Source of the DNA: a virus | Length of the DNA: 56,497 bases | Direction: 5' to 3' (one strand) | Virus record (IMG/VR): IMGVR_UViG_3300024517_000001 | Location: 1 to 56,497 of that record | In this document: positions 1-56,497 of the stretch, in pieces | Layout of the letters: each line of letters starts with the position of its first letter | How positions within the stretch are numbered: position 1 is the first letter of the stretch | Program-made: the position numbers and the translations under genes | Notes under the pieces: model-generated | Seen by the model: the letters and a program-made list of their open reading frames with translations, nothing else | What the model was told of the DNA's origin: nothing | The model's database searches: none

Positions 1-35
1 ACAGGTACTTACACAGGTACTTACACAGGTACTTA
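1..35. repeat. Terminal direct repeat made of 12-bp tandem units
   Basis: Nearly three tandem copies of ACAGGTACTTAC. The same 35 bases occur exactly at 56463-56497, so the window ends overlap, as in a circular assembly or a short terminal redundancy. Degenerate copies (AAGGTACTTG, ATAGGTAGTA) follow at about 62-83. The array lies in the non-coding junction between the two divergent arms, where iteron-like elements would be expected. Because the repeat is tandem, the true copy number may be collapsed by assembly. Confidence 0.9.
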
Positions 36-68
36 TAGTATTTTTTATATATTTTTAGACTAAGGTAC

Positions 69-97
69 TTGTATAGGTAGTAATAATAGTATATAAT
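69..97 (+). promoter_or_regulatory. Putative sigma70 promoter of terL
   Basis: TTGTAT at 69-74 and a consensus TATAAT at 92-97 are separated by 17 bases. The terL ATG is at 104, exactly where transcription would start, so the transcript may be leaderless. No Shine-Dalgarno sequence precedes the ATG, which fits. The -35 box is only 4/6 matched. Confidence 0.5.
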
Positions 98-103
98 ATA
101 ACT

Positions 104-1642
104 ATGAACAATTTAGAAGAAGGTTATCTAGAGTCTTTTATAAATCTTAGAGGACTTCTCTCTCAAAAAGTTAATTATCAATCACAGTCAGACTTTCTTA
201 CGTTTGTCAGACTGATGGTTCCTTCTCTTGTGTCTAACTTTGAGATGGGTAGCCATATAAAAGTTATATCTAATAAGTTAAAAGAACTAGAAGAAGGTAC
301 AATTAAGAGGTTGATGGTCTTTCTTCCTCCTCGTTCCTCCAAATCAGTTATATGTTCAAAGCTTTTCCCTGCATGGTATATAGGTAGACACCCTGAACAT
401 GAGATATTAACTGTATCTCACAGTGATCAGCTATCATCTGACTTTGGTAGGTCTGTCAGAGATGTAGTAAATACAGAAGAATTCGGCAAAATCTTCACTG
501 GAGTACAATTAAGGAGCGATGTTAGGGCAGCAGGGAAGTGGAAGACCAATCAGGGAGGAACTTATTATGCGGCTGGAGTCAGATCTCAGATAGCAGGTCG
601 AGGAGCGCATGTAGCTATACTTGATGATGTAATGTCTGAGGAGGATGCCTTCTCTGATGCAGGTAGAAGGTACATAAAAGAGTGGTATCCAGCAGGACTT
701 AGAACACGTATCATGCCTAATGGAGCTATTGTCATAATAAATACCAGATTTCACTATGATGATCTATGTGGATGGCTCCTTAAACAACAGGAAGACATGA
801 GCGAGTACGAAACAATCCCTTGGGAAGTCATAAAGATCCCTGCATGGCTGGATGAAGAAGCAGCAGACTTACTGGATTTACCTGTAGGAGGGAGTTATTT
901 CCCTGAATGGAAGCCTGAACACATACTACGTATAGATGAGAACGAAATTAAGGCTAGTAATGGAAGCCGATACTGGAATTCTCTCTATATGCAAGATCCT
1001 ACTCCAGAAGAAGGAGGCTTAATCAAGAAAAAGTGGCTACAATCATGGGATGAAGAAGATCCTCCCGGTTGTGACTTCATTATACAGACATATGATACAG
1101 CTTTCTCTACCAGAACAACGGCAGACTTCAGTGTTATCCAGACATGGGGCATATTTTACCTATATGACCATGATGAAAGAGGATATGAGAACTATGCTCC
1201 CAATCTTATCCTACTAGGCAACATAAAAGGACGCTTTGAGTACCCTGAACTCAGGAAACTGGCACAAAAACTCTATAATGAACACAGACCTGATGTCTGC
1301 ATGATAGAAAAGAAGGCATCTGGTCAATCTCTCATACAGGATATGCGGAGAGCAGGACTACCTGTCATGGAATACAACCCTGATAGAGATAAAGTAGCCA
1401 GAGTTTATGCTGCTTCTCCTATTATGGAAGCAGGTAGGCTATGGATACCTCAAGGTAAGAAGTGGTCAGAAGATCTTATAGAAGAACTCATCAGATTTCC
1501 TAATGCAGCACATGATGATCAGGTAGATGCTCTTACAATGGCTGTACACTACATGAAAGAGTCTTGGCATCTAACACATCCTGACGATCCAGAAGATGAA
1601 GACGAACCTTCTGAACAAAAGAGTACGTACTGGACGTTCTGA
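104..1642 (+). CDS. terL: Terminase large subunit (packaging ATPase/nuclease)
   Basis: This is the motor that drives DNA into the procapsid and cuts concatemers. The 512-residue length is typical. The N-terminal ATPase shows a Walker A-like loop PPRSSKS (75-81) and a Walker B AILDDV (171-176). The RNase H-like nuclease has an acidic cluster starting at D331 (QTYDTAFS) and ends with HDDQVDALTMA near residue 480. The start has no Shine-Dalgarno sequence but sits 7 bases after a TATAAT box, suggesting leaderless translation. The next in-frame Met is residue 38, too far into the conserved region. The candidate small subunit is not adjacent: it lies 30 kb away on the other strand (31237-31767). 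Confidence 0.95.
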   Translation: MNNLEEGYLESFINLRGLLSQKVNYQSQSDFLTFVRLMVPSLVSNFEMGSHIKVISNKLKELEEGTIKRLMVFLPPRSSKSVICSKLFPAWYIGRHPEHEILTVSHSDQLSSDFGRSVRDVVNTEEFGKIFTGVQLRSDVRAAGKWKTNQGGTYYAAGVRSQIAGRGAHVAILDDVMSEEDAFSDAGRRYIKEWYPAGLRTRIMPNGAIVIINTRFHYDDLCGWLLKQQEDMSEYETIPWEVIKIPAWLDEEAADLLDLPVGGSYFPEWKPEHILRIDENEIKASNGSRYWNSLYMQDPTPEEGGLIKKKWLQSWDEEDPPGCDFIIQTYDTAFSTRTTADFSVIQTWGIFYLYDHDERGYENYAPNLILLGNIKGRFEYPELRKLAQKLYNEHRPDVCMIEKKASGQSLIQDMRRAGLPVMEYNPDRDKVARVYAASPIMEAGRLWIPQGKKWSEDLIEELIRFPNAAHDDQVDALTMAVHYMKESWHLTHPDDPEDEDEPSEQKSTYWTF

Positions 1643-1643
1643 T

Positions 1644-1672
1644 TTGGGAAAAGATTAATATTATGCTATAAT
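1644..1672 (+). promoter_or_regulatory. Sigma70-type promoter, copy 1 of a 33-bp repeat
   Basis: TTGGGA (1644-1649), a 17-base spacer and TATAAT (1667-1672), with TGC before the -10 box (extended -10). The surrounding 33 bases (1642-1674) recur exactly at 6465-6497. It begins at the terL stop and lies 27 bases upstream of the next ATG, which has its own GAGAGGA ribosome site. Confidence 0.8.
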
Positions 1673-1699
1673 AAAGTAGGGATTAAGAGAGGAATTATT

Positions 1700-3118
1700 A
1701 TGCACAAATCAAAAAATTATGATATGGCTACTCAAGTCGCAATGGATAAGCTGATGCCCAAGCCTATTCAAATTACAATCTCCATGCAAGGTGGAGGTGG
1801 ACTAAGAGGTTTACAAGAAAGACCTATTAGCAGTGTATATGGCAGACCTATACCTAGAACTATCTATAGAGATAATGGTGGTGGTATATCAGAAATAAAT
1901 AAACCTATCAACATAAATGGACAGCCTCATAAACTAGCATGGATTAGACCAGATGAAGCTTCTGCCTTGAGAGCTATGGGTGGTAGTGGTCGTAAAGTAG
2001 GTGGTGTACCTGCTTATTTCTTTTTTGATCAAGGTGGTTCTCCAGAAGTTACAGGAGGAGGAGATCCTGAAGCAGGAGTAGATTGGGCTTCGGATGTAGT
2101 TACTTATACAGATATGACTCTAGATCCCGGTGCTAGAGGAGATGTTGTTGAAGATTTTACTACTACTACTACTACTACTGATCCTGAAGAGCAACGTGGT
2201 GGTTTTGGTTATACTGAGAAAGATGTAGTAAGAATGCAACCTCCTACTCCTAGAGATGATAGTGGTGGAGATAATGATTACCAACAATCATTAACTGAAG
2301 TTGTAGAGAATCGACCTAGATATCTAGTTCCTTTTTGGAATACTTTAAAAGAGGGAGGAATGAGTAATCAAGCAGTAACAGAATATCTGGCAGGAATGGG
2401 AACTAAAGGACTTGCTAGTCTGAAAGAAGCATATAATACAGGACAATTTCATAGGGGTGGTTATTCGGGTACAATGGAAAAAATACTAGACGATCAAGCT
2501 GGAGTTTTGAGTGAGAAAATAAAAAAATTAATAGAAGAAGATAAAGGTATTAGAGATCAGGCGGATATGCTTGCTTCAGAGAAAAAGGAAGTAGACAAAG
2601 CTGGATTATCAGGATTTTTGGATAAAGCTATTAATCTTCTTGGCGGTCCTCTCGGTACTGGAAAAGAACCTACATCTACTACTATAGCACGTATCAAAGC
2701 AGCAGCTGACGAAGCTGGTGCAGTATTTACTCCAGTAAATCGTAACCCAAATGTAATGAATGCAGTAACAAATTTTATGATACCAGCAATAGGACATCTT
2801 TTTATGCCTAATTCTATTGGACATATAACAAAAGGAGGAGTAACTTTTAGGGTAAATGAAGATGGAATGGTAACTCCTATGGAGAATTATCCTTCTAATA
2901 TAAATGAAGGTCCAGATCCAGAACCTATACGTAGGCGTAAACAAAGAGGAGGATTTGGTGTTACTCAAGAAGATGTAGAAAAATTACAAGAGGAACCTTT
3001 AACAGGAATGTCAGGATTATTAGCTAAACGTGGTCCTACTGATAAATCAGCAGGTACTGATAGGTTAGAAGAACTATTAGCTAGTCTATATCCCAACAAA
3101 GATTTTAATATAGGATAA
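1700..3118 (+). CDS. Gly-rich hypothetical virion-region protein
   Basis: I do not recognise a named family. The 472-residue protein has Gly-rich patches, a run of Thr (encoded near 2160-2180), and a repeated motif: RGGFGYTEKDVVRMQ in the first half and RGGFGVTQEDVEKLQ near the C-terminus, so it contains at least two copies of one short module. The RGG/GGG flavour is shared with other proteins of this arm (10653-11216 and the large 22407-25676 protein). It is driven by a repeated promoter just upstream and lies 4 bases before the portal gene, pointing to a head or ejectosome role. A role in the virion is inference from position. Confidence 0.65.
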   Translation: MHKSKNYDMATQVAMDKLMPKPIQITISMQGGGGLRGLQERPISSVYGRPIPRTIYRDNGGGISEINKPININGQPHKLAWIRPDEASALRAMGGSGRKVGGVPAYFFFDQGGSPEVTGGGDPEAGVDWASDVVTYTDMTLDPGARGDVVEDFTTTTTTTDPEEQRGGFGYTEKDVVRMQPPTPRDDSGGDNDYQQSLTEVVENRPRYLVPFWNTLKEGGMSNQAVTEYLAGMGTKGLASLKEAYNTGQFHRGGYSGTMEKILDDQAGVLSEKIKKLIEEDKGIRDQADMLASEKKEVDKAGLSGFLDKAINLLGGPLGTGKEPTSTTIARIKAAADEAGAVFTPVNRNPNVMNAVTNFMIPAIGHLFMPNSIGHITKGGVTFRVNEDGMVTPMENYPSNINEGPDPEPIRRRKQRGGFGVTQEDVEKLQEEPLTGMSGLLAKRGPTDKSAGTDRLEELLASLYPNKDFNIG

Positions 3119-3121
3119 AAA

Positions 3122-5635
3122 ATGGCAACTGAAAAAAACCCATATGATCGCATACCAGAAGAAGTACCTAATGTAGTTCCTATGGCTCCTGTAGAAGAAA
3201 CATCTCTTGATGCTACCTTTGAAGTAGAAGATGATGGTGGAGTCATAGTAGACTTCGCTAGTGAAGCTTCTATAATGGAACCTTCAGAAGATGTAGCAGA
3301 ATGGTACGGAGACTTATGTGATACACTGGAAGAAGAAGAATTAAGAGAAATCTCCGCAGATGTAATAGAGAACTATCAGGCAGATAAGGATTCCAGAGGC
3401 GAATGGGAGTCTATGTTTGAAAGAGGATTTGACTTACTGGGACTTAAGCTTGAGCCGGGGTCAGAACCTTTTGAAGGAGCTTGTACAGCAGTACACCCAC
3501 TCCTGATTGAGTCAGCAGTTAAGTTTCAGTCAAAGGCTTCTGGAGAACTCTTCCCTAGCAAAGGTCCAGTAAAAGCAAACATACTAGGTAAGATAACTCC
3601 TGAGAAAGAAACACAGGCTAATCGTGTTCAGAACTTTATGAACTATCAGTTAACTGAACAGATGCCTGAATACTTCGATGAGTTTGAAAGGATGCTGTTC
3701 CATCTTCCCCTGATAGGATCAGCATTCAAAAAGATATATTATAGTTCAACACTTAAACGACCTGTCTCTGAATTTATTCCTATAGATCAATTCTATGTAT
3801 CTTATTATGCAACTGATTTAAGGAATGCAGATAGATATACACATGTTATATATAGAAGTCCTGTAGAAATACAGAAAGATATACTAGCTGGTGTCTACAA
3901 AGAAGCAGATCTTCCTACTCCTGATCAATCACCTGTTACATCTTTCACAGAAAGAATGGATACTATACTTGGTATATCTCCTTCGGCAGATAAAGATCCT
4001 CAATATGTATTACTGGAACAACACTGTTATCTGGATATAGAAGACAAAGATCAATCTCTTCCCTATATCGTAACAGTAGAACAACAGTCCAGACAAATAC
4101 TCAGTATTCGTAGAAACTATGAACAGAATGATTCTACAATGGAGAAGAGAAGTCACTTCGTTCATTACAGGTTTGTACCCGGATTTGGCTTCTACGGATT
4201 AGGCTTGATACACTTCCTTGGTAATCTTACTATGAGTGCAACTGCTGCAATGAGATCCCTAATAGATGCAGGTCAGTTTGCTAATTTACCGGGAGGTTTC
4301 AAGGCTAAGGGACTTAGGATAGTTGGTGACAATGAACCTATTTCCCCCGGTGAGTTCAAGGAGGTTGAAGCAACTGGAATAGATCTGGCAAAGGCTATTA
4401 TTCCTCTCCCCTATAAAGAGCCTTCCTCTACTCTATTTCAGATGTTACAATTCGTAGCTACTGCTGGTCAGAAGTTTGCGGATAGCACAGAGCAGGTTAT
4501 CTCTGATGCTGCCTCCTATGGACCCGTTGGAACAACTATGGCTCTACTAGAAGCCAGTAGTAAGTTTTTTACTGCCATACATAAACGTCTTCATAAAGCA
4601 CAAAGAGATGAATTTAGAATACTGGCTAAGATAGATTATGATTATCTTCCAGCAGAATATCCTTATGATGTTCCCTTTGAAGACCGTAGTATATTTAAAA
4701 ATGATTTCGATGGAAGAGTAGATATAGTTCCTGTCTCTGATCCCAATATCCCATCCAATGCTCACCGCATGATGATGGCTAATATGGCTCTTCAGATGGC
4801 ACAACAGTCTCCTCCCGGCATGTTTAATATGGAGGCATTGAATAGAACAATACTCAATGCCGCCAACATGCCTAACCTTGAAGAAATACTCCCTCCCAAG
4901 ATAGAACCTAAACCTATGGACCCTGTGTCGGATATTATAGCTGCTACGAAGGGAATACCTATAGCAGCTTTTCCGGGGCAGAACCATGATGCTCATATTC
5001 AGGTTAAGATGGCCTACCTTCAAGATCCTAAGAATGGAGCTAATCCTATTATGCAGAGAATACAGCCTATACTTCAGGCTAATATTCAGGAACATTCTGT
5101 AATGAAATATCAGGAACAGGTTAATGGAGTAACTGAACAACTCATGACACAAGTTCCACCAGAACAAGCACAAAATCCAAATACAATAGAAATGATAATG
5201 GCTCAAGCTGCTCAACAGGTTATGAATGCTAATCAGGCTATGGGTCAGGCACAATCACCAGAACAGCAACTAGTAGCTCTGGAACAAGCTAAGGTAGAAT
5301 TACAGAAACAAAAGCTTCAATCAGATACAGTTGTACAGGCTGCTGAAATGGAGATTAAGAATAAGCAGCTTGAACTAGACGAAAACGAACAGATCATAGA
5401 TATGTTGAAGTCAGGGGCTACAGACGAATTTAAGAAAGAAAAAGATTCCAAGGATAGAGAATCTAAAAAAGAAATTAAAGAGATGGAGATTGATGCTGAA
5501 GATAAAAGAGTTAGAGAACGAATTATGAAAGATATTATTGAACAGAATAATAGAGATGAAAAAGATCTGGATATGAAAGGTCTTGAAGCTTTAGTTAAAT
5601 TAGCAATTGAACAATCCAAGAAAGAAGGAGGTTAG
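3122..5635 (+). CDS. Portal protein
   Basis: Forms the dodecameric head-tail connector through which DNA is pumped. At 837 residues it is in the size class of large podovirus portals (P22 gp1-like). Residues 95-600 carry the core, with the sequence GSEPFEGACTAVHPLLIE, a patch rich in aromatic and Asp residues, and the helical ATAAMRSLIDAGQFANLPGG region. The last 200 residues are Gln-, Lys- and Glu-rich and predicted to be coiled coil, like a barrel domain reaching into the head. The start has AGGA six bases upstream. Position (after terL, before scaffold and capsid) supports the call. Sequence similarity has not been tested. Confidence 0.85.
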   Translation: MATEKNPYDRIPEEVPNVVPMAPVEETSLDATFEVEDDGGVIVDFASEASIMEPSEDVAEWYGDLCDTLEEEELREISADVIENYQADKDSRGEWESMFERGFDLLGLKLEPGSEPFEGACTAVHPLLIESAVKFQSKASGELFPSKGPVKANILGKITPEKETQANRVQNFMNYQLTEQMPEYFDEFERMLFHLPLIGSAFKKIYYSSTLKRPVSEFIPIDQFYVSYYATDLRNADRYTHVIYRSPVEIQKDILAGVYKEADLPTPDQSPVTSFTERMDTILGISPSADKDPQYVLLEQHCYLDIEDKDQSLPYIVTVEQQSRQILSIRRNYEQNDSTMEKRSHFVHYRFVPGFGFYGLGLIHFLGNLTMSATAAMRSLIDAGQFANLPGGFKAKGLRIVGDNEPISPGEFKEVEATGIDLAKAIIPLPYKEPSSTLFQMLQFVATAGQKFADSTEQVISDAASYGPVGTTMALLEASSKFFTAIHKRLHKAQRDEFRILAKIDYDYLPAEYPYDVPFEDRSIFKNDFDGRVDIVPVSDPNIPSNAHRMMMANMALQMAQQSPPGMFNMEALNRTILNAANMPNLEEILPPKIEPKPMDPVSDIIAATKGIPIAAFPGQNHDAHIQVKMAYLQDPKNGANPIMQRIQPILQANIQEHSVMKYQEQVNGVTEQLMTQVPPEQAQNPNTIEMIMAQAAQQVMNANQAMGQAQSPEQQLVALEQAKVELQKQKLQSDTVVQAAEMEIKNKQLELDENEQIIDMLKSGATDEFKKEKDSKDRESKKEIKEMEIDAEDKRVRERIMKDIIEQNNRDEKDLDMKGLEALVKLAIEQSKKEGG

Positions 5636-5639
5636 AGGA

Positions 5640-5837
5640 ATGACAATAAAGATAAAACAAATGACGAAAGGAAAAGGTTATATTACTTATGATAAAACCA
5701 AATCTGAGAAACCAATGACTTATGGAGATCCCTTTAAAGCTGACTGTATTGGTCCTTTTGAATCTAGGGCTGATCTTAATGAATGGGATTATGATAAGTT
5801 AAAATTCCCATCTCCTATAAAAGGTAAAAAAACTTAA
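5640..5837 (+). CDS. Small basic hypothetical protein
   Basis: 65 residues, starting at the ATG at 5640; GGAGG at the very end of the portal gene lies eight bases upstream, which makes it a better start than an ATG at 5607 inside the portal gene. The protein begins MTIKIKQMTKGKGYITYD and is Lys- and Tyr-rich with no membrane segment. It is the first of three small genes between portal and scaffold. Function unknown. Confidence 0.6.
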   Translation: MTIKIKQMTKGKGYITYDKTKSEKPMTYGDPFKADCIGPFESRADLNEWDYDKLKFPSPIKGKKT

Positions 5838-5840
5838 CCA

Positions 5841-6035
5841 ATGGAAATTTGGGATGAGGTGGTTCAGGAGTTTAACGAAGAAATTCAGAAACTTAGAACT
5901 ACATTAGCCAGTGGTGCTGCTGAAGATTATTCTCACTATAGACAACTTGTAGGATCAATACAAGGTCTGGAATGGGCCAGAGGCAATCTCACTGAAATTA
6001 TTAAAAAGCGAACTTACGCAGACGATGAGGAGTAA
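5841..6035 (+). CDS. Small hypothetical protein of head operon
   Basis: 64 residues, mostly helical and acidic (VVQEFNEEIQKLRTTLASG, then AAEDYSHYRQLVGSIQGLEWARG). Small helical proteins of this type, with a GLEWA-like motif, are common near portal genes of podoviruses, but I cannot name the function. It starts 3 bases after the previous stop, and its stop lies 1 base before the GroES-like start, so the three are probably translated together. Confidence 0.7.
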   Translation: MEIWDEVVQEFNEEIQKLRTTLASGAAEDYSHYRQLVGSIQGLEWARGNLTEIIKKRTYADDEE

Positions 6036-6036
6036 A

Positions 6037-6459
6037 ATGCAACAAGTACAAATGGGTAAAGCCATCAAAAACGATTTATGGATTAGTGATCCAGAAGAAG
6101 TAGAAGATCCAGAAGTACTACCAGAACTACCGGGATTTCATATTCTGGTACGGCCAGTATCTGTAAAGAGCCAGACGAAAGGTGGTATCATTCTTCCAGA
6201 TTCAACCAAAGATGATATGTCTTATCTTACTACGGTAGGTAAGGTATTAGCTCTGGGTGATCTGGCTTATCTAGATAAAGATAAGTTTCCTGCTGGAGCA
6301 TGGTGTCATGTAGGAGATCATGTATGCTATGGTAAACATGCAGGAACCAAACTCTTTTATAAGGGAGTTAGAATGATCTTACTATTTGATGATCAGATTA
6401 CTATGAAAGTAGGAGATCCAAAAGATCTTGATCCTACCTTTAATTTAGGAAATGGTTAA
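6037..6459 (+). CDS. GroES-like co-chaperonin (Cpn10)
   Basis: 140 residues. The region GFHILVRPVSVKSQTKGGII is the N-terminal strand and start of the mobile loop of Cpn10 proteins. It is followed by GKVLALGDLAYL and GDHVCYGKHAGTKLFYKGV, matching the family pattern of GxVxAxG followed by GDxVxYGKxxGxxxxxxG. By family it would cap host GroEL to fold phage proteins, most likely the capsid protein, since it is encoded between portal and scaffold genes. The start chosen is the ATG at 6037, with GAGGAG four bases upstream; an ATG at 6025 lies inside the preceding gene. T4 gp31 is the well-known functional parallel. Confidence 0.85.
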   Translation: MQQVQMGKAIKNDLWISDPEEVEDPEVLPELPGFHILVRPVSVKSQTKGGIILPDSTKDDMSYLTTVGKVLALGDLAYLDKDKFPAGAWCHVGDHVCYGKHAGTKLFYKGVRMILLFDDQITMKVGDPKDLDPTFNLGNG

Positions 6460-6466
6460 GACGAAT

Positions 6467-6495
6467 TTGGGAAAAGATTAATATTATGCTATAAT
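6467..6495 (+). promoter_or_regulatory. Sigma70-type promoter, copy 2 of the 33-bp repeat
   Basis: TTGGGA (6467-6472), 17 bases, TATAAT (6490-6495), within a 33-base block (6465-6497) identical to 1642-1674. It lies in the only sizeable gap of the head operon and would drive scaffold, capsid and downstream genes. The resulting leader is about 40 bases and ends in a GGAGG ribosome site. Confidence 0.8.
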
Positions 6496-6540
6496 AAGTT
6501 ATACGTTAAATCGTTGATTTCGTAGACAACGGAGGTAGAA

Positions 6541-7443
6541 ATGGAAAAGAAAGAAGAGTGGAGCGATATAGAAGTTCCGAATGAAGAGCAGAAAGAAGTA
6601 GAATTTGAAATAGAAGAGGAAGAAGTAGAACCTGAAAAGAAAGAAGAAGAAGCTCCAGAGTTAGAAGGTATCGAAACAAAGGGTGCTGAAAAAAGAATAA
6701 GGCAACTTATCAGGCAAAGAAAAGAACGTGATGAACAGATTACTGCTCTCATCCAAAAAAATGAGGCACTCTCAGGAAGCCTCAGAACAAAAGATAACGA
6801 AGTAACTCAAGTTAATAAGCTAAGTCTTGATGCTTCTGAAAAACAATTAACTGATAAACTTGAGCTTGCCAGAACAGTTTATATGGAAGCTTTTGAAGAA
6901 GGAGAAAAAGAGAAGCTTTTAAAAGCGCAGGAAATGTTGAATGAGGCACAGGCTGATCTAAAGTCAGTCTCTTATGCTAAACAAAATTATGCACAAGTAG
7001 AAGCAGTTGCTCCAGTACAGCCTCAGTATCAACCTCCTCCTCAACAAGCTAACGATCCTAGAGCCGAAGATTGGGCTTCAAAGAATAGTTGGTTTGGACA
7101 GGATAACATTAAGACTGCTGCTGCATTAGCTATAGATGCAGAACTTAAAAGCGAAGGCTATGATCCTACTGACAATGATTTTTATCAGGAAATTGATAAG
7201 AGAATTAATAAAGCGTTTTCTCAGAATACTGAGGAAACTACAGAACGTGTGCAGGAAAGCTCGTCAAAACCTGCTCAAGTAGTATCGGGGAGTTCACGCT
7301 CCTCTCCATCCAGTTCTAGTAAAGTCAAACTATCAAGAGAAGATGTTAGGCTTGCACAGAAATGGAATATACCACTTGAACAGTATGCTGCCGAAAAGCT
7401 CAAAGTTGATGGAGCAGACGGCAATTATACTAATGTAACTTAG
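6541..7443 (+). CDS. Scaffolding protein
   Basis: 300 residues. The first 55 are extremely acidic (runs of Glu), residues 60-150 are charged and predicted coiled coil, a Pro/Gln-rich linker follows (YQPPPQQ), and the tail is Ser-rich then basic. This is the classic make-up of an internal scaffold that templates the procapsid and leaves before packaging. It lies two genes before the capsid accessory protein, as in T7-like and related phages. The ribosome site GGAGG is well placed. The call rests on composition and position. Confidence 0.75.
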   Translation: MEKKEEWSDIEVPNEEQKEVEFEIEEEEVEPEKKEEEAPELEGIETKGAEKRIRQLIRQRKERDEQITALIQKNEALSGSLRTKDNEVTQVNKLSLDASEKQLTDKLELARTVYMEAFEEGEKEKLLKAQEMLNEAQADLKSVSYAKQNYAQVEAVAPVQPQYQPPPQQANDPRAEDWASKNSWFGQDNIKTAAALAIDAELKSEGYDPTDNDFYQEIDKRINKAFSQNTEETTERVQESSSKPAQVVSGSSRSSPSSSSKVKLSREDVRLAQKWNIPLEQYAAEKLKVDGADGNYTNVT

Positions 7444-7459
7444 GCGTGGAGGAACAAAT

Positions 7460-7954
7460 ATGACACGAAATGAAATACGTAGTAATACTAATCGGGAAGC
7501 TCAGACAAGAGAAGTCGAAGAAGAATATGTCTTTGAGGAGCCAGATGCCCTCAGTATACCAGACACGGTACAAGCAAGATTTGACGCAGAGGACATGTCC
7601 TTACGTTGGATTCGCATATCTGTAAAAGGCGTAGATGACATCACTAATGTTGGTAAGAACCAGCAACAGGGATGGGTCTTCGTAACTCCTGATGAAGTTC
7701 CTGAAATGGCAATTACCTCCTTCGTAAGGGAAGAAGGTCGTTATCTTGGAGCCGTCTGTCGTGGAGACGTAGCATTGGCAAAGAAGCCAACCGCAAAGGT
7801 AAGGGCCAGACAGAAATTCTATGGGAATAAGAGTAATGATATGATGGATGCAGTAAATGCACAACTAATGAAAAACTCTGATTCTCGTATGCCAATTTCT
7901 AACACAAGTAAATCGGTAACAACAAGAGGAAGACAGCCTTCTTTTCAAGACTAG
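7460..7954 (+). CDS. Hypothetical head-region protein
   Basis: 164 residues with an acidic N-terminus (REVEEEYVFEEPDAL), a central part reading LRWIRISVKGVDD and GWVFVTPDEVPEM, and a basic Lys/Arg C-terminal half. Proteins like this, between scaffold and capsid, are common in marine podoviruses and have no known function. It may be a minor capsid or assembly factor; that is inference from position. Confidence 0.7.
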   Translation: MTRNEIRSNTNREAQTREVEEEYVFEEPDALSIPDTVQARFDAEDMSLRWIRISVKGVDDITNVGKNQQQGWVFVTPDEVPEMAITSFVREEGRYLGAVCRGDVALAKKPTAKVRARQKFYGNKSNDMMDAVNAQLMKNSDSRMPISNTSKSVTTRGRQPSFQD

Positions 7955-7983
7955 TCCTCCTCTATAACTTAAGGAGATAAAAC

Positions 7984-8598
7984 ATGTCAAGTACAAAAGC
8001 ATTTCGTGGTTTTGTCCCTGCTCGTACTAAAGGTGGCGGCTATAATGCCGGTGGCCCTGTAACAGATATGATTGAACCTACTTCCGGTGGAATAGCTTCA
8101 AATAGTATTTTTACTGGTGATCCAGTTGTAATGCCCGGATCTGCATTAGCGACTATTACGCCTTACATTGTAGCAACTCTTAAACCCTCTGGGATTTTTA
8201 TGGGTTGTCAATATGTGGAAAATGGCGAACAGAAATTTAGTCGTTATTGGCCGGGTGGAACAAGTGCCACAGATATTAAATTCTTTGTAATCACTGATCC
8301 AGATCAGACATATTATATTCAAGCTTCTCTATCTCTATCAGCAAATGAGCTTTTAGTTGTAAAGAATTATAATTGTACTGTAAGTTCAACTGCCAGTTCA
8401 GGTAGTACAGTTACAGGCCAATCAAGTTACTATCTTGATGGTGCGTCTGGTGTGGAAACCGCAAAGGGAGTTGCACGGGTTGTTGGAAGGGCTAAGTTTC
8501 CTGATGAAGCAGATGGAGATGCCTATCCAATAGTCGAGGTGTGGTTAAATCTACACCGAGATCGATTCGTGACAGCAACCGCTGCCGCAGCACTATAA
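7984..8598 (+). CDS. Probable capsid-associated (decoration or accessory) protein
   Basis: 204 residues, beta-rich and Gly/Ser/Thr-rich, with a disordered N-terminus (GGGYNAGGPVTDMIEPTSGG) and an Ala-rich end. A gene of this kind directly upstream of the major capsid gene, and separated from it by 16 bases, is typical of a head decoration protein. The ribosome site AAGGAG lies before the ATG. No specific family is recognised. Confidence 0.6.
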   Translation: MSSTKAFRGFVPARTKGGGYNAGGPVTDMIEPTSGGIASNSIFTGDPVVMPGSALATITPYIVATLKPSGIFMGCQYVENGEQKFSRYWPGGTSATDIKFFVITDPDQTYYIQASLSLSANELLVVKNYNCTVSSTASSGSTVTGQSSYYLDGASGVETAKGVARVVGRAKFPDEADGDAYPIVEVWLNLHRDRFVTATAAAAL

Positions 8599-8614
8599 CC
8601 GGGAGGAATGAATA

Positions 8615-9538
8615 ATGGCTATTAATAGAGCTAGTATTAGTAAAGAACTCCTACCGGGGCTAAACGCTATATTCGGTATGGAGTACGGAGAGGTTAATAA
8701 CGAGTTAGAACCACTCTATGAAATTGAAAACTCAGATCGTGCATTTGAAGAAGAAGTTCTCTTCACCAGTTTCGGGTCAGCCCCGGTAAAGGGTGAGGGA
8801 GCGTCTGTCTCGTATGATGATGCTCAGGAAAGCTATACAGCACGTTACACTGCTGAGACTGTAGCTTTGGCCTTTGCAGTTACGGAAGAAGCAATGGAGG
8901 ATAATCTTTATGATACCTTTGCTAAACTTCGGGCTAAAGGTCTTGCCAGAGCAATGGCTAATACGAAACAGGTAAAAGCTGCAAACGTATTCAACAATGG
9001 TTTCTCTGATACTATTGGTGATGGTGTTGCATTCTTCTCAGCTTCACATCCAACCGTAGGTGATGGTGTACAGAGCAACTTAATTGCTGCGTCTGATATA
9101 TCTGAAGCTACTATTGAAACCGCATTAACCAATGTACAAAAGATCAAAGATGATCGAGGTATTCTAATTGGTGCAAGTGCTGTTTCTTTGCATATCCCTG
9201 TTGACTCATGGGCAATTGCAGATAGGATCTTATCTAGTCCGGGCAACACTCAAGCGAGTGGTGGTCAGGCTGCTAATCCTAACATTAATGCAATCAATGC
9301 TACTCGTCATTTGGGTATGTTACCTGAAGGCTATCATATCAACCGAAGGTTTACTGATACGACTTCTTGGTTTGTTAAGACTGACGTACCAAACGGAACT
9401 AAAATGTTTGTACGTTCACCTCTTCAGACTAAGATGGAACCTGACTTTGATACTGGCAATCTTCGATTTAAGGCAAGGGAACGTTATAGTTTCGGTGTCT
9501 CAGATTGGCGAGGCTGGGCAGGTAGTCAAGGAACGTAA
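8615..9538 (+). CDS. Major capsid protein
   Basis: 307 residues. The opening (ASISKELLPGLNAIFGMEYG) and the helical stretch ATVALAFAVTEEAMEDN-like region (residues about 80-100, TAETVALAFAVTEEAMEDNL), followed by LARAMANTKQ, match the Mu gpT-like major head subunit pattern of the HK97 fold. It forms the icosahedral shell. It lies after scaffold and accessory genes and has a good AGGA ribosome site. A hairpin follows the stop. Fold assignment is from recognised motifs, not a structure search. Confidence 0.8.
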   Translation: MAINRASISKELLPGLNAIFGMEYGEVNNELEPLYEIENSDRAFEEEVLFTSFGSAPVKGEGASVSYDDAQESYTARYTAETVALAFAVTEEAMEDNLYDTFAKLRAKGLARAMANTKQVKAANVFNNGFSDTIGDGVAFFSASHPTVGDGVQSNLIAASDISEATIETALTNVQKIKDDRGILIGASAVSLHIPVDSWAIADRILSSPGNTQASGGQAANPNINAINATRHLGMLPEGYHINRRFTDTTSWFVKTDVPNGTKMFVRSPLQTKMEPDFDTGNLRFKARERYSFGVSDWRGWAGSQGT

Positions 9539-9549
9539 GTCTAATTGTG

Positions 9550-9573
9550 GGAGAGTACTTAAAACTACTCTCC
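9550..9573 (+). terminator. Hairpin after major capsid gene
   Basis: GGAGAGTA (9550-9557) pairs with TACTCTCC (9566-9573) around an 8-base loop (CTTAAAAC). No T-run follows, so it is more likely a 3'-end stabilising or weak attenuating hairpin than a full terminator. The loop end resembles the GTACTTAAA of the minus-arm hairpin family. Confidence 0.45.
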
Positions 9574-9593
9574 TACTACCTTAAGGAGAAACT

Positions 9594-9959
9594 ATGACTA
9601 CAAATATTAAAGTCGCACAAAATGTAAGTAGTGATGGAGCAATTATTACAGGCTTTCGTTATGTTGAGACTAATACCAGTTTAGGAGATGAAGGAACAGG
9701 TTCGAGTCCTACTCCATCAACAACCAGAGTTCTTGCCATGCATACTTATTCAACTCTTGCAGGTGAAATTGTTATTTCAGGATCGAAGCAGATTACAAAT
9801 AGGACAGCTAAAGGAACAGCTATTCGATATCGTGTAGCAGCATTAGATTCTAACGATCAATACATAGGAGATATGGGAGTAGGTGTTCACGGAATTGTAA
9901 GTGTTGCAACATCTGGAACAGGAGCAATGCTTCCAACAATTACATTATATCTGGGCTAA
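9594..9959 (+). CDS. Hypothetical structural protein
   Basis: 121 residues, beta-rich and Thr/Gly-rich (VSSDGAIITGFRYVETNTSLG; QITNRTAKGTAIRYRVAALD). Composition resembles head decoration or neck proteins. Strong AAGGAG ribosome site. Its stop is one base before the next start, so the pair is translationally coupled. Function not known. Confidence 0.65.
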   Translation: MTTNIKVAQNVSSDGAIITGFRYVETNTSLGDEGTGSSPTPSTTRVLAMHTYSTLAGEIVISGSKQITNRTAKGTAIRYRVAALDSNDQYIGDMGVGVHGIVSVATSGTGAMLPTITLYLG

Positions 9960-9960
9960 T

Positions 9961-10641
9961 ATGGTTGCATACTCATATCTTAAAACAGATGTTATTCAAA
10001 CGTCTGAGAATGAGTCTACCGAATTTGCCAGTGCAATATCTTTCTTTGTAGATCGTACAGAATTAAGACTTCTGAAGGATCTGGATGATGTTGGCCTAGA
10101 TGAATTTAGTAGCATAACTCTTAGTGTTAATAATCCTGTTGTTAGTTTAAATGATAGAGTTCATATTATTCGTAATGTGAATTACACTACCAGTGTGTCT
10201 AGTCTTAAGACAAGTTTACTACAAAGAACATTTGAGTATGCCATTGATTATTGGCCTCATGTTAGTGCTTCTGTAGGTACACCCAGATACTATTCCAGAA
10301 AAACTAATTCATCTCTTTATATAGTACCAACTCCTGCTTCTACTCTAACAGGAGAAGTACAGACAGTTTCCAGACCGTTACCTCTGTCTTCCGCTACAGG
10401 AACAAGCGTAACTACACAGAATTATTTTAGTAATTATTGTTATGATGCTCTCTTTGCAGGATGTATGGTAGAAGCTACCATGTTTATGAAAGATTGGACT
10501 ACACTTCCAGTATGGCAAGGACAATATCAAACAGCAGTAGAAGCATTACGTAATCAGGCTAGAAGGACTAGACAGGACGATATGGCAGTTGCTGCCTCAC
10601 CTGCTGGTGGTCCTGATACAGTCATCTTAAAATCTAGTTAG
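9961..10641 (+). CDS. Probable head-tail adaptor protein 1
   Basis: 226 residues from the ATG at 9961, one base after the previous stop (an upstream ATG at 9901 lies inside that gene). The N-terminal part (STEFASAISFFVDRTELRLL, then KDLDDVGLDEF) and the helical C-terminal part with Trp residues (FMKDWTTLPVWQGQYQTAVE) match the general build of podovirus neck proteins: a helix bundle with a beta insertion. A second protein of the same general type is encoded at 14014-14691. Assigned from architecture and position. Confidence 0.55.
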   Translation: MVAYSYLKTDVIQTSENESTEFASAISFFVDRTELRLLKDLDDVGLDEFSSITLSVNNPVVSLNDRVHIIRNVNYTTSVSSLKTSLLQRTFEYAIDYWPHVSASVGTPRYYSRKTNSSLYIVPTPASTLTGEVQTVSRPLPLSSATGTSVTTQNYFSNYCYDALFAGCMVEATMFMKDWTTLPVWQGQYQTAVEALRNQARRTRQDDMAVAASPAGGPDTVILKSS

Positions 10642-10652
10642 GGAGAAAATCA

Positions 10653-11216
10653 ATGGCAAAGTCAAAAATTTTTAGAGATATAGTAAAAGGTGCTAAACAG
10701 ATGGCAGGAGCAGGAGATATGTCAGATGCACCAAGATATCAAAAAGGACGCAAGGCAGGAGCAGATATTGATTCTGGTATATCTCCTAAAGAAAGTGCTA
10801 AATTAGCTAGAAAAAAACAACAAATCGCTAGAGCAAAGGTACGAGCAAGAGGTGGTAAAAAAGCTCTTCAAATAGAATGGGATGATCTTACACCTTCAGC
10901 TAAAAGAGCAGAAAAAAAGAAATTTATGGAAGGTAAGGAAACTCCTTTTGATTCTATTATAAAAGAAAAACAACCAAAGAAAAGAAAACCAGTACAAAAA
11001 GTTTCTCAAAAGGAAGCGAATGAAGCAGCTATGAAAGAAGCAGAGAAAGCATTAGGTCTTAAAGGTGGTGGAATGACCAGACAAGGTTTATATCCAGCAG
11101 AAATGGCAAGAGCAGGTACAATGTCTCAGGCTAGGCGTAAGAGGTATATGAAGAAAGGTGGGAAAATTACCTATCGTATGACAGGCGGTCAGGTAGTAGA
11201 TCACGGCTATGATTAA
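10653..11216 (+). CDS. Lys-rich, Gly-tailed virion-region protein
   Basis: 187 residues, strongly basic with many Lys/Arg/Ala, then a C-terminal KKGGKITYRMTGGQVVDHGY signature. It opens a run of four basic genes (10653-13092). Possible roles are DNA condensation in the head or an internal protein; I see no enzyme motif. AGGGAGA ribosome site before the ATG. Confidence 0.65.
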   Translation: MAKSKIFRDIVKGAKQMAGAGDMSDAPRYQKGRKAGADIDSGISPKESAKLARKKQQIARAKVRARGGKKALQIEWDDLTPSAKRAEKKKFMEGKETPFDSIIKEKQPKKRKPVQKVSQKEANEAAMKEAEKALGLKGGGMTRQGLYPAEMARAGTMSQARRKRYMKKGGKITYRMTGGQVVDHGYD

Positions 11217-11448
11217 TAGATCAAGCATAAGGCAACAGATTATGAAACCGGGAAAGAAAAAGAAATTAAATATCAAGAAGGCTATTAAGAAACCGGGAGC
11301 ATTACGTGCATCCCTTGGTATTAAGAAGGGAAAGACTATCCCTAAGTCAGTTTTAAATAGGGCAGCAAAAGCTCCCGGTAAATTAGGACAAAGAGCTAGG
11401 TTTGCCAAAACATTAAAGAAATTACGGAAGAAGAAGAGGAGAGCTTAA
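11209..11448 (+). CDS. Very basic small protein
   Basis: 79 residues, about a third Lys/Arg (KPGKKKKLNIKKAIKKPG; KLGQRARFAKTLKKLRKKK). It overlaps the previous gene by 8 bases. The ATG at 11242 is an alternative start, with AAGG nine bases before it. Composition suggests nucleic-acid binding or an internal head protein. No family recognised. Confidence 0.6.
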   Translation: MINRSSIRQQIMKPGKKKKLNIKKAIKKPGALRASLGIKKGKTIPKSVLNRAAKAPGKLGQRARFAKTLKKLRKKKRRA

Positions 11449-11449
11449 A

Positions 11450-11659
11450 ATGGGATTAGGACCACATACATTATTGGAACGTCCACCAAAATTAGACAAG
11501 ATACTTGGTAAGCCTACTGGACAAGGATTTGGTGCAGCCAGAAAAGGACCATCTATTGTTGGGAAACCACACGATGTCGTTGTAGATGAAGCTTATCCGC
11601 AAGGTAAGTCTTTTGAAATAGCTCCTACTGGTAAAGTAGATACTTACGGGGAGGCTTAA
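11450..11659 (+). CDS. Small hypothetical protein
   Basis: 69 residues, rich in Gly, Lys and Pro (HTLLERPPKLDKILGKPTGQ, then GFGAARKGPSIVGKPHDVVV). Starts one base after the previous stop with a GAGGAGAG ribosome site inside that gene. No predicted membrane segment. Function unknown; expected to be co-expressed with the basic proteins around it. Confidence 0.6.
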   Translation: MGLGPHTLLERPPKLDKILGKPTGQGFGAARKGPSIVGKPHDVVVDEAYPQGKSFEIAPTGKVDTYGEA

Positions 11660-11661
11660 TT

Positions 11662-13092
11662 ATGAGTGTTGTACGAGGTTTAACTGACTTAACTAAGAAA
11701 GCTTTAGGTAAAAGAGGAAGATTATCTAAAGCTGAAAAAGCAGCTATAACAAAAGCAGCTAATAAAAATAATATGTCTCCTACTGAATTTAGGAAAGCTG
11801 CTAAAGTAGAATTAAAAACTCCTACTGCTGCTCCTGCAACGACTAAGAAAAAGACTTATCCTTCTTTAGAAAGTTTAGGTAAGGGCAAAGCTAAACCTAC
11901 TCCTACAGCAAAAGATCAAGGTTCAACAAAAGGTTTAACTCGAAAACAAAAAGCACAAAGAAAAAGCCTTATAAAAAGATCTGAAGTAGATGAAAGAAAA
12001 GCTAAATTACAAAGAGAAGGTGTAGTTCTTAAAGGTGAAGAACCTGATCGTATTAAATTAACTGCTGGAGGAAGCTATGTTCTTCCTTCTAAAGAACAGA
12101 TTGATCCAAAGATTAGAAATTATTCTAAAAGACGCATTCGTGAGTTAATTAAAACTGGTCAAGCTAAAATGGTTGTAGATAAAAAAGGTAAACGTAGTAT
12201 TAAAACTACAGGTAAGTTTGCTTCTCCTCAATCAATGGTAGCTGAAGAAATGGGATTAGGTAGTAGAGGAGCTTTACCTACAGCAGAAGAAGCTAGGGCA
12301 TTAGGATTGACTGTTAGAAAGGGGGGTGGTATGGTAAAAGCTAAAGGGGGTAAGTTTATTAAAGGTTTAATAAGTAAAGTAAAGAAGGCTGTAAGTCCTA
12401 AAAAGAAAGCTGTAAAGAAACCTGTAGTAGCAAAGAAACCTGTAGTAGCTAAAAATAAACATGAAGAAGCTATAGCTTTTAATAAGGAGAGCCAAGATTA
12501 TTTTAGAGCTACAGGAAAAGTCCTTCCAGCATCTAAGGTGAGGGAGCGTCTGTTACGAAAGAAACCTGTAAAGAAACCTGTAAAGAAACCTGTAAAGAAA
12601 CCTACTGGTATTCGGAGAAAACTACAAGGAAAATCTGCTACAGATATTCATAAGGCTTATACAATTCCACAAATAAATCAGATGAAGAAAAATCTTGGAC
12701 AAGCTGGAACTCCTGACTCAAAACTTATTAATAGGCTTAATAAGGCACTTGCTGTTCGTAAAAAAGTAACTAAGAAACCAAAGACAAAAGAATTTGATTG
12801 GAAGGAAGCTGGTTATACAGAAAATGAATGGAGAGATGTATTAGGATTAACAAGAAAAGATCCTGAAACTGGAATGATGGTTCACCATAAAGGTGGTGGT
12901 AAAGTAGGTAAGAAAAAACAAGGTTATAAAGCCCGGAAAGATGAATCGATTGCGATGAGGGTCAAGAAGAAAAGGACCAAGAAACAACTTAAAGCAAGTC
13001 GAAATGAATCCTATGGTAAGCCCGGTAAGGGTAAAGGTAAAGGAAAGATAAATCGTTCTGGATCTTCTTTAGTTGCTTCCTCTTACGATTAA
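11662..13092 (+). CDS. Histone H1-like Lys/Pro/Ala-rich protein
   Basis: 476 residues, extremely Lys-rich. It contains tandem KKPV repeats encoded at about 12555-12605 and a related AVKKPVVAKKPVVAK tract near 12400-12455. A Gly-rich patch (GGGMVKAKGGKFIKGL) precedes these. The repeats resemble the C-terminal tails of histone H1 and of bacterial H1-like proteins, which neutralise DNA charge. I infer a role in DNA condensation or as an internal head protein; low-complexity sequence makes homology unreliable. Confidence 0.6.
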   Translation: MSVVRGLTDLTKKALGKRGRLSKAEKAAITKAANKNNMSPTEFRKAAKVELKTPTAAPATTKKKTYPSLESLGKGKAKPTPTAKDQGSTKGLTRKQKAQRKSLIKRSEVDERKAKLQREGVVLKGEEPDRIKLTAGGSYVLPSKEQIDPKIRNYSKRRIRELIKTGQAKMVVDKKGKRSIKTTGKFASPQSMVAEEMGLGSRGALPTAEEARALGLTVRKGGGMVKAKGGKFIKGLISKVKKAVSPKKKAVKKPVVAKKPVVAKNKHEEAIAFNKESQDYFRATGKVLPASKVRERLLRKKPVKKPVKKPVKKPTGIRRKLQGKSATDIHKAYTIPQINQMKKNLGQAGTPDSKLINRLNKALAVRKKVTKKPKTKEFDWKEAGYTENEWRDVLGLTRKDPETGMMVHHKGGGKVGKKKQGYKARKDESIAMRVKKKRTKKQLKASRNESYGKPGKGKGKGKINRSGSSLVASSYD

Positions 13093-13267
13093 TAAAGAAC
13101 TTTACGAGAAGTCTGTTAGAGAAGGTCTTGATGATTATTCATTAATAGACTATAGTATTTCTAAACCAAAAGAAGAAGATTACAAAACTTTTAATGAATA
13201 TTTTCAAGATCTTTCTAATTATATATGTTTAAAATTTAGGTATACTTATGGCAGTAAAGCAGAATAG
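13073..13267 (+). CDS. Small acidic hypothetical protein (TTG start)
   Basis: 64 residues if translation starts at the TTG at 13073, which overlaps the previous gene by 20 bases; there is no ATG and no clear ribosome site. The body (KSVREGLDDYSLIDYSISKP, then EEDYKTFNEYFQDLSNYI) looks like real protein, rich in Asp, Tyr and Lys. It ends 8 bases before the next ATG. Moderately uncertain. Confidence 0.45.
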   Translation: MLPLTINKELYEKSVREGLDDYSLIDYSISKPKEEDYKTFNEYFQDLSNYICLKFRYTYGSKAE

Positions 13268-13275
13268 GAGATACT

Positions 13276-13473
13276 ATGATTGATTATAAACATTTAAAAG
13301 ATGTTAAATTAAATTACATTAAACATCTTAGGTTTACATGGTTTGAAAGTATCAGAGGAATGTTGGTAATGATAGGATTAATAATACATGGCATATTCCC
13401 TTTTATTCTTACCAATATGTTTTCCTCTTATATTAAAAATGCTGAAATAAGAATTAAAGAAATTGGTACATAG
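13276..13473 (+). CDS. Small membrane protein, DUF6356-like
   Basis: 65 residues with one strong membrane segment (GMLVMIGLIIHGIFPFILT, about 28-46) flanked by basic helices. The pattern of a HLRF motif before the membrane helix, with HGIFPFILT after it, reminds me of the DUF6356 family of small bacterial inner-membrane proteins; this is recollection, not a search. AGGAG ribosome site six bases before the ATG. Its setting among virion genes is unusual. Confidence 0.6.
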   Translation: MIDYKHLKDVKLNYIKHLRFTWFESIRGMLVMIGLIIHGIFPFILTNMFSSYIKNAEIRIKEIGT

Positions 13474-13478
13474 AGAAA

Positions 13479-13631
13479 GTGGAAACGATAAGTCATGTTT
13501 GCATACATTGCGAACACCCCTGTCATTGCGATATGATGTGTTCTTTTCATGAAGATGGTAAAATATGTAAATGTGATGAATGTAATTGCAGACCTTCTGA
13601 TTGGGGCGCACCTACAGAATATATGGAATAG
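13479..13631 (+). CDS. Cys-rich microprotein
   Basis: 50 residues from a GTG at 13479, 5 bases after the previous stop. It has nine Cys in a C-x2-C-x3-C-x-C-x3-C-x8-C-x-C-x2-C-x-C array plus His residues, which looks like a metal (zinc or Fe-S) binding knuckle. The ribosome site is weak (AGAGA). The reading frame exactly fills the gap between two genes and the Cys spacing would be unlikely by chance. Function unknown. Confidence 0.55.
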   Translation: METISHVCIHCEHPCHCDMMCSFHEDGKICKCDECNCRPSDWGAPTEYME

Positions 13632-13643
13632 AAAGGAAGTAAT

Positions 13644-14012
13644 ATGACACATCCCTTTCCTAAAGTTTGGGATAATGAATTACCAGATGGTATGATGTCT
13701 GATTCGGAGACTATGAACTTTTGTCTTGATTCTAATGGTGAGTGGGAAGAAAGCAAAAAGTATACAACTATTGGCAGTACAGTAGATGCTAAAGGAACTA
13801 TAACATCCCCAGATAATTATATGTGGGAGGTTAAGTGTTCTTCAGATACAGATCCTGAATGGGAAAAAGAATATGATAACGTACCTACTGGACAGGAAGT
13901 AGATTTTGATATTCATACAATGCTTGGAACGACAAAAGTTACTTTGAAAATCTATTCAATGAATGGATCTGCTGATGCAGGTGTATGCGGAACAGTTAAA
14001 TTGAGTACATAA
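13644..14012 (+). CDS. Hypothetical beta-rich protein
   Basis: 122 residues, acidic, with aromatic residues (MTHPFPKVWDNELPDGMMSD; WEESKKYTTIGSTV; MWEVKCSSDTDPEWE). Predicted all-beta with no membrane segment. GGAAG ribosome site. It starts 12 bases after the Cys-rich gene and ends one base before the adaptor gene. No family recognised. Confidence 0.65.
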   Translation: MTHPFPKVWDNELPDGMMSDSETMNFCLDSNGEWEESKKYTTIGSTVDAKGTITSPDNYMWEVKCSSDTDPEWEKEYDNVPTGQEVDFDIHTMLGTTKVTLKIYSMNGSADAGVCGTVKLST

Positions 14013-14013
14013 T

Positions 14014-14691
14014 ATGGCAGTATCAGGTACATATAACTTTAATCTGGATATAGACGAGATAATCCAAGAAGCTACCGAAATGATTGGTGGTGAAAATACA
14101 CTAGGACATACTCCAGCTACAGCCAGACGTTCTATTAACCTGATGCTGAGAGATTGGCAGAATAGAGGTGTTCTTCTCTGGACAACAAGTACTACGGCTG
14201 TTACAGTAGCTGCTTCCGTAGCCGACTATTCTTTAAGTAGTTCTACAATTAATGTTTTGGAAGCTACAACTCGCAGAGATAATACGGATATTAAAATTAC
14301 CAGAATTACTCCTGAAGAATACTTACTTATCCCAGCAAAAACTCAGACAGGAAGAGCTTCCCAGTATAGTATAAGGAGAGGGAGAGATAATCCTGTCATG
14401 TCTATATGGCCTATACCAGAAAATTCTACTGATATTCTTAGGATGGAAATTGTAAGTGAACTAGAAGATGTAAATAAATCTGCTATACAGAATGCAGATA
14501 CCCCTAAAAGATTTTTACCTGCACTTACCTGTGGTCTGGCTTATTACTTATCTATGAAAAGGCCGGGAGTAGAAGCTACTAAAACTGCAATGTTAAAGGC
14601 AAACTATGAGGAGATATTAGGAAGGGCAATGGAAGAAGACAGAGAAAGAGCTAGTATTTATCTTCTGCCCAGACTGACATTTTATAATTAG
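14014..14691 (+). CDS. Head-tail adaptor protein 2 (P22 gp4 / T7 gp11 type)
   Basis: 225 residues. The N-terminal helices (IDEIIQEATEMIGGENTLGH, then ATARRSINLMLRDWQNRGVL) followed by a beta insertion and the C-terminal ALTCGLAYYLSMKRP helix form the usual podovirus adaptor that docks beneath the portal. The pattern of a RxSxNLMLxxWxNRG motif is frequent in this family. It lies just before fibre and nozzle genes. Confidence 0.75.
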   Translation: MAVSGTYNFNLDIDEIIQEATEMIGGENTLGHTPATARRSINLMLRDWQNRGVLLWTTSTTAVTVAASVADYSLSSSTINVLEATTRRDNTDIKITRITPEEYLLIPAKTQTGRASQYSIRRGRDNPVMSIWPIPENSTDILRMEIVSELEDVNKSAIQNADTPKRFLPALTCGLAYYLSMKRPGVEATKTAMLKANYEEILGRAMEEDRERASIYLLPRLTFYN

Positions 14692-14706
14692 AGGAACTAG
14701 AGTTCT

Positions 14707-14982
14707 ATGGCAACACAACGAAGAGCATTAGCAATGTGTGATACATGTGGGTTTGTTTATCCGCATAGAGTCATGAGACTGAATAGTTATGGAATGTTGG
14801 TATGCCCTCAAGACTTTGAAGGACAATATGATTTAAAGAATAATCCTCAGAATAAAATACCAAGAGTAAAAGATAACCCTGCTATTAGAAATCCCAGACC
14901 AGACACTGGCGGCAGAAGTATTGCATGGAATAATGCTTCCACTAAATGGGATGAGACAGAAAGGCTTTGGCAACAGATATGA
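14707..14982 (+). CDS. Zinc-ribbon-like tail-region protein
   Basis: 91 residues. CDTCGFVY near the start and a single Cys in MLVCPQDF about 22 residues later form a three-Cys, ribbon-like knuckle (CxxC...C). The remainder is basic and Pro/Asn-rich. Small proteins of this sort sit between adaptor and tail genes in many podoviruses and in GTA-like clusters. Overlaps the next gene by 4 bases (ATGA). Confidence 0.6.
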   Translation: MATQRRALAMCDTCGFVYPHRVMRLNSYGMLVCPQDFEGQYDLKNNPQNKIPRVKDNPAIRNPRPDTGGRSIAWNNASTKWDETERLWQQI

Positions 14983-16538
14983 CAGATTTAACAGGAACAC
15001 TAATATCCAATACCTATAAGGATTTACTACAGGTTAACTCCAGTGCATCTAATGGGGGAATTACAACTTCTCTGACTAATATACAATCAGGTAATGGAGT
15101 TAATACAGCATTAAAACTTGCTACTAATCAAGCAAAGATAGATGGAAACTTAGAAGTAGCAGGTACAGTATGTGCATCCACATATTACGGAGATGGGTCT
15201 AATCTTACAGGTGTTTCGGGTGTTGTAGGAGGTAATATATGTGTAGGGAATGCCTCAGTTGTTGGTAATCTTTATGTAAGCGGAACAACAAGTATTACTG
15301 GTGCTACGGTTCTACATTCTACTGCAACTGTAAGTGGAGCTACTGGCTTTCTAGGAACAGTAAGAGTATCTGGAGCTACTTCTTTAGAAGCGGCTGTTGT
15401 TATGAAAGATACAGCAACTGTAAGTGGGGCTGCTGGATTTCTAAGCACAGTTAGAGTTAGTGGTAATACAACTATTGGAGGTACTCTGGATGTACTTGGG
15501 AATGTATGTCTGGGAGGAAATGTAACTGTAAAAGGAGATGTACATGTAAGCAGTAAAGTATGTGCTAGTGCTTTCTTCGGAGATGGTTCAAATATTACAG
15601 GTATTCCAATTAGTGGAAATATATCAGTAGGTAATGCTACCATAGCTGGTAATCTTTATGTGAGTGGGACAACAAGTATTACAGGAGCAGCAGTTCTTAA
15701 ATCTACAGCTACTGTATCAGGTAATGTAGGATTTCTTGGAACAGCTAGAGTAGCTGGAGCTACTTCTCTTGAAGGTGCTGTAGTAATGACTGATACTGCC
15801 ACTATTACTGGTAACTCAGGTTTTCTGGGAACTCTTAGAGTATCTGGGGCTACTAGTCTGGAGGCGGCTGTAGTAATGTCTGATACTGCTACTGTATCTG
15901 GAGCAGCAGGATTTCTGGGAACAGTCCGGGTAAGCGGTAATACGACTATTGGAGGTACACTTGATGTATTAGGAAACGTATGTCTGGGAGGTAATGTAAC
16001 CGTAAAGGGTGATGTTCATGTAAGTAGCAAGGTTTGTGCTTCTGCTTTCTTCGGAGACGGGTCTAATATAACTGGAGTCCCTGTAGCAGGTAATATCTCA
16101 GTAGGTAATGCTACCATAGGAGGAAACCTATATGTAGCAGGAACAGCCACTGTATCAGGTAATGCGGCATTCTTGGGACAAATAGCTCTCTCTAAATCAG
16201 CAGCAGCTTCTGTACATGCAACAGCAATAGATGGAATAACTTCTGTATCCCTTAATTTTGGAACAGCACAGAATTTTCTGACTACGGTTACAGCAGCACA
16301 TACAATGGCACAACCAACAAATGCTAGAGTAGGACAAACAGGAAGTATCTTTTTTGTACAGTCAGGAGGAAGTGGAACTCTCTCTTGGAATGCTGCTTGG
16401 AAATTCCCAGCAGCTACTGATCCAACTTTCTCTACTTCTAATGGAGCAGTAGATAGACTCGATTATATAGTTGCATCAGTATCAAGTGATGGTGCTGGTG
16501 ATAACATTCAGGCAATCTTATCACAGGAGTATGGTTAA
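14979..16538 (+). CDS. Repetitive tail fibre protein
   Basis: 519 residues from the ATG at 14979, overlapping the previous stop. The protein is built of beta-rich units with VSGATG, GNLYVSGT and DGSNITG motifs, as in trimeric fibre shafts. A 65-residue block is duplicated (nt 15408-15602 and 15882-16076). The last 90 residues (ARVGQTGSIFFVQSGGSGTL, then SWNAAWKF) match the end of the 18127-19089 fibre protein, a shared C-terminal domain likely to face the host receptor or attach to the particle. Confidence 0.8.
   Translation: MTDLTGTLISNTYKDLLQVNSSASNGGITTSLTNIQSGNGVNTALKLATNQAKIDGNLEVAGTVCASTYYGDGSNLTGVSGVVGGNICVGNASVVGNLYVSGTTSITGATVLHSTATVSGATGFLGTVRVSGATSLEAAVVMKDTATVSGAAGFLSTVRVSGNTTIGGTLDVLGNVCLGGNVTVKGDVHVSSKVCASAFFGDGSNITGIPISGNISVGNATIAGNLYVSGTTSITGAAVLKSTATVSGNVGFLGTARVAGATSLEGAVVMTDTATITGNSGFLGTLRVSGATSLEAAVVMSDTATVSGAAGFLGTVRVSGNTTIGGTLDVLGNVCLGGNVTVKGDVHVSSKVCASAFFGDGSNITGVPVAGNISVGNATIGGNLYVAGTATVSGNAAFLGQIALSKSAAASVHATAIDGITSVSLNFGTAQNFLTTVTAAHTMAQPTNARVGQTGSIFFVQSGGSGTLSWNAAWKFPAATDPTFSTSNGAVDRLDYIVASVSSDGAGDNIQAILSQEYG
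15408..16076 (+). repeat. Duplicated 195-bp block inside fibre gene
   Basis: The block 15408-15602 is repeated in frame at 15882-16076 (65 codons). The protein sequence is almost unchanged (VKGDVHVSSKVCASAFFGDG in both) while third positions differ, so the duplication is old and kept by selection, or repaired by recombination. Shorter units between them have the same motif. Confidence 0.8.
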
Positions 16539-16540
16539 AA

Positions 16541-17221
16541 ATGTTTCAGAATAATTTGTTAATGGCAGCGGCTAGTACTATTGCTGCTCCTGCTACAGCG
16601 ACATTTACACAAAGTTCAACAAATGCAGTAGCAGGGAATACATCGTATACTTTTACATCACAGGATTTTGGTACTGCTAAGACAGATCGAAAAATTATTG
16701 TAGCTGTAAATCTGGCAACTAACAGCGGTGCGTCTGGGGCTATTTCAGGTATGACGATTGGTGGGGTGACAGCATCTTTAATTAAATTCCAAGCGAATGC
16801 TGCTCAAGGAGGTTACTCTTCTGAAATGTGGCAAGCTGCGGTTCCTACTGGTACTAGTGGAACAGTGGCTTTTACACTATCTGCGGCTGGTTATCGACTT
16901 GGCATTGGTATCTATGCTTGTTATGGAGCTGCTGCCTCTGCTAACGACACTGATGGCGATGGTTCAAGCGATCCCATGACAACCACAATCGATTGTCCTG
17001 CAAATGGTTTTGTTATTGCTGCTGCTCAGTTCAATACTGCCACTGGAGTAACAGCTTGGACGGGTGTTGACGATGATTACTATGATGCAATTACCGAACA
17101 AAATTCAGCGGGAGCCAGTAAAGAATATTCTACAGTGCAGTCGGGGATAACAATTACCTGTGATCCGAATGCTAGTACGAATCGATTCGCAATGTCTGTC
17201 TGTTCATTTGGACCTGCATAA
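16541..17221 (+). CDS. Probable tail fibre or receptor-binding protein
   Basis: 226 residues, Ala/Ser/Thr-rich and predicted all beta. The motif FTSQDFGTAKTDRKIIVAVN and the repeated Ser/Thr pattern recall short beta-sandwich domains on marine phage fibres. It follows a fibre gene by 2 bases and has no good ribosome site of its own, suggesting translational coupling. Assigned by composition and position. Confidence 0.6.
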   Translation: MFQNNLLMAAASTIAAPATATFTQSSTNAVAGNTSYTFTSQDFGTAKTDRKIIVAVNLATNSGASGAISGMTIGGVTASLIKFQANAAQGGYSSEMWQAAVPTGTSGTVAFTLSAAGYRLGIGIYACYGAAASANDTDGDGSSDPMTTTIDCPANGFVIAAAQFNTATGVTAWTGVDDDYYDAITEQNSAGASKEYSTVQSGITITCDPNASTNRFAMSVCSFGPA

Positions 17222-17249
17222 TTTGAATTATCTTAATAGGAGAATATAA

Positions 17250-17771
17250 ATGTTTAAGTACAAAGACAAAGAAATATTTCCGGGGAAAGGATGGAAAAAC
17301 GATGAAGGAGTCAGGCATCCAAAAAACTGGAATATTTGGTCTAGTGCTGAAAAAAAAGAAAGAGGAGTAGTAGAAATAATTCCTGATACTCCTCCTGATT
17401 CAAGGTTATATGAGTGGTCAATGGATGGTGATGGAAAGATAACATCTACTGCAAAAGATCTTAATGACAGTGGTTCTGGAGAAAATCTTGTTCTGGGTCT
17501 TAAATCTACCATGAAGAATGATGTTAAAGCTCAACAAGGATCTCTTTTAAGTCGAACTGATTGGGCATACATACGACACTATGATACTGGAACAGATGTT
17601 CCTGCTAATATTGAAACATGGCGCAATGCTATACGTGCCAAAGCTACGGAGATGGAAAATGCTATTGACAGTGCTACTGATACTGATGCAGTTGCCGCTC
17701 TTTTTATAAGTCACGATAAGGACGGTAAAAAAAGCGGAATACTTTATGATTGGCCTGAACTGGAGGAATAA
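17250..17771 (+). CDS. Tail fibre assembly-like protein
   Basis: 173 residues. The second half (QQGSLLSRTDWAYIRHYDTG, then TDVPANIETWRNAIRAKA) matches the end of many tail fibre assembly and XkdW/DUF4376-type proteins: a LLxRTDW motif followed by a VP and a helical YR/WRxxxR segment. By family it would act as a fibre chaperone or as a fibre tip. AGGAG ribosome site. It is placed among fibre genes, in keeping with this. Confidence 0.6.
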   Translation: MFKYKDKEIFPGKGWKNDEGVRHPKNWNIWSSAEKKERGVVEIIPDTPPDSRLYEWSMDGDGKITSTAKDLNDSGSGENLVLGLKSTMKNDVKAQQGSLLSRTDWAYIRHYDTGTDVPANIETWRNAIRAKATEMENAIDSATDTDAVAALFISHDKDGKKSGILYDWPELEE

Positions 17772-18121
17772 TGTTTAAAAAAATATTAATAATAAATGTC
17801 TTACTTTTTTTTATTTCTGGAGTTGCATATTCTCAGGAACAAAAATCTGAATTAGTTTTAGGAACTATAATGACAACTCATAGAGCGCATTGCGCTCCAT
17901 CAAAAGAGATGACTAAAGTATTTAAAAATGAACAGATAGTATTTACAGGGGTTGTAGATCAATCTAATATATTTAAAGTATATTTGAAAGAGGATGGGAT
18001 TTGGACATCTATGTTAACTAATATATCAGGTGTATCCTGTATCTATTTCTCAGGAATGCCGGGAATATTAAGTCCTAAGAAGTCTATTAAAAAGGATACA
18101 AGTGCAAGGATATGGGAGTAA
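17771..18121 (+). CDS. Exported hypothetical protein with signal peptide
   Basis: 116 residues. The N-terminus MFKKILIINVLLFFISGVAY is a classical Sec signal peptide, with a likely cut after AYS or SQ. The mature domain has three Cys that could form disulfides. A secreted protein in a fibre cluster is unusual; it might act in the periplasm, e.g. in superinfection exclusion or lysis timing. The start overlaps the previous stop by one base. Confidence 0.7.
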   Translation: MFKKILIINVLLFFISGVAYSQEQKSELVLGTIMTTHRAHCAPSKEMTKVFKNEQIVFTGVVDQSNIFKVYLKEDGIWTSMLTNISGVSCIYFSGMPGILSPKKSIKKDTSARIWE

Positions 18122-18126
18122 GATAA

Positions 18127-19089
18127 ATGGCTAGTACATATACAACAAATCTTCGCCTGACTAAACAAGGGGATGGAGACAATCCAAATACATGGGGCGA
18201 AGTTCTCAATAATGTTATTAGCCTTGTTGATCAGGCTGTAGCATCTTATACTACAGTTTCTATAGGATCTGCTGCTACTGTTACCCTTACTGAAAATCTG
18301 GGAAATTCAGATCAATCTCGCTCTGCCATACTGGAACTTAAAGGTTCAGTAGGGGGAGTAGCTACTTCTATTTTTGTTCTTATACCTAATTCACCAAAAA
18401 CTTATGCAATTAGGAATGTAGTTTCAGCTAATACAACTGCTAGTGATGCTGTTGTTTTAAGAGTAGCTGGTAATGCTGGTGTAACTGTGCCTACAGGAGG
18501 AATAGGTTATTTTCTTACTAATGGAACATCTGTATTTTCTCTTAATGCTGCTGGTATCCCCGGTTTAGGCACAGTAGCTACAAAAGATGTAGGAGTTTGT
18601 GCTACAAATATTCCTGATACATCCCTAGCTGATATAAGATATGTACGAACTTCCGTATCCAGTTCTATTGTAGCAGAGAAAACATTTACAGCTTCGGTTA
18701 TCTTTACCAGTGCAGTTAGAATGGAATCAGCAGTTAGAATGGATGGATTAGTATCTTTAGCAGGTGCTGTTAAATCTCACATAACAACTCTTACAGATGC
18801 TGCTTCAATTACTACAGATTTTAATACTGCTAATACATTTATGGTAACTTTAGCTGGTAATAGAACACTGGCGGCTCCCAGTAATGCTCTGGCAGGACAA
18901 ACAGGAAGTATATATGTAGTACAGGATGGTACTGGAGATAGAACTTTAAGTTATAATGCCGCTTGGAGATTTTCTGAAGGTTCTGTTCCTGTTGCTACAA
19001 CTGCTGCTTCTGCTGTAGATCTTTTAATTTATAATGCTAGAAGTGCAACTACAATTGATGCAGTAATGTTACTAGACTTTAAGAGATAA
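18127..19089 (+). CDS. Tail fibre protein
   Basis: 320 residues. The opening (TNLRLTKQGDGDNPNTWGEV, then LNNVISLVDQAV) is a familiar N-terminal motif of phage fibre proteins. The C-terminal 90 residues (ALAGQTGSIYVVQDGTGDRT, then LSYNAAWRF) are paralogous to the 14979-16538 fibre. The N-terminus probably attaches to the particle. Beta-rich throughout. Confidence 0.75.
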   Translation: MASTYTTNLRLTKQGDGDNPNTWGEVLNNVISLVDQAVASYTTVSIGSAATVTLTENLGNSDQSRSAILELKGSVGGVATSIFVLIPNSPKTYAIRNVVSANTTASDAVVLRVAGNAGVTVPTGGIGYFLTNGTSVFSLNAAGIPGLGTVATKDVGVCATNIPDTSLADIRYVRTSVSSSIVAEKTFTASVIFTSAVRMESAVRMDGLVSLAGAVKSHITTLTDAASITTDFNTANTFMVTLAGNRTLAAPSNALAGQTGSIYVVQDGTGDRTLSYNAAWRFSEGSVPVATTAASAVDLLIYNARSATTIDAVMLLDFKR

Positions 19090-19092
19090 TAT

Positions 19093-21243
19093 ATGACCGC
19101 CAAGCTTGCAAAATTTGATTTCAATCAAGGGTTTAATAGGGAAACTACCCAGTATGCTGAAGAAGGAAACTGGTTTGATGGAAATCGTGTAAGGTTTCGT
19201 GCTGGTAGACCAGAGAATATAAGAGGATACCAGACAAAAGTTTCTGCTTCTTTTGATGGTTCTGCCAGAGATCTGATTGCATGGAAAGATAACAGCAATA
19301 AGAAGAGGTCTATCTTCGGTACGCCTGATAAGGTATATGAAAATAATGGAGATTCTATTACTGATATTACTCCTATTACTACGATTGTAACCCTGACTAA
19401 CTGTTTTGGTACAAGTGTAGGAACAACCAGAGTATGCTGTTCTGATGGGTCACATGGAAGACAAAAGAATGATTGGGTTTTATTTACTTCGGCTGCTACT
19501 TTTGGAAGTGATGTAAGTCTTACAGGAAATATATATCAGATTACTTCTATTGTAGATATAAATGTTTTTACAATATCTATTACGAGTAATGCAGCAGCTA
19601 CTTCTACTCAGGCAGGGTCAGCCAGCTTTAATTATTATATTGCTACAGGAACAAGTGTAGCTACACAAGGAGTAGGATATGGAGCTTCTGACTACAATGC
19701 GGCAGATCCTGTTTCAGTGGGTCTTAGCAAGATTACAGCTACTGGTGGTAATGCGCTTGTTACTGTTTCCTGTGCTTCTGCTCATGGTGGTGTGGCTAAT
19801 GATTTTGTAGTTTTTCAAAATACTTCCATAGATTCTGTGGCGGCTACCATAGGCGGTAATCTAAATCTAACCAAGTCAGCAGCAGGAGGTCCAGAGTTTA
19901 CTATTGTATCTGTTAATGGTACACAGGTTATTGTAAGTGCAGGAGCGAATGCCAGTTCCAGTGGAGATGTAACATCAGGGTTTAATATGACAGCCTTGAT
20001 CTATAAACAGACAGATGGAGGAGGATCAGGAAGAGCTTGGGATATTGAAGCTTCAGCAGATGCTACTGATCTGGCTTTGGATATAGCGCAATGGAGTATG
20101 GATAACTGGGGAGAAGATGTCTTATTAAATCGTAGGGGAAGTAATATATTTTATTTTGAGACTGCTCTTTCCACTACGCCCATGAGAGCAACGACTGTAA
20201 CGACATCTCCTATTAGTGTAAACTCTGTGATTGTCTCTCCAAACGACAGACATGTTGTTGCATTGGGAGCTAATGAATTTAGTCCTACTGCTACTGTAAG
20301 CGGAACATTTAATCCTATGCTGGTCAGATGGTCTGATCAGGATAATAGAACTAATTGGGTTCCTTCAGTAAGTTCTACGGCAGGTGAGGTTGTCCTGACA
20401 GACGGTACTCGTATTGTAGGAGCAGTCAGGTCAAAGAATGCTATTAATGTATGGACAGACAACTCTCTATGGCTGATGGAATTTGCTGGTCCTCCTTTTA
20501 CCTTTAAGTTTCAACAGGCAGGAACGAACTGTGGAATGATAGGACCACATGCAGGGATTGACTATAATGGTGTGACTTACTGGATGGGATTTGATAACTT
20601 CTATGCCAATACAGGACAGGTAGAAGTACTGGATTGCACAGTCAGAAGGTTTGTCTTTGATAGATTGAATACAACCTATTATGATAAAGTATATACAGGA
20701 ATTAATTCGGAGTTTAAGGAAATTATATGGCTTTATGTTTCCAGTACTGCAACAGAATGTGATAGTTATGTAATCTTTTCTCCTGAAGAAAACTACTGGG
20801 TATATGGAGATACATTCTTTACAACTTTCAAAGATAGAGAAGTCTTTGGAAATACAATAACTACTGGAGCTACTACTACAGGAAACTTCTTATTTGATAA
20901 TGAACCAGCAGGAGTGTTTGATGGGGATGGGGCAACACTAACTTCTTTTGTAGAGTCTGCTGACTTTGATGTAGATGATGGTAATGCCATTATGTATATG
21001 AGTAGAATTATACCTGACTTTGATTTAAGTACAGGTAAGATCAAGCTACATCTGACAAGTAAACAGTTTCCTGAAAGTACTGAGTCTGTAACAAAAGAGT
21101 TTGATATAACCAATACAACCAATAAAGTAGATTTTAGAGCTAGAGGAAGGCAAGCGAAGATTAGGGTATCTTGTGATTCTAACAATGCCAGTTGGAGATG
21201 GGGATCTGTAAGGCTGGCATTACAAGGAGACGGTGGAAGATAA
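19093..21243 (+). CDS. Tail nozzle protein, P22 gp10-like
   Basis: 716 residues. The N-terminus (FNQGFNRETTQYAEEGNWFD, then GNRVRFRAGRPENIRGY) matches the start of the P22 gp10 packaged-DNA-stabilising protein family, which forms the tail nozzle beneath the adaptor. The body is beta-rich with WSDQDNRTNW and WTDNSLW blades, like a beta-propeller. It starts 3 bases after the fibre gene and overlaps the next ATG by one base (TAATG). Confidence 0.75.
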   Translation: MTAKLAKFDFNQGFNRETTQYAEEGNWFDGNRVRFRAGRPENIRGYQTKVSASFDGSARDLIAWKDNSNKKRSIFGTPDKVYENNGDSITDITPITTIVTLTNCFGTSVGTTRVCCSDGSHGRQKNDWVLFTSAATFGSDVSLTGNIYQITSIVDINVFTISITSNAAATSTQAGSASFNYYIATGTSVATQGVGYGASDYNAADPVSVGLSKITATGGNALVTVSCASAHGGVANDFVVFQNTSIDSVAATIGGNLNLTKSAAGGPEFTIVSVNGTQVIVSAGANASSSGDVTSGFNMTALIYKQTDGGGSGRAWDIEASADATDLALDIAQWSMDNWGEDVLLNRRGSNIFYFETALSTTPMRATTVTTSPISVNSVIVSPNDRHVVALGANEFSPTATVSGTFNPMLVRWSDQDNRTNWVPSVSSTAGEVVLTDGTRIVGAVRSKNAINVWTDNSLWLMEFAGPPFTFKFQQAGTNCGMIGPHAGIDYNGVTYWMGFDNFYANTGQVEVLDCTVRRFVFDRLNTTYYDKVYTGINSEFKEIIWLYVSSTATECDSYVIFSPEENYWVYGDTFFTTFKDREVFGNTITTGATTTGNFLFDNEPAGVFDGDGATLTSFVESADFDVDDGNAIMYMSRIIPDFDLSTGKIKLHLTSKQFPESTESVTKEFDITNTTNKVDFRARGRQAKIRVSCDSNNASWRWGSVRLALQGDGGR

Positions 21244-21518
21244 TGGCAAGATATCCTGCTCTTCCAAAAAGATTAAATGATCAAGAACTCCTGTCAATGT
21301 ACAAACAAATACAAAGATGGGGATCAGTATTAATTAATGAACTGGATAGTAGGGATTTGGATGAACAAAATAGACCATCTACAAATATACTGAGCATAGT
21401 TACAATTACCAGTATAGGTAGACCTAAGAAGGGAGATATAACTTACTCAGCGAGTAGTGGAAAGTTTAGAGGGTATGTAAGTCTTGGAGCAGAAACATCT
21501 TGGCAGGATTTAAATTAA
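21243..21518 (+). CDS. Small tail-region protein
   Basis: 91 residues from the ATG at 21243 that overlaps the nozzle stop. It has a helix (LNDQELLSMYKQIQRWGSVL) and then a beta part reading KGDITYSASSGKFRGYVSLG. Small proteins of this type, ending in a GYV-like strand and TSW, follow nozzle genes in marine podoviruses. Function not established; likely a tail component. Stop overlaps the next ATG. Confidence 0.7.
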   Translation: MARYPALPKRLNDQELLSMYKQIQRWGSVLINELDSRDLDEQNRPSTNILSIVTITSIGRPKKGDITYSASSGKFRGYVSLGAETSWQDLN

Positions 21519-21751
21519 TGAAAACAACAGCAGAACATATGAAATTTATCCATAATCCTAGTAATACTTATATACGTAATTTATATGGAGGAAGTATATT
21601 AGATAAGAGTAGGTACTCCATGCAGCAGAAGGTACAAGATCAGTTTAAAAAAATTAAGTCTGATTATAATAATATTAATAATTTTAAGGATGATAGTAGT
21701 AACTTTGCAAGTAATCAGTTACAACAGGTAGGATATAAATATGGCTCTTGA
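21518..21751 (+). CDS. Small hypothetical protein
   Basis: 77 residues from the ATG at 21518, coupled to the previous stop (a TTG at 21500 in the same frame lies inside that gene). Asn-, Lys- and Gln-rich, helical (FKKIKSDYNNINNFKDDSSN). Overlaps the next gene by 11 bases. No recognised domain. Confidence 0.6.
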   Translation: MKTTAEHMKFIHNPSNTYIRNLYGGSILDKSRYSMQQKVQDQFKKIKSDYNNINNFKDDSSNFASNQLQQVGYKYGS

Positions 21752-22403
21752 GAGAATGGGAAGAACAGGACAAGCAATGGCTTTTCAACAGGAAGCTAAA
21801 TCTAATCCTATGGGTGCTTTAGAAATGGCTAGAGGTCCACAAGGACTTCAGGCTGCTCCTCCTCAAGGTGCTACAGGAGGGATGGGAGGACAAGCTCCTA
21901 TACCTCAGTTTGTTCCTGATGAAGTTATGTCTATGGATGTTAAACAAAATTTAAATGAAATGCTGACAGCTACATTACCTGATGGAGATTCAATAGCAGC
22001 TAAAGCTTTAGAAAAAATGATTAAGAATAATAAATTACTTACAGGAATGCTTGAAGAAACAAGAGATATTACACAAGCTGCTTCTGGTGGTGGTCTTATG
22101 CAGTTAGCAGCAGGTGGTGAGTTTACAGGAAGAGTACCGGGAGATGGACATGGCATGGAAGATAATGTTCGTATGCCAATTAAAGAAGGGGAAGAACAAG
22201 TAGCTACATTGGCAGTAAGTCCTACTGAATATGTAGTTGATAGTTATACAATGGCAGCACTGGGTAATGGGAATCCAGATGAAGGAGCAGATGTAATGGA
22301 TAAGGTTGTAGAAAATGTTAGAGAAAAGGCATATGGTACAAACCAACAGCCTAATGAAATTAATGGCCTTGCTGCTCTAAGGCCAATGATAGAAAGGGTG
22401 TAA
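21741..22403 (+). CDS. Conserved virion-associated protein of marine podoviruses
   Basis: 220 residues. The C-terminal half carries the signature GEFTGRVPGDGHGMEDNVRM, then VSPTEYVVDSYTMAALGNGN and AYGTNQQPNEI, which I recall from many pelagiphage and related proteins of unknown role. It lies immediately before the large internal proteins and probably belongs to the ejection apparatus. A GGAG-type ribosome site is not obvious; translation is probably coupled. Confidence 0.65.
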   Translation: MALERMGRTGQAMAFQQEAKSNPMGALEMARGPQGLQAAPPQGATGGMGGQAPIPQFVPDEVMSMDVKQNLNEMLTATLPDGDSIAAKALEKMIKNNKLLTGMLEETRDITQAASGGGLMQLAAGGEFTGRVPGDGHGMEDNVRMPIKEGEEQVATLAVSPTEYVVDSYTMAALGNGNPDEGADVMDKVVENVREKAYGTNQQPNEINGLAALRPMIERV

Positions 22404-22406
22404 GCA

Positions 22407-25400
22407 ATGGGTTTTTTATCTTCATTATTTGGTATTAAGGGAAGTCAACCAAAGACTAGTACAGTTGTACAATCTCAAAAACTTCCAGAAGAAATATCTC
22501 CTTTTGTAAAAGAGATACTAGGAGAAGCACAAGATTTATATAAAGCAGAAATAGAGAGAGGTTATGATCCTTATACAGGAGAAACCATAGCTCCTTTAAC
22601 TGCTGAAGAAGAAGCTGCAATGGCAGGAATTGCTGGTCTGGCAGGTACAACAACTCCCTTTTTAGAAGAAGCTGTAGAAACATATCGTACTGGTGCAGAG
22701 AAGTTTACACCCGAAGCTGCCGAAGAGTATATGTCTCCTTACCAGAGGGCTGTTACCGACATTGAAAAGAGGGAAGCAGAAAGAACTTTTGAACGTGATA
22801 CCATGCCAAGGTTTGAAGCTAGTGGTGTAGAGGCTGGTGGTCTTAGCGGATTAGGTACAAGAGCAGGAGTACAGGCAGCAGAACTCCAAAGAAATCAAAA
22901 TATACTTCTTGCTGATATAGAAGCAAAAGGACAACAGCAAGCATTTCAGGATGCTCGTATGGGATTTGAGGCTCAGAAAGCCAGAGAAAGACAGATGGCT
23001 GGAGATGTAGGAAAAATTGGACCTGCTTTATTTCAAGCTGGACTAGCAGAACAAGGAGCATTACAAACTGTAGGAGAACAGAAGAGAGGTCTAGGTCAGT
23101 CAGCACTTGATGAAGCTTACTATAGATTCCTTGAAGAAAAACAATTCCCAAAACAAACATTATCTGATTACTCAGGAATGGTTTATGCTAATCCTATGGC
23201 TGGTTTAACAACTCAAACAGATACTACAACAGGAACTCCTTTTGTTCCTAGTACAGGTCAGCAAATAATGGGAATGGGATTAGCTGGTCTGAATGTATTT
23301 GGAATGGGTGGTGGATTTAGTCCGGGTGGTTTTGATGCTTCTAAAATCTGGTCTAATAAAGCAGAAGGTGGACCTGTAATAGGTAGAGCAAGAGGAGGGC
23401 AGACTGGAATTTGGAATGATGCTTATGCTGAATATAAAGAAACTCCATCAGGACTGCAACTAATGATGAAAGGATCTGATGGAAGATATTATACACAAGG
23501 AGGAGAAGATCAAAGAGGTTTATATTATCCTGAAGAGGTACGTGAAGAGATTGAAGTTGAAAGTAGTGATGAAATTACAGATGGTGCGCCTCCACCAACA
23601 CAACCATCTCCCTTACAACAAGAACTACCTCCACCAGCATCTCCTTTACCTCTTTCACAACCTATGACACGAGGACTTCCTTGGGGAACTGGAGATCAGA
23701 GTGTGACAAGACTAGGAGATGTAGACAGACAAGAATATGATAGACGACAACGAGATCAAGAATTTAATAGAGCGTTAAGAGAGATAGCTACTTGGAGAAA
23801 GCAAGATGACGGTCCTCCTGCTAGTCCTGCTTATCCTCCAACATATAGTGATTTAAGTCCGGGTGCTTTAGGAGGAAAATTACCACCTCCAAATCCTATT
23901 CAGACAATACTAACTCCAGAACAACAGGCAGCACAACAACAGAAAGATAGGGATCATTATTGGAATACAATACAAGCACAGGAAAAACTAAGAGGATCTG
24001 ATGATAAACCAGATGCTCCCGGATGGGGTGGATTAACTGGTGCGGATGTTGGATTTGGAGGAGCTTTCTTTAAACATGGAGGAGGTCTAAGTCAGTTAGC
24101 TAATGGTGGTCCTGTAATATACAGGCAACAGGGTCAAGGAGTAAGACCAAAATATGGACGAAGAACATTCTTAGGTAGAGGAAGACCTACTAGAGCAGGT
24201 TCCTTTTCTGCTATGCATCCTTCTTTAATGCAAACACAAGCAGGAGCTATACAACAAGCTACACAAGGTAGTACTATACCTGTAAGTCAATTAACTAATG
24301 TATTAGCTAGGCGGCAACAACGTCCTACAATTGGTAAGGCAACTCCTAGTGAATCAGGATTTGGTCTAACAGGAGGTGTAGTACAAGGAGGTGGTCAGCC
24401 GGGACAATTTGCTGGTGTTTCTACTCTAACTCAACCTAGAGGTCAAAGTCCCGGTAGAAGGATTGCTCAACATGGACAACAGGGAGCATTTACTACTGCT
24501 GGTAGTGCAGTTAATGCAGCTACTGTTCCCGGTGGTGGTATAGATACTACAGATATAGTTAATCGAACAATACAAAGTTTAGGGAAAGATTTTCTTTCAG
24601 GTCGTGGAAAAAATTTCTCTGAAACAGTTACTGAAGCTAGGACAAGGATAGGTGGAGAAGAAGGCTTTAGTAAAACAAAGATGACCGAATCTTTTACAGA
24701 TTACCAAACTAAACTAAAAACTTTACAGAAAAGAATGAATGCAAAAAATAAAGCTAAACGAGCAGAGTTTAATGAGGCTGATAAAAAAGCTTCTGAAGAG
24801 TTTTTTGCAGCACAAGAAAAAGCTATTAAGTCTGGTAATAATGCAGACATTATTGCAGGAGCTATGGATGAAGCCAACCAAAGGCAAATAAAACAAGGTG
24901 GAGGAACAATAGCTCAATGGTTAACTGACATAATGAATGTTGGTGTAAAGGGAATAGGAACCAGACGTAAGGAACAAGGGAAAGAATTAAGAGAACTTGC
25001 CAAAGCAAAATATAAGGAAGCTAGAACTGATCGTAAGACAAACAGAAGTGAAGAGCTTGCAGAGATTAATAAAGAATCCTTACAAGAAGCTAAACTTCTG
25101 GTCGATAAGTATGGCTTCACTAAAGAACTTGCCAATATGGATAGAGCTACCAAAACAGCAGCCTTAGCTGAGATAGCAGCTATGACAGCATTTGAACGTG
25201 GTGAATTAACAAAAGTAGAAATGATGGCTAAATTATTGGATGTTCAAAATAAAGGTAAAACAGGAGGAGGTAAACCTGTTAACTTTACTGATAAAATGAA
25301 AGAAATTAGACGTGGAGTTGCAGATATGTTTAATTGGACACTTGGTGATGATGATGAAGTTAGAGATGGAAATGGTAATGTTATATTGAAGAGTGATCCA

Positions 25401-25676
25401 TCATTACAACAATATATTGACGAAGTAAACAAACGACAAAGATTATTTTTAGAGACAGCAATTGCAGGTGGTATGACTCAAACAAGTCAGGCTATAGCTG
25501 TACATAAAGTAATACCACCAGCAGGTGCTACTACACAAGCAAGTAGTGCTACACCTCCTCCTAGACCACAAGGAGTTCCTTCTAATACTCAGCAAAGAAA
25601 GCAAGGTAATCAATATATTTGGGTAGATGTAACTTCTGGAAAAGCTTGGGATTCATCTGGAAATCAATTACCATAA
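22407..25676 (+). CDS. Large internal virion / DNA ejection protein 1
   Basis: 1089 residues. The first 300 are helical with an Ala/Glu-rich region (AEEEAAMAGIAGLAGTTTPF; EEYMSPYQRAVTDIEKREAE; ERTFERDTMPRFEASGVEAG). The middle is Pro/Gln/Gly-rich and disordered, with two GGP boxes (EGGPVIGRARGG and NGGPVIYRQQG). The last 350 are charged helices. This matches the large ejection proteins encoded at the end of podovirus virion operons. Its shadow reading frames are not genes. Confidence 0.7.
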   Translation: MGFLSSLFGIKGSQPKTSTVVQSQKLPEEISPFVKEILGEAQDLYKAEIERGYDPYTGETIAPLTAEEEAAMAGIAGLAGTTTPFLEEAVETYRTGAEKFTPEAAEEYMSPYQRAVTDIEKREAERTFERDTMPRFEASGVEAGGLSGLGTRAGVQAAELQRNQNILLADIEAKGQQQAFQDARMGFEAQKARERQMAGDVGKIGPALFQAGLAEQGALQTVGEQKRGLGQSALDEAYYRFLEEKQFPKQTLSDYSGMVYANPMAGLTTQTDTTTGTPFVPSTGQQIMGMGLAGLNVFGMGGGFSPGGFDASKIWSNKAEGGPVIGRARGGQTGIWNDAYAEYKETPSGLQLMMKGSDGRYYTQGGEDQRGLYYPEEVREEIEVESSDEITDGAPPPTQPSPLQQELPPPASPLPLSQPMTRGLPWGTGDQSVTRLGDVDRQEYDRRQRDQEFNRALREIATWRKQDDGPPASPAYPPTYSDLSPGALGGKLPPPNPIQTILTPEQQAAQQQKDRDHYWNTIQAQEKLRGSDDKPDAPGWGGLTGADVGFGGAFFKHGGGLSQLANGGPVIYRQQGQGVRPKYGRRTFLGRGRPTRAGSFSAMHPSLMQTQAGAIQQATQGSTIPVSQLTNVLARRQQRPTIGKATPSESGFGLTGGVVQGGGQPGQFAGVSTLTQPRGQSPGRRIAQHGQQGAFTTAGSAVNAATVPGGGIDTTDIVNRTIQSLGKDFLSGRGKNFSETVTEARTRIGGEEGFSKTKMTESFTDYQTKLKTLQKRMNAKNKAKRAEFNEADKKASEEFFAAQEKAIKSGNNADIIAGAMDEANQRQIKQGGGTIAQWLTDIMNVGVKGIGTRRKEQGKELRELAKAKYKEARTDRKTNRSEELAEINKESLQEAKLLVDKYGFTKELANMDRATKTAALAEIAAMTAFERGELTKVEMMAKLLDVQNKGKTGGGKPVNFTDKMKEIRRGVADMFNWTLGDDDEVRDGNGNVILKSDPSLQQYIDEVNKRQRLFLETAIAGGMTQTSQAIAVHKVIPPAGATTQASSATPPPRPQGVPSNTQQRKQGNQYIWVDVTSGKAWDSSGNQLP

Positions 25677-25685
25677 GGTAGAATA

Positions 25686-28600
25686 ATGCCTCCACAAATA
25701 GATTATACAAAATGGGGTGAAGCTGTAGAGCAACAACAAACTAAACCTATTGATTATACTCAATGGGGTGAAGCTGTTGATACACAAAAACAAACCCAAC
25801 CTCAACCTCAACAACAAACTAAACCTATTGATTATACTCAATGGGGTGAAGCTGTTACCACAACAGAGGTTGAACCTGTAGAAACTCCAGACGAAATGGA
25901 TGAAGATGTACTCGACACTAACAAACAGTGGCTGAGTAATGCTGCCATAATCTATCAAGCTGAAGAAGGAGAGAAGTGGAAAGGTTCTCAGAAAGCTCTC
26001 TCTGATTGGATGAAGGATAGACATTCAAAACTCAATTGGGATATTACCAATATGGGTATGACAGCCTATAATATGGATCAGCTAACTGAGGAACAGAAGA
26101 AAGCTTGGCTGGAATCCACAACTCAATACTCAGATACAGCTACAGATTGGTCACAATTTGGAAGAGGTCTATATCATACCTTAACAGATCCTGTTACTCT
26201 ACTTAGTATAGCTACTGGTATTGGTGCGCCTCTCTTATTTGGTGGTAAGGTAGCTGCTGGAGCAGGACTTAACTTTCTAGGTAAAACTCTTTATAAAAAT
26301 AATCTGAAAGATGCCCTTATAAAGAAAGGAGTTAGTGCAAAGCTGGCTGAACAGGCATCCAAGAAAGGATCAACAAAGGGAATAAAGAAAGCTGTTCTAG
26401 GAAAAGCCAGAAAGGAAGCTGCTAAAACAACTGCTAAATACTCAGGACTATATGGAGCAGTAGAAGGTGCTGCTTATATGACAGCAGAAGATATAGGTCA
26501 ACAAGCTTTAGATCTTGGTCTGGATGTAGACAGAATGAAATTTGTTGAAGCTGTTAATGAAGGAGCAAGTTACGAACAGGCTATGGAGATAGCCAATAAG
26601 ACTGATTTTGATTATGGTCAGATGGCAACAATGGCTGGAGCAGGTGCTTTATTTGGGGGAGTTATGGGAGGAGGGCTTACCAGACTCGCTGAAAAGATAG
26701 GGAGAAAGTCAGCCTTACAGAAGGCAGGATGGGAAGGACCAGAAGGAGAGGTCCAGAAGGTAAGTGAGGCTTCCATACTTATAGGATCAAAAGATACTCC
26801 TAATAATATTATAACTAAAGTAAACGAAGTAAAAGATAAGTTAGAAGTAGATGGTACAGTAACTGTAGATGTATCTAAATCCAGAAAAGATTTGGCTGAT
26901 GAATTAAGGGAAATGAAAAAGACAGATGAATGGAAGGATATGACTCCCAAACAAAGGAGGGAGTGGAGAACTAATGCTCGTAAAGGACATGTAGAAAGGG
27001 AAGTAACTGTACAAGATACATTTGAAAATGAAGGTATTGTACTAGAACCTGTAAAAGGACAAAGAGGAAAGTATGTAGGAAGAAAGATTACAGAGGAAGT
27101 AACAGAGGAAGGAAGCGGAATAGGAGATCAAAGAAAAGTTGGAGAAAGAATTGTAGCTAAATTTAAAGGAGAATTTTTTGATGATGGGGGTACTAATAAT
27201 GCTGTAAAATTAGCTAGAACCAGAAAGGATTCTGCCTTTAGAGCCATTGAAAGAAATGTAGAAGGATTATTAAAAAAGTATTCTAAAGCTATTCAAAAGA
27301 ATTATGAACTTCCTTTAAGAAAAATTCCTAAAGAATTAAATAAGGTATTAGATGATGCCTTCAGAGGAGATGCAACACAACTTGCCAAGCTTGAAAGTGA
27401 AGCTCCAGAAACTGCTACTGTAATAAAAGAAATGAGGGAACAAATTAAATTTCTTCAAAGGCAATTGGTTGAGGAAGATCCTACAACTGGAAAAAAATTA
27501 GGAATTATAAAAGAAGGAAAAGCAGGTGAAGAACTTGAAGCCAAGATTGTAGCTTCCATGACTGATACAGGTAAACCTACTCTCTATGTTACTCGTAAGT
27601 ATCAGATGCATGATAATCCTAAGTGGACAAAGTTTTTAAATAAAACAGATGAAGGTGCTAAAATAAGAGAGAGAGCCAGAAATTTTATTAAATTACAGGC
27701 TGCTTCTCGTCACCCGGCACTTGGGGCTGTCCTAAAGAAAAATGCTTCACAAAGAACAGTAGAAGATAAGCAGATCCTTGAATCCTATATGGGTACAGAT
27801 GGTTATGTAGATAATGTAATTACTGATATTCTTAAAATGAATGATGAATCAGATTTAATTACTGTATTTTCTAAAGAATACAATAAGAAAAATAGTTTAT
27901 ATGATAATGCTTCTGATATTTTAAAGAGAAGGCAAGATATTCCAAAAGAGATACGTGAGTTGATGGGAGAATATGATAATCCTGTTTCAAATTATGCCAA
28001 TACAGCAATGAAAGTGTTTCAGACTATTGAAGACTTTAAGTATGAAAAACAAATTGCAGATGCTATTAAACTGGGAGACATAGCAGGAACAGCTACTCGT
28101 AAACTTCCTTCAGAAGGAATAACAGTTCCATTAAGATCGAGCCTTCCACCCACAAAAGGAGTAGTACAACCTTTAGAGGAAGCAGCAGGTATAGTGAAAC
28201 CTCTGGCAGGAATAAAGGAGGGCGATCAAATGTATGGTACAAAAGAAGTCGCTGCCTTTATTGCCAATGGAAACGAAATGGCAATATCTTTTCCTAAATC
28301 TATACAGACATACCTGATGTTGCAAGGACATTCCAGAGCAGCTAAAACAATCTGGAGTGTAACATCTACAGCCAGAAACTTCCTTAGTGGTGGATGGATG
28401 GCTCTTGGAGCAGGATACCTGAACCCTAAACATCTGAAAGAAATTCCCAGAGTCTTCAGAGGAATGTATCTTAAATCTAATGAAGCTCTTAACATTGATA
28501 TGGAAAGAGGACTAGCTCTGGGTATTATACAGAGTGGTACAGATATAGGATCATTCAGGGGAGCTATGAAGGATGCTGGACAAGAATCTTTTTGGGATCT

Positions 28601-30173
28601 TACCTCTCCTCTTTATAAAGGAGAAAGAAGTCTAATAGATAGAGCTAAGAGTGCTAATACTACTGCTGCTAAATTCTATCAGTCAATGGATGATATGTGG
28701 AAACAGTATGCCTTTATGAATGAGAAGGGAAACTACAGACAGATCCTTATAGATCAAGGTGTTAATCCAGAAGAAGTTACCAGAACTCTTAGATCAACAG
28801 ATGGTCTTCCAATTGAAATAACTAAACTAGATGAAGCTGCTGCTGAAGCTGTAAATAAACATATGCAGAATTATGCAGGTGTGCCTAAGTTTATCAGGCG
28901 TATGAGGCTTGCTCCTTTTGCTGACTTCCTTGCTTTTAAATCAGAGATGCTCAGAACACAGAAGAATATAATTAAGTCTGCCTTCAATGATATTAAAGAT
29001 GGAAGTATCCAGATAAAGAAGGGAGAAAGAAATGCAGATGGTTCTCTGAAAGGAGTAGCCCAAAGAAATCTGGGACTTAAGAGAGCAGGATCTTTCCTTG
29101 CTGCTCAAAGTGCTGCTCCTGCACTAGCCACTACTTCGGCTCAATTGTGGGGAATGAATGAAACTTTGGAAGGACAGGATACTACAATAAAAGCTGGAAC
29201 AGAAGCCTTTGAACAGGAGTATAATAAGGGAGCTAACTTCTTCTATATGGGGAAACCAGATGAGAAAGGAAAAGGAAGAAGAATAAATATTAGTTATATT
29301 AATCCTTGGTCACCTATGCAAGATCCTATTATGGCAGGATTTAGAGCTTTAAATCGTGGAGAATATGTAGATGGTGTAGTAGAAGAAGCAGCTTATAGGG
29401 CTGTTGTCGAACCTTTACGAGATGCCTTTGGTCCTTCAATGGTAATGTCTGCTATCTCTCAATTTATGAATAATGTAGACGACTATGGAAACCCCATCTT
29501 TGATGACGTTACACAAACTACTGGTCAAAATATAGCGAATGGAATGTCTACTTTCATGCAAGCTTTTGAACCGGGAGGAGTAAAAAGTATTAGGGATATC
29601 TACCAAACCTACAACCTAATGGATCAAGATAAAAAGTTTGGTGTTGCTAAGAAAGGAAGAGAACGATATCGAGATGATGCTTGGATAGCTTTGTCAGGTG
29701 TTAAACCAGAACGATATGATATTAGTCAGGCTCTATCTTTTAAATTGTATGGATTAAAAAGAGATATGGGAGCTACAGATAAAATATTTAAGAATGCTTA
29801 CCAACAAAGAAGTCCTATCTCTGTAGATGAATTGGTAGATGCCTATAGTCAGGGAATGGAAAAACAGTTTGCCTTAGCTACCGAAATGTTTGACTATATT
29901 TCCAAAGCCAAGAGTGCAGGTCTGAGTAATAAGCAAATCATTAATGCAGTAACAGAGAATGGTTTATTCGGGAGTAGGCTGGATAATAAAGTACTTCATA
30001 ATATGGTTAAGAAGGGTGTCTTTGTTCCTCAACAGCCTTTAAAGAAAGATGTTTATTTATGGGGAATATCTACCCAAAAAAGAACAGGACAGAAACCTCC
30101 TATCAGGGAAGCCCAGAGAGAACTCATGAATGTCTATCGTTCCTATGTGGGCAGTAGAACTGGTGTGCGGTAA
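25686..30173 (+). CDS. Giant internal virion / DNA ejection protein 2
   Basis: 1495 residues, the longest gene. The N-terminus carries three copies of IDYTxWGEAV at residues 5-14, 22-31 and 48-57, spaced by Gln/Pro linkers. Residues about 165-200 and 240-345 contain Gly/Ala-rich hydrophobic stretches that could enter membranes (GALFGGVMGGGLTRLAEKIG). The C-terminal 600 are helical. Length and position (last structural gene) fit the T7 gp16-type ejectosome proteins that cross the cell envelope; I do not see a clear transglycosylase motif. Confidence 0.7.
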   Translation: MPPQIDYTKWGEAVEQQQTKPIDYTQWGEAVDTQKQTQPQPQQQTKPIDYTQWGEAVTTTEVEPVETPDEMDEDVLDTNKQWLSNAAIIYQAEEGEKWKGSQKALSDWMKDRHSKLNWDITNMGMTAYNMDQLTEEQKKAWLESTTQYSDTATDWSQFGRGLYHTLTDPVTLLSIATGIGAPLLFGGKVAAGAGLNFLGKTLYKNNLKDALIKKGVSAKLAEQASKKGSTKGIKKAVLGKARKEAAKTTAKYSGLYGAVEGAAYMTAEDIGQQALDLGLDVDRMKFVEAVNEGASYEQAMEIANKTDFDYGQMATMAGAGALFGGVMGGGLTRLAEKIGRKSALQKAGWEGPEGEVQKVSEASILIGSKDTPNNIITKVNEVKDKLEVDGTVTVDVSKSRKDLADELREMKKTDEWKDMTPKQRREWRTNARKGHVEREVTVQDTFENEGIVLEPVKGQRGKYVGRKITEEVTEEGSGIGDQRKVGERIVAKFKGEFFDDGGTNNAVKLARTRKDSAFRAIERNVEGLLKKYSKAIQKNYELPLRKIPKELNKVLDDAFRGDATQLAKLESEAPETATVIKEMREQIKFLQRQLVEEDPTTGKKLGIIKEGKAGEELEAKIVASMTDTGKPTLYVTRKYQMHDNPKWTKFLNKTDEGAKIRERARNFIKLQAASRHPALGAVLKKNASQRTVEDKQILESYMGTDGYVDNVITDILKMNDESDLITVFSKEYNKKNSLYDNASDILKRRQDIPKEIRELMGEYDNPVSNYANTAMKVFQTIEDFKYEKQIADAIKLGDIAGTATRKLPSEGITVPLRSSLPPTKGVVQPLEEAAGIVKPLAGIKEGDQMYGTKEVAAFIANGNEMAISFPKSIQTYLMLQGHSRAAKTIWSVTSTARNFLSGGWMALGAGYLNPKHLKEIPRVFRGMYLKSNEALNIDMERGLALGIIQSGTDIGSFRGAMKDAGQESFWDLTSPLYKGERSLIDRAKSANTTAAKFYQSMDDMWKQYAFMNEKGNYRQILIDQGVNPEEVTRTLRSTDGLPIEITKLDEAAAEAVNKHMQNYAGVPKFIRRMRLAPFADFLAFKSEMLRTQKNIIKSAFNDIKDGSIQIKKGERNADGSLKGVAQRNLGLKRAGSFLAAQSAAPALATTSAQLWGMNETLEGQDTTIKAGTEAFEQEYNKGANFFYMGKPDEKGKGRRINISYINPWSPMQDPIMAGFRALNRGEYVDGVVEEAAYRAVVEPLRDAFGPSMVMSAISQFMNNVDDYGNPIFDDVTQTTGQNIANGMSTFMQAFEPGGVKSIRDIYQTYNLMDQDKKFGVAKKGRERYRDDAWIALSGVKPERYDISQALSFKLYGLKRDMGATDKIFKNAYQQRSPISVDELVDAYSQGMEKQFALATEMFDYISKAKSAGLSNKQIINAVTENGLFGSRLDNKVLHNMVKKGVFVPQQPLKKDVYLWGISTQKRTGQKPPIREAQRELMNVYRSYVGSRTGVR

Positions 30174-30535
30174 TGCTAGAACTAGGACCAAGAGAACTCC
30201 TGACATTTGGGATAGTGCTGGCTGGTGTAGCTACTACATGGGGAGTCCTGAAAGCTACCATTAGATCTATTATAAATCAACTGGATAGTATGAAACAAAA
30301 CGTAACAGAAATATTTACCCGGATAGATAAGGTAGAAGCAAGACAAGCTGTTGCTCTATCCTCTATTGATGTCATGGCAAAGGACATACTCTCTCCTCAA
30401 ATTCTGAAGGAAAGATCTGAGAGAGATGGAGCTATTGAAATGAGACTAGCAGCTATTGAAAAAGATCTGGATAGGTTCTATCGAATGCATAATGGAACAC
30501 ATCCCCCACCAACCAAAGAAAAGGAAGAAGAATAA
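30173..30535 (+). CDS. Membrane-anchored coiled-coil protein (lysis-associated)
   Basis: 120 residues. A membrane segment (LLTFGIVLAGVATTWGVLKA, about 9-28) is followed by a heptad-like coiled coil (MKQNVTEIFTRIDKVEARQA) and a charged C-terminus. This build is that of an inner-membrane spanin or a small holin-like protein. It overlaps the previous stop by one base (TAATG) and the next gene start by one base. Position before a peptidoglycan peptidase supports a lysis role. Confidence 0.55.
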   Translation: MLELGPRELLTFGIVLAGVATTWGVLKATIRSIINQLDSMKQNVTEIFTRIDKVEARQAVALSSIDVMAKDILSPQILKERSERDGAIEMRLAAIEKDLDRFYRMHNGTHPPPTKEKEEE

Positions 30536-30912
30536 TGTGGCAGTACTTTAGTGTTGAAGAACTTAAGTGCAAAGGTACAGATGAATGTCAGATGGACACA
30601 GAATTTATGAAAAAGCTTGAAGCTTTGCGGAGGGAATTTAATCAGCCTATGATCATAACTTCAGGATACAGACATGAATCTTATAATCAGGTTATAGGAG
30701 GATCTAAAAACTCTCCACATTTATACGGTAAAGCAGTTGATGTCTTGGTCAGTGGTAAGACTGCCTATAGATTAATGAAGTTAGCTATCCAACATGGCTT
30801 CACTGGCATAGGAGTATCTCAAAGAGGACCACATGAAGGTAGGTTTCTACACATAGATACTATGGATAGTAGTAATATACATCCCAGACCTTGGATATGG
30901 AGCTATAAATAG
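30535..30912 (+). CDS. Peptidase M15 family endolysin-like enzyme
   Basis: 125 residues, one domain. Family M15_3 (VanY/D-Ala-D-Ala carboxypeptidase-like) is indicated by H62-x6-D69 in SPHLYGKAVDVLV and by H106 in RFLHIDTM, the zinc ligands. It would cut cross-link peptides of peptidoglycan, at lysis or at entry. There is no signal peptide, so it needs a holin to reach the wall; the candidate holin is encoded on the other strand (32419-32820). It is the last plus-strand gene and its TAG abuts the TAG of the convergent gene. Confidence 0.85.
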   Translation: MWQYFSVEELKCKGTDECQMDTEFMKKLEALRREFNQPMIITSGYRHESYNQVIGGSKNSPHLYGKAVDVLVSGKTAYRLMKLAIQHGFTGIGVSQRGPHEGRFLHIDTMDSSNIHPRPWIWSYK

Positions 30913-31230
30913 CTAATTAATAAATGTAAATGTATTATTTATTTTATCAACCGCTAACAATCTAATTCCTAATTCTCTCTGCTTTTGTTTTATATAAGGA
31001 AGATCAGTTACTTCTGTACCATCTCGTCTTATTCTACTGCTACAAGTCTTAACATCTATTTTTAATATTTCTTGAGTTTCCACATTATAAGCAATTATAT
31101 CTATTGGTCCTGAACAACATTCATTACGAAATACTTCATATCCTTGTTCCAATAGCCATACTACTGCTTTATGTTCTGATATATCTCCAGATCTATTTTG
31201 TGAAAACACGATTTTCATCCTACGGGCCAT
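30913..31230 (-). CDS. Holliday-junction-resolvase-like PD-(D/E)XK nuclease
   Basis: 105 residues. Motif residues of the Hjc/PD-(D/E)XK fold are visible: E19 in the first helix, D44 in GPIDIIAY, and D59-V-K61 in ILKIDVKT. By family it would cleave branched or specific DNA, probably resolving replication junctions before packaging. It is the last gene of the minus arm, directly after TerS. Start at 31230, but a Met at residue 5 is possible. Confidence 0.7.
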   Translation of the reverse strand: MARRMKIVFSQNRSGDISEHKAVVWLLEQGYEVFRNECCSGPIDIIAYNVETQEILKIDVKTCSSRIRRDGTEVTDLPYIKQKQRELGIRLLAVDKINNTFTFIN

Positions 31231-31236
31231 ACAGCC

Positions 31237-31767
31237 TCATACAGGAGAAGTAGCCTCTTCAGGCTGGGGTAGGTCCAGAGACTCCTCTACACCCCCCTCA
31301 GTGACGCTCTCTGGCTCTCCATTTTCCTCATCATCCTCATAAATCGTAAAGTCACACTTAGATAGAAGGTCTAATACCTTTTCTTCTCCTAAAACGTTAA
31401 GACATCCTACAATTGCACCTTCTAAAGTTTCTTCATCCAGATTAATGTTAACATCTGAGTTAGCTCCCCTCACTCTGGAGAGTAATTCAAGAGCTTTGAT
31501 TGCACTATTGGTATGTCCATTTGCTTTGGCATAGGTATACTGACTTTCTATTTCTTCTATAACATTAACATTTGTTTCAAGCTCTTGTTCAAGATCTTTT
31601 ATTCTTTCTGTAATCTCATCTGACTGAAGTAATCTATATCCCTGATTGTAGGCAGATGCTTTTGCATAACCTGCTGCTCTAGCTGCTTCAGTAGCATTCC
31701 TGTGAAGAACATAAGCTTGAGCAAACTTTTCCTGTTTATCATTTAACATAATAAGATACCAATCCAT
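31237..31767 (-). CDS. terS: Terminase small subunit
   Basis: 176 residues (170 if the second Met, at 31749, is used). The N-terminal part (LNDKQEKFAQAYVLHRNATE, then AARAAGYAKASAYNQGYRLL) is the DNA-binding helix-turn-helix of the Terminase_2 family. The middle is coiled coil for oligomerisation, and the acidic tail would contact the large subunit. It would recognise the packaging site. It is encoded on the opposite strand and some 30 kb from terL. A second copy of its N-terminal domain is fused to a GIY-YIG nuclease at 42077-42724. Confidence 0.85.
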   Translation of the reverse strand: MDWYLIMLNDKQEKFAQAYVLHRNATEAARAAGYAKASAYNQGYRLLQSDEITERIKDLEQELETNVNVIEEIESQYTYAKANGHTNSAIKALELLSRVRGANSDVNINLDEETLEGAIVGCLNVLGEEKVLDLLSKCDFTIYEDDEENGEPESVTEGGVEESLDLPQPEEATSPV

Positions 31768-31993
31768 TAATTAATAAGACAAGAGAGACAGCATTGATTA
31801 CAAGTAATGCTCTGTCATTCCAGATGATAGCTACAATAAACCATCCAAACATTCCAATGGCATGAACCATCAGGTTAAGAGGGTAGATGTTATTGCTGGT
31901 CAGGATAACTCCTCCTACCAGTATGATTGAAGCTATCCATTTAATATACCAATCAAGAGTATGAGTTGGTGTTTGTTTAATTAATTTAGTCAT
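31739..31993 (-). CDS. Small membrane protein
   Basis: 84 residues from the ATG at 31993, overlapping the previous stop (ATGA). Three hydrophobic segments (IASIILVGGVILTS; LMVHAIGMFGWFIVAIIW; LLVINAVSLVLLINGLV) separated by WNDR. This pattern, with SNNIYPLN and GW..VAIIWNDRALL, occurs in unnamed phage membrane proteins (DUF6552-like as I remember). Possible lysis or envelope role, unproven. Confidence 0.7.
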   Translation of the reverse strand: MTKLIKQTPTHTLDWYIKWIASIILVGGVILTSNNIYPLNLMVHAIGMFGWFIVAIIWNDRALLVINAVSLVLLINGLVSYYVK

Positions 31994-32319
31994 ACCTGAA
32001 AACTTTCTCCGCATCCACACATGGATTCTACATTAGGGTTATCAATCATAAGACGCTGACCAAAGATGTCCTTCTTATAGTCCACCGTCATTCCTGCTAC
32101 ATAAACACTGGAGATATTATCGATAACAAGTTTACCTGTATCCAGATCTATAATGAAGTCATCGATAATGTCATCGAACTCTTCCTCAGTGACAAGCTGC
32201 CAATCATAGGTAAAGCCAGAGCATCCTCCGCTGTTAACTGCTAGTCGAATAGCAGCTACCTTATTCTCTGCAACAACAGAGGATAGGTGTATGTCTGCGT
32301 TGTCAGTCAGCTTTATCAT
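31990..32319 (-). CDS. A-type iron-sulfur carrier (IscA/HesB/ErpA family)
   Basis: 109 residues. The three conserved Cys of the family are present: C33 in SGGCSGFTY and C101/C103 in the C-terminal MCGCGESF. It would deliver Fe-S clusters to apo-proteins. Within the phage the Cas4-like exonuclease with a Cys cluster (40041-40901) is a possible client; this is inference. An unusual auxiliary metabolic gene sitting between lysis and packaging genes. Confidence 0.9.
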   Translation of the reverse strand: MIKLTDNADIHLSSVVAENKVAAIRLAVNSGGCSGFTYDWQLVTEEEFDDIIDDFIIDLDTGKLVIDNISSVYVAGMTVDYKKDIFGQRLMIDNPNVESMCGCGESFQV

Positions 32320-32419
32320 CTTTCTTACCTGAGAAATATTTAGGGTTACCTGTACCTGACAGCTTTTTATTTAGCCAGATACAGAACCTCCACTGCAATT
32401 TATAAAGCCACTTAAGCAT
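32303..32419 (-). CDS. 38-residue basic Trp-rich peptide
   Basis: The ATG at 32419 shares a base with the holin stop (TAATG), so it is translationally coupled. The peptide reads MLKWLYKLQWRFCIWLNKKL and ends in a charged tail, an amphipathic basic helix. It overlaps the Fe-S carrier start by 17 bases. No family; could be a lysis accessory. Confidence 0.5.
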   Translation of the reverse strand: MLKWLYKLQWRFCIWLNKKLSGTGNPKYFSGKKDDKAD

Positions 32420-32820
32420 TACTTCATATTATTTCTTTGTATACCCTTGAACTTTTCAAAAGATCTCATAGATCCAAGACCTAGTAAGGATAAAGTTAAC
32501 GGCATTAAACCTTCTGTTTCAAAAAGTGGGAGCATAAGTTCTGATCCACTAACTGCAAGTATCCATGCAGCTACAGGCTGAAAGACAAACTGCCAACCCA
32601 GACCAAAGGCACATATCCACATGATGGCTGGCCTAGCTCCTGCAATAAACACACTGGAATGTTTTGCTTGCTCAAGGTTTGTTTGTGCCTGAGCCAGATC
32701 CAGTGATATAATTTGTGACTTAAGTTCTGATTCAAGTTTTCTCTTTAAATCTTTATCTTCAACAAACTTATCAAGAACTTTACCTGCTACTCCTACTACT
32801 GATTCTACTATTCCTAACAT
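32419..32820 (-). CDS. Holin (3TM type)
   Basis: 133 residues. An amphipathic N-terminal coiled coil is followed by the motif SSVFIAGARPAIMWICAFGL, then WQFVFQPVAAWIL and the end LMPLTLSLLGLGSMRSFEKF. This is the pattern of the 3TM phage/GTA holin family (PF11351). It would permeabilise the inner membrane and release the endolysin. GGAGG ribosome site; overlaps the methyltransferase stop by 7 bases. Confidence 0.85.
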   Translation of the reverse strand: MLGIVESVVGVAGKVLDKFVEDKDLKRKLESELKSQIISLDLAQAQTNLEQAKHSSVFIAGARPAIMWICAFGLGWQFVFQPVAAWILAVSGSELMLPLFETEGLMPLTLSLLGLGSMRSFEKFKGIQRNNMK

Positions 32821-33548
32821 TCTTCTGCCTCCTCCTTTTGAAATTGTATTATTCTGGGGTAACTATCTATCTGATATCCTTTCGTTAGAACATGATCAAC
32901 ATCATCTTCAAAGAAGCCATTAAAGAAAGGATAGATAATAAGATCTTTATGGTTGCGACTTTCATGTGCCAAGAATTGTAACCAATCCTGATGATGGAAT
33001 ACTGAGACATGAACATTCGTACCATCTTTGAATTTTTTCACAGCTTCATAGCAAGCTACATTTACAAAGACCATCTTCTTGGCATAGGAAAATATTTCTC
33101 TGATGACCCATCCCAGATCTTCTTCAGGTACATGTTCCATAACATCAGTACATATAACTGCATCATACTTCTCTGTAGGTAGTGTTTTAAAATCTTCATA
33201 ACCGGGATCGTAGAGATGGTATGAATCCAGATTCCAGAAATAAGGAAGAGGTTCCTTTATAACATCTGTTACACTTTCAAAGTGTTCCTGCATATAAAGA
33301 TGTCCCTTCCCACATCCGTAATCAAGTAAGGTTTTACAATTGTTACCTTCCAGAAAATTTTTAATATAACTTACATACTTGACAAGACTTCTGCCATTAA
33401 AGATACCATACCCAGAATCATGCATGTCTTTGTATTCTTTTAGAAGAGATCTATATCTTTTGGAAGGATTATCTCTACTAAGTTTTGGATCAAAAGATAT
33501 AGGCTTACGATTAACTGTTTTACCTACAACTTCAATATCACTTGGCAT
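32814..33548 (-). CDS. SAM-dependent methyltransferase
   Basis: 244 residues from the ATG at 33548, with GAGGAG eight bases upstream inside the preceding gene. Class I methyltransferase motif I is DYGCGKG (76-82), followed by DAVICTDVMEHVP (motif II region with the acidic residue and EH). The substrate is likely a sugar or small molecule, since it is in one operon with sugar-transfer genes. Overlaps both neighbours. Confidence 0.85.
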   Translation of the reverse strand: MPSDIEVVGKTVNRKPISFDPKLSRDNPSKRYRSLLKEYKDMHDSGYGIFNGRSLVKYVSYIKNFLEGNNCKTLLDYGCGKGHLYMQEHFESVTDVIKEPLPYFWNLDSYHLYDPGYEDFKTLPTEKYDAVICTDVMEHVPEEDLGWVIREIFSYAKKMVFVNVACYEAVKKFKDGTNVHVSVFHHQDWLQFLAHESRNHKDLIIYPFFNGFFEDDVDHVLTKGYQIDSYPRIIQFQKEEAEEC

Positions 33549-35919
33549 TATAGTACTCCTCAAATGCAGGTCTGTTTTCTTTTTCCAGAGCAATATCCCA
33601 GAGATCTGCTATCATTGTGTTCTCTCCGTGAAAAGTAAGAACTCCTTCCAATCCTTCATCTGAGAATACTTTCTCACAATCTTGAGCCATTGCCAGTAAC
33701 TCACCAGTAGTCCAGTAAGTTTTCTCTTTGACATTGACCTGTATGTACTTAGGTTTGGGAACTTCTCCACCATCTATATCACCTGTAGTCTCAGTCTTCT
33801 CTTCATTGGTAGGCTCATCCCGACAACATTCAAAACCAAACAGATGTATGTCCCTGAAGCCCATTGTATGCAGCATACCTATACCTCTCATGGCAGCACA
33901 TGTACCACCAGTAATGAGAGTAGATCCTTCAGGTATGCCCAGATCAGAGGAAAGCTTTACCTGTCTGTTCTGTATCTGATGTCCTTTCTCTGTATCTGTT
34001 CTGAGTGAGTCAGTAAAGGCATGCCATCCCCAGATCTGTGCTTTGTTTTCTATGAGATGATTTGTCACAGAAGGATCAGTCATAGAGGCTACAAAGAATC
34101 TGGTATCAGGATCTACTTTCTTAAACAAATCTTTACGAACAATGTTATGTGTAGACATACCAGTAATAGGTCTGGGATCTAGAATAATACAACCCCAAGG
34201 CTGTATGCCATGTTCAAGTAGTTTAGGGTAAGCATGTTTCACCGTCACTACTTTTACATCAGGATTTTCAATGGTAAATTCTTTTAACTTTTTATAATCC
34301 AGATAAGGACCAGCAGAAATAACAGCAGCCCTGTCTTTATGTACAGGATGTTTAGTAATCCACTTCTTCGGATCAATCAAGGTCATGTTAGAATTAATAT
34401 TATTCTTTATATAATCTTTAGGGACACAATCTCTGGGATGTACTATGATAGGTACTCTCTTCAGATCTTCTGGTATGTCTTCTAACTTAGAGTCATGAAG
34501 AAAAACCACAAGATGAGTATTACCACCGCCAACCACTTTATCACCTGAAGGTAATATATATTTTCTTGTTGCCGTAGATTCATCAAAGTTAGTCCATCCA
34601 TCTTTCGTTGTTTCCTGTGCATCCACTTTCTTTGTAGGTACATCATCAAATACATGTTTTACTCCTTGATATTTTTCAGGAGGAAGACCTTCATCATCAT
34701 CCGTAGTAAAGTAATGATCAGCTACAACTACTGGTACATGCTTAAGAACTTTATATTCTGCTTCAACAGTCTCCCGGCTGTTGCCGCTTCCCATCAAAGC
34801 AAAGTCAACGTCACTTATTTCCTCAGTCTTTAACATGCGATCAAGAGTTTCTCTGACATTTCCCTTATACAATTCAAAGGTAAATGTTTTATCTTCCTTA
34901 TCCTTTATATGCTTTGCAAATTCCTCAAACCTATTCCTTACAGCCTGTATAGTATTATGAGGTTTGACATTAAACTCTACATGATCTGTGTCTGTAGTAG
35001 CATCCTCAAACAAATCAAAGCCAATGTAATGAACCTTCTCCTTATGTTTGAATGCAGCCAAGGCCATCTCAATAGCCCTCCCTCCATTCCATGTTCCGCT
35101 TTCCAGTATACATTCAGGCTTGTAGAACCTGATGATGTCTGCCAGTTGTCTATATCTATTAGGAAGTATGTCAGGAGATGTCTCAGTATCCGACAATTTA
35201 ATAATGCGTTGGCCATCCTTATCTCTGACGGCCATGTTCTTTCGATCTTCCAGACTGACAATCATCTCTGAGATAGGGGAATGTTCAGGATCAATCTCAT
35301 GTACCTGCATACCATGAGCTTCATAGATAGTTCTTAGTCTATTCAGAATAAAAGTATCATGCCACTCCCTGTAGTTGGAGAACTCTCCTGAAATAAAAGC
35401 TCCTCTTAAATCTCCCAGTAAATCTACTGGCGTTTGTCTGCACAAATTATAGGCAGTTAGATAAGCCTCATCCTTTAAAGTAATCAAGTCTACCTTATCA
35501 GAGTTCTCTGGAAAGATAGATTCAATATCTTTAACAGATATATTCTTGGTATTGATGACACTGGGATCAAGCCAGATTAACCAACAACCACTACTCTCAA
35601 AGGCACACTCAGTCAGAGCTATAACTTTAGGAACAAACTTGATAGGATCAAGTATCTCATTATAAGGTATAGTATTTCCTTCAGTACCATTATGTTTACT
35701 AAATTCTTTTAGAAATTTAGGATAGTCCACTACCTCCATCAGGTTATGGTAGTGGATGTTAGCAGCTTTGGGAAGAGAATAGTTTGATAGATCAAGATTG
35801 TAATAGTAACAATGAAAGTCTATTTTATTTTCCCAGTTATCCTTGAACTCAGTAAGAAGTATACTAGTACTCTGTTGAAGAAAAGCCTCATCAAAGGCAG
35901 TTACAATTTTATATTTCAT
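33538..35919 (-). CDS. Three-domain sugar/methyl transferase-like protein with MAF_flag10 (DUF115) domain
   Basis: 793 residues. Residues 1-230 resemble a glycosyltransferase-type N-terminus (MKYKIVTAFDEAFLQQST; WLIWLDPS). Residues 260-430 have a class I methyltransferase core (ESGTWNGGRA at 273-282, IGFDLFE at 299-305). Residues about 520-760 match DUF115/MAF_flag10 (AAVISAGPYLDYKKL; GTCAAMRGIGMLHTMGFRDI, then HLFGFE), a family linked to flagellin and surface glycan decoration. I infer modification of a host or virion surface glycan. Neighbours are a glycosyltransferase and a methyltransferase. Confidence 0.75.
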   Translation of the reverse strand: MKYKIVTAFDEAFLQQSTSILLTEFKDNWENKIDFHCYYYNLDLSNYSLPKAANIHYHNLMEVVDYPKFLKEFSKHNGTEGNTIPYNEILDPIKFVPKVIALTECAFESSGCWLIWLDPSVINTKNISVKDIESIFPENSDKVDLITLKDEAYLTAYNLCRQTPVDLLGDLRGAFISGEFSNYREWHDTFILNRLRTIYEAHGMQVHEIDPEHSPISEMIVSLEDRKNMAVRDKDGQRIIKLSDTETSPDILPNRYRQLADIIRFYKPECILESGTWNGGRAIEMALAAFKHKEKVHYIGFDLFEDATTDTDHVEFNVKPHNTIQAVRNRFEEFAKHIKDKEDKTFTFELYKGNVRETLDRMLKTEEISDVDFALMGSGNSRETVEAEYKVLKHVPVVVADHYFTTDDDEGLPPEKYQGVKHVFDDVPTKKVDAQETTKDGWTNFDESTATRKYILPSGDKVVGGGNTHLVVFLHDSKLEDIPEDLKRVPIIVHPRDCVPKDYIKNNINSNMTLIDPKKWITKHPVHKDRAAVISAGPYLDYKKLKEFTIENPDVKVVTVKHAYPKLLEHGIQPWGCIILDPRPITGMSTHNIVRKDLFKKVDPDTRFFVASMTDPSVTNHLIENKAQIWGWHAFTDSLRTDTEKGHQIQNRQVKLSSDLGIPEGSTLITGGTCAAMRGIGMLHTMGFRDIHLFGFECCRDEPTNEEKTETTGDIDGGEVPKPKYIQVNVKEKTYWTTGELLAMAQDCEKVFSDEGLEGVLTFHGENTMIADLWDIALEKENRPAFEEYYNAK

Positions 35920-36676
35920 CTACAATTCCATTGAGTAAGAGGTAGCAATAATCTGCATTCCATTCAGAAGCATAATGTCCATCAATAGGACGTTTACATT
36001 TCCATTCTTTAAACCAAGGACCACCTGTTGTGAAGTGTACATTCTTGGGGGTAATATCTTCGCTTGAATGTCCATCAAGCCAGTTCCATTCTTCATCAAT
36101 AGAACCAATACCATTAACTTTCTCAGGGAGCCAGCCAAAGCCATGAAGAAACTTACCATCTTTCTTGTTTACTTCTTCAGGAGTAAGTACTTTGTTAGCC
36201 TCATGTCCACAGTTCCAGAGCATCAGACTTGACCAGTTCTTTCTAGGATAGGTTACCTGTTCTCTACCATCCATCTTGAATTTATCTGTAGGTTCATACT
36301 TATGTTTAACACAATACAGAGGGTAGTAGTCAGTATTATATTCCTGAAACAGTTCATTGATATCAGTTCTGGGATACATATCACAGTCCATATACAATGC
36401 CCATCCCTCATAGTGCATCAAAGCTGGTACTAAAAACCTACTAAAACTAAACTCAGTTGAGAAAGGTCTTTGATCTATCTTGTCTATGTACTGTCCGTTA
36501 ACAACCTCATGTAGGCGATAGTATAATCCCATCCTTTCCAGAATATCTTTGCGTAATCGTTTAACAACAATCGGAACAGGAGAATTTTCTTTCAAGGTCC
36601 ACTCTAAAAGTTTACAAGCAACCTCCTCCTTTGGATCATAACCTATATAGATTGTATTAAGTTTATCTTCTTTCAC
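35909..36676 (-). CDS. Glycosyltransferase (GT-A fold, GT8-like)
   Basis: 255 residues from a GTG at 36676 with AAGGAG six bases upstream. IYIGYDPKEE at the N-terminus, STEFSFSRFLVP and the metal-binding D97-C-D99 (ALYMDCDMYPRTDI) identify a nucleotide-sugar-dependent GT-A enzyme. It is the first large gene of a glycan operon with the 793-residue protein and the methyltransferase, which it overlaps by 11 bases. Confidence 0.8.
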   Translation of the reverse strand: MKEDKLNTIYIGYDPKEEVACKLLEWTLKENSPVPIVVKRLRKDILERMGLYYRLHEVVNGQYIDKIDQRPFSTEFSFSRFLVPALMHYEGWALYMDCDMYPRTDINELFQEYNTDYYPLYCVKHKYEPTDKFKMDGREQVTYPRKNWSSLMLWNCGHEANKVLTPEEVNKKDGKFLHGFGWLPEKVNGIGSIDEEWNWLDGHSSEDITPKNVHFTTGGPWFKEWKCKRPIDGHYASEWNADYCYLLLNGIVDEI

Positions 36677-36686
36677 ACTAATCTCC

Positions 36687-36806
36687 TTATCCGTATTTTA
36701 AAACTAAATATAAAAATCCCCAAAGAAGAAAAAGATCAGCGCATATAGACCATACAATATATCCTTTTAATATCCATCTGCCTGTTTCTTTTATAGGTTT
36801 TTTCAT
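36687..36806 (-). CDS. 39-residue single-pass membrane peptide
   Basis: The ATG at 36806 opens a frame reading KKPIKETGRWILKGYIVW followed by SICADLFLLWGFLYLVLK, one membrane helix with a positive N-terminal side. The stop lies 11 bases before the GTG of the glycosyltransferase. The ribosome site is weak. It follows the terminator after the hsp20 gene, so it would be first in the glycan operon. Confidence 0.5.
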   Translation of the reverse strand: MKKPIKETGRWILKGYIVWSICADLFLLWGFLYLVLKYG

Positions 36807-36819
36807 TTATATTTTCCAT

Positions 36820-36853
36820 AAAAAGGGAAGGCACTCAATGAATGCCCTCCCTT
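36820..36853 (-). terminator. Rho-independent terminator after hsp20
   Basis: On the minus strand AAGGGAGGGCA pairs with TGCCTTCCCTT (one G-U pair) around a 9-base loop, followed by five T. It begins 5 bases after the hsp20 stop. Hsp20 thus looks like a separate transcription unit with a promoter at 37364-37393. Confidence 0.85.
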
Positions 36854-36857
36854 CTCC

Positions 36858-37304
36858 TTATTTAAATTCAATGAGCTTCGGCATTTTATCTTCTGGAATA
36901 TCCTGTCTGAGCTTGATGATAACCATCCCATTTTCAAATGAAGCTTCTGTGACTTCGATATTCTCTGCAAGATCAAATGTCTTTGTGAAAGCTCTGCTTG
37001 CTATGCCTTTATGTAGAATGTTTTCGTTGCCCTCCTTCTCAGAGTTGTTTCCACTTATGGTTAATCTTTGTTCTTCCTGAACCACTTTAACTTCTTCCTT
37101 TGTAAAGCCAGCCAAAGCCAATTCAATCTTGAACTCCGTATCCGATTCCTTAATTAGATTATGAGGTGGATAACTTTGATTATCATTCTCAGGCATATCC
37201 ATTATTCTTCGGAACAACCTGTCATAACCTATAGCCCTTCTCTCAAATTTCAGTAGAGAAGGAGTATTAAGGAACTTCCAATCACCTTCTAGTCTTACAT
37301 TCAT
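36858..37304 (-). CDS. Small heat shock protein (Hsp20 family)
   Basis: 148 residues from the ATG at 37304, with AAGGAG six bases upstream. The alpha-crystallin domain is clear: EFKIELALAGFTKEEVKVVQ, LTISGNN, and AFTKTFDLAENIEVTEASFE followed by NGMVIIKL. It would hold unfolded proteins during infection. It has its own strong promoter and terminator, indicating high and independent expression. Together with the GroES-like protein it makes two phage chaperones. Confidence 0.95.
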   Translation of the reverse strand: MNVRLEGDWKFLNTPSLLKFERRAIGYDRLFRRIMDMPENDNQSYPPHNLIKESDTEFKIELALAGFTKEEVKVVQEEQRLTISGNNSEKEGNENILHKGIASRAFTKTFDLAENIEVTEASFENGMVIIKLRQDIPEDKMPKLIEFK

Positions 37305-37363
37305 AGCATTCTCCTTATTAAGCAAGAGGTTATGGAACCTATTATTAGCATTCCATATACTAT

Positions 37364-37393
37364 ATTATACTACACAATGTAGTACTTTGTCAA
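37364..37393 (-). promoter_or_regulatory. Strong sigma70 promoter of hsp20
   Basis: On the minus strand TTGACA (37388-37393) and TATAAT (37364-37369), both perfect, are separated by 18 bases. It lies in the 97-base gap between the RNR stop and the hsp20 start. Confidence 0.85.
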
Positions 37394-37401
37394 ATGTTAT
37401 T

Positions 37402-39078
37402 TTAAACCCCACAAGTTCCACCTGATCCAGTGATCTCACAAATATCATGAGGTTGTATATTATCCTCAAATTCTTCACCAAGTTTTTCAATAGCTTCACT
37501 ATAAGGAACCTTGGTTAAAGGCTGACCGCCTCTACATCCATCAGGATAACAGGTGAAGCCTCTTAATCTATGAGCATACTTAGCTAAAGTCTGAGCAAAG
37601 TCCTCCACCTTACCTTCGTTGTTATCTTCTGTATCCCATGCTGGTAGATTAATTGTGCTGGAGATAGACATATCCACATACTCTTGGACATTAGCTTGGA
37701 AGTTTAATCTCCTTTCATAGTTAGTTACCAGATCAAGGGCAGACTCAATACTCTCAGGCTTAACACCATAGAGTTCTATCATCTCTTGTGCAGCACTATC
37801 AACTACATACTGGTAGTGCCATCTCTTGTTCTTTAGATACCTTCTCTTATAAGCTACAGCAAAGATAGGTTCTACCCCAGTAGATGTGCCTCCTAATATT
37901 CCTATCGTACCAGTAGGAGCTACTGCCCTAACAGCAACAGGAACAGAGATGTTAAGTGTATTAGCAAAGGCTCTAGCTACCTTGTCTGACTCAGCTTCAT
38001 ATACCTTGAACCATCTATGCAGTTCTGGTGTGGTTTCATACTTGTGTCCACGTTGTATCAACCACTCATGAAGACCCATCAAGCCAAGTCCTAAACGTCT
38101 ATTTGAATTTCTAACCTCATACACTTTCTCGTAGGGGAGTGTAGCTCTGAGTGTTCCACACAATAGAAACTTTGTGGCAAGTTGGACAACCTCTTGCAGT
38201 TGGTTAAGGTCATCAATACGAGCAAAATTGAGACTACCCAGATTACAAACATCACTGTCGTCTTCACTCGTAACTTCGGTGCAAGCGTTACGGAGGGTTT
38301 CGTTTTCTTTCTCAAAGAAGTTGAATGAGAATCCCGGTTCACCTGTTCTAAGAGCCTGATGTATATTAGTCCTAAAGACATGGCCTAGATCTCCTTTCTC
38401 CCAATAGTTTAACAACCATTCGGTATCATAGTTTACACTGATGTTGGTCATGTCCAGAGGTGCAGGAAAGTTGAAGTCATCTTGTTTAATATCAAACAAA
38501 GTCTTACCTGTCTTTCCTACTGGCATATCGAACCAGTTCTTGGCAGTCAGAAACTTATCTATGTCATCGTGCTTCCAGTTAAGAGAAGCATAGATAGCAG
38601 ACCTACGACTACCACCCTGCATAACCTTCTGACCTATAGAGTTAATCATCTGCATCTTAGGTATTGGGCCAGAAGCTACACCACCTGTACCCTTCAGGGT
38701 TTGTCCTTCAGATCTGTAAGTAGAATAGTCTACACCAATACCACCACCTGTCATCAGACAGGACTCAGACTTCCAAGACAGGTTAGCCCAATCTTCTCTG
38801 GTATCTTCTTCTGCTTTAAGAAGGTAACAGTTATTAAAGAACTTCTTATCTCTTCCTGCATAGTAAAGATACCTACCTCCGGGTAAGAACCTGAGATTGG
38901 AAATGTGATCTATCAATGCTTCCTTCTCGTCCTTACTCAGATTATTCTGACAGACATCCTCCACCAGAGTACAAGCTAACTCATGAAAAGTTTCTGCTCC
39001 TTCATGGGAATACTTGGTATAGAAAATGTCTTCACTAAACTTGGATCTGAATTGTGGATTACGATTTGACTTGAACAT
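37402..39078 (-). CDS. nrdJ: Class II (B12-dependent) ribonucleotide reductase
   Basis: 558 residues in a single chain. The NCYLL Cys, the catalytic NACTEV motif (N-x-C-x-E), VCNLGSLN and the APTGTIGILGGTSTGVEP loop are all present, as is a C-terminal CEITGSGGTCGV Cys pair for re-reduction. Lack of a beta-subunit gene and the shape of the N-terminus (FLPGGRYLYYAGR) suggest the adenosylcobalamin class. It makes deoxynucleotides for phage DNA. GAGGGG ribosome site. It overlaps the DUF3310 gene by 20 bases. Confidence 0.9.
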   Translation of the reverse strand: MFKSNRNPQFRSKFSEDIFYTKYSHEGAETFHELACTLVEDVCQNNLSKDEKEALIDHISNLRFLPGGRYLYYAGRDKKFFNNCYLLKAEEDTREDWANLSWKSESCLMTGGGIGVDYSTYRSEGQTLKGTGGVASGPIPKMQMINSIGQKVMQGGSRRSAIYASLNWKHDDIDKFLTAKNWFDMPVGKTGKTLFDIKQDDFNFPAPLDMTNISVNYDTEWLLNYWEKGDLGHVFRTNIHQALRTGEPGFSFNFFEKENETLRNACTEVTSEDDSDVCNLGSLNFARIDDLNQLQEVVQLATKFLLCGTLRATLPYEKVYEVRNSNRRLGLGLMGLHEWLIQRGHKYETTPELHRWFKVYEAESDKVARAFANTLNISVPVAVRAVAPTGTIGILGGTSTGVEPIFAVAYKRRYLKNKRWHYQYVVDSAAQEMIELYGVKPESIESALDLVTNYERRLNFQANVQEYVDMSISSTINLPAWDTEDNNEGKVEDFAQTLAKYAHRLRGFTCYPDGCRGGQPLTKVPYSEAIEKLGEEFEDNIQPHDICEITGSGGTCGV

Positions 39079-39364
39079 GTCTACCCCTCTCTATTAAATC
39101 GTTAAATAGGTCTGCTTGTTTATCTTCTTCTGGATACTCTAATTCTAAAAGCAGTTGTGCATAGTGAATTACTTTTAATATATCTTTCTTGCCTTCTCCT
39201 TTTTTATTATGTCTGGTTATATATTTTACAATATTAGCTTCGCATGTATTTAAATTATTATAATGAGAGTAAACCGTAGGCTGTATGGCACAATCTTTAT
39301 AATGATCTCCACCTATCTGAACATCAAATGGGTTAGAGTAATGATTGTAATCTTCTTCTGACAT
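39059..39364 (-). CDS. DUF3310 protein
   Basis: 101 residues. The sequence QIGGDHYKDCAIQPTVYSHY and ANIVKYITRHNKKGEGKKDI, then LKVIHYAQLLLELE is the DUF3310 pattern (GGDHY...IQP...IVKYxTRHxxK..xxDLxKxxHY). It is common in phages next to nucleotide metabolism genes and is sometimes labelled nucleotide kinase without proof. AGGAG ribosome site nine bases upstream. Confidence 0.9.
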   Translation of the reverse strand: MSEEDYNHYSNPFDVQIGGDHYKDCAIQPTVYSHYNNLNTCEANIVKYITRHNKKGEGKKDILKVIHYAQLLLELEYPEEDKQADLFNDLIERGRHVQVKS

Positions 39365-39659
39365 GATCTACATCTCCTGATTGAATGACTTCATAAGCAA
39401 AGGTTCTCACCTTAATGGGAGGTAGTCCTGCAAAATGACATACGGTTTCAAAGTCTTCACAGGTTACTCCTACAGAGGTAAAGAACCATGCATGGGCTTG
39501 ATCTCTATTGAGAGTTATATGAGTATCTTCTTCTTTTAGTTCAGGCTTGGTAAGATCTAAAAGAGCTTGTAATATTATAGCTAAGTATAAAGATTTATGA
39601 GGATCTTTATTTGTAAGATCGTATAAATCTTCAGTCGAGACACTAGTCTGTATGTTCAA
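39333..39659 (-). CDS. Hypothetical phage protein
   Basis: 108 residues from a TTG at 39659, which overlaps the GIY-YIG gene by 17 bases. The motif RDQAHAWFFTSVGVTCEDFE, then TVCHFAGLPPIKVR resembles a widespread phage protein of unknown role (Arg/Asp-Ala-x-x-Trp followed by DFExVCxxAGL). No catalytic motif seen. Overlaps DUF3310 by 32 bases. Confidence 0.7.
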   Translation of the reverse strand: MNIQTSVSTEDLYDLTNKDPHKSLYLAIILQALLDLTKPELKEEDTHITLNRDQAHAWFFTSVGVTCEDFETVCHFAGLPPIKVRTFAYEVIQSGDVDHVRRRLQSLL

Positions 39660-40041
39660 AGTATTCTTGAACAGGTCTGTAAAATTTACCTCCTACATAA
39701 TTATTATAGAAGGCTGGTTCATCTGTTCCCTCAAGTGTTTTAGTTAGCACACTATATTTTATTTGATAATAACATTCATAGTATCTTAGACTTCTTTTAT
39801 TTTTAAACTCTGCTAGAATTTTAAATTTGAAATTCTTTTTTCCAATCTTTTCTATATCGTCTAGTAGTTGTTTACTAGATCCCATATAAGATTTCCAGTT
39901 TGATTCAGATTTCTTTTTAGTTTTCTTATAATTAAAATATTGTTTGCATCCAACATAAGCTTTCTTATTTTTTAGATTGGTGATAATATAAACGAAGCCA
40001 AACTGGGAAAGATCTGGCTTACCTTTATACTCCCAATGCAT
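39643..40041 (-). CDS. GIY-YIG family endonuclease (homing-type)
   Basis: 132 residues. FVYIITN and AYVGCKQYF give the GIY and YIG strands, WKSYMGSS follows, YYECYYQI supplies the catalytic Glu and FYNNYVGGKFY the later Asn. This is the segment type found in free-standing phage homing endonucleases. It starts right after the exonuclease gene (one-base overlap). It probably cuts the matching site in related phages. Confidence 0.85.
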   Translation of the reverse strand: MHWEYKGKPDLSQFGFVYIITNLKNKKAYVGCKQYFNYKKTKKKSESNWKSYMGSSKQLLDDIEKIGKKNFKFKILAEFKNKRSLRYYECYYQIKYSVLTKTLEGTDEPAFYNNYVGGKFYRPVQEYFEHTD

Positions 40042-40901
40042 TACCAGTTAACTACTTCAGGGACATCAGGTTCTTTACCAACTTGAACCAAGTATCTTTT
40101 ACCTTTTGCGTATTGAAAGACACGTATCCCTCTTCCTTGGTTAACATCAGACCAACATTCTTTTTTATGACCACAATAAACACAACCAAAGGGTAACTTA
40201 AGATTACCAGACTTGCCATCAGGTACAGGACTATAGCACCTATCAGGGATGCTACTGTCAGTAACCATTCCTTTAAGAAATTTAATCCTTTCTTTAGCAT
40301 TAATCATCTCCACTGAATGAACAGGAGTTAGGCAGATCTCTCCAGTAGATTTATCTATAGCAAGGAAAGCTGCCTCATCAACCCCATTAGCTTCTGCATA
40401 GGCAGAGATCTGAGCTATATATCCAAAGGGATCTTCCTCTAATAAGTTATTGTTTTTAAATTTATGAAAGCTGTTACCAGAGGCAGACTTACAATCAACC
40501 AGAACTCCATCTATCATAGAATCTTGATGACCTATAACTCCTTCTATCTCTACTTCCTTTTGCTGATCAGTTACCTTATGACCTGCAATCGCAGAACATA
40601 AAAGTAAAAACTCCTCCAGTATATAACCATATAAGAACTTAATTCTTGTACTAGCTTTCAATGGGATTGCATCTCTCTTGGTATTAACATCATACCAGAG
40701 TTGTCTGTCTGGTTTACCAATAGCTGACAATCTTAGGTTGCCATATTCTCTAGGCTTCTCATACATAAAATCTTTTATATGAAGCTTAAGCATTTCCCCA
40801 AAGGTATCTATATGTTTATCTACTTCTTCTTCCTTCATATCAATAGGATCAAGAGAGAATAAACTATATATATCTTCAACTAAAGTATTAATTTTTTTCA
40901 T
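40041..40901 (-). CDS. Cas4/RecB-like PD-(D/E)XK exonuclease
   Basis: 286 residues. The catalytic D131 (DSMIDGVLVDCKSAS) with D136-x-K138, the QxxxY motif (Q164-ISA-Y168), and a Cys group at C222, C240, C243 and C249 are seen. Cas4 and AddB use such Cys to bind a 4Fe-4S cluster. It is likely the phage recombination/degradation exonuclease. The Fe-S cluster is inferred and would fit with the phage IscA-like protein. Confidence 0.85.
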   Translation of the reverse strand: MKKINTLVEDIYSLFSLDPIDMKEEEVDKHIDTFGEMLKLHIKDFMYEKPREYGNLRLSAIGKPDRQLWYDVNTKRDAIPLKASTRIKFLYGYILEEFLLLCSAIAGHKVTDQQKEVEIEGVIGHQDSMIDGVLVDCKSASGNSFHKFKNNNLLEEDPFGYIAQISAYAEANGVDEAAFLAIDKSTGEICLTPVHSVEMINAKERIKFLKGMVTDSSIPDRCYSPVPDGKSGNLKLPFGCVYCGHKKECWSDVNQGRGIRVFQYAKGKRYLVQVGKEPDVPEVVNW

Positions 40902-40904
40902 ATT

Positions 40905-40945
40905 AAAAAATGGAGAGCAGCAAACTAACTAGCCTACTACTCTCC
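40905..40945 (-). terminator. Rho-independent terminator after ssb
   Basis: On the minus strand GGAGAGTAG pairs with CTGCTCTCC (one U-G pair), a 16-base loop, then ATTTTTT. It starts 17 bases after the SSB stop and ends 4 bases before the exonuclease ATG, so SSB is likely a single-gene unit or a partial read-through point. Confidence 0.75.
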
Positions 40946-40961
40946 AAGTCTCCTTTAGGGG

Positions 40962-41420
40962 TTACGAAGCAAAAGGAATATCTTCAACTTCATTATTAGT
41001 ATAGCCTCCTTCGACTACACCAAAGTCGTCCATACTGTACTCAACTAAGTCAGTTACTTGCACTGCATTAAGGTAGCCCTTAACACCACCACCATACACA
41101 GTATATTCCTTGGGGAAATAAGAAACATTCACCTTGGAACCATTCCCTACACGTTTGTCAGAGGGAAACGCATTACGTTGGGAATCCTTAACTGATATAG
41201 CTCTAGGCGTACCATCTTTGGTACGTGCATACTGCTTCAGGGTAACAAAGTCTCCTCTTTCATCACCCTTATTTTTGATGGTAAGACCATCGGCTTCTGC
41301 AACCTTTTTATTCTTAGCATTAAGGTTACAAACTTCTATACTCCATTCACCATCAGGATTGAACTTGGTGTTTGGGGTAATAACATGTGCCCAATAGGCA
41401 TCTCCAGAAATTACACTCAT
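40962..41420 (-). CDS. Single-stranded DNA-binding protein (T7 gp2.5-like)
   Basis: 152 residues. An OB-fold pattern (DAYWAHVITPNTKFNPDGEW, SIEVCNLN; FVTLKQYARTKDG; GSKVNVSYFPKEYTVYGG, GVKGYLNAVQVTDLV) ends in an acidic tail (MDDFGVVEGGYTNNEVEDIP, then F-A-S), as in phage SSBs where the tail binds polymerase and helicase. Own strong promoter and terminator; AAGGAG ribosome site. Confidence 0.8.
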   Translation of the reverse strand: MSVISGDAYWAHVITPNTKFNPDGEWSIEVCNLNAKNKKVAEADGLTIKNKGDERGDFVTLKQYARTKDGTPRAISVKDSQRNAFPSDKRVGNGSKVNVSYFPKEYTVYGGGVKGYLNAVQVTDLVEYSMDDFGVVEGGYTNNEVEDIPFAS

Positions 41421-41538
41421 TTACTTTACTCCTTGTGATAATAACATTAAGATAATAACATAACTGCTACCAAAACTTCTAGCAGCATAATTGATATAAA
41501 GATTTCAGTGAAAGCAACCTCCTCTCAATTGTTGACGA

Positions 41539-41567
41539 ATTATAGCATATGCCTGACACTAAGTCAA
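41539..41567 (-). promoter_or_regulatory. Strong sigma70 promoter of ssb
   Basis: On the minus strand TTGACT (41562-41567), 17 bases, TATAAT (41539-41544) with TGC before the -10 box. It starts 5 bases below hairpin H1, in a 187-base gap upstream of the SSB gene. Confidence 0.85.
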
Positions 41568-41571
41568 ACAC

Positions 41572-41625
41572 TTAATTAACATACTGTAGAGTACGTAAGT
41601 ACTCCCTCTACAGTATGTTAATTAA
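41572..41625 (-). repeat. Hairpin element H1 of the CGTAAGTACT family
   Basis: Perfect 20-bp stem (41572-41591 with 41606-41625) and a 14-base loop TACGTAAGTACTCC. A 56-base stretch starting at 41572 is identical to H2 at 46893. The right arm includes the last codons and the TAG of the 41608-42090 gene, so part of that protein tail is encoded by the hairpin. Confidence 0.9.
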
Positions 41626-42090
41626 TTCAGCTTCTTGATAAGGTATATGGAAGAATGGTTCTTGCAGATGAGGTTCTCCTATACGAGTGGAGTTCTGTAT
41701 CTTCCCTATGGTAGACTCACCTACCAGATCACCATCCATAAACCAAGCCTTAGAACAATCGGTATTAAAGACTACAAAGATAAGCTCATGATCTTTAAAT
41801 TCTTTCTTCCATTTATTAATTAGTCTTTGCTTCCTCTCAGGTATTCTTACTTCCTTCCAAGAAGAAGGCCAGATATTACTCCATTGATTTTTAATCTCAA
41901 CCTCGAAGAAATAATTCTTACATGATCCATCTACATGCCAAAGTTTGGCAGAGATATCAAAGAAGTAGTCTTCTCTTTGTTCAATATCTGAGTAACCTTG
42001 TTGATATAGGTAGTTACTCATTGCATCCTTAGCTTTCTGATCATTAGCCTTATAGGATTCCTTATCAAACTTTCGATTATTGTGTGGCAT
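41608..42090 (-). CDS. PD-(D/E)XK nuclease-like protein
   Basis: 160 residues. D45 (YFFDISAK) and E63-V-E65-I-K67 (FFEVEIKNQW) form a plausible PD-(D/E)XK active site. After it comes a Trp-rich stretch (WPSSWKEVRIPERKQ) shared with the 44340-44738 protein, its paralogue, which lacks the Lys. The final residues LINIL and the stop are encoded in hairpin H1. Likely a DNA nuclease of the replication module. Confidence 0.6.
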   Translation of the reverse strand: MPHNNRKFDKESYKANDQKAKDAMSNYLYQQGYSDIEQREDYFFDISAKLWHVDGSCKNYFFEVEIKNQWSNIWPSSWKEVRIPERKQRLINKWKKEFKDHELIFVVFNTDCSKAWFMDGDLVGESTIGKIQNSTRIGEPHLQEPFFHIPYQEAELINIL

Positions 42091-42724
42091 TTAATGTATC
42101 TCCTTTAGATAAGATTAGCTTTATAAAATTCCCTAAACAATTTCTACATAACTGTAATCTTTCTTTGTATTGATGACCCATCTCAGTTCTTTTTTTCACA
42201 TTTCTTTTATACTTATTACTTTCAATAAAATCTGATAAGTCAGCTATAGTTCTTCTACTTAAGTTAAACCACTCTCCACTTACATTTACTTCTTCTAAAC
42301 ATTCATGTAATGTATGTTCTAATTCTAAGACAGTATCATTATCTGAAAAAGCAGATGAATATATAATCTCAAGAGGAACCCAAGAACTAGTTTGTAATTG
42401 TTTTAATCTGGATTTAACATCATTGCTTATTCCTATTTTTACAGGGGTACATAATTCTAATCCATCACTAGCTAGTCCTGCAATAAAATAAATAAAAAAT
42501 CTATCTACACCTGTAGGATTGGATGCTTCTTTATTATAAATATATTCAAACTGTGGGTTAAGACTAAGTATCCTTTCTTTAATTTCAGGTCTGTGAAGAA
42601 TCCTGTGTCCTTGATTATATAAAGCTGATACTGAATAACCTGCTGATCTAGCTGCCTCCTTAGCATTAGGATAAGCGACAAAAGCTTGACAAAAGGCTTC
42701 GTATCTGGGTTTAAGATGAAGCAT
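42077..42724 (-). CDS. TerS-like DNA-binding domain fused to GIY-YIG nuclease
   Basis: 215 residues. Residues 1-53 (LKPRYEAFCQAFVAYPNAKE, then AARSAGYSVSALYNQGHRIL) are clearly related to the N-terminus of TerS (31237-31767), with the same NAxEAARxAGY and YNQG motifs. Residues 70-165 carry a T5orf172/MUG113-type GIY-YIG core (FFIYFIAGL; PVKIGISNDVKSRLKQLQTS; ELEHTLHECLEEVNVSGEWF). The C-terminus is basic with two Cys. I infer a homing-like nuclease that took its target-recognition domain from a terminase. The terminus overlaps the next gene by 14 bases. Confidence 0.8.
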   Translation of the reverse strand: MLHLKPRYEAFCQAFVAYPNAKEAARSAGYSVSALYNQGHRILHRPEIKERILSLNPQFEYIYNKEASNPTGVDRFFIYFIAGLASDGLELCTPVKIGISNDVKSRLKQLQTSSWVPLEIIYSSAFSDNDTVLELEHTLHECLEEVNVSGEWFNLSRRTIADLSDFIESNKYKRNVKKRTEMGHQYKERLQLCRNCLGNFIKLILSKGDTLNATQ

Positions 42725-44359
42725 TTAATGTGTTTCCTTCCATGTTGTTCCAATCTTGTACTCACAATCAAGAGGACATTGCATCTCTAATGTCTTTGTT
42801 GTTTCCAGCATAGCATCTTTGGTTATCTGACCAAATCTCTCTGCATCTGTCTTGGCTACCTCAAATTGGTATTCATCGTGGACTGAGGCTACCAGCTTGA
42901 CATCTACTCCTGCCTTTCTAATGCCTTCATCCATATGAACAAGCCATTGCTTACAGACTATAGCTCCTGCTCCCTGTATGAGGGTATTGAGGGACGCATA
43001 GTCTGCCCTTATATGGAGGACTCTTCCATCTAAAGCCTTTATTGTACCTGTCTGTGATGCTTCAATAACATTATCCCTTAGCTTTTTCAAGCGAGGCATG
43101 TTGCGTAGGAAGTTAGTGATTAACTGTTGTCCTCTCTTAGCTCCTGCCCCTACCACCTTACCTATTTTGGAAGGTCCAGCCCCATAAAGAAAGGCATAGA
43201 TGAAAGTTTTTGCTTGATCTCTAGTCTGTAGTCCAGCCATTTTCTGATTGGCAGTATGAACATCACCAGTAAGAACCTCCTTGGTAAACTTGGGGTCATC
43301 CATATAGTGAGCTAGACATCTTAACTCCAGACCACTGGCATCTGTACCTAAAAGAACATGGGTATCAGGATTATCTATAGTCCATAGATCTCTACACTCC
43401 TTACCATAGGGACTGTAGATGGCTGGTACTTGCGCCATGTTAGGACTATGGTGAGCCATCCTGCCTGTTACTGTCCTGAGAGTAAGTACCTTACCTCTAA
43501 CTCTTTCATCCTCCTCACAAGCTTGTATCCAAGCCTTGAGAAGACCTGTTCTCTTCTGAAGAAGGAAGTATCTGCTAAACATCTTAGCTTCTTTCATGTC
43601 CAGCTTATCAAGGATCTCCTCACTCACAATTATATTACCTTTGTCCGTAGTCTTGGTAGGTTTCCAGCCTCTCTTCATAAGCCTGTCAGCTATCTGCTTT
43701 CTGCTGGCTATGTTAAAGGGAATATACTTGGTCTTTGTTTTGAGGACAACCTCAGTAGGCTCAAACATTTCATCAGCCTTACGTTCCAGATCATGTTGTT
43801 CATCCTCAAGCTTGGATAGCAATACCATTGCTTCACGTATATTAAATGCAAACCCATTCTTTTGTTGTTGATCTATAATTGCTCTGATTTTTCTTTCAAG
43901 GTTATACGATCTTGATGAGAACGAACAGCCTTCGATTGATAGTTGATGAGCAAGTTTGCTAGTGAGTGCCGTATCCATCCGACAATACTCCAACATAGCT
44001 GGAGTGTACGTAGTAAAATCATCGCAGTCTCCTTTAGGAAAGTTAAGTCTATCCCCCCATGACTGAAGGGAATGTCCACCATCTCTGATGGGATTAAATA
44101 ACTGAGATTCAATTAAGGTATCTCTTATCTGAGATAACTTAATCTTGGAACCTGTTAGTCTGTTAAGGATGGGAGCATCAAAGCTAATACCATTATGCAT
44201 AATGAATTGATCTATCTGCTTAGACCACTCAGCAAACTGCTGGCATTCTTCTCCTATCCATATCTTTTCTTTATCAGAGTCATAGGATCGAGCTACAATA
44301 CAATGTATTTTACTTGCATTAAGACTATCTGTTTCTATATCAACTATTGCTTGGGTCAT
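42725..44359 (-). CDS. Family A DNA polymerase with 3'-5' exonuclease
   Basis: 544 residues. Exonuclease motifs DIETDS (7-12), HNGISFD (55-61) and YCRMD (125-129) precede the polymerase motifs: A with D340 (GTDASGLELR), B R380-x3-K384-x3-Y388-x3-YG, and C HDE (493-495). It copies the phage genome. Tyr388 is at the position of E. coli Pol I Phe762; T7 gp5 also has Tyr. The protein is short and has no DnaJ-like insert. It starts inside the upstream nuclease-like gene (20-base overlap). Confidence 0.95.
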   Translation of the reverse strand: MTQAIVDIETDSLNASKIHCIVARSYDSDKEKIWIGEECQQFAEWSKQIDQFIMHNGISFDAPILNRLTGSKIKLSQIRDTLIESQLFNPIRDGGHSLQSWGDRLNFPKGDCDDFTTYTPAMLEYCRMDTALTSKLAHQLSIEGCSFSSRSYNLERKIRAIIDQQQKNGFAFNIREAMVLLSKLEDEQHDLERKADEMFEPTEVVLKTKTKYIPFNIASRKQIADRLMKRGWKPTKTTDKGNIIVSEEILDKLDMKEAKMFSRYFLLQKRTGLLKAWIQACEEDERVRGKVLTLRTVTGRMAHHSPNMAQVPAIYSPYGKECRDLWTIDNPDTHVLLGTDASGLELRCLAHYMDDPKFTKEVLTGDVHTANQKMAGLQTRDQAKTFIYAFLYGAGPSKIGKVVGAGAKRGQQLITNFLRNMPRLKKLRDNVIEASQTGTIKALDGRVLHIRADYASLNTLIQGAGAIVCKQWLVHMDEGIRKAGVDVKLVASVHDEYQFEVAKTDAERFGQITKDAMLETTKTLEMQCPLDCEYKIGTTWKETH

Positions 44360-44738
44360 AATTCATATCCACTTGATAAGTAAATTTAAGAGGTATACAA
44401 TAAAAGTTATTTCTTACCTCACTTTCCATGACAATATCTCCTGCTATATGCCATGCTTTCTTTAGATCTTTACGATAGACTATAAAAGTTAAGAGATCTC
44501 TTCGATAATCTTTGTACCATCTATCAACAACATCTTTATTTTTATAGGGTAGTCGTACTTCTTCCCACTTCTCAGGCCATTCATCCTCCCATTCTTCTAT
44601 TACTTCGACCTGATATAAGATCTTGAGATCTCCTCCATTAATACGACACTTAATATTAAACTCTGAAGTATCTGGATCTATTATTATATCAGGAATATGC
44701 GATTCAATCCAGCCAATTGTTTGTTCTCTAGGCTGCAT
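44340..44738 (-). CDS. Paralogue of the 41608-42090 nuclease-like protein, active site altered
   Basis: 132 residues. LYQVEVIEEW (41-50) followed by EDEWPEKWEEVRLP and ending KKAWHIAGDIVMES aligns with the 160-residue protein on the other side of the polymerase gene (WPSSWKEVRIP; SKAWFMDGDLVGES). The Lys of the VEIK motif is replaced by Ile47, so catalysis is probably lost. It may bind DNA or regulate the partner. Overlaps the polymerase start. Confidence 0.6.
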   Translation of the reverse strand: MQPREQTIGWIESHIPDIIIDPDTSEFNIKCRINGGDLKILYQVEVIEEWEDEWPEKWEEVRLPYKNKDVVDRWYKDYRRDLLTFIVYRKDLKKAWHIAGDIVMESEVRNNFYCIPLKFTYQVDMNYDPSNS

Positions 44739-45267
44739 TCTTTTCCTCCGTTATTTTTTTAAAGTAATTACCTACTTGTATGACCTGATCTGGTGTAGCA
44801 TTATTCTTTATTCTATTAGCAAGCATACATATAATTTGTACATTTCCTTTTACATATCCTACTTCAGGAATAATTCTATCTATAGATGGTGAAGCATCAA
44901 TCTGCATTCCTTCTCCTTTTTTAAATTCAATACTAAGGACAGGACACTTATTATCTTCAGGCCATATTTCTTTAATATATTCTTTATCAAGATTAAAAGA
45001 AATATTTTTATTTCTAATCCTACTTTTAGTAACTGAACACAGATGTGCTTCCTTATTTTCTTTTCTGTGTCTTCTTTGTTGTTTTAATAAATCTTCTTTA
45101 TTTTCTTCATAATATTTTTTATAACGTTCTGCTATAGCTTCTTTATTTTTTTCACGATATTTTTTACGACTTTCTGCTATAGCTTCTTTATTTTCTTCAC
45201 AATATTTTTTATAATATTCTGCTATAGCTTCTTTATTTTCTTCAAGATATTTTTTACTATGTGGCAT
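44728..45267 (-). CDS. HNH family homing-type endonuclease with coiled-coil repeats
   Basis: 179 residues from the ATG at 45267 (GGAGG six bases upstream; the ATG at 45270 is an alternative). Five 15-residue repeats of the type KKYxEENKEAIAExx form a charged helix at the N-terminus. The C-terminal part has the HNH-like SPSIDRIIPEVGYVKGNVQI and NRIKNNAT. Repeats would position the nuclease on DNA. It lies between helicase and polymerase genes, a common place for homing endonucleases. Confidence 0.8.
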   Translation of the reverse strand: MPHSKKYLEENKEAIAEYYKKYCEENKEAIAESRKKYREKNKEAIAERYKKYYEENKEDLLKQQRRHRKENKEAHLCSVTKSRIRNKNISFNLDKEYIKEIWPEDNKCPVLSIEFKKGEGMQIDASPSIDRIIPEVGYVKGNVQIICMLANRIKNNATPDQVIQVGNYFKKITEEKNAA

Positions 45268-46873
45268 CATCCTCCTCCATAAAAGGATTATCAACCTGTG
45301 ACATCCTGCCTGTCTCCTTATTATAGTGGAGGTAACAGGCAATACCAGTGTCTCCTGTGTATCTATTCTTGAGTATACGAAGAGTAGTGGTGTTAGCCTC
45401 ATGCTCGTCTTCTGCTTGTTGATTTCTTTCCAAGGCTATAACACTATCAGATAGGTGAGCTATACTAGCTGACCCTCTAAGATGCGACAGGCTGACCTCT
45501 CTGCCATCCTCATGGCCTCTGTCTCCTGCTGGTCTACGTAGGTGAGATACCAGTAAGAGTGCTATCCCTGTCTCTTCTACAAGGGATCTTAACTTGGTCA
45601 TTAGTACATCAATAGACTTTCTTTCATCTCCAAACTCTTCGTTTCCTGATACCAGTATGGAGAGGTGATCCAGAAAGATCCACTTACAGTCCAGAGCTTT
45701 AGCCATATACCTTACTCTATCAAGAATTTCATTGTTAGATATAGAACCAAAGTGATCGAATGCATAGAACCTTTTACTATCAATGGTCTTCTTCTGCCAC
45801 TCCCTAAGTTGCTCAGTAGTATACTGATCCCTTATTTCTTTGATGTATAGTCGAGCATTCGCTTCTACTGACATAAGATTAAAGGCTGTATGTTTTACAT
45901 TTTCTTCCATACAAAGTACACCTATATTATCCAGAGTACTTAACATAATATGATGCATGAGTTCCCTAATGATACTACTCTTACCCATGCCAGCACCACT
46001 GGTAAACGTAATGAGTTCTCCTGTCCTCATGCCATAGGTTTTCTCATTCATCTTAGGCCAAGGATACAGACAGGTTTCATTATAGTTCTCCTCATAGAGG
46101 GACTCCCCAAGGTCTGCAAGATTTATAATACCTGCTGGTGTGTAAGGCTTGGAGTTCCACCATGCCTGAGTAAAGCTTTCACGCCTTCCTTTTTGCAGAT
46201 ACTCATTCGCATCCTTAAATTCAAGAGCCATAATCTTACACTTGTTAGGTTCAAATAACTGGGCTACCTGTTGTGCCGCTTCTTTACCGGGAGCATCGTT
46301 ATCAAAACAGAGGACTACAGTCTCAAACTTGTTAAGATAATTAAAGGCTTGCTTGCAATTCTCTACGGCAGATGCAGCCCCATTCTTAATGGAAACCACA
46401 GGCCATTTGCTACCCATTAATTCATAGGCAGACATAGCATCTACTTCACCTTCACATACTGTGATATACTTACCAGCCTGATTGAATATGTTCTGTCCAA
46501 ATAGACCAGCCATAGAGATGTTACCTTCTGACCAGAACTTTTTAGTCAGAGCATTGCGTACCTTATTAGCTATGTGATTGTTATCTTCATCAAAGTATCT
46601 ATAAATATGATGGGTTACTTTTCCTCCATCAGCTAACTGAACCAAGGTATTAAACCTTTGAACTGTGTCCTTGCTAATGCTTCGGTCAGGGATTGAAGAC
46701 ACCTGTCCAGAGGACTTTAAACTGGAGCTAACTTCTACATTCATGGGAATAACCTCTGCTGTACCATTTGAAAATCTAGTCTTACAACTATAACAATACG
46801 AATGACCGTCATCATATAGATGATGGGCATCACTGGAACTACAACTAGGGCATGGCCCCTTTCGTTTAAGCAT
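45257..46873 (-). CDS. Primase-helicase (T7 gp4 / Twinkle-like)
   Basis: 538 residues from the ATG at 46873, which has AAGGAG five bases upstream. Zinc-binding Cys C8, C11, C27 and C30, then a TOPRIM core (CEGEVDA at 140-146; CFDNDAPGKEA near 189) and a RecA-like helicase core with Walker A SGAGMGKSS (292-300), WIFLDHLSIL (Walker B) and LLLVSHLRRP (H4 loop). It makes primers and unwinds the fork ahead of the polymerase. Hairpin H2 lies just upstream of its start. Confidence 0.95.
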   Translation of the reverse strand: MLKRKGPCPSCSSSDAHHLYDDGHSYCYSCKTRFSNGTAEVIPMNVEVSSSLKSSGQVSSIPDRSISKDTVQRFNTLVQLADGGKVTHHIYRYFDEDNNHIANKVRNALTKKFWSEGNISMAGLFGQNIFNQAGKYITVCEGEVDAMSAYELMGSKWPVVSIKNGAASAVENCKQAFNYLNKFETVVLCFDNDAPGKEAAQQVAQLFEPNKCKIMALEFKDANEYLQKGRRESFTQAWWNSKPYTPAGIINLADLGESLYEENYNETCLYPWPKMNEKTYGMRTGELITFTSGAGMGKSSIIRELMHHIMLSTLDNIGVLCMEENVKHTAFNLMSVEANARLYIKEIRDQYTTEQLREWQKKTIDSKRFYAFDHFGSISNNEILDRVRYMAKALDCKWIFLDHLSILVSGNEEFGDERKSIDVLMTKLRSLVEETGIALLLVSHLRRPAGDRGHEDGREVSLSHLRGSASIAHLSDSVIALERNQQAEDEHEANTTTLRILKNRYTGDTGIACYLHYNKETGRMSQVDNPFMEEDDAT

Positions 46874-46892
46874 CTCCACTCCTTTCAATGAT

Positions 46893-46946
46893 TTAATTAA
46901 CATACTGTAGAGTACGTAAGTACTCCCTCTACAGTATGTTAATTAA
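46893..46946 (-). repeat. Hairpin element H2, identical to H1
   Basis: Perfect 20-bp stem (46893-46912 with 46927-46946) and a 14-base loop TACGTAAGTACTCC. The 56-base stretch from 46893 matches H1 exactly. The TAA of the 46943-47122 gene lies in the right arm. It sits 20 bases before the helicase ATG. Confidence 0.9.
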
Positions 46947-47122
46947 TTTTTGGGTGATCCTCTTTCTTTAATAATTTTATATTCAAGATTAGGATCATAG
47001 CCCAGATGTTTACACAGATTATATCTGTTTTTAATTTCAGCCTGAGCTTCTCTCTTGCTGTTAAAATAATCAACAACAATATCACCGTAGTCTTTTTCCA
47101 GAACTATTTTCCACCTATCCAT
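46943..47122 (-). CDS. Small hypothetical protein
   Basis: 59 residues (MDRWKIVLEKDYGDIVVDYF, then NSKREAQAEIKNRYNLCKHL). The ATG at 47122 overlaps the previous stop by 8 bases. It reads like a small alpha/beta protein with one Cys. The stop codon lies within hairpin H2. Function unknown. Confidence 0.65.
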   Translation of the reverse strand: MDRWKIVLEKDYGDIVVDYFNSKREAQAEIKNRYNLCKHLGYDPNLEYKIIKERGSPKN

Positions 47123-47300
47123 CAGTAAAACTTTCCTTTAATATATTCTGCACAAAGTTTTCTTTGTCTTCCATCACCTCATTAACCTCCTGTTTTGCCA
47201 AGGATTTTGATTCCTTATGAGAGTACCCTTCGTTCCTGTACTGTTTTACTAGATGTTGAAATATATTATTACGTTCTCTTTCCCATAGATTTTTTGTCAT
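47115..47300 (-). CDS. Small helical charged protein
   Basis: 61 residues from the ATG at 47300 (MTKNLWERERNNIFQHLVKQ, then YRNEGYSHKESKSLAKQEVN). Its start overlaps the stop of the frameshifted coiled-coil gene upstream (TAATG). Helical, Lys/Glu-rich, no membrane segment. Function unknown. Confidence 0.6.
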   Translation of the reverse strand: MTKNLWERERNNIFQHLVKQYRNEGYSHKESKSLAKQEVNEVMEDKENFVQNILKESFTDG

Positions 47301-47444
47301 TACTCTACCCAACTTTGGTTTGCTCGTTTATAATTTAACTTAGATAATTCTTTACGTAATTTTTTTATAGTTTCTTCTTTCTCTTCTAGCTGTTGCTTTA
47401 AAGTCTCAATGTTTTTATGAAGGACTTCGTTTGTAGTTTGCATA
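47300..47444 (-). pseudogene. Frameshifted coiled-coil small gene
   Basis: An ATG at 47444 with GAGGAG six bases upstream opens MQTTNEVLHKNIET, then a run of four T (minus strand, near 47400-47403) shifts the frame. If one T is dropped the frame continues as LKQQLEEKEETIKKLRKELS to a TAA that overlaps the next ATG. It would be a 47-residue coiled coil. As it stands the ATG frame stops after 30 codons. Either a real mutation, a sequencing slip, or programmed frameshifting. Confidence 0.55.
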
Positions 47445-47455
47445 GTATACTCCTC

Positions 47456-47926
47456 TTATTCCCTCATGTCAATGTAGAATAGGTGTTTACCTATTGATCC
47501 TAAAGCTTTAAAGTTTGGATCAGATGCCCAGCTTGGGGTTACATAGTTGGCATGATAGTGGGTAGCACCAACAGTTTGCTTTACTTGTATACCTTTGAGT
47601 GCCATCTCTGCAACATTAATAGATTTAATTAATCCTGATATATCTGTAAACCTTTCTGGTCTACCGTCACACCAATAACTGAAGTGACACTTATCCCTAA
47701 CAGGATTGTCTTTCCAATACTTACCTTGATGTACTACCTTGCATATCGTATTAGGATAGTTGCTGCTTTCTTTTCTTGTTAGTATTACATTAGCTACACT
47801 AAGCATACCTAGCAAAGTCTCTGACCTAGCCTCATGATAGACAGCCTCAACTAGACAATCAAAGTTGTCTGCTTTAGCTGAAGCTGCCATCATTAAAGTT
47901 ATTAAAGTTATTAATATTAATTTCAT
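47456..47926 (-). CDS. Secreted cell wall hydrolase, SleB type
   Basis: 156 residues. A signal peptide (MKLILITLITLMMAASAKAD) precedes a Hydrolase_2/SleB domain: DCLVEAVYHEARSETLLGML with E27 and the HE pair at 31-32, then YPNTICKVVH and CHFSYWCDG with Cys and Tyr. By family it cleaves peptidoglycan glycan strands. The signal peptide would export it through Sec without a holin. It is the second lytic enzyme besides the M15 peptidase. The ATG shares a base with the next upstream stop. Confidence 0.85.
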   Translation of the reverse strand: MKLILITLITLMMAASAKADNFDCLVEAVYHEARSETLLGMLSVANVILTRKESSNYPNTICKVVHQGKYWKDNPVRDKCHFSYWCDGRPERFTDISGLIKSINVAEMALKGIQVKQTVGATHYHANYVTPSWASDPNFKALGSIGKHLFYIDMRE

Positions 47927-48114
47927 TAGTGAAGCCTCACTATATGAATGTCTGAATTAAACCAGAGATCCTTTCCGAAACCCAGTTGCATTAGAAATTG
48001 AGAGGCTTCTATTTTACTATTAAATATCTGAACACCTTCGCCTTCTTGATCAGGTAATATATCCATTGATCTTAGATCATCTGGATCATCTACGTGAACA
48101 ATAATATAAGACAT
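47926..48114 (-). CDS. Small acidic hypothetical protein
   Basis: 62 residues (IIVHVDDPDDLRSMDILPDQ; KIEASQFLMQLGFGKDLWFN). Alpha/beta pattern, no membrane segment. AGGAG ribosome site. The stop overlaps the SleB start. Function unknown. Confidence 0.65.
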   Translation of the reverse strand: MSYIIVHVDDPDDLRSMDILPDQEGEGVQIFNSKIEASQFLMQLGFGKDLWFNSDIHIVRLH

Positions 48115-48123
48115 TCTTTTCTC

Positions 48124-48159
48124 CTATAGTAAAAGGAATAGTAATAATAAGATATCCAT
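48124..48159 (-). CDS. 11-residue hydrophobic micro-ORF
   Basis: MDILLLLFLLL with a GGAGGAG site four bases before its ATG, ending just before the ribosome site of the 47926-48114 gene. It could be a short leader or membrane micropeptide that tunes translation of the next gene. Very short, so chance cannot be excluded. Confidence 0.3.
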   Translation of the reverse strand: MDILLLLFLLL

Positions 48160-48168
48160 TTGCTCCTC

Positions 48169-48582
48169 CTATTCTACCTTTGTAAATAAGTTGCCCAGTA
48201 TTGAGCCGTCTTCCACCCTATTTTCTTTAGCTTCATATGATGCTCCACCTACATTAGTTCGTTGGATATCATTATGATTTAACTCAGCCCAGTAGATCTC
48301 CAAGGCTTCTGTCTCTTGATGAGCTATAAACTTATGCATCTCTCCTGCTGGTACGATAGAAGTATCGCCAGCAAACAGGTGAGTACTGTCACATAAGCCA
48401 TAGTCTTTCCATCTCTGGATCTCTAACTCACCACTGATTACATAGAACATATTGATCTTTGATTGATGCTTATGTTGTGAACAGTAAGCTCCAAGATCTA
48501 CCTTAATTCTATGTACTTCTACGGCTGCTGATTGCAGTATAGGTTCTGTACTGCCCCATACCTTACCTTCGATGACACTCAT
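48169..48582 (-). CDS. Cupin-fold protein
   Basis: 137 residues. The pattern CSQHKHQSKINMFYVISGEL, then HLFAGDTSIVPAGEMHKFIA is the cupin motif: HxHxxxxxxxYVxxGxxE followed by GDxxxxPxGxxH. Metal ligands H37, H39-type residues and the second-motif His are present. The role is unclear; such proteins are seen in some phages, often labelled sugar isomerase-like. The ribosome site GGAGAAGTAAATG is shared with its neighbours. Confidence 0.8.
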   Translation of the reverse strand: MSVIEGKVWGSTEPILQSAAVEVHRIKVDLGAYCSQHKHQSKINMFYVISGELEIQRWKDYGLCDSTHLFAGDTSIVPAGEMHKFIAHQETEALEIYWAELNHNDIQRTNVGGASYEAKENRVEDGSILGNLFTKVE

Positions 48583-48762
48583 TTACTTCTCCTTTTTTGG
48601 TTGGAAAAATACAATAGTAATTTCATTGGACGAACTATAAAGATGCTCAGGGTCTTCCTCACCATCAAGGATTTCCCAAGTAATATCTGTTCCATCAAGT
48701 AATTCTTCCAAAGCCTTTAATAAAGGTTTATGAATTACCATATCTGTATATGTCATTGACAT
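48583..48762 (-). CDS. Small acidic hypothetical protein
   Basis: 59 residues (MSMTYTDMVIHKPLLKALEE, then LLDGTDITWEILDGEEDPEH). The final codons K-E-K-stop double as the Shine-Dalgarno site of the cupin gene (GGAGAAGTAAATG). Function unknown. Confidence 0.65.
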   Translation of the reverse strand: MSMTYTDMVIHKPLLKALEELLDGTDITWEILDGEEDPEHLYSSSNEITIVFFQPKKEK

Positions 48763-48960
48763 TTACTTCTCCTCCAATCTAAAATAAATATAGTCATCTC
48801 CTACTGTAATAGATTTAACATTGGGGTTAACCTTTTGTTTTCCCACATAATTCCATTCCAGATCAGGGTTAGTGGTTGTCTGTTGATGGACTTCATCAAA
48901 GAACTCTTTGTTCTCTATATAAAAAATAAGATTTGTTATCATAGAAAATACTATAAACAT
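48763..48960 (-). CDS. Small hypothetical protein, hydrophobic N-terminus
   Basis: 65 residues. The N-terminus MFIVFSMITNLIFYIENKEF may be a membrane anchor; the rest has a beta pattern (KVNPNVKSITVGDDYIYFRL). Preceded by GGAGAAGTAAATG in the tail of the upstream gene. Function unknown. Confidence 0.65.
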   Translation of the reverse strand: MFIVFSMITNLIFYIENKEFFDEVHQQTTTNPDLEWNYVGKQKVNPNVKSITVGDDYIYFRLEEK

Positions 48961-49131
48961 TTACTTCTCCTTATATACAATGTGTAATTTAGATACTATC
49001 TCTTTAACTATGCCATCAAGGTAGGGTTGTAGCCCTGCTCTATGTATGTTAAATAATTTTTTATGTTGTTCAAGTTCTGATTCAAGAGATTTAATCTTTA
49101 AATCTTTTTCATCTAGTTCTTCATCAGCCAT
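48961..49131 (-). CDS. Small charged helical protein
   Basis: 56 residues (MADEELDEKDLKIKSLESEL, then EQHKKLFNIHRAGLQPYLDG), coiled-coil-like N-terminal part. GGAGAAAACAATG start. Ends in KEK-stop, which supplies the ribosome site for the next gene. Function unknown. Confidence 0.65.
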   Translation of the reverse strand: MADEELDEKDLKIKSLESELEQHKKLFNIHRAGLQPYLDGIVKEIVSKLHIVYKEK

Positions 49132-49140
49132 TGTTTTCTC

Positions 49141-49377
49141 CTAATGTCCTAGTTTAGAGTTGCGTTCTACTGCTTCATCTCTGGTGATGCACTCAAACTT
49201 TTGAATGCTTACCATCTTATCTTTAAAGTGATTGTTAATTGATAAAGATAATGTATCTTTATATTCTCCAATATATTTCTCACACAAATTCTTATTAGTG
49301 TAAGGATAACTATATTGTATCCAGCCTAGGGGAGGATGAACATTCAGCATAATCAAGGCTGTAATAAAGTAGATCAT
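49141..49377 (-). CDS. Small protein with hydrophobic N-terminus
   Basis: 78 residues. MIYFITALIMLNVHPPLGWI could be a signal peptide or anchor; two Cys follow (NLCEKYIGEYK; KFECITRD). Possibly periplasmic. The start overlaps the previous stop by 4 bases. Function unknown. Confidence 0.65.
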   Translation of the reverse strand: MIYFITALIMLNVHPPLGWIQYSYPYTNKNLCEKYIGEYKDTLSLSINNHFKDKMVSIQKFECITRDEAVERNSKLGH

Positions 49378-49550
49378 TTGTCTCTCTCCTCTTCAAGACT
49401 TTTAATAATACCAAGTAGTTCTCTGACATCAGCCCTGTAGAGTGACCAGTACTTCTCTTTGTCCAAGTCACCCCTGCTGTTATCAGCCCTTTTCAAATTA
49501 GCCAAGGCTATCTCCTTGACCTGTTCTATCCTTTCTTTTCTGAGTTGCAT
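49374..49550 (-). CDS. Small charged helical protein
   Basis: 58 residues from the ATG at 49550, which shares a base with the DUF932 stop (TAATG). MQLRKERIEQVKEIALANLK then RADNSRGDLDKEKYW: helical and highly charged. An upstream ATG at 49571 lies inside the DUF932 gene. Function unknown. Confidence 0.65.
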   Translation of the reverse strand: MQLRKERIEQVKEIALANLKRADNSRGDLDKEKYWSLYRADVRELLGIIKSLEEERDK

Positions 49551-50470
49551 TACGCTGCTAACGCCTCCCATTCTGGAGACGCTAACATCTTCCTCACCTT
49601 ATCTTCTCTGTTAACCTTCACATTATGAGGTGAACTTCCACGCTTACTATCAGGATGGGAAGACCAGTAGGTAGCTGCATTGTATGCAGTCCAGAGGGTT
49701 CCTTCCTCTCTCTTGCCATAGGTTTCATAGTGTCCTCGTCCATGTATGTGACGGTTCTCTTCATCGAAGATCTTCATGAGGTTAGATAGCATTACCTTAT
49801 TAGCTACCTTCTTCTTACTGACATTATCAGTACGTTGAGCCAGTGTTTTAGTGAAGAGATTGATAGCCTCATACCTTTTTAATGGGGTATCATACCAGTT
49901 ACGCATCTCTTCAAGACCTTTGCCAGAGATAAACTCACCAGCATTCCTAATCTTGGTAGCAAATCCAGAGATGTTAAAGTTCTTGGTATGCCTACCATAG
50001 ACATAGGCCAGCTTATCACCAGATACTAAGGTATTATAACAGAAGGATCTCCATAGTCCCATCATACCATTGTTAGCCCATGTCCTGTTATGGGATGTCC
50101 TGAAGACAAACTCAGGTATGATAGTATCTTTACCACCCATACGCATAGCATGGGCAGGGAACTTAGCTCTTAACTCCAGCTTGGCTCCATAATCATAGAC
50201 ATTAGTCGTAAAGTCAGCGTCAGTCATGTCTATCTCAGCCCTTTTAAGGGCTTCTTCTACACCATCTACGATCTCTGCATACTGGACAGGGAAGTACTCA
50301 TCAGAGACTATACCTATAGGTTCCTTGGTATCTGTACGCCTTAGACCTACTCCAATATGTGAGGGTATTTTCTCTGCTTTGGTGTAAGGAACTAAGTCTT
50401 CACCTGCTTGCCACTCATTAATAAGTGGAAATTTTTCTACCAAGAAATCTATCTTGCTATGATCAAACAT
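49550..50470 (-). CDS. DUF932 family protein
   Basis: 306 residues from the ATG at 50470 with GGAG six bases upstream. The central motifs match the DUF932/plasmid-phage family: GVGLRRTDTKEPIGIVSDEY, FRTSHNRTWANNGMMGLWRS and NTLVSGDKLAYVYGRHTKNF, followed by TAYNAATYWSSH. The family is frequent in phages and plasmids; its biochemical role is not settled. Expressed among early small genes. Confidence 0.85.
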   Translation of the reverse strand: MFDHSKIDFLVEKFPLINEWQAGEDLVPYTKAEKIPSHIGVGLRRTDTKEPIGIVSDEYFPVQYAEIVDGVEEALKRAEIDMTDADFTTNVYDYGAKLELRAKFPAHAMRMGGKDTIIPEFVFRTSHNRTWANNGMMGLWRSFCYNTLVSGDKLAYVYGRHTKNFNISGFATKIRNAGEFISGKGLEEMRNWYDTPLKRYEAINLFTKTLAQRTDNVSKKKVANKVMLSNLMKIFDEENRHIHGRGHYETYGKREEGTLWTAYNAATYWSSHPDSKRGSSPHNVKVNREDKVRKMLASPEWEALAA

Positions 50471-50687
50471 AATTATCTCCATAGTTATTGTCATGGTACT
50501 GTTCGTACCCCTCCTCTAATGACCTAAGCTCCTCAGTGAGCCAGCCATTGAGTTCCTCTATGTCAACTCTATCTACATTAGAGCCACACATCTCTATGAA
50601 TTCCTCAACCATAGGACGACACCAGCCATCCTTCTCTGAGTTAAGGAACTTAACTATATCATTAGAAGTTTTAAATGTAGGTAACAT
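50463..50687 (-). CDS. Small acidic hypothetical protein
   Basis: 74 residues (MLPTFKTSNDIVKFLNSEKD, then GWCRPMVEEFIEMCGSNVDR; acidic tail). Overlaps the DUF932 gene by 8 bases. AGGGG-type ribosome site. Function unknown. Confidence 0.65.
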   Translation of the reverse strand: MLPTFKTSNDIVKFLNSEKDGWCRPMVEEFIEMCGSNVDRVDIEELNGWLTEELRSLEEGYEQYHDNNYGDNYV

Positions 50688-50691
50688 TTAC

Positions 50692-50889
50692 TTACCCCTC
50701 CTCATGTTCAACTACGTTGTCATTAAAGTTCTTTATAATTTTATCATTACTGAATAAAGTTATTTGATCTTCAATTACCTTACCTTGATGACAGCTACTA
50801 ACTACTATCCTTGTAGACATACCAAGATCATCTCCCAAATCTCTGGAAGTTATGGTCACTTCTTGTACCCTATGTATGGAACTATCCAT
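50692..50889 (-). CDS. Small hypothetical protein
   Basis: 65 residues (VQEVTITSRDLGDDLGMSTR, then IVVSSCHQGKVIEDQITLFS). Predicted alpha/beta. AGGAGAAAGAG ribosome site. Hairpin H3 lies 17 bases upstream of its start. Function unknown. Confidence 0.65.
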   Translation of the reverse strand: MDSSIHRVQEVTITSRDLGDDLGMSTRIVVSSCHQGKVIEDQITLFSNDKIIKNFNDNVVEHEEG

Positions 50890-50905
50890 TCTCTTTCTCC
50901 TATAT

Positions 50906-50958
50906 TTAATGAGTATCTAGTAGAGTTCGTTAGTACTCACTCTACTAGATCTCATTAA
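50906..50958 (-). repeat. Hairpin element H3
   Basis: Stem of 19-20 bp (50906-50925 with 50940-50958) with a one-base bulge; loop TTCGTTAGTACTCA. The stem sequence differs from H1/H2 but still pairs. The right arm encodes the last residues and stop of the 50945-51145 gene. Confidence 0.85.
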
Positions 50959-51145
50959 TATTACAGTATCCCTTAACGATATAGTCTCGTCCAAATATAT
51001 ATCCATCAGGGCCATACTTAGCCTGAGCCTTCTTCAGGATATCAGACATAGCCCATCCCTTAACTGGACTATCTTTACCTTCCTGCATTAGTTCTTTAAC
51101 AAAATTAACTATGTCACGTTGGTAAATTATCTGGGAAGCATCCAT
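50945..51145 (-). CDS. Small hypothetical protein
   Basis: 66 residues (MDASQIIYQRDIVNFVKELM, then QEGKDSPVKGWAMSDILKKA). Helical with a basic-hydrophobic pattern. Its last residues NEI and stop fall in hairpin H3. Overlaps the ArfA-like gene by 19 bases; AAGGAG lies upstream. Function unknown. Confidence 0.6.
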   Translation of the reverse strand: MDASQIIYQRDIVNFVKELMQEGKDSPVKGWAMSDILKKAQAKYGPDGYIFGRDYIVKGYCNINEI

Positions 51146-51261
51146 TTTGCAGTCTCCTTATGTTTAAGTTTCCTATTATAACTGTTCTTACCTTTCTTGG
51201 CAAGCACAACTTTGTGCCTTAGCATCCTAAGACACTTCCAATACGGGTTTCTTTTCTTCAT
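51127..51261 (-). CDS. ArfA-like basic small protein
   Basis: 44 residues beginning MKKRNPYWKCLRMLRHKVVL, then AKKGKNSYNRKLKHKETAKW. The segment RHKVVLAKKGKNSYNRKLKH matches the core of ArfA-type ribosome rescue factors (RxRVxxxKKGKGSYxRKxKH in E. coli). If real it would bind stalled ribosomes. Too short to be sure; a ribosomal or RNA-binding mimic is also possible. It overlaps both neighbours (35 and 19 bases). Confidence 0.55.
   Translation of the reverse strand: MKKRNPYWKCLRMLRHKVVLAKKGKNSYNRKLKHKETAKWMLPR
51175..51203 (-). promoter_or_regulatory. Putative sigma70 promoter
   Basis: On the minus strand TTGCCA (51198-51203), 17 bases, TATAAT (51175-51180). It lies inside the ArfA-like gene and would drive the 51145 gene and those after it. 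Chance is possible in AT-rich DNA, but both boxes and the spacing are good. Confidence 0.55.
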
Positions 51262-51382
51262 CTTCCTTAACCTTTTCATTGTTAATGAGGTGGACAACCT
51301 GAGACATCAGCCATCCTATCAAGAACTCAGGGTGCTGACTAGGCAGTGTGTCCATTTCTGCCTGTAATTCTTCCAACGTCAA
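51227..51382 (-). CDS. Small acidic hypothetical protein (TTG start)
   Basis: 51 residues from a TTG at 51382 overlapping the previous TGA (TTGA). MTLEELQAEMDTLPSQHPEF then LIGWLMSQVVHLINNEKVKE: a helical protein with acidic end. No better start is visible. Function unknown. Confidence 0.5.
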   Translation of the reverse strand: MTLEELQAEMDTLPSQHPEFLIGWLMSQVVHLINNEKVKEDEEKKPVLEVS

Positions 51383-51609
51383 TGCAATACTCTCTTATCT
51401 TCAGTATGCTGAACGCTTTGAATTGCCACATTAAACATCCCAATAGTACTTTCTTTGCCAATAGTTTCTACATATAACTTAAGGCAAGCACTTAACAAAG
51501 CACCTGATACCATCAGGATATTAGATTTACTTTCATCAGGAGGTGAAGTCTCTCTGATAAGTTCCCATAACTTATTCTGAAACTCAAGAAGTTCTTCTTC
51601 TTCAGTCAT
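51379..51609 (-). CDS. Small hypothetical protein
   Basis: 76 residues, acidic N-terminus (MTEEEELLEFQNKLWELIRE) and a hydrophobic middle (NILMVSGALLSACLKLYVET). Its ATG overlaps the stop of the coiled-coil gene upstream (ATGA). Function unknown. Confidence 0.65.
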   Translation of the reverse strand: MTEEEELLEFQNKLWELIRETSPPDESKSNILMVSGALLSACLKLYVETIGKESTIGMFNVAIQSVQHTEDKRVLH

Positions 51610-51746
51610 GGTTTTTTCCTTAGCATATTGAGAAGCTTCTCATACTGCATGAGCTTTGCCTTTAATTTTTTAATTCTAATGTGACTATTTTGCAACTGTT
51701 CTTGCAGTTCCCTCACATTTCTTTTAAGGATTTCTGTCTGGCTCAT
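51606..51746 (-). CDS. Small coiled-coil protein
   Basis: 46 residues (MSQTEILKRNVRELQEQLQN, then SHIRIKKLKAKLMQYEKLLN). Clear heptad pattern, basic. Start and stop both overlap neighbours as ATGA, so it sits in a tightly coupled operon. Similar in kind to the frameshifted coil at 47300-47444. Confidence 0.6.
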   Translation of the reverse strand: MSQTEILKRNVRELQEQLQNSHIRIKKLKAKLMQYEKLLNMLRKKP

Positions 51747-51997
51747 AGCTTATGTAACTCCTCTTTCAATTCCTCCAGTTGATTTATACTTTCATCACAC
51801 AAGTAACGTATAGCCTTTACTTTGTCTATACATAGGTTTACTTTAGCTTTTGCTTCAGGAATTTTTCCCATGATATAGGCATCATCGATAGGCATGTGGA
51901 TTTTCTTTAAACTATTCTTAGTATGCCCAAAGACTTCATCTAATTCTGGGATAGGTTCTCCTGTTTGTACAAAACCTGTTGCTTTTTTATCACTCAT
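51743..51997 (-). CDS. Small hypothetical protein
   Basis: 84 residues (VQTGEPIPELDEVFGHTKNS, then LKKIHMPIDDAYIMGKIPEA), helical C-terminus with two Cys. Overlaps the next gene by ATGA. Function unknown. Confidence 0.65.
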   Translation of the reverse strand: MSDKKATGFVQTGEPIPELDEVFGHTKNSLKKIHMPIDDAYIMGKIPEAKAKVNLCIDKVKAIRYLCDESINQLEELKEELHKL

Positions 51998-52209
51998 GCT
52001 ACCCTCTCAATCTTTAGAGCATCTGGATAGTCTTCCAAAAGATCAGCAGTATTTTCATATAACTCTGATAGTTCTGCAAAGGAAGTTGTTCCCTTACTAT
52101 CACATACCTGACATTCATATAGTCTGCTACTTGATAGGTCTGTATCTACTGCAAAATGTCCCTCACCATCACAGTTAGGACACGTAATCGTAATGTTATA
52201 GCGTGTCAT
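51994..52209 (-). CDS. DnaJ-like zinc-knuckle protein
   Basis: 71 residues from the ATG at 52209 (GGAGG five bases upstream; the ATG at 52221 is at the ribosome site itself). TCPNCDGEGHF and ECQVCDSKGTT are two CxxCxxxG knuckles as in DnaJ zinc domains. An acidic helix follows. It could act as a zinc-binding adaptor; function unknown. Confidence 0.7.
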   Translation of the reverse strand: MTRYNITITCPNCDGEGHFAVDTDLSSSRLYECQVCDSKGTTSFAELSELYENTADLLEDYPDALKIERVA

Positions 52210-52294
52210 AGAATCCTCCATAGTATAGGAAAACTAAACATAACATAGCAATGATGGTAACTCCCATCATCAGTTTAAATATTTCATTAAGCAT
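52196..52294 (-). CDS. 32-residue membrane peptide
   Basis: MLNEIFKLMMGVTIIAMLCL then VFLYYGGFYDTL: one membrane helix. GGAGGAG lies upstream inside the previous gene and it overlaps the zinc-knuckle gene by 14 bases. Short but well placed. Confidence 0.45.
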   Translation of the reverse strand: MLNEIFKLMMGVTIIAMLCLVFLYYGGFYDTL

Positions 52295-52430
52295 TCTCCA
52301 TCTCCTCCTCTGCTAAAGACATAGCTTCTAGCTCTGCTCTGTCTACATCATTATATATTGCCAGCATTTTAGTTAAATGCTTTTCATATATGTCCTCAAG
52401 TTGAGCCTGTATTGGTGAAGGTAAACTCAT
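52287..52430 (-). CDS. Small acidic hypothetical protein
   Basis: 47 residues (MSLPSPIQAQLEDIYEKHLT, then KMLAIYNDVDRAELEAMSLA and EEEMENA). GGAG lies eight bases before the ATG. First gene after hairpin H4. Helical; function unknown. Confidence 0.6.
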   Translation of the reverse strand: MSLPSPIQAQLEDIYEKHLTKMLAIYNDVDRAELEAMSLAEEEMENA

Positions 52431-52445
52431 AACATTTCTCCATAT

Positions 52446-52500
52446 TTAATTACGTTCTCTATCTAGTACGTAAGTACTAACTAGATAGAGAACTAATTAA
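52446..52500 (-). repeat. Hairpin element H4
   Basis: Stem 52446-52466 with 52481-52500 (20 bp, one-base bulge); loop TACGTAAGTACTAA. The stem (TCTCTATCTAG) is different from H1-H3 yet pairs fully. It lies between the glycosylase-like gene and the 52287-52430 gene. Confidence 0.9.
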
Positions 52501-52525
52501 GTTTAGTATAACATAAGTAAATTAA

Positions 52526-53107
52526 TTAATCAACTATATAGTCTTTATGTAGTCGACTAACATGCTGACCATTCTTGTATTTGTTGGGGTACTTCTCAGC
52601 TAGTAGGTCACACCAGCTATTCCATAGGAATTCACAACCACCTAGATCTTCACAAAGTTTTATATATAACTTTGCTTTGCCAAGGGCTGTATCATATTTA
52701 ACTTTGCTTATCTTGAAGGCTGATGCTGATAGTCCAAACCTTCTCAGGTTATGGACATCAAGACAACCAACCTTACCAAGGCATAGCTGTAATACAAAGC
52801 CAGCTTTGACTATACCAATCCCATTAATACTAGCTACTGCTAGTAATTTCTCAGCCATCGGAAGCTTACGGCTATAGATAGCCTTATGTAAGTCTTCCTT
52901 ATTGGCTAGGATGTAGTCCCAACCAGCCCTCTTCGATCCAAATAAGTATTTGGATTTTAATCCATTACTTTTTAGGTCAATTATCTGACGGCCTACCGTC
53001 TCCCATTGCTGTTGTATAGACAACAGAACCATAGCTATAATCCATTGGGTATTATCTGGGGACTTTCTTCCCCATCTTCCAATAGATTTTTGGTGCGTAG
53101 AAAACAT
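52526..53107 (-). CDS. Helix-hairpin-helix DNA glycosylase-like protein
   Basis: 193 residues from the ATG at 53107, with AAGGAG a few bases upstream. VASINGIGIVKAGFVLQLCL is a helix-hairpin-helix, and GCLDVHN provides an Asp (D117) at the place used for catalysis in HhH-GPD glycosylases. A role in base repair or DNA binding is inferred. Several Cys in the C-terminus (LCEDLGGCEFLWNSWC) could bind metal. Confidence 0.55.
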   Translation of the reverse strand: MFSTHQKSIGRWGRKSPDNTQWIIAMVLLSIQQQWETVGRQIIDLKSNGLKSKYLFGSKRAGWDYILANKEDLHKAIYSRKLPMAEKLLAVASINGIGIVKAGFVLQLCLGKVGCLDVHNLRRFGLSASAFKISKVKYDTALGKAKLYIKLCEDLGGCEFLWNSWCDLLAEKYPNKYKNGQHVSRLHKDYIVD

Positions 53108-53121
53108 TTCCTTCTCCTTAA

Positions 53122-53397
53122 TTAACAAGGATCTCCTAACTTTGGTTGGTTCTCAACAAAGTTAAGAAGCTCTTTTAGATCTTGAATATTTTCTTCAAGA
53201 TCTGGATGGTTCCTGTTTTGGATACCTAAGTTTCTCAACAGCCATCTAATATTAGATGTAATCCATAAGTTCCTTCTATGCTTTGGAACATCGAAGCTCA
53301 TGTCTGCAAGAAAGAAATCATGAATACCATTGTCAGGTTCGTTATCCAATTTGATGTTTACACAATCTGGATTGGTTGGTAATTTTATTTCACACAT
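53122..53397 (-). CDS. Hypothetical protein
   Basis: 91 residues from the ATG at 53397 (AAGG eight bases upstream). MCEIKLPTNPDCVNIKLDNE then PDNGIHDFFLADMSFDVPKH and helical RRNLWITSNIRWLLRNLGIQ. Follows a terminator in the leader, so probably starts from read-through or its own promoter. Function unknown. Confidence 0.65.
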   Translation of the reverse strand: MCEIKLPTNPDCVNIKLDNEPDNGIHDFFLADMSFDVPKHRRNLWITSNIRWLLRNLGIQNRNHPDLEENIQDLKELLNFVENQPKLGDPC

Positions 53398-53410
53398 AGT
53401 CTTTACCTTG

Positions 53411-53470
53411 AAAAAAATAGGGAGATACAACGTAATCCCCATTAGATGGGATTGTAACAGGGTATCTCCC
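53411..53470 (-). terminator. Rho-independent terminator with nested hairpin
   Basis: On the minus strand GGGAGATAC (rc of 53462-53470) pairs with GTATCTCCC (rc of 53420-53428), with an inner AATCCC/GGGATT pair (53434-53439 with 53448-53453), followed by TATTTTTTT. It lies 10 bases after the 53480-53677 stop. Nested stem and long T-run make it a strong terminator. Confidence 0.8.
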
Positions 53471-53479
53471 CAAGTTTAC

Positions 53480-53677
53480 CTAACGGTTAACATTAAAGAT
53501 TGGCCTAATACTAGAGCCAAACTTATTAAAAGTTTTGCCAGTAAACACATAGAAGCTACGCTTTCTAAAGTGCAGACCAACTGAGCTATCGCCAACGCTT
53601 ACGCCATAGCGATTTTCTACTGTCCTAGCTGGTTTAGAAAACCAACCTGTCTTATTGAGGATTTGAAATGAGGTCAT
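53480..53677 (-). CDS. Small basic hypothetical protein
   Basis: 65 residues from the ATG at 53677, with GGAG six bases upstream (ATGs further up are in the leader). MTSFQILNKTGWFSKPARTV then ENRYGVSVGDSSVGLHFRKR: basic and beta-rich. Its leader resembles that of 54834-55034. Function unknown. Confidence 0.65.
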   Translation of the reverse strand: MTSFQILNKTGWFSKPARTVENRYGVSVGDSSVGLHFRKRSFYVFTGKTFNKFGSSIRPIFNVNR

Positions 53678-53722
53678 TTCATACTCCGTTAGTGGTGTCA
53701 GCATCAAACCCTGCCAACTTGG
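53678..53722 (-). promoter_or_regulatory. Conserved leader, copy A (CCAAGTTGG)
   Basis: Between H5 and the ATG at 53677. On the minus strand it reads CCAAGTTGGCAGGGTTTGAT, then GCTGACAC, then ACGGAGT. The leader at 55035-55079 reads CCAAGTTGGTCAGGCTTTGA, then TGATCGACAC, then ACGGAGT. Only these two genes have it. Confidence 0.6.
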
Positions 53723-53728
53723 GGTACT

Positions 53729-53780
53729 TTAATTAACTCCCTCTAGTTACGTAAACACTTAACTAGAGGGATTTAATTAA
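53729..53780 (-). repeat. Hairpin element H5
   Basis: Stem 53729-53748 with 53761-53780, 20 bp with one mismatch; loop ACGTAAACACTT. It lies between the 53788-53961 stop and the leader of the 53480-53677 gene. Confidence 0.85.
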
Positions 53781-53787
53781 GAAGATC

Positions 53788-53961
53788 TTAGTATACATAT
53801 CCTCGCCAAGATTTCACATGATCATTTATGGCTTTGGATATAGAAGCTTTCAAATCTTCCTTTTCGTTAACTGTTAAATCGTCACGAAATTCAACAGCTT
53901 TGAGCTTGTCAATTCGATCCTGTAGTGGAACACTAGAATAAGGTTTCCATGTTCTATTCAT
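53788..53961 (-). CDS. Small charged hypothetical protein
   Basis: 57 residues (MNRTWKPYSSVPLQDRIDKL, then KAVEFRDDLTVNEKEDLKAS). AAGGAG six bases before the ATG. Helical, possibly DNA-binding. Function unknown. Confidence 0.65.
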   Translation of the reverse strand: MNRTWKPYSSVPLQDRIDKLKAVEFRDDLTVNEKEDLKASISKAINDHVKSWRGYVY

Positions 53962-53972
53962 TGGCAACTCCT

Positions 53973-54236
53973 TTAATTATTTAAGTCACGCATCAGGTAT
54001 TCACCTGATTTTATTTTAGCTTGCGTTTCTTTCTTAGTCTCACTGAGAAATCTATTTCTATATTTCCCTGTAGTTTGTGAGTAATCCCACTTGTTTTTAT
54101 CAAGAAAGACTTGGCCTCTGATAATCACTACAATGAGAGTATCATAGGATTGAAACCATTTCTTGTCACCATCAGTTACTACAAACTGATTAACTACTGG
54201 TTGCCCAGTATTTCCTATCATGTTGGAAACATACAA
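53973..54236 (-). CDS. Hypothetical phage protein, DUF8033-like
   Basis: 87 residues. The stretch KWFQSYDTLIVVIIRGQVFL, then DKNKWDYSQTTGKYRNRFLS recalls the family with FQSYxTxI...xVxLDxxxWDYSxTTxKYxxxFL in marine phages. AAGGAG is upstream. No catalytic motif. Function unknown. Confidence 0.7.
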   Translation of the reverse strand: MYVSNMIGNTGQPVVNQFVVTDGDKKWFQSYDTLIVVIIRGQVFLDKNKWDYSQTTGKYRNRFLSETKKETQAKIKSGEYLMRDLNN

Positions 54237-54252
54237 TGTCTTTCTCCTTTCT

Positions 54253-54305
54253 TTAATTAACCCTCTGTAGTTACGTAAGTACTTAAACTACAGAGGTTTA
54301 ATTAA
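54253..54305 (-). repeat. Hairpin element H6
   Basis: Stem 54253-54272 with 54286-54305, 20 bp with one mismatch; loop ACGTAAGTACTTA. Stem core CCTCTGTAGTT. It lies just upstream of the 53973-54236 start. Confidence 0.9.
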
Positions 54306-54308
54306 TAT

Positions 54309-54587
54309 TTAAAAAGCCCACCATTCTTTGATGCACTTATCACTGGTTTTAATATGACTAACGTCAACAACTTGCCAGTGGCCTACTTCCTCATCTTTAC
54401 AATCTGCTGTAAAGATACCGTCAACATCTTCCTTTACAAAGCTATGACCAGCAAAGAAACTCATTGCTTTGATAGCTTCTATAGCTTCTTCTTTTGTAAT
54501 GAAAAAGGTTCCTATTCTTTTCTCGAATTCCCAATTATCAATCTCGTTAGGATCATCGAAAAAAGAACAATGCACTACCATAAACAT
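54309..54587 (-). CDS. Hypothetical protein
   Basis: 92 residues (FMVVHCSFFDDPNEIDNWEF; EEAIEAIKAMSFFAGHSFVK; ending WWAF). AAAGGAG ribosome site. Acidic alpha/beta. Function unknown. The next hairpin (H6) begins 4 bases beyond its stop. Confidence 0.65.
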   Translation of the reverse strand: MFMVVHCSFFDDPNEIDNWEFEKRIGTFFITKEEAIEAIKAMSFFAGHSFVKEDVDGIFTADCKDEEVGHWQVVDVSHIKTSDKCIKEWWAF

Positions 54588-54676
54588 AGTCTTTCTCCTT
54601 TCTTTAATCTATACCAAGTGAAGTTAATAAACTCCACTTGGCAGCCTAAATTCTCCCAACACCGCATAGCTTTCAT
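54575..54676 (-). CDS. 33-residue basic small ORF
   Basis: MKAMRCWENLGCQVEFINFT then WYRLKKGERLCLW. It overlaps the 54309-54587 start by 13 bases and contains a short hairpin (54614-54641). The ribosome site is weak. Possibly real but could be a leader region instead. Confidence 0.3.
   Translation of the reverse strand: MKAMRCWENLGCQVEFINFTWYRLKKGERLCLW
54614..54641 (-). repeat. Short hairpin without the family loop
   Basis: CCAAGTGAAGTT (54614-54625) pairs with AACTCCACTTGG (54630-54641), one A-C position that is G-U on the minus-strand RNA. The loop is only AATA. It is in the position a family hairpin would occupy, 27 bases before a gene start. Confidence 0.5.
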
Positions 54677-54745
54677 CTCTTTAGGCAGAGCCTACTCACA
54701 TTTTTTTTGGTGTTTACTGTTGTCACATTGGACAATCTCCTTTAC

Positions 54746-54797
54746 TTAATTACTAAGTATTAGTTACGTAAATACTTAACTAATACTTAGTAATTAA
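54746..54797 (-). repeat. Hairpin element H7
   Basis: Perfect 20-bp stem (54746-54765 with 54778-54797), arm TACTAAGTATTAGTT, loop ACGTAAATACTT. The stem sequence is wholly different from H6 and H8 on either side. Confidence 0.9.
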
Positions 54798-54833
54798 AGT
54801 GAGCAGTTTAATGACTTGCTCAGGTCAGCCTAC

Positions 54834-55034
54834 TTAGGCTGCTTTCCGTGAGGTTTCTACACCTTCAGGGACTGCATCAAGGTTCTTAATGACCTTGAAA
54901 GCCTGTACTGTGTTACCCTCTTTGAGGGCATGCAGTACTGCTACTGGAATACCAGCATCAGCTTTGTCTTGGAAACCATCTTCTTTGATGGTCTGCCATT
55001 TATTTGCTTTCGTCAAGAACTGAAATGTTTTCAT
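54834..55034 (-). CDS. Small Lys/Ala-rich protein
   Basis: 66 residues from the ATG at 55034 with GGAG seven bases upstream. MKTFQFLTKANKWQTIKEDG then FQDKADAGIPVAVLHALKEG: helical. Leader shared with 53480-53677. Function unknown. Confidence 0.65.
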   Translation of the reverse strand: MKTFQFLTKANKWQTIKEDGFQDKADAGIPVAVLHALKEGNTVQAFKVIKNLDAVPEGVETSRKAA

Positions 55035-55079
55035 AAGAAAACTCCGTAATGTGTCGATCATCAAAGCCTGACCAACTTG
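55035..55079 (-). promoter_or_regulatory. Conserved leader, copy B (CCAAGTTGG)
   Basis: On the minus strand CCAAGTTGGTCAGGCTTTGA, then TGATCGACAC and ACGGAGT leading to the ATG at 55034. Sister of 53678-53722. The ends of each leader carry upstream ATGs (ATGATGC and ATGATCG) in frame with the gene. Confidence 0.6.
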
Positions 55080-55086
55080 GCTATAT

Positions 55087-55138
55087 TTAATTAACCCTCT
55101 GTAGTTTCGTAAGTACTTAACTACAGAGGTTTAATTAA
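55087..55138 (-). repeat. Hairpin element H8
   Basis: Stem 55087-55106 with 55119-55138, 20 bp with one mismatch; loop TCGTAAGTACTT. The stem is the same as H6, but the loop differs by one base. Confidence 0.9.
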
Positions 55139-55144
55139 CTTCAA

Positions 55145-55321
55145 TTAAGAAGGAAACGTGTACACTGTAGCCTCTGGATTAAGAGCAAAGAACTCAGAAG
55201 CTTCAGCGAGTGCTAAAGCACCGTATGCAGCTTCAAGATCACCAGAAGCTTCATGAGAGAGAGCATCAGCAAAAAACTTATCAGCATATTCAGTGTATTC
55301 AGTAGTCGTCAATAAAACCAT
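55145..55321 (-). CDS. Small Ala-rich helical protein
   Basis: 58 residues from the ATG at 55321 (TGGAGG five bases upstream). MVLLTTTEYTEYADKFFADA then LSHEASGDLEAAYGALALAE: Ala- and Glu-rich helices. Function unknown; no membrane segment. Confidence 0.65.
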   Translation of the reverse strand: MVLLTTTEYTEYADKFFADALSHEASGDLEAAYGALALAEASEFFALNPEATVYTFPS

Positions 55322-55335
55322 CGACACCTCCAAAG

Positions 55336-55388
55336 TTAATTAACCCTTGGTAGTTACGTAAGTACTTAAACTACCAAGGTTTAATTAA
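55336..55388 (-). repeat. Hairpin element H9
   Basis: Stem 55336-55355 with 55369-55388, 20 bp with one mismatch; loop ACGTAAGTACTTA. Stem CCTTGGTAGTT differs from H6/H8 by compensated changes (CTCTG versus CTTGG, with the matching changes in the other arm). Confidence 0.9.
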
Positions 55389-55400
55389 ACTCAATTAAGA

Positions 55401-55568
55401 TTAAAGAAAAGCAGTTTCAACATCGAGTGATGTCTTAAAAGTCTCAATCCATTCTCCTTCAGAGTTATGGATTTCAAAGCCTTGTCCAGTTACTGACGTA
55501 GTAACTGTGAATTGATCATTACCATGAACAAAATCGATCATGGTTTGCAAAGCAAGTTCGTCAGTCAT
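55401..55568 (-). CDS. Small acidic hypothetical protein
   Basis: 55 residues (MTDELALQTMIDFVHGNDQF, then TVTTSVTGQGFEIHNSEGEW). The ATG overlaps the upstream stop (ATGA) and GGAG is at -8. Function unknown. Confidence 0.65.
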   Translation of the reverse strand: MTDELALQTMIDFVHGNDQFTVTTSVTGQGFEIHNSEGEWIETFKTSLDVETAFL

Positions 55569-55750
55569 GACATCTCCTTTATTGTTACGATTAGCAGGAG
55601 TATAACAAATACTCCTACTAAAGCAAAGATAAAACCTACACCAAGCATTATTACTTGGTGTTCACCAAAAAAGAATGGAAACAACAACCATTCCAGAGAG
55701 ACAACCCAGTAAGCTACTACTGGGATCATAAACGAGAGGAAAATTCTCAT
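55565..55750 (-). CDS. Two-helix membrane protein
   Basis: 61 residues with two membrane segments (FMIPVVAYWVVSLEWLLFPF; VIMLGVGFIFALVGVFVILL). The ATG overlaps the upstream stop. Likely early membrane protein, maybe for superinfection exclusion; inferred from position only. Confidence 0.65.
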   Translation of the reverse strand: MRIFLSFMIPVVAYWVVSLEWLLFPFFFGEHQVIMLGVGFIFALVGVFVILLLIVTIKEMS

Positions 55751-55896
55751 GACACTACCTCAATTCTCTCTTCGAGAATTTCTTCTCCTCTTGCCAAACC
55801 AATTTGCTCTATGGCTTGAACTCTTGTTGCAGCCCATTCATAGACATAATCAACTTCGACACCAAACTGAATTGGAATGCGATATTTCTCTTTCAT
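55747..55896 (-). CDS. First gene of minus arm, small helical protein
   Basis: 49 residues (MKEKYRIPIQFGVEVDYVYE, then WAATRVQAIEQIGLARGEEI). TGGAG is eight bases before the ATG. It is the first gene read after the non-coding junction and hairpin H10. Function unknown. Confidence 0.65.
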   Translation of the reverse strand: MKEKYRIPIQFGVEVDYVYEWAATRVQAIEQIGLARGEEILEERIEVVS

Positions 55897-55920
55897 AGCC
55901 TTAGCTCCAAAAAAAGGTTA

Positions 55921-55974
55921 TCAGGTAACTCTCTGTAGTTACGTAAAGTACTTAAACTACAGAGAGCTACCTGA
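55921..55974 (-). repeat. Hairpin element H10
   Basis: Stem 55921-55940 with 55955-55974 (20 bp; the one imperfect pair is G-U on the minus-strand RNA); loop ACGTAAAGTACTTA with one extra base. Lies upstream of the first minus-strand gene. Followed on the minus strand by a run of seven T, six bases below the stem. Confidence 0.85.
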
Positions 55975-55995
55975 ACTCAATTAAGATAAGAAGAA

Positions 55996-56126
55996 CTTCA
56001 ACCTCGTCATCGATCTGTCAAGCCTCGTCAAAATCCTAGGGATTTCGTCATGTGTCAAAGATCTCTGATCTTCCTATGCACAAGTAAAATCCCTTGGATT
56101 TTCAAAGACTTATCGATAGGTTGAAG
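55996..56126. other. Long rod-like imperfect palindrome
   Basis: CTTCAACCT (55996-56004) pairs with AGGTTGAAG (56118-56126); ATCGAT (56009-56014) pairs with ATCGAT (56112-56117); a 16-bp arm 56030-56045 pairs with 56087-56102 (one mismatch); TGTG (56051-56054) pairs with CACA (56079-56082); AAGATC (56058-56063) pairs with GATCTT (56067-56072) over a TCT loop. These are nested in order, so one folded rod of about 130 bases is possible. Confidence 0.75.
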
Positions 56127-56153
56127 TATTTAGCAAAGCTAGGGATTGGGTTT

Positions 56154-56182
56154 TAATTACATCCTCTGGATGATTTTGTCAA
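56154..56182 (-). promoter_or_regulatory. Candidate early promoter of minus arm
   Basis: On the minus strand a perfect TTGACA (56177-56182) and TAATTA (56154-56159), 17 bases apart. The -10 box is weak, but the position (about 260 bases before the first minus gene) is right. Other TTGAC sequences occur at 56016-56058 without good -10 boxes. Confidence 0.3.
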
Positions 56183-56230
56183 CCTTCCCCTAAACTTCGT
56201 TTAAACTTAGCCAATCCAACTACTAAACTA

Positions 56231-56271
56231 GGATCTCTCTAAGTTCAGTAAGAACTTCCTTAGAGAGATCC
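56231..56271. other. 13-bp hairpin in the non-coding junction
   Basis: GGATCTCTCTAAG (56231-56243) pairs perfectly with CTTAGAGAGATCC (56259-56271). The loop contains AAGTTC/GAACTT, which can pair further. Followed by GTTTAAAC. No T-run on either side, so not a simple terminator. Confidence 0.75.
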
Positions 56272-56446
56272 GTTTAAACCCCCAGAAATCAGGGGAATTT
56301 CCTCGTAATGTGCAGGTAGGGGGGGGAAAGATTCGTGTGCGCCTATATATATATAAAACAGACCTCTCAAAAAGTTTCAAAAATCTACGGCCTATTCATC
56401 AAATAGAAAATAAAATAATATAGTGATATATATAGCACATGTCGGG

Positions 56447-56458
56447 ATACTTAAGTAT
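56447..56458. repeat. 12-bp palindrome ATACTTAAGTAT
   Basis: A perfect 12-base palindrome four bases before the iteron array. It shares ACTTAAGT-like sequence with the hairpin loops. Could be a protein binding site. Confidence 0.6.
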
Positions 56459-56462
56459 AATT

Positions 56463-56497
56463 ACAGGTACTTACACAGGTACTTACACAGGTACTTA
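56463..56497. repeat. Terminal direct repeat, right copy
   Basis: Identical to bases 1-35 (12-bp tandem units ACAGGTACTTAC). Indicates a circular or terminally redundant assembly. Confidence 0.9.

Follow-up and report, generated by a model that had tools for sequence, protein, structure and literature searches.

PeSL cassettes of T4-type phages were reportedly described by Arbiol in 2010 and by Comeau in 2014. A PeSL consists of an early promoter together with a terminator-like stem-loop (PMC4503421). The ESAS of cluster K mycobacteriophages have conserved arms, a variable spacer and a SigA-like promoter inside (PMC3203893, PMC11373665). The early mRNA of phage T7 has five RNase III cut sites (PMC4858673).

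The hairpins described here share with ESAS/SAS the form of repeated inverted repeats (~17 bp in ESAS) just before the starts of non-structural genes, linked to genes and with clade-specific variants (PMC3203893, PMC11373665); with PeSL the recurrence of stem-loops between genes, at the borders of small early genes that are shuffled; and with TIGR arrays the edge-variable-loop-variable-edge layout (PMC12045711). They differ from ESAS/SAS in that the arms vary, the apical part is kept and a promoter inside was not found, and from PeSL in that embedded promoter and U-tract are lacking and the stems covary and carry a structured apical motif. In contrast to TIGR arrays, they are dispersed and not tandem, their arms are mutually complementary, and each unit stands before a gene. 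TIGR arrays are ruled out, as there is neither a tandem array nor a Nop-domain Tas protein (PF01798 absent; control positive in four archaea).

The window analysed is the whole 56,497-base virus record IMGVR_UViG_3300024517_000001 (positions 1 to 56,497). Its plus arm carries the virion genes (terminase large subunit, portal, ejection and structural proteins), and its minus arm carries RNR, a Cas4-type exonuclease, a gp2.5-like SSB, a family A DNA polymerase, a primase/helicase, an endonuclease VII-like match (gene at 44728-45402) and many small ORFs. Judged by the primase, the closest isolate is Pelagibacter phage HTVC115P (48% identity), and its genome layout is identical in kind. The hairpin-bearing phages are a group of uncultured marine phages. 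A single-subunit RNA polymerase (PF00940) is absent from the window and from the relatives G001-G003, and was detected in T7, the positive control. Therefore, the early arm is probably read by the host RNA polymerase. By the same result, promoters of a phage RNA polymerase are ruled out as the identity of the hairpins. A phage-encoded RNase III was also looked for and is absent.

The initial annotation placed ten hairpins between 41572 and 55974, and all ten are found where it put them. An eleventh, shorter member with the loop GAAGUUCUUACUGAACUU, absent from that annotation, was found at 56231-56271. All eleven lie in the minus arm and are listed here with two small genes of the same region.

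41572..41625, minus strand: hairpin 1, at the 3' end of ORF 41608-42090, with a sigma70-like promoter (41567-41539) downstream of it
46893..46946, minus strand: hairpin 2, with the same sequence as hairpin 1 and 8 nt ahead of the SD that serves the primase/helicase gene (start 46874)
50906..50958, minus strand: hairpin 3
52446..52500, minus strand: hairpin 4, whose counterpart in L009 precedes another gene, C12
53480..53707, minus strand: C4, a small ORF behind hairpin 5, with the start ATG inside the ORF and a leader like that of C2
53729..53780, minus strand: hairpin 5, followed by a leader of ~41 nt and then an SD
54253..54305, minus strand: hairpin 6
54746..54797, minus strand: hairpin 7, which in L088 adjoins a tRNA-like gene and is followed by another ORF
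54837..55034, minus strand: C2, a 66-aa protein family, candidate trans-acting partner
55087..55138, minus strand: hairpin 8, followed by a ~41 nt leader and then gene C2
55336..55388, minus strand: hairpin 9, which in L009 precedes a different gene
55921..55974, minus strand: hairpin 10, with the outer arm TCAGGTA in place of TTAATTAA, pairing kept
56231..56271, minus strand: hairpin 11, in an untranslated leader, with a counterpart at L088:1633-1672

The stems fall into eight versions, the number given earlier, and hairpins 6 and 8 have common arms. The loop core CGTAAGTACT, previously described as conserved, is exact in six of the ten, but the other four deviate from it: hairpins 3 and 7 by one base each, hairpin 5 by two, and hairpin 10 by an inserted A. 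The one-mismatch count of CGTAAGTACT in the window is 9, against 2.4 in shuffles. A scan of the window that is blind to sequence returned 8 hairpins, compared with a mean of 0.07 and a maximum of 1 in 30 Markov controls.

Each element is a hairpin of ~20 bp on the transcript strand. The lower stem consists of 6-9 AU-rich pairs (TTAATTAA, CTAATTAA, CTAGTTA, TCAGGTA), 60 of 71 arm pairs have a mid-stem mismatch or bulge located at pairs 6-11, and the upper stem of ~10 pairs is topped by the apical motif A-GU-NNNN-AC-G, which in most members reads A-GU-(ACUU)-AC-G. The other apical classes are A-AC-(AUA)-GU-G, GA-AU-(3-4 nt)-AU-GA in three members, and GU/GC in one; the classes were read from the sequences, and L065:1762 and L052:809 are class-2 members despite wrong automatic labels. 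The loop is thus not kept unaltered, since its inner pairs change to AC/GU or AU/AU in relatives. The apical part is a small structured motif, whose two inner pairs are kept by compensation. The stem sequence varies freely between copies.

Relatives were fetched with the primase, loop patterns and protein C2 (in IMG/VR) as queries, and 78 distinct hairpins were collected. A covariance model, R2, was built from 22 members and used in all searches; its matches in the window are confined to 41570-55976. Two-sided changes occur in 17 of 18 pairs, and 94.6% of cells are paired, in the 22-sequence alignment (the alignments mix paralogues and orthologues, and most contigs are partial). This level of covariation was reached by none of 500 shuffles, and pairing was lost when the partner was slid by 1-3 columns. 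The earlier view that the pairing is what is kept is thus strongly supported.

R2 has no match in T7 or HTVC115P; HTVC103P, another of the closest isolates, gives scores at chance level only (E of 4 and above) and has no member. Neither the window nor the six relatives compared with Rfam have a match at the gathering threshold. It is well supported that the hairpins are a new family of structured RNAs, carried by uncultured marine phages and not represented in Rfam. The loop pattern occurs in 25 GTDB contigs, none of which has the extended stem. Therefore, a host-derived or cellular element is ruled out, and the family looks phage-specific.

The imperfect pairs differ between the strands. On the sense (transcript) strand, there are 15 G.U against one A.C (p = 0.0005), and 22 A.G and G.A mismatches against two C.T and T.C; the counts include related sequences, which makes the p-values optimistic, but the G.U pairs are spread over several lineages. 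At a double-stranded or cruciform DNA site, the two strands would be equivalent. Because G.U outnumbers A.C 15:1 on the transcript strand, it is the RNA and not the DNA that is maintained. The hairpin matches are oriented in the gene sense.

Most copies follow the stop codon of a small early gene and precede the next ribosome site. An SD and a start codon follow within 30 nt in 46 of 64 hairpins, compared with 13% for random positions in the sense direction and 3% for antisense ones. In about 25 of the 64, the preceding ORF has its stop codon within the 5' arm, and the arm TTAATTAA/CTAATTAA provides a stop codon. Of the original suggestion of RNA-processing or 5'-end elements, the RNA part (the 15:1 ratio) and the place (the SD enrichment) are both supported. 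In the window, 'just upstream of a ribosome site' is close for seven of the ten, but hairpins 5 and 8 are separated from the SD by leaders of ~40 nt, and hairpin 1 is followed by a promoter. This sigma70-like promoter (TTGACT-17-TATAAT) is also present after the L095 counterpart of hairpin 1. A message that starts at this promoter after hairpin 1 cannot contain hairpin 1 in its 5' UTR, a point against the processing or insulation reading given below.

The explanation that we consider best is that the hairpins are intercistronic RNA elements serving as processing or insulation sites of the early mRNA, similar to the RNase III sites of T7; as a candidate function, it has in our estimate about an even chance of being correct. 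Long early messages would be made by the host RNA polymerase, and these would be cut near the mid-stem defect by a double-strand RNase of the host, for example RNase III. After such a cut, the upstream message would end in the upper hairpin, and a short leader would remain in front of the following SD. Less firmly, the apical motif might be read by a phage factor, for which C2 is the best candidate.

T7, too, has about ten hairpins between its early and replication genes, immediately ahead of ribosome sites. T7 RNase III regions, folded at what we take to be the site positions (R0.3-R18.5), display the same plan of lower stem, internal loop and upper stem before gene starts. The hairpins here likewise combine a position before the ribosome site, an RNA duplex of about two turns that has an internal irregularity, and function at the RNA level. 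The T7 sites differ in having another sequence and no such apical motif, R2 being blank in T7, and in belonging to a phage that encodes an RNA polymerase. Bacterial RNase III is not known to need a conserved loop, and therefore RNase III alone leaves the apical motif unexplained. The kept motif suggests a reader beyond RNase III.

C2 (~66 residues) is the sole ORF family present in all six hairpin-bearing records (the window, G001, G002, G003, G006 and G009), and it is absent from G004, G005 and G007, which have no hairpins. Among the contigs chosen by the primase with at least 7.5 kb upstream, C2 is present in six of six distinct contigs with hairpins and in none of nine without (Fisher p = 2e-4), some of the nine being near relatives of each other. 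A search of IMG/VR by C2 alone returned 17 loci, including seven contigs not seen before, and hairpins are present at all 17. Every hairpin-bearing contig that covers the place of C2 has it, and those without it are short or begin past its usual place. In most lineages the leader of C2 is unusually long, with the hairpin followed by 40-60 nt before the SD, and some of these leader hairpins have an added 5-nt bulge, (A/T)CTTA. The predicted structure is beta-beta-alpha-beta-beta (pLDDT 79), for which fold searches found no significant match in PDB or BFVD, and no domain is recognisable. As a conjecture only, C2 may be an RNA-binding reader of the hairpins.

These data are the main ground for the principal rival, a post-transcriptional regulon without cleavage, in which C2 (or a host RNA-binding protein) would bind the hairpins as operators and control the translation or stability of the following genes, and C2 would be autoregulated through its own hairpin and long leader. 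The strict co-occurrence, the leader of C2 and the apical motif, kept or compensated, all agree with such a regulon. However, in a protein without a recognisable domain or fold, RNA binding is a guess; C2 is inside the hairpin region and may be a mere hitch-hiking cassette; and the near relatives among the hairpin-negative contigs weaken the comparison. We regard the regulon as possible but doubtful. An equally tentative proposal is that of a two-part system, composed of dispersed covarying hairpins with a shared apical code, standing at the 5' edge of each early gene module, and a co-inherited candidate reader, C2.

Gene content differs at the hairpins between near relatives. At the right end, for example, there are two additional cassettes in L088 and one in L086, and besides the changes of following gene listed above for hairpins 7 and 9, the gene C12 is preceded by hairpins of three different sequences in L009, L052 and L016. 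Empty sites are also found: the primase of L041 has a hairpin and that of L079 has none, and a gene ending in ...TTTGGAGA has a hairpin and C2 behind it in L064, whereas in L049 another gene follows it directly. In L064, the stop codon of the fused upstream gene is the CTAA of the hairpin. L064 and L067 share 98.9% identity over 4.5 kb that include the primase (the primases are identical), yet L067 has other sequence in place of the 4-6 kb that make up the hairpin region in L064, and it has no hairpins. On the primase tree, in which the near relative L009 stands in for the window, the hairpin trait is patchy, with five changes. The hairpins are missing entirely from many close relatives and are therefore not essential, which also counts against the processing or insulation reading. 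These comparisons show that the hairpin is the 5' edge of a recombining module (hairpin, SD, ORF), which is acquired, lost and placed behind new upstream genes.

Such module edges are what would be expected if the hairpins were DNA-level recombination sites, acting by cruciform extrusion or by homology to shuffle small gene cassettes, and the endonuclease VII-like gene could supply the cut. Modules do differ exactly at the hairpins, as in L088, L086, L009 and the L064 fusion. However, the one-strand biases (15:1 for G.U and A.C, 22:2 for A.G and C.T) are not expected for a maintained double-stranded or cruciform DNA, the orientation follows the genes, and the difference in stems between copies lowers homology. 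The earlier idea of cassette shuffling thus survives in the module edges, as a consequence, but because maintenance is at the RNA level, a pure DNA recombination site is less likely, and we judge it improbable.

Still less probable are promoters with an inverted repeat (as ESAS), intrinsic terminators, or promoter-terminator cassettes of the PeSL type, for which there is little room in our assessment. They share the genomic place, and a sigma70-like promoter does follow hairpin 1 and its L095 counterpart. In contrast, no -35/-10 pair is found inside the element, and a promoter scan of the arm gave 46 matches against 59.5 in shuffles; with a strong match only after hairpin 1, embedded sigma70 promoters are ruled out. 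Intrinsic terminators are ruled out by the lack of a U-tract, a T-run of 5 or more being present in only three of 78 elements and none in the other 75. The stem sequence, moreover, is free to vary. Identity with PeSL, raised in the initial annotation, is therefore not shown.

Kissing-loop or dimerisation elements, suggested by the self-complementary AAGUACUU in several window copies, are hardly credible, since the palindrome AAGTACTT is broken in hairpins 5 and 7 and missing from the other loop classes.

The hairpins indicate how a phage can keep its early region modular. With processing or insulation of the early mRNA as the preferred reading, each joint would combine a stop codon with an insulating hairpin and room for the following ribosome site, and genes could be exchanged with expression left intact. 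If the two-part system is true, a gene picked up behind a hairpin would at once be stop-insulated and under one phage-wide post-transcriptional control. The strict co-occurrence of C2 with the hairpins bears on the old question of how phages co-regulate their fast-changing host-takeover genes.

The following features lie alongside the family of intergenic RNA hairpins, in the window unless a related contig is named:

33538-35919 (-), 793-aa protein with an MptE-like (6-hydroxymethylpterin diphosphokinase-like) domain, which is unusual for a phage
41539-41567 (-), strong sigma70-like promoter (TTGACT-17-TATAAT, with TG preceding the -10)
45057-45270, repeated unit of ~60 bases within the gene at 44728-45402, which is endonuclease VII-like
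56460-56497, GTACTTACACAG repeated in tandem at the record's right end
L088:3755-3845, tRNA-like gene whose 3' end adjoins a hairpin of the family; it has no counterpart in the window

The promoter is immediately past hairpin 1, with the gp2.5-like SSB gene downstream, and a similar hairpin/promoter layout is present in L095. Two near-identical phages, L064 (2697-7164) and L067 (1055-7164), have the entire early small-gene region swapped, which bears hairpins in the former and lacks them in the latter.

In some leader hairpins of C2, the co-occurring 66-aa protein family, a 5-nt bulge separates the inner from the outer stem. It is conserved as ACTTA in L102, L108, L109 and L178, is TCTTA in L096, and resembles the UACUUA of the apical motif at the hairpin tip. 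The bulge is possibly an autoregulatory site.

Follow-up and report, generated by a model that had tools for sequence, protein, structure and literature searches.

A putative structured RNA in the early leader of a virus group and its small candidate partner protein

Gene layout around the junction

The window, meaning the whole stretch of 56,497 nucleotides analysed here (IMG/VR record IMGVR_UViG_3300024517_000001), carries genes for a large terminase (TerL, phrog_38), a portal, a T7-like primase-helicase, a DNA polymerase and a ribonucleotide reductase. TerL and the structural genes are read rightward, and the early and replication genes are read leftward and end at a junction at which the gene strand switches and the cumulative GC skew has its minimum. 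Along the minus strand the junction holds, in order, a promoter-like block, a first long hairpin, a smaller hairpin termed h0, a rod-like pairing, a second long hairpin and the first early ORF (Table 1). A scan of the larger ORFs and part of the small ones recognised no phage RNA polymerase, so the early operon is probably read by the host polymerase. No tRNA or tmRNA was found in the window with ARAGORN, the TerL search of bacterial genomes gave no relative, and annotated phages gave no DNA match.

A 12-bp tandem repeat, ACAGGTACTTAC, is present in 2.9 copies at 56463-56497 and also at 1-35; both contig ends thus share 35 bases made up of copies of this repeat. In the relative L088 four copies follow one another without a break; the overlap of the window's ends is therefore taken as an assembly effect and gives no evidence for terminal repeats. 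It looks like that of a circular assembly cut inside the tandem repeat. Elsewhere in the window, a 45-bp (15-codon) repeat, of in-frame length, occurs four times at 45047-45271, where the endonuclease VII-like ORF region ends. The minus-strand ORF at 33538-35919 encodes a protein of 793 aa that has an MptE-like domain (Pfam PF01973, E 2.2e-12); a methyltransferase gene and a glycosyltransferase-like gene are its neighbours.

The promoter-like layout is alike in nearly all relatives that carry the RNA element described below. The automatic consensus promoter scan did not list the block, and its function as a promoter is inferred from its conservation. Long hairpins comparable to the two of the window occur in many relatives, at about -200 to -160 and +59 to +95 from motif D1, in a survey that missed several because of bulges. 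Similar palindromes, with an apical CTTAC or TAAGTACTTACGTAA, precede several other early genes. Those lying just before early genes in the window measure 35-53 bp and have a conserved loop (TAAGTACTTACGTAA or close to it) and varying stems; they are possible RNase III sites or operators.

Table 1. Features of the junction and the neighbouring early region, in the order of the minus strand where they belong to the leader
Feature	Position	Strand	Basis or remark
Promoter-like sequence for the leftward early transcript (TTGAAA, 17 nt, TTTATA, within GATTTTTGAAA...TTTGAGAGGTCTGTTTTATATATATA)	56352-56380	-	read from sequence
Flanking long hairpin 1 (GGATCTCTCTAAG..CTTAC..CTTAGAGAGATCC)	56231-56271	-	fold
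Hairpin h0 (GGTT stem, internal loop, invariant tip)	56149-56184	-	relatives compared
Rod, pairing preferred in the window clade, with extra 9-bp base	55996-56126	-	folding energies
Closing stem P1, 5' side (AAGTC)	56107-56111	-	pairs with 56020-56024 (GGCTT)
Hairpin ha (AAAATCC-AAG-GGATTTT)	56086-56102	-	after conserved TTGA
Hairpin ht (AAGATC-AGA-GATCTT)	56058-56072	-	tip of the rod
GAYGA motif D1	56045-56049	-	52 nt after TTGA
Hairpin hb (AAATCC-CTA-GGATTT)	56031-56045	-	between D1 and D2
GAYGA motif D2	56025-56029	-	20 nt after D1 in nearly all relatives
Closing stem P1, 3' side (GGCTT)	56020-56024	-	duplex energies
GAYGA motif D3	56004-56008	-
Flanking long hairpin 2	55921-55974	-	before first early ORF
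First early ORF after the leader, 49 aa	55747-55896	-
Small early protein family B, 55 aa	55401-55568	-	co-occurrence
Small early protein family A, 66 aa (candidate partner)	54834-55034	-	co-occurrence
Palindromes before early genes	53729-53780, 54253-54305, 54746-54797, 55087-55138, 55336-55388, 52454-52493, 50915-50950

The rod and the conserved core

The sequence-only reading had described a single rod in the non-coding junction, and the pairing is found there, with a fold far beyond chance on both strands: -43.1 kcal/mol on the plus strand (z -5.66) and -51.4 kcal/mol on the minus strand (z -7.53), with 0 of 200 shuffles as good in either case. The 9-bp base is perfect (CTTCAACCT/AGGTTGAAG, 55996-56004 with 56118-56126), the long arm has the one mismatch ascribed to it (AAAATCCTAGGGATTT pairs with AAAATCCCTTGGATTTT), and the direct repeat noted on the minus strand is GACGAGG, present twice, at 56029-56023 and 56008-56002. 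The placement between divergent arms near iterons likewise agrees with the gene directions and the 12-bp repeats. What had been missed are three small triloop hairpins within the rod (ha, ht and hb), the reach of the conserved element upstream to about 56184, beyond the rod, and the transcript-like strand, which is the minus strand and gives the stronger fold.

Relatives were gathered by TerL and pattern searches, which gave many contigs with this junction, and about 25 divergent relatives were compared, using MAFFT alignments of the rod region (12 sequences) and of the core (24 sequences). The invariant letters in these alignments are a TTGA and two GAYGA motifs, not the rod arms. In otherwise very different sequences the spacing is near-fixed, as TTGA-52 nt-GAYGA-15 nt-GAYGA, with the distance from TTGA to D1 sometimes 51 or 50 nt; such one-base length differences indicate that the element is not coding. 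The invariant tip of h0, CATCCnnnGGATG (CATCC-nnn-GGATG, 56160-56172), lies 122-125 nt before D1 in relatives holding both.

Among 18 representatives, stems of at least 5 bp are present for ha in 15 (0.8 expected from shuffles), for ht in 14 (1.1 expected) and for hb in 12 (0.2 expected). The hairpins differ by one or two bases in register between relatives and a fixed-register covariation scan therefore failed; an anchored, gapless comparison was used. Compensatory changes affect 4 of 6 pairs in hb (98% paired), 5 of 7 in ha (87% paired) and 2 of 6 in a second register class of ha (100% paired). The covariation scores of all three exceed those of all slid controls and all 500 shuffles. The comparison for covariation with related phages, suggested when the rod was first described, thus finds compensatory changes in ha and hb. 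The covariance model R1, built on five sequences, also matched the plus strand at 32-39 bits, because the element is palindromic. The closing stem P1 (AAGYC with GGCUU) is supported by the comparison of own with swapped duplex energies, at a permutation p of 0.0016 over 17 representatives, among which one or two, L026 for instance, may have matched by chance. The preference for one strand is modest, 12 to 5 over 17 representatives and about 12 to 5 for whole leaders.

Within the window, ha and hb are near-identical palindromes and so pair with each other into the rod, which, in a fold of this one sequence, is 11 kcal/mol more stable than ha and hb kept apart. The rod pairing is also good in L023, L091 and L103, weaker in L075 and L110, and present in the closest relatives (L001, L055, L088 and L023), so that the loss of pairing in close relatives, named at the outset as refuting, is not seen in these; L103 keeps it and has lost both small hairpins. 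The stability of the rod in the window and the pairing in L023, L091 and L103 would suit a rod that is itself the conserved functional structure, with the small hairpins as a by-product. Such a role for the rod is nevertheless unlikely, as ha and hb each covary within themselves, and own ha-hb duplexes are only slightly better than swapped ones on average over 18 representatives (-12.3 versus -10.2 kcal/mol) and no better than swaps in L051, L108, L134 and L168. Several relatives cannot form a rod and keep the two small hairpins, and separate hairpins are the minimum fold in L093, L134, L154 and L108. P1 and ht are common to both arrangements.

The one rod first described therefore holds for the window clade and a few others; as a universal structure it was rejected, own and swapped duplexes differing little on average. 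By sequence comparison, the rod is a lineage-specific pairing of a more widely conserved element, and its alternation with the separate hairpins may be either drift between equivalent folds or a switch. Palindromic repeats can evidently make a striking rod in one genome when the conserved feature is another arrangement of the same pieces.

Distribution and the family A protein

Among 71 distinct upstream regions, 20 carry h0 and the core by a strict pattern, and several more do so by a relaxed reading. The RNA is present in 18 TerL relatives and absent in 39, and its presence does not track TerL similarity, since relatives at 88-89% identity are without it and relatives at 71-81% have it. One 106,894-base record (L259) carries two different TerL copies, 71% and 69% identical to that of the window, and perhaps represents two genomes joined in assembly. 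At the same junction upstream of TerL, the RNA-lacking contigs L145, L071, L128, L129, L153 and L024 carry unrelated leaders, some of which hold direct repeats of their own (in L129 an array of GAATACTTG).

Comparison of five RNA-bearing with six RNA-lacking long contigs brought to light small early proteins that occur in the former alone. Family A (66-70 aa) is encoded in 18 of 18 RNA-bearing relatives and family B in 15 of 18, each in 0 of the 39 RNA-lacking ones; L001 and L170 are counted here as RNA-bearing though missed by the strict pattern, L001 for its strong covariance-model match and L170 by eye. In a search that started from family A alone, the RNA core was found upstream on the same strand at 37 of 38 loci with enough sequence, chance cores occurring at 2 per 4.8 Mb and the loci being related, not independent. 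The sole exception, L268, has a degenerate core by eye. All 17 family A records tested encode this TerL, at 64-81% identity, and the RNA and family A would thus seem to belong to one virus group, with no spread beyond it as far as tested. The two are close neighbours, within about 0.25-1.7 kb, and their co-occurrence could therefore reflect inheritance as one block. Other genes separate family A from the RNA in many relatives, and the first gene after the leader varies between relatives while the RNA persists.

Family A has no match in Pfam, PHROG or annotated phages and no convincing relative in the PDB. Its model is a beta-beta-alpha-beta-beta arrangement (pLDDT 81). Fold comparison against the PDB was uninformative (best Foldseek E 0.34, best Z 3.5) and pointed to neither a clear relative nor a known RNA-binding fold.

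Possible roles of the element

The compensatory hairpin changes, the fixed spacings and the conserved early-leader position across many relatives support one of the options first named for the rod, a structured RNA. The element can be described as a conserved structured RNA of the minus strand, roughly 220-260 nt, which is predicted to stand at the 5' end of the leftward early transcript and makes up an uncatalogued family. No match at the gathering threshold of Rfam 15 was found in the window, and at permissive settings the leader and eight relatives yielded nothing but Rfam matches far under the threshold, mainly to microRNA families. The hammerhead ribozyme has the core motif CUGANGA, which UGAYGA resembles; no separate GAAA segment or cleavage site was recognised, no Rfam ribozyme matched, and this candidate was rejected.

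Phage leader RNAs known to steer the host RNA polymerase are few. The nearest precedent in position is the put RNA of HK022, an early-leader RNA of about 70 nt with two stem-loops that needs no protein to act on E. coli RNA polymerase (PMC9378689). Like put, the element is a structured RNA in a phage early-operon leader, near what is here a promoter-like sequence; unlike put, it spans about 220-260 nt with a closing stem, three hairpins and an upstream hairpin, and it is strictly linked to a small phage protein where put needs none. In joining a leader RNA with a small early protein of the same operon it resembles lambda N and nut. However, boxA-like sites (GCUCUUUA/GCUCUUAC-like, at most 1 mismatch) number 0 in 17 leaders, with 3.2 expected, so the element is not a nut site. 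Family A is encoded in the right place for an arginine-rich N-like protein; the libraries searched gave no N-like sequence match for it, and its predicted fold is beta-beta-alpha-beta-beta. T7-type early mRNAs carry RNase III hairpins before several early genes, as the long hairpins do here, whereas the core element is single-copy and has conserved sequence motifs.

The explanation preferred here, at a probability of roughly 0.45, is a cis-acting early-leader RNA that would be transcribed from the promoter-like block, bound by the family A protein and used to antiterminate the early operon. Transcription would begin just upstream of the RNA, which would fold as the polymerase leaves; in several relatives ha and hb can only stay separate, giving a cross-shaped core. 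The family A protein, a product of the same operon, would then bind the RNA, and the host RNA polymerase, acted on in cis by that RNA, would read through the long early operon. The flanking hairpins, of a kind also found before several other early genes, would probably serve transcript processing. A leader RNA is supported by the conserved place of the element, which lies upstream of TerL with the promoter-like sequence on one side and the first early ORF on the other, and it is from this position that antitermination is perhaps to be read. The modest strand preference, the 39 relatives that do without the element, the missing boxA-like site and the lack of a known RNA-binding fold in family A all weigh against this explanation.

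Its main rival, appreciably less probable, is a discrete trans-acting small RNA of about 220-260 nt, freed by cutting of the flanking hairpins (e.g. by host RNase III) and binding a host or phage protein. Long hairpins at similar distances on both sides in many relatives, the persistence of the RNA while the first gene after the leader differs, and the repeated GAYGA, which suggests a multi-site binder, are all consistent with a freed RNA; however, the same kind of hairpin before other early genes is not specific to this RNA, and no terminator-like site follows the element directly on the minus strand. The Watson-Crick changes alone cannot separate RNA from DNA hairpins, and the modest strand preference (12 of 17) leaves room for roles at the DNA level. 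In a replication origin or operator, the GAYGA repeats (20-23 bp spacing) and small palindromes would be recognised at the DNA level, where they might extrude as hairpins or offer primase sites (plus-strand GTC), and the GC-skew minimum, the divergent genes with nearby 12-bp tandem repeats and the T7-like primase-helicase of the phage fit such a site. GC skew tracks gene strand here, however, some relatives whose primase-helicase is 71-73% identical carry the element and others lack it, and the element keeps one orientation to the early genes, within the leader, all of which makes a DNA element improbable.

Still less credit is due to the idea that the RNA serves family A as an antitoxin or in autoregulation, much as in type III toxin-antitoxin systems. 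A single small protein strictly linked to an RNA that lies upstream of it recalls such pairs, yet tandem pseudoknot repeats are absent, the array at 56463-56497 being the only one in the region and of 12-bp units; order and spacing vary, other genes intervene in many relatives, and family A belongs to no Pfam or PHROG family. A packaging (pac or cos) site, the least probable of these explanations and another option raised when the rod was first described, would suit an element adjoining TerL, but this option is disfavoured by the distribution of the element, which does not follow TerL similarity, and by contig ends that lie within the 12-bp repeat and owe their overlap to assembly.

For the antitermination reading, a fuller and distinctly more tentative form would be a two-part regulator, in which a cross-shaped RNA with GAYGA junction motifs and a protein of a new family, A, reprogram the host polymerase for processive early transcription, and in which the rod form might be a switch. 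The antitermination reading, if true, would bring to the few such leader RNAs a conserved family present on many marine phage contigs, together with a candidate protein partner that makes the function directly testable with two short pieces.
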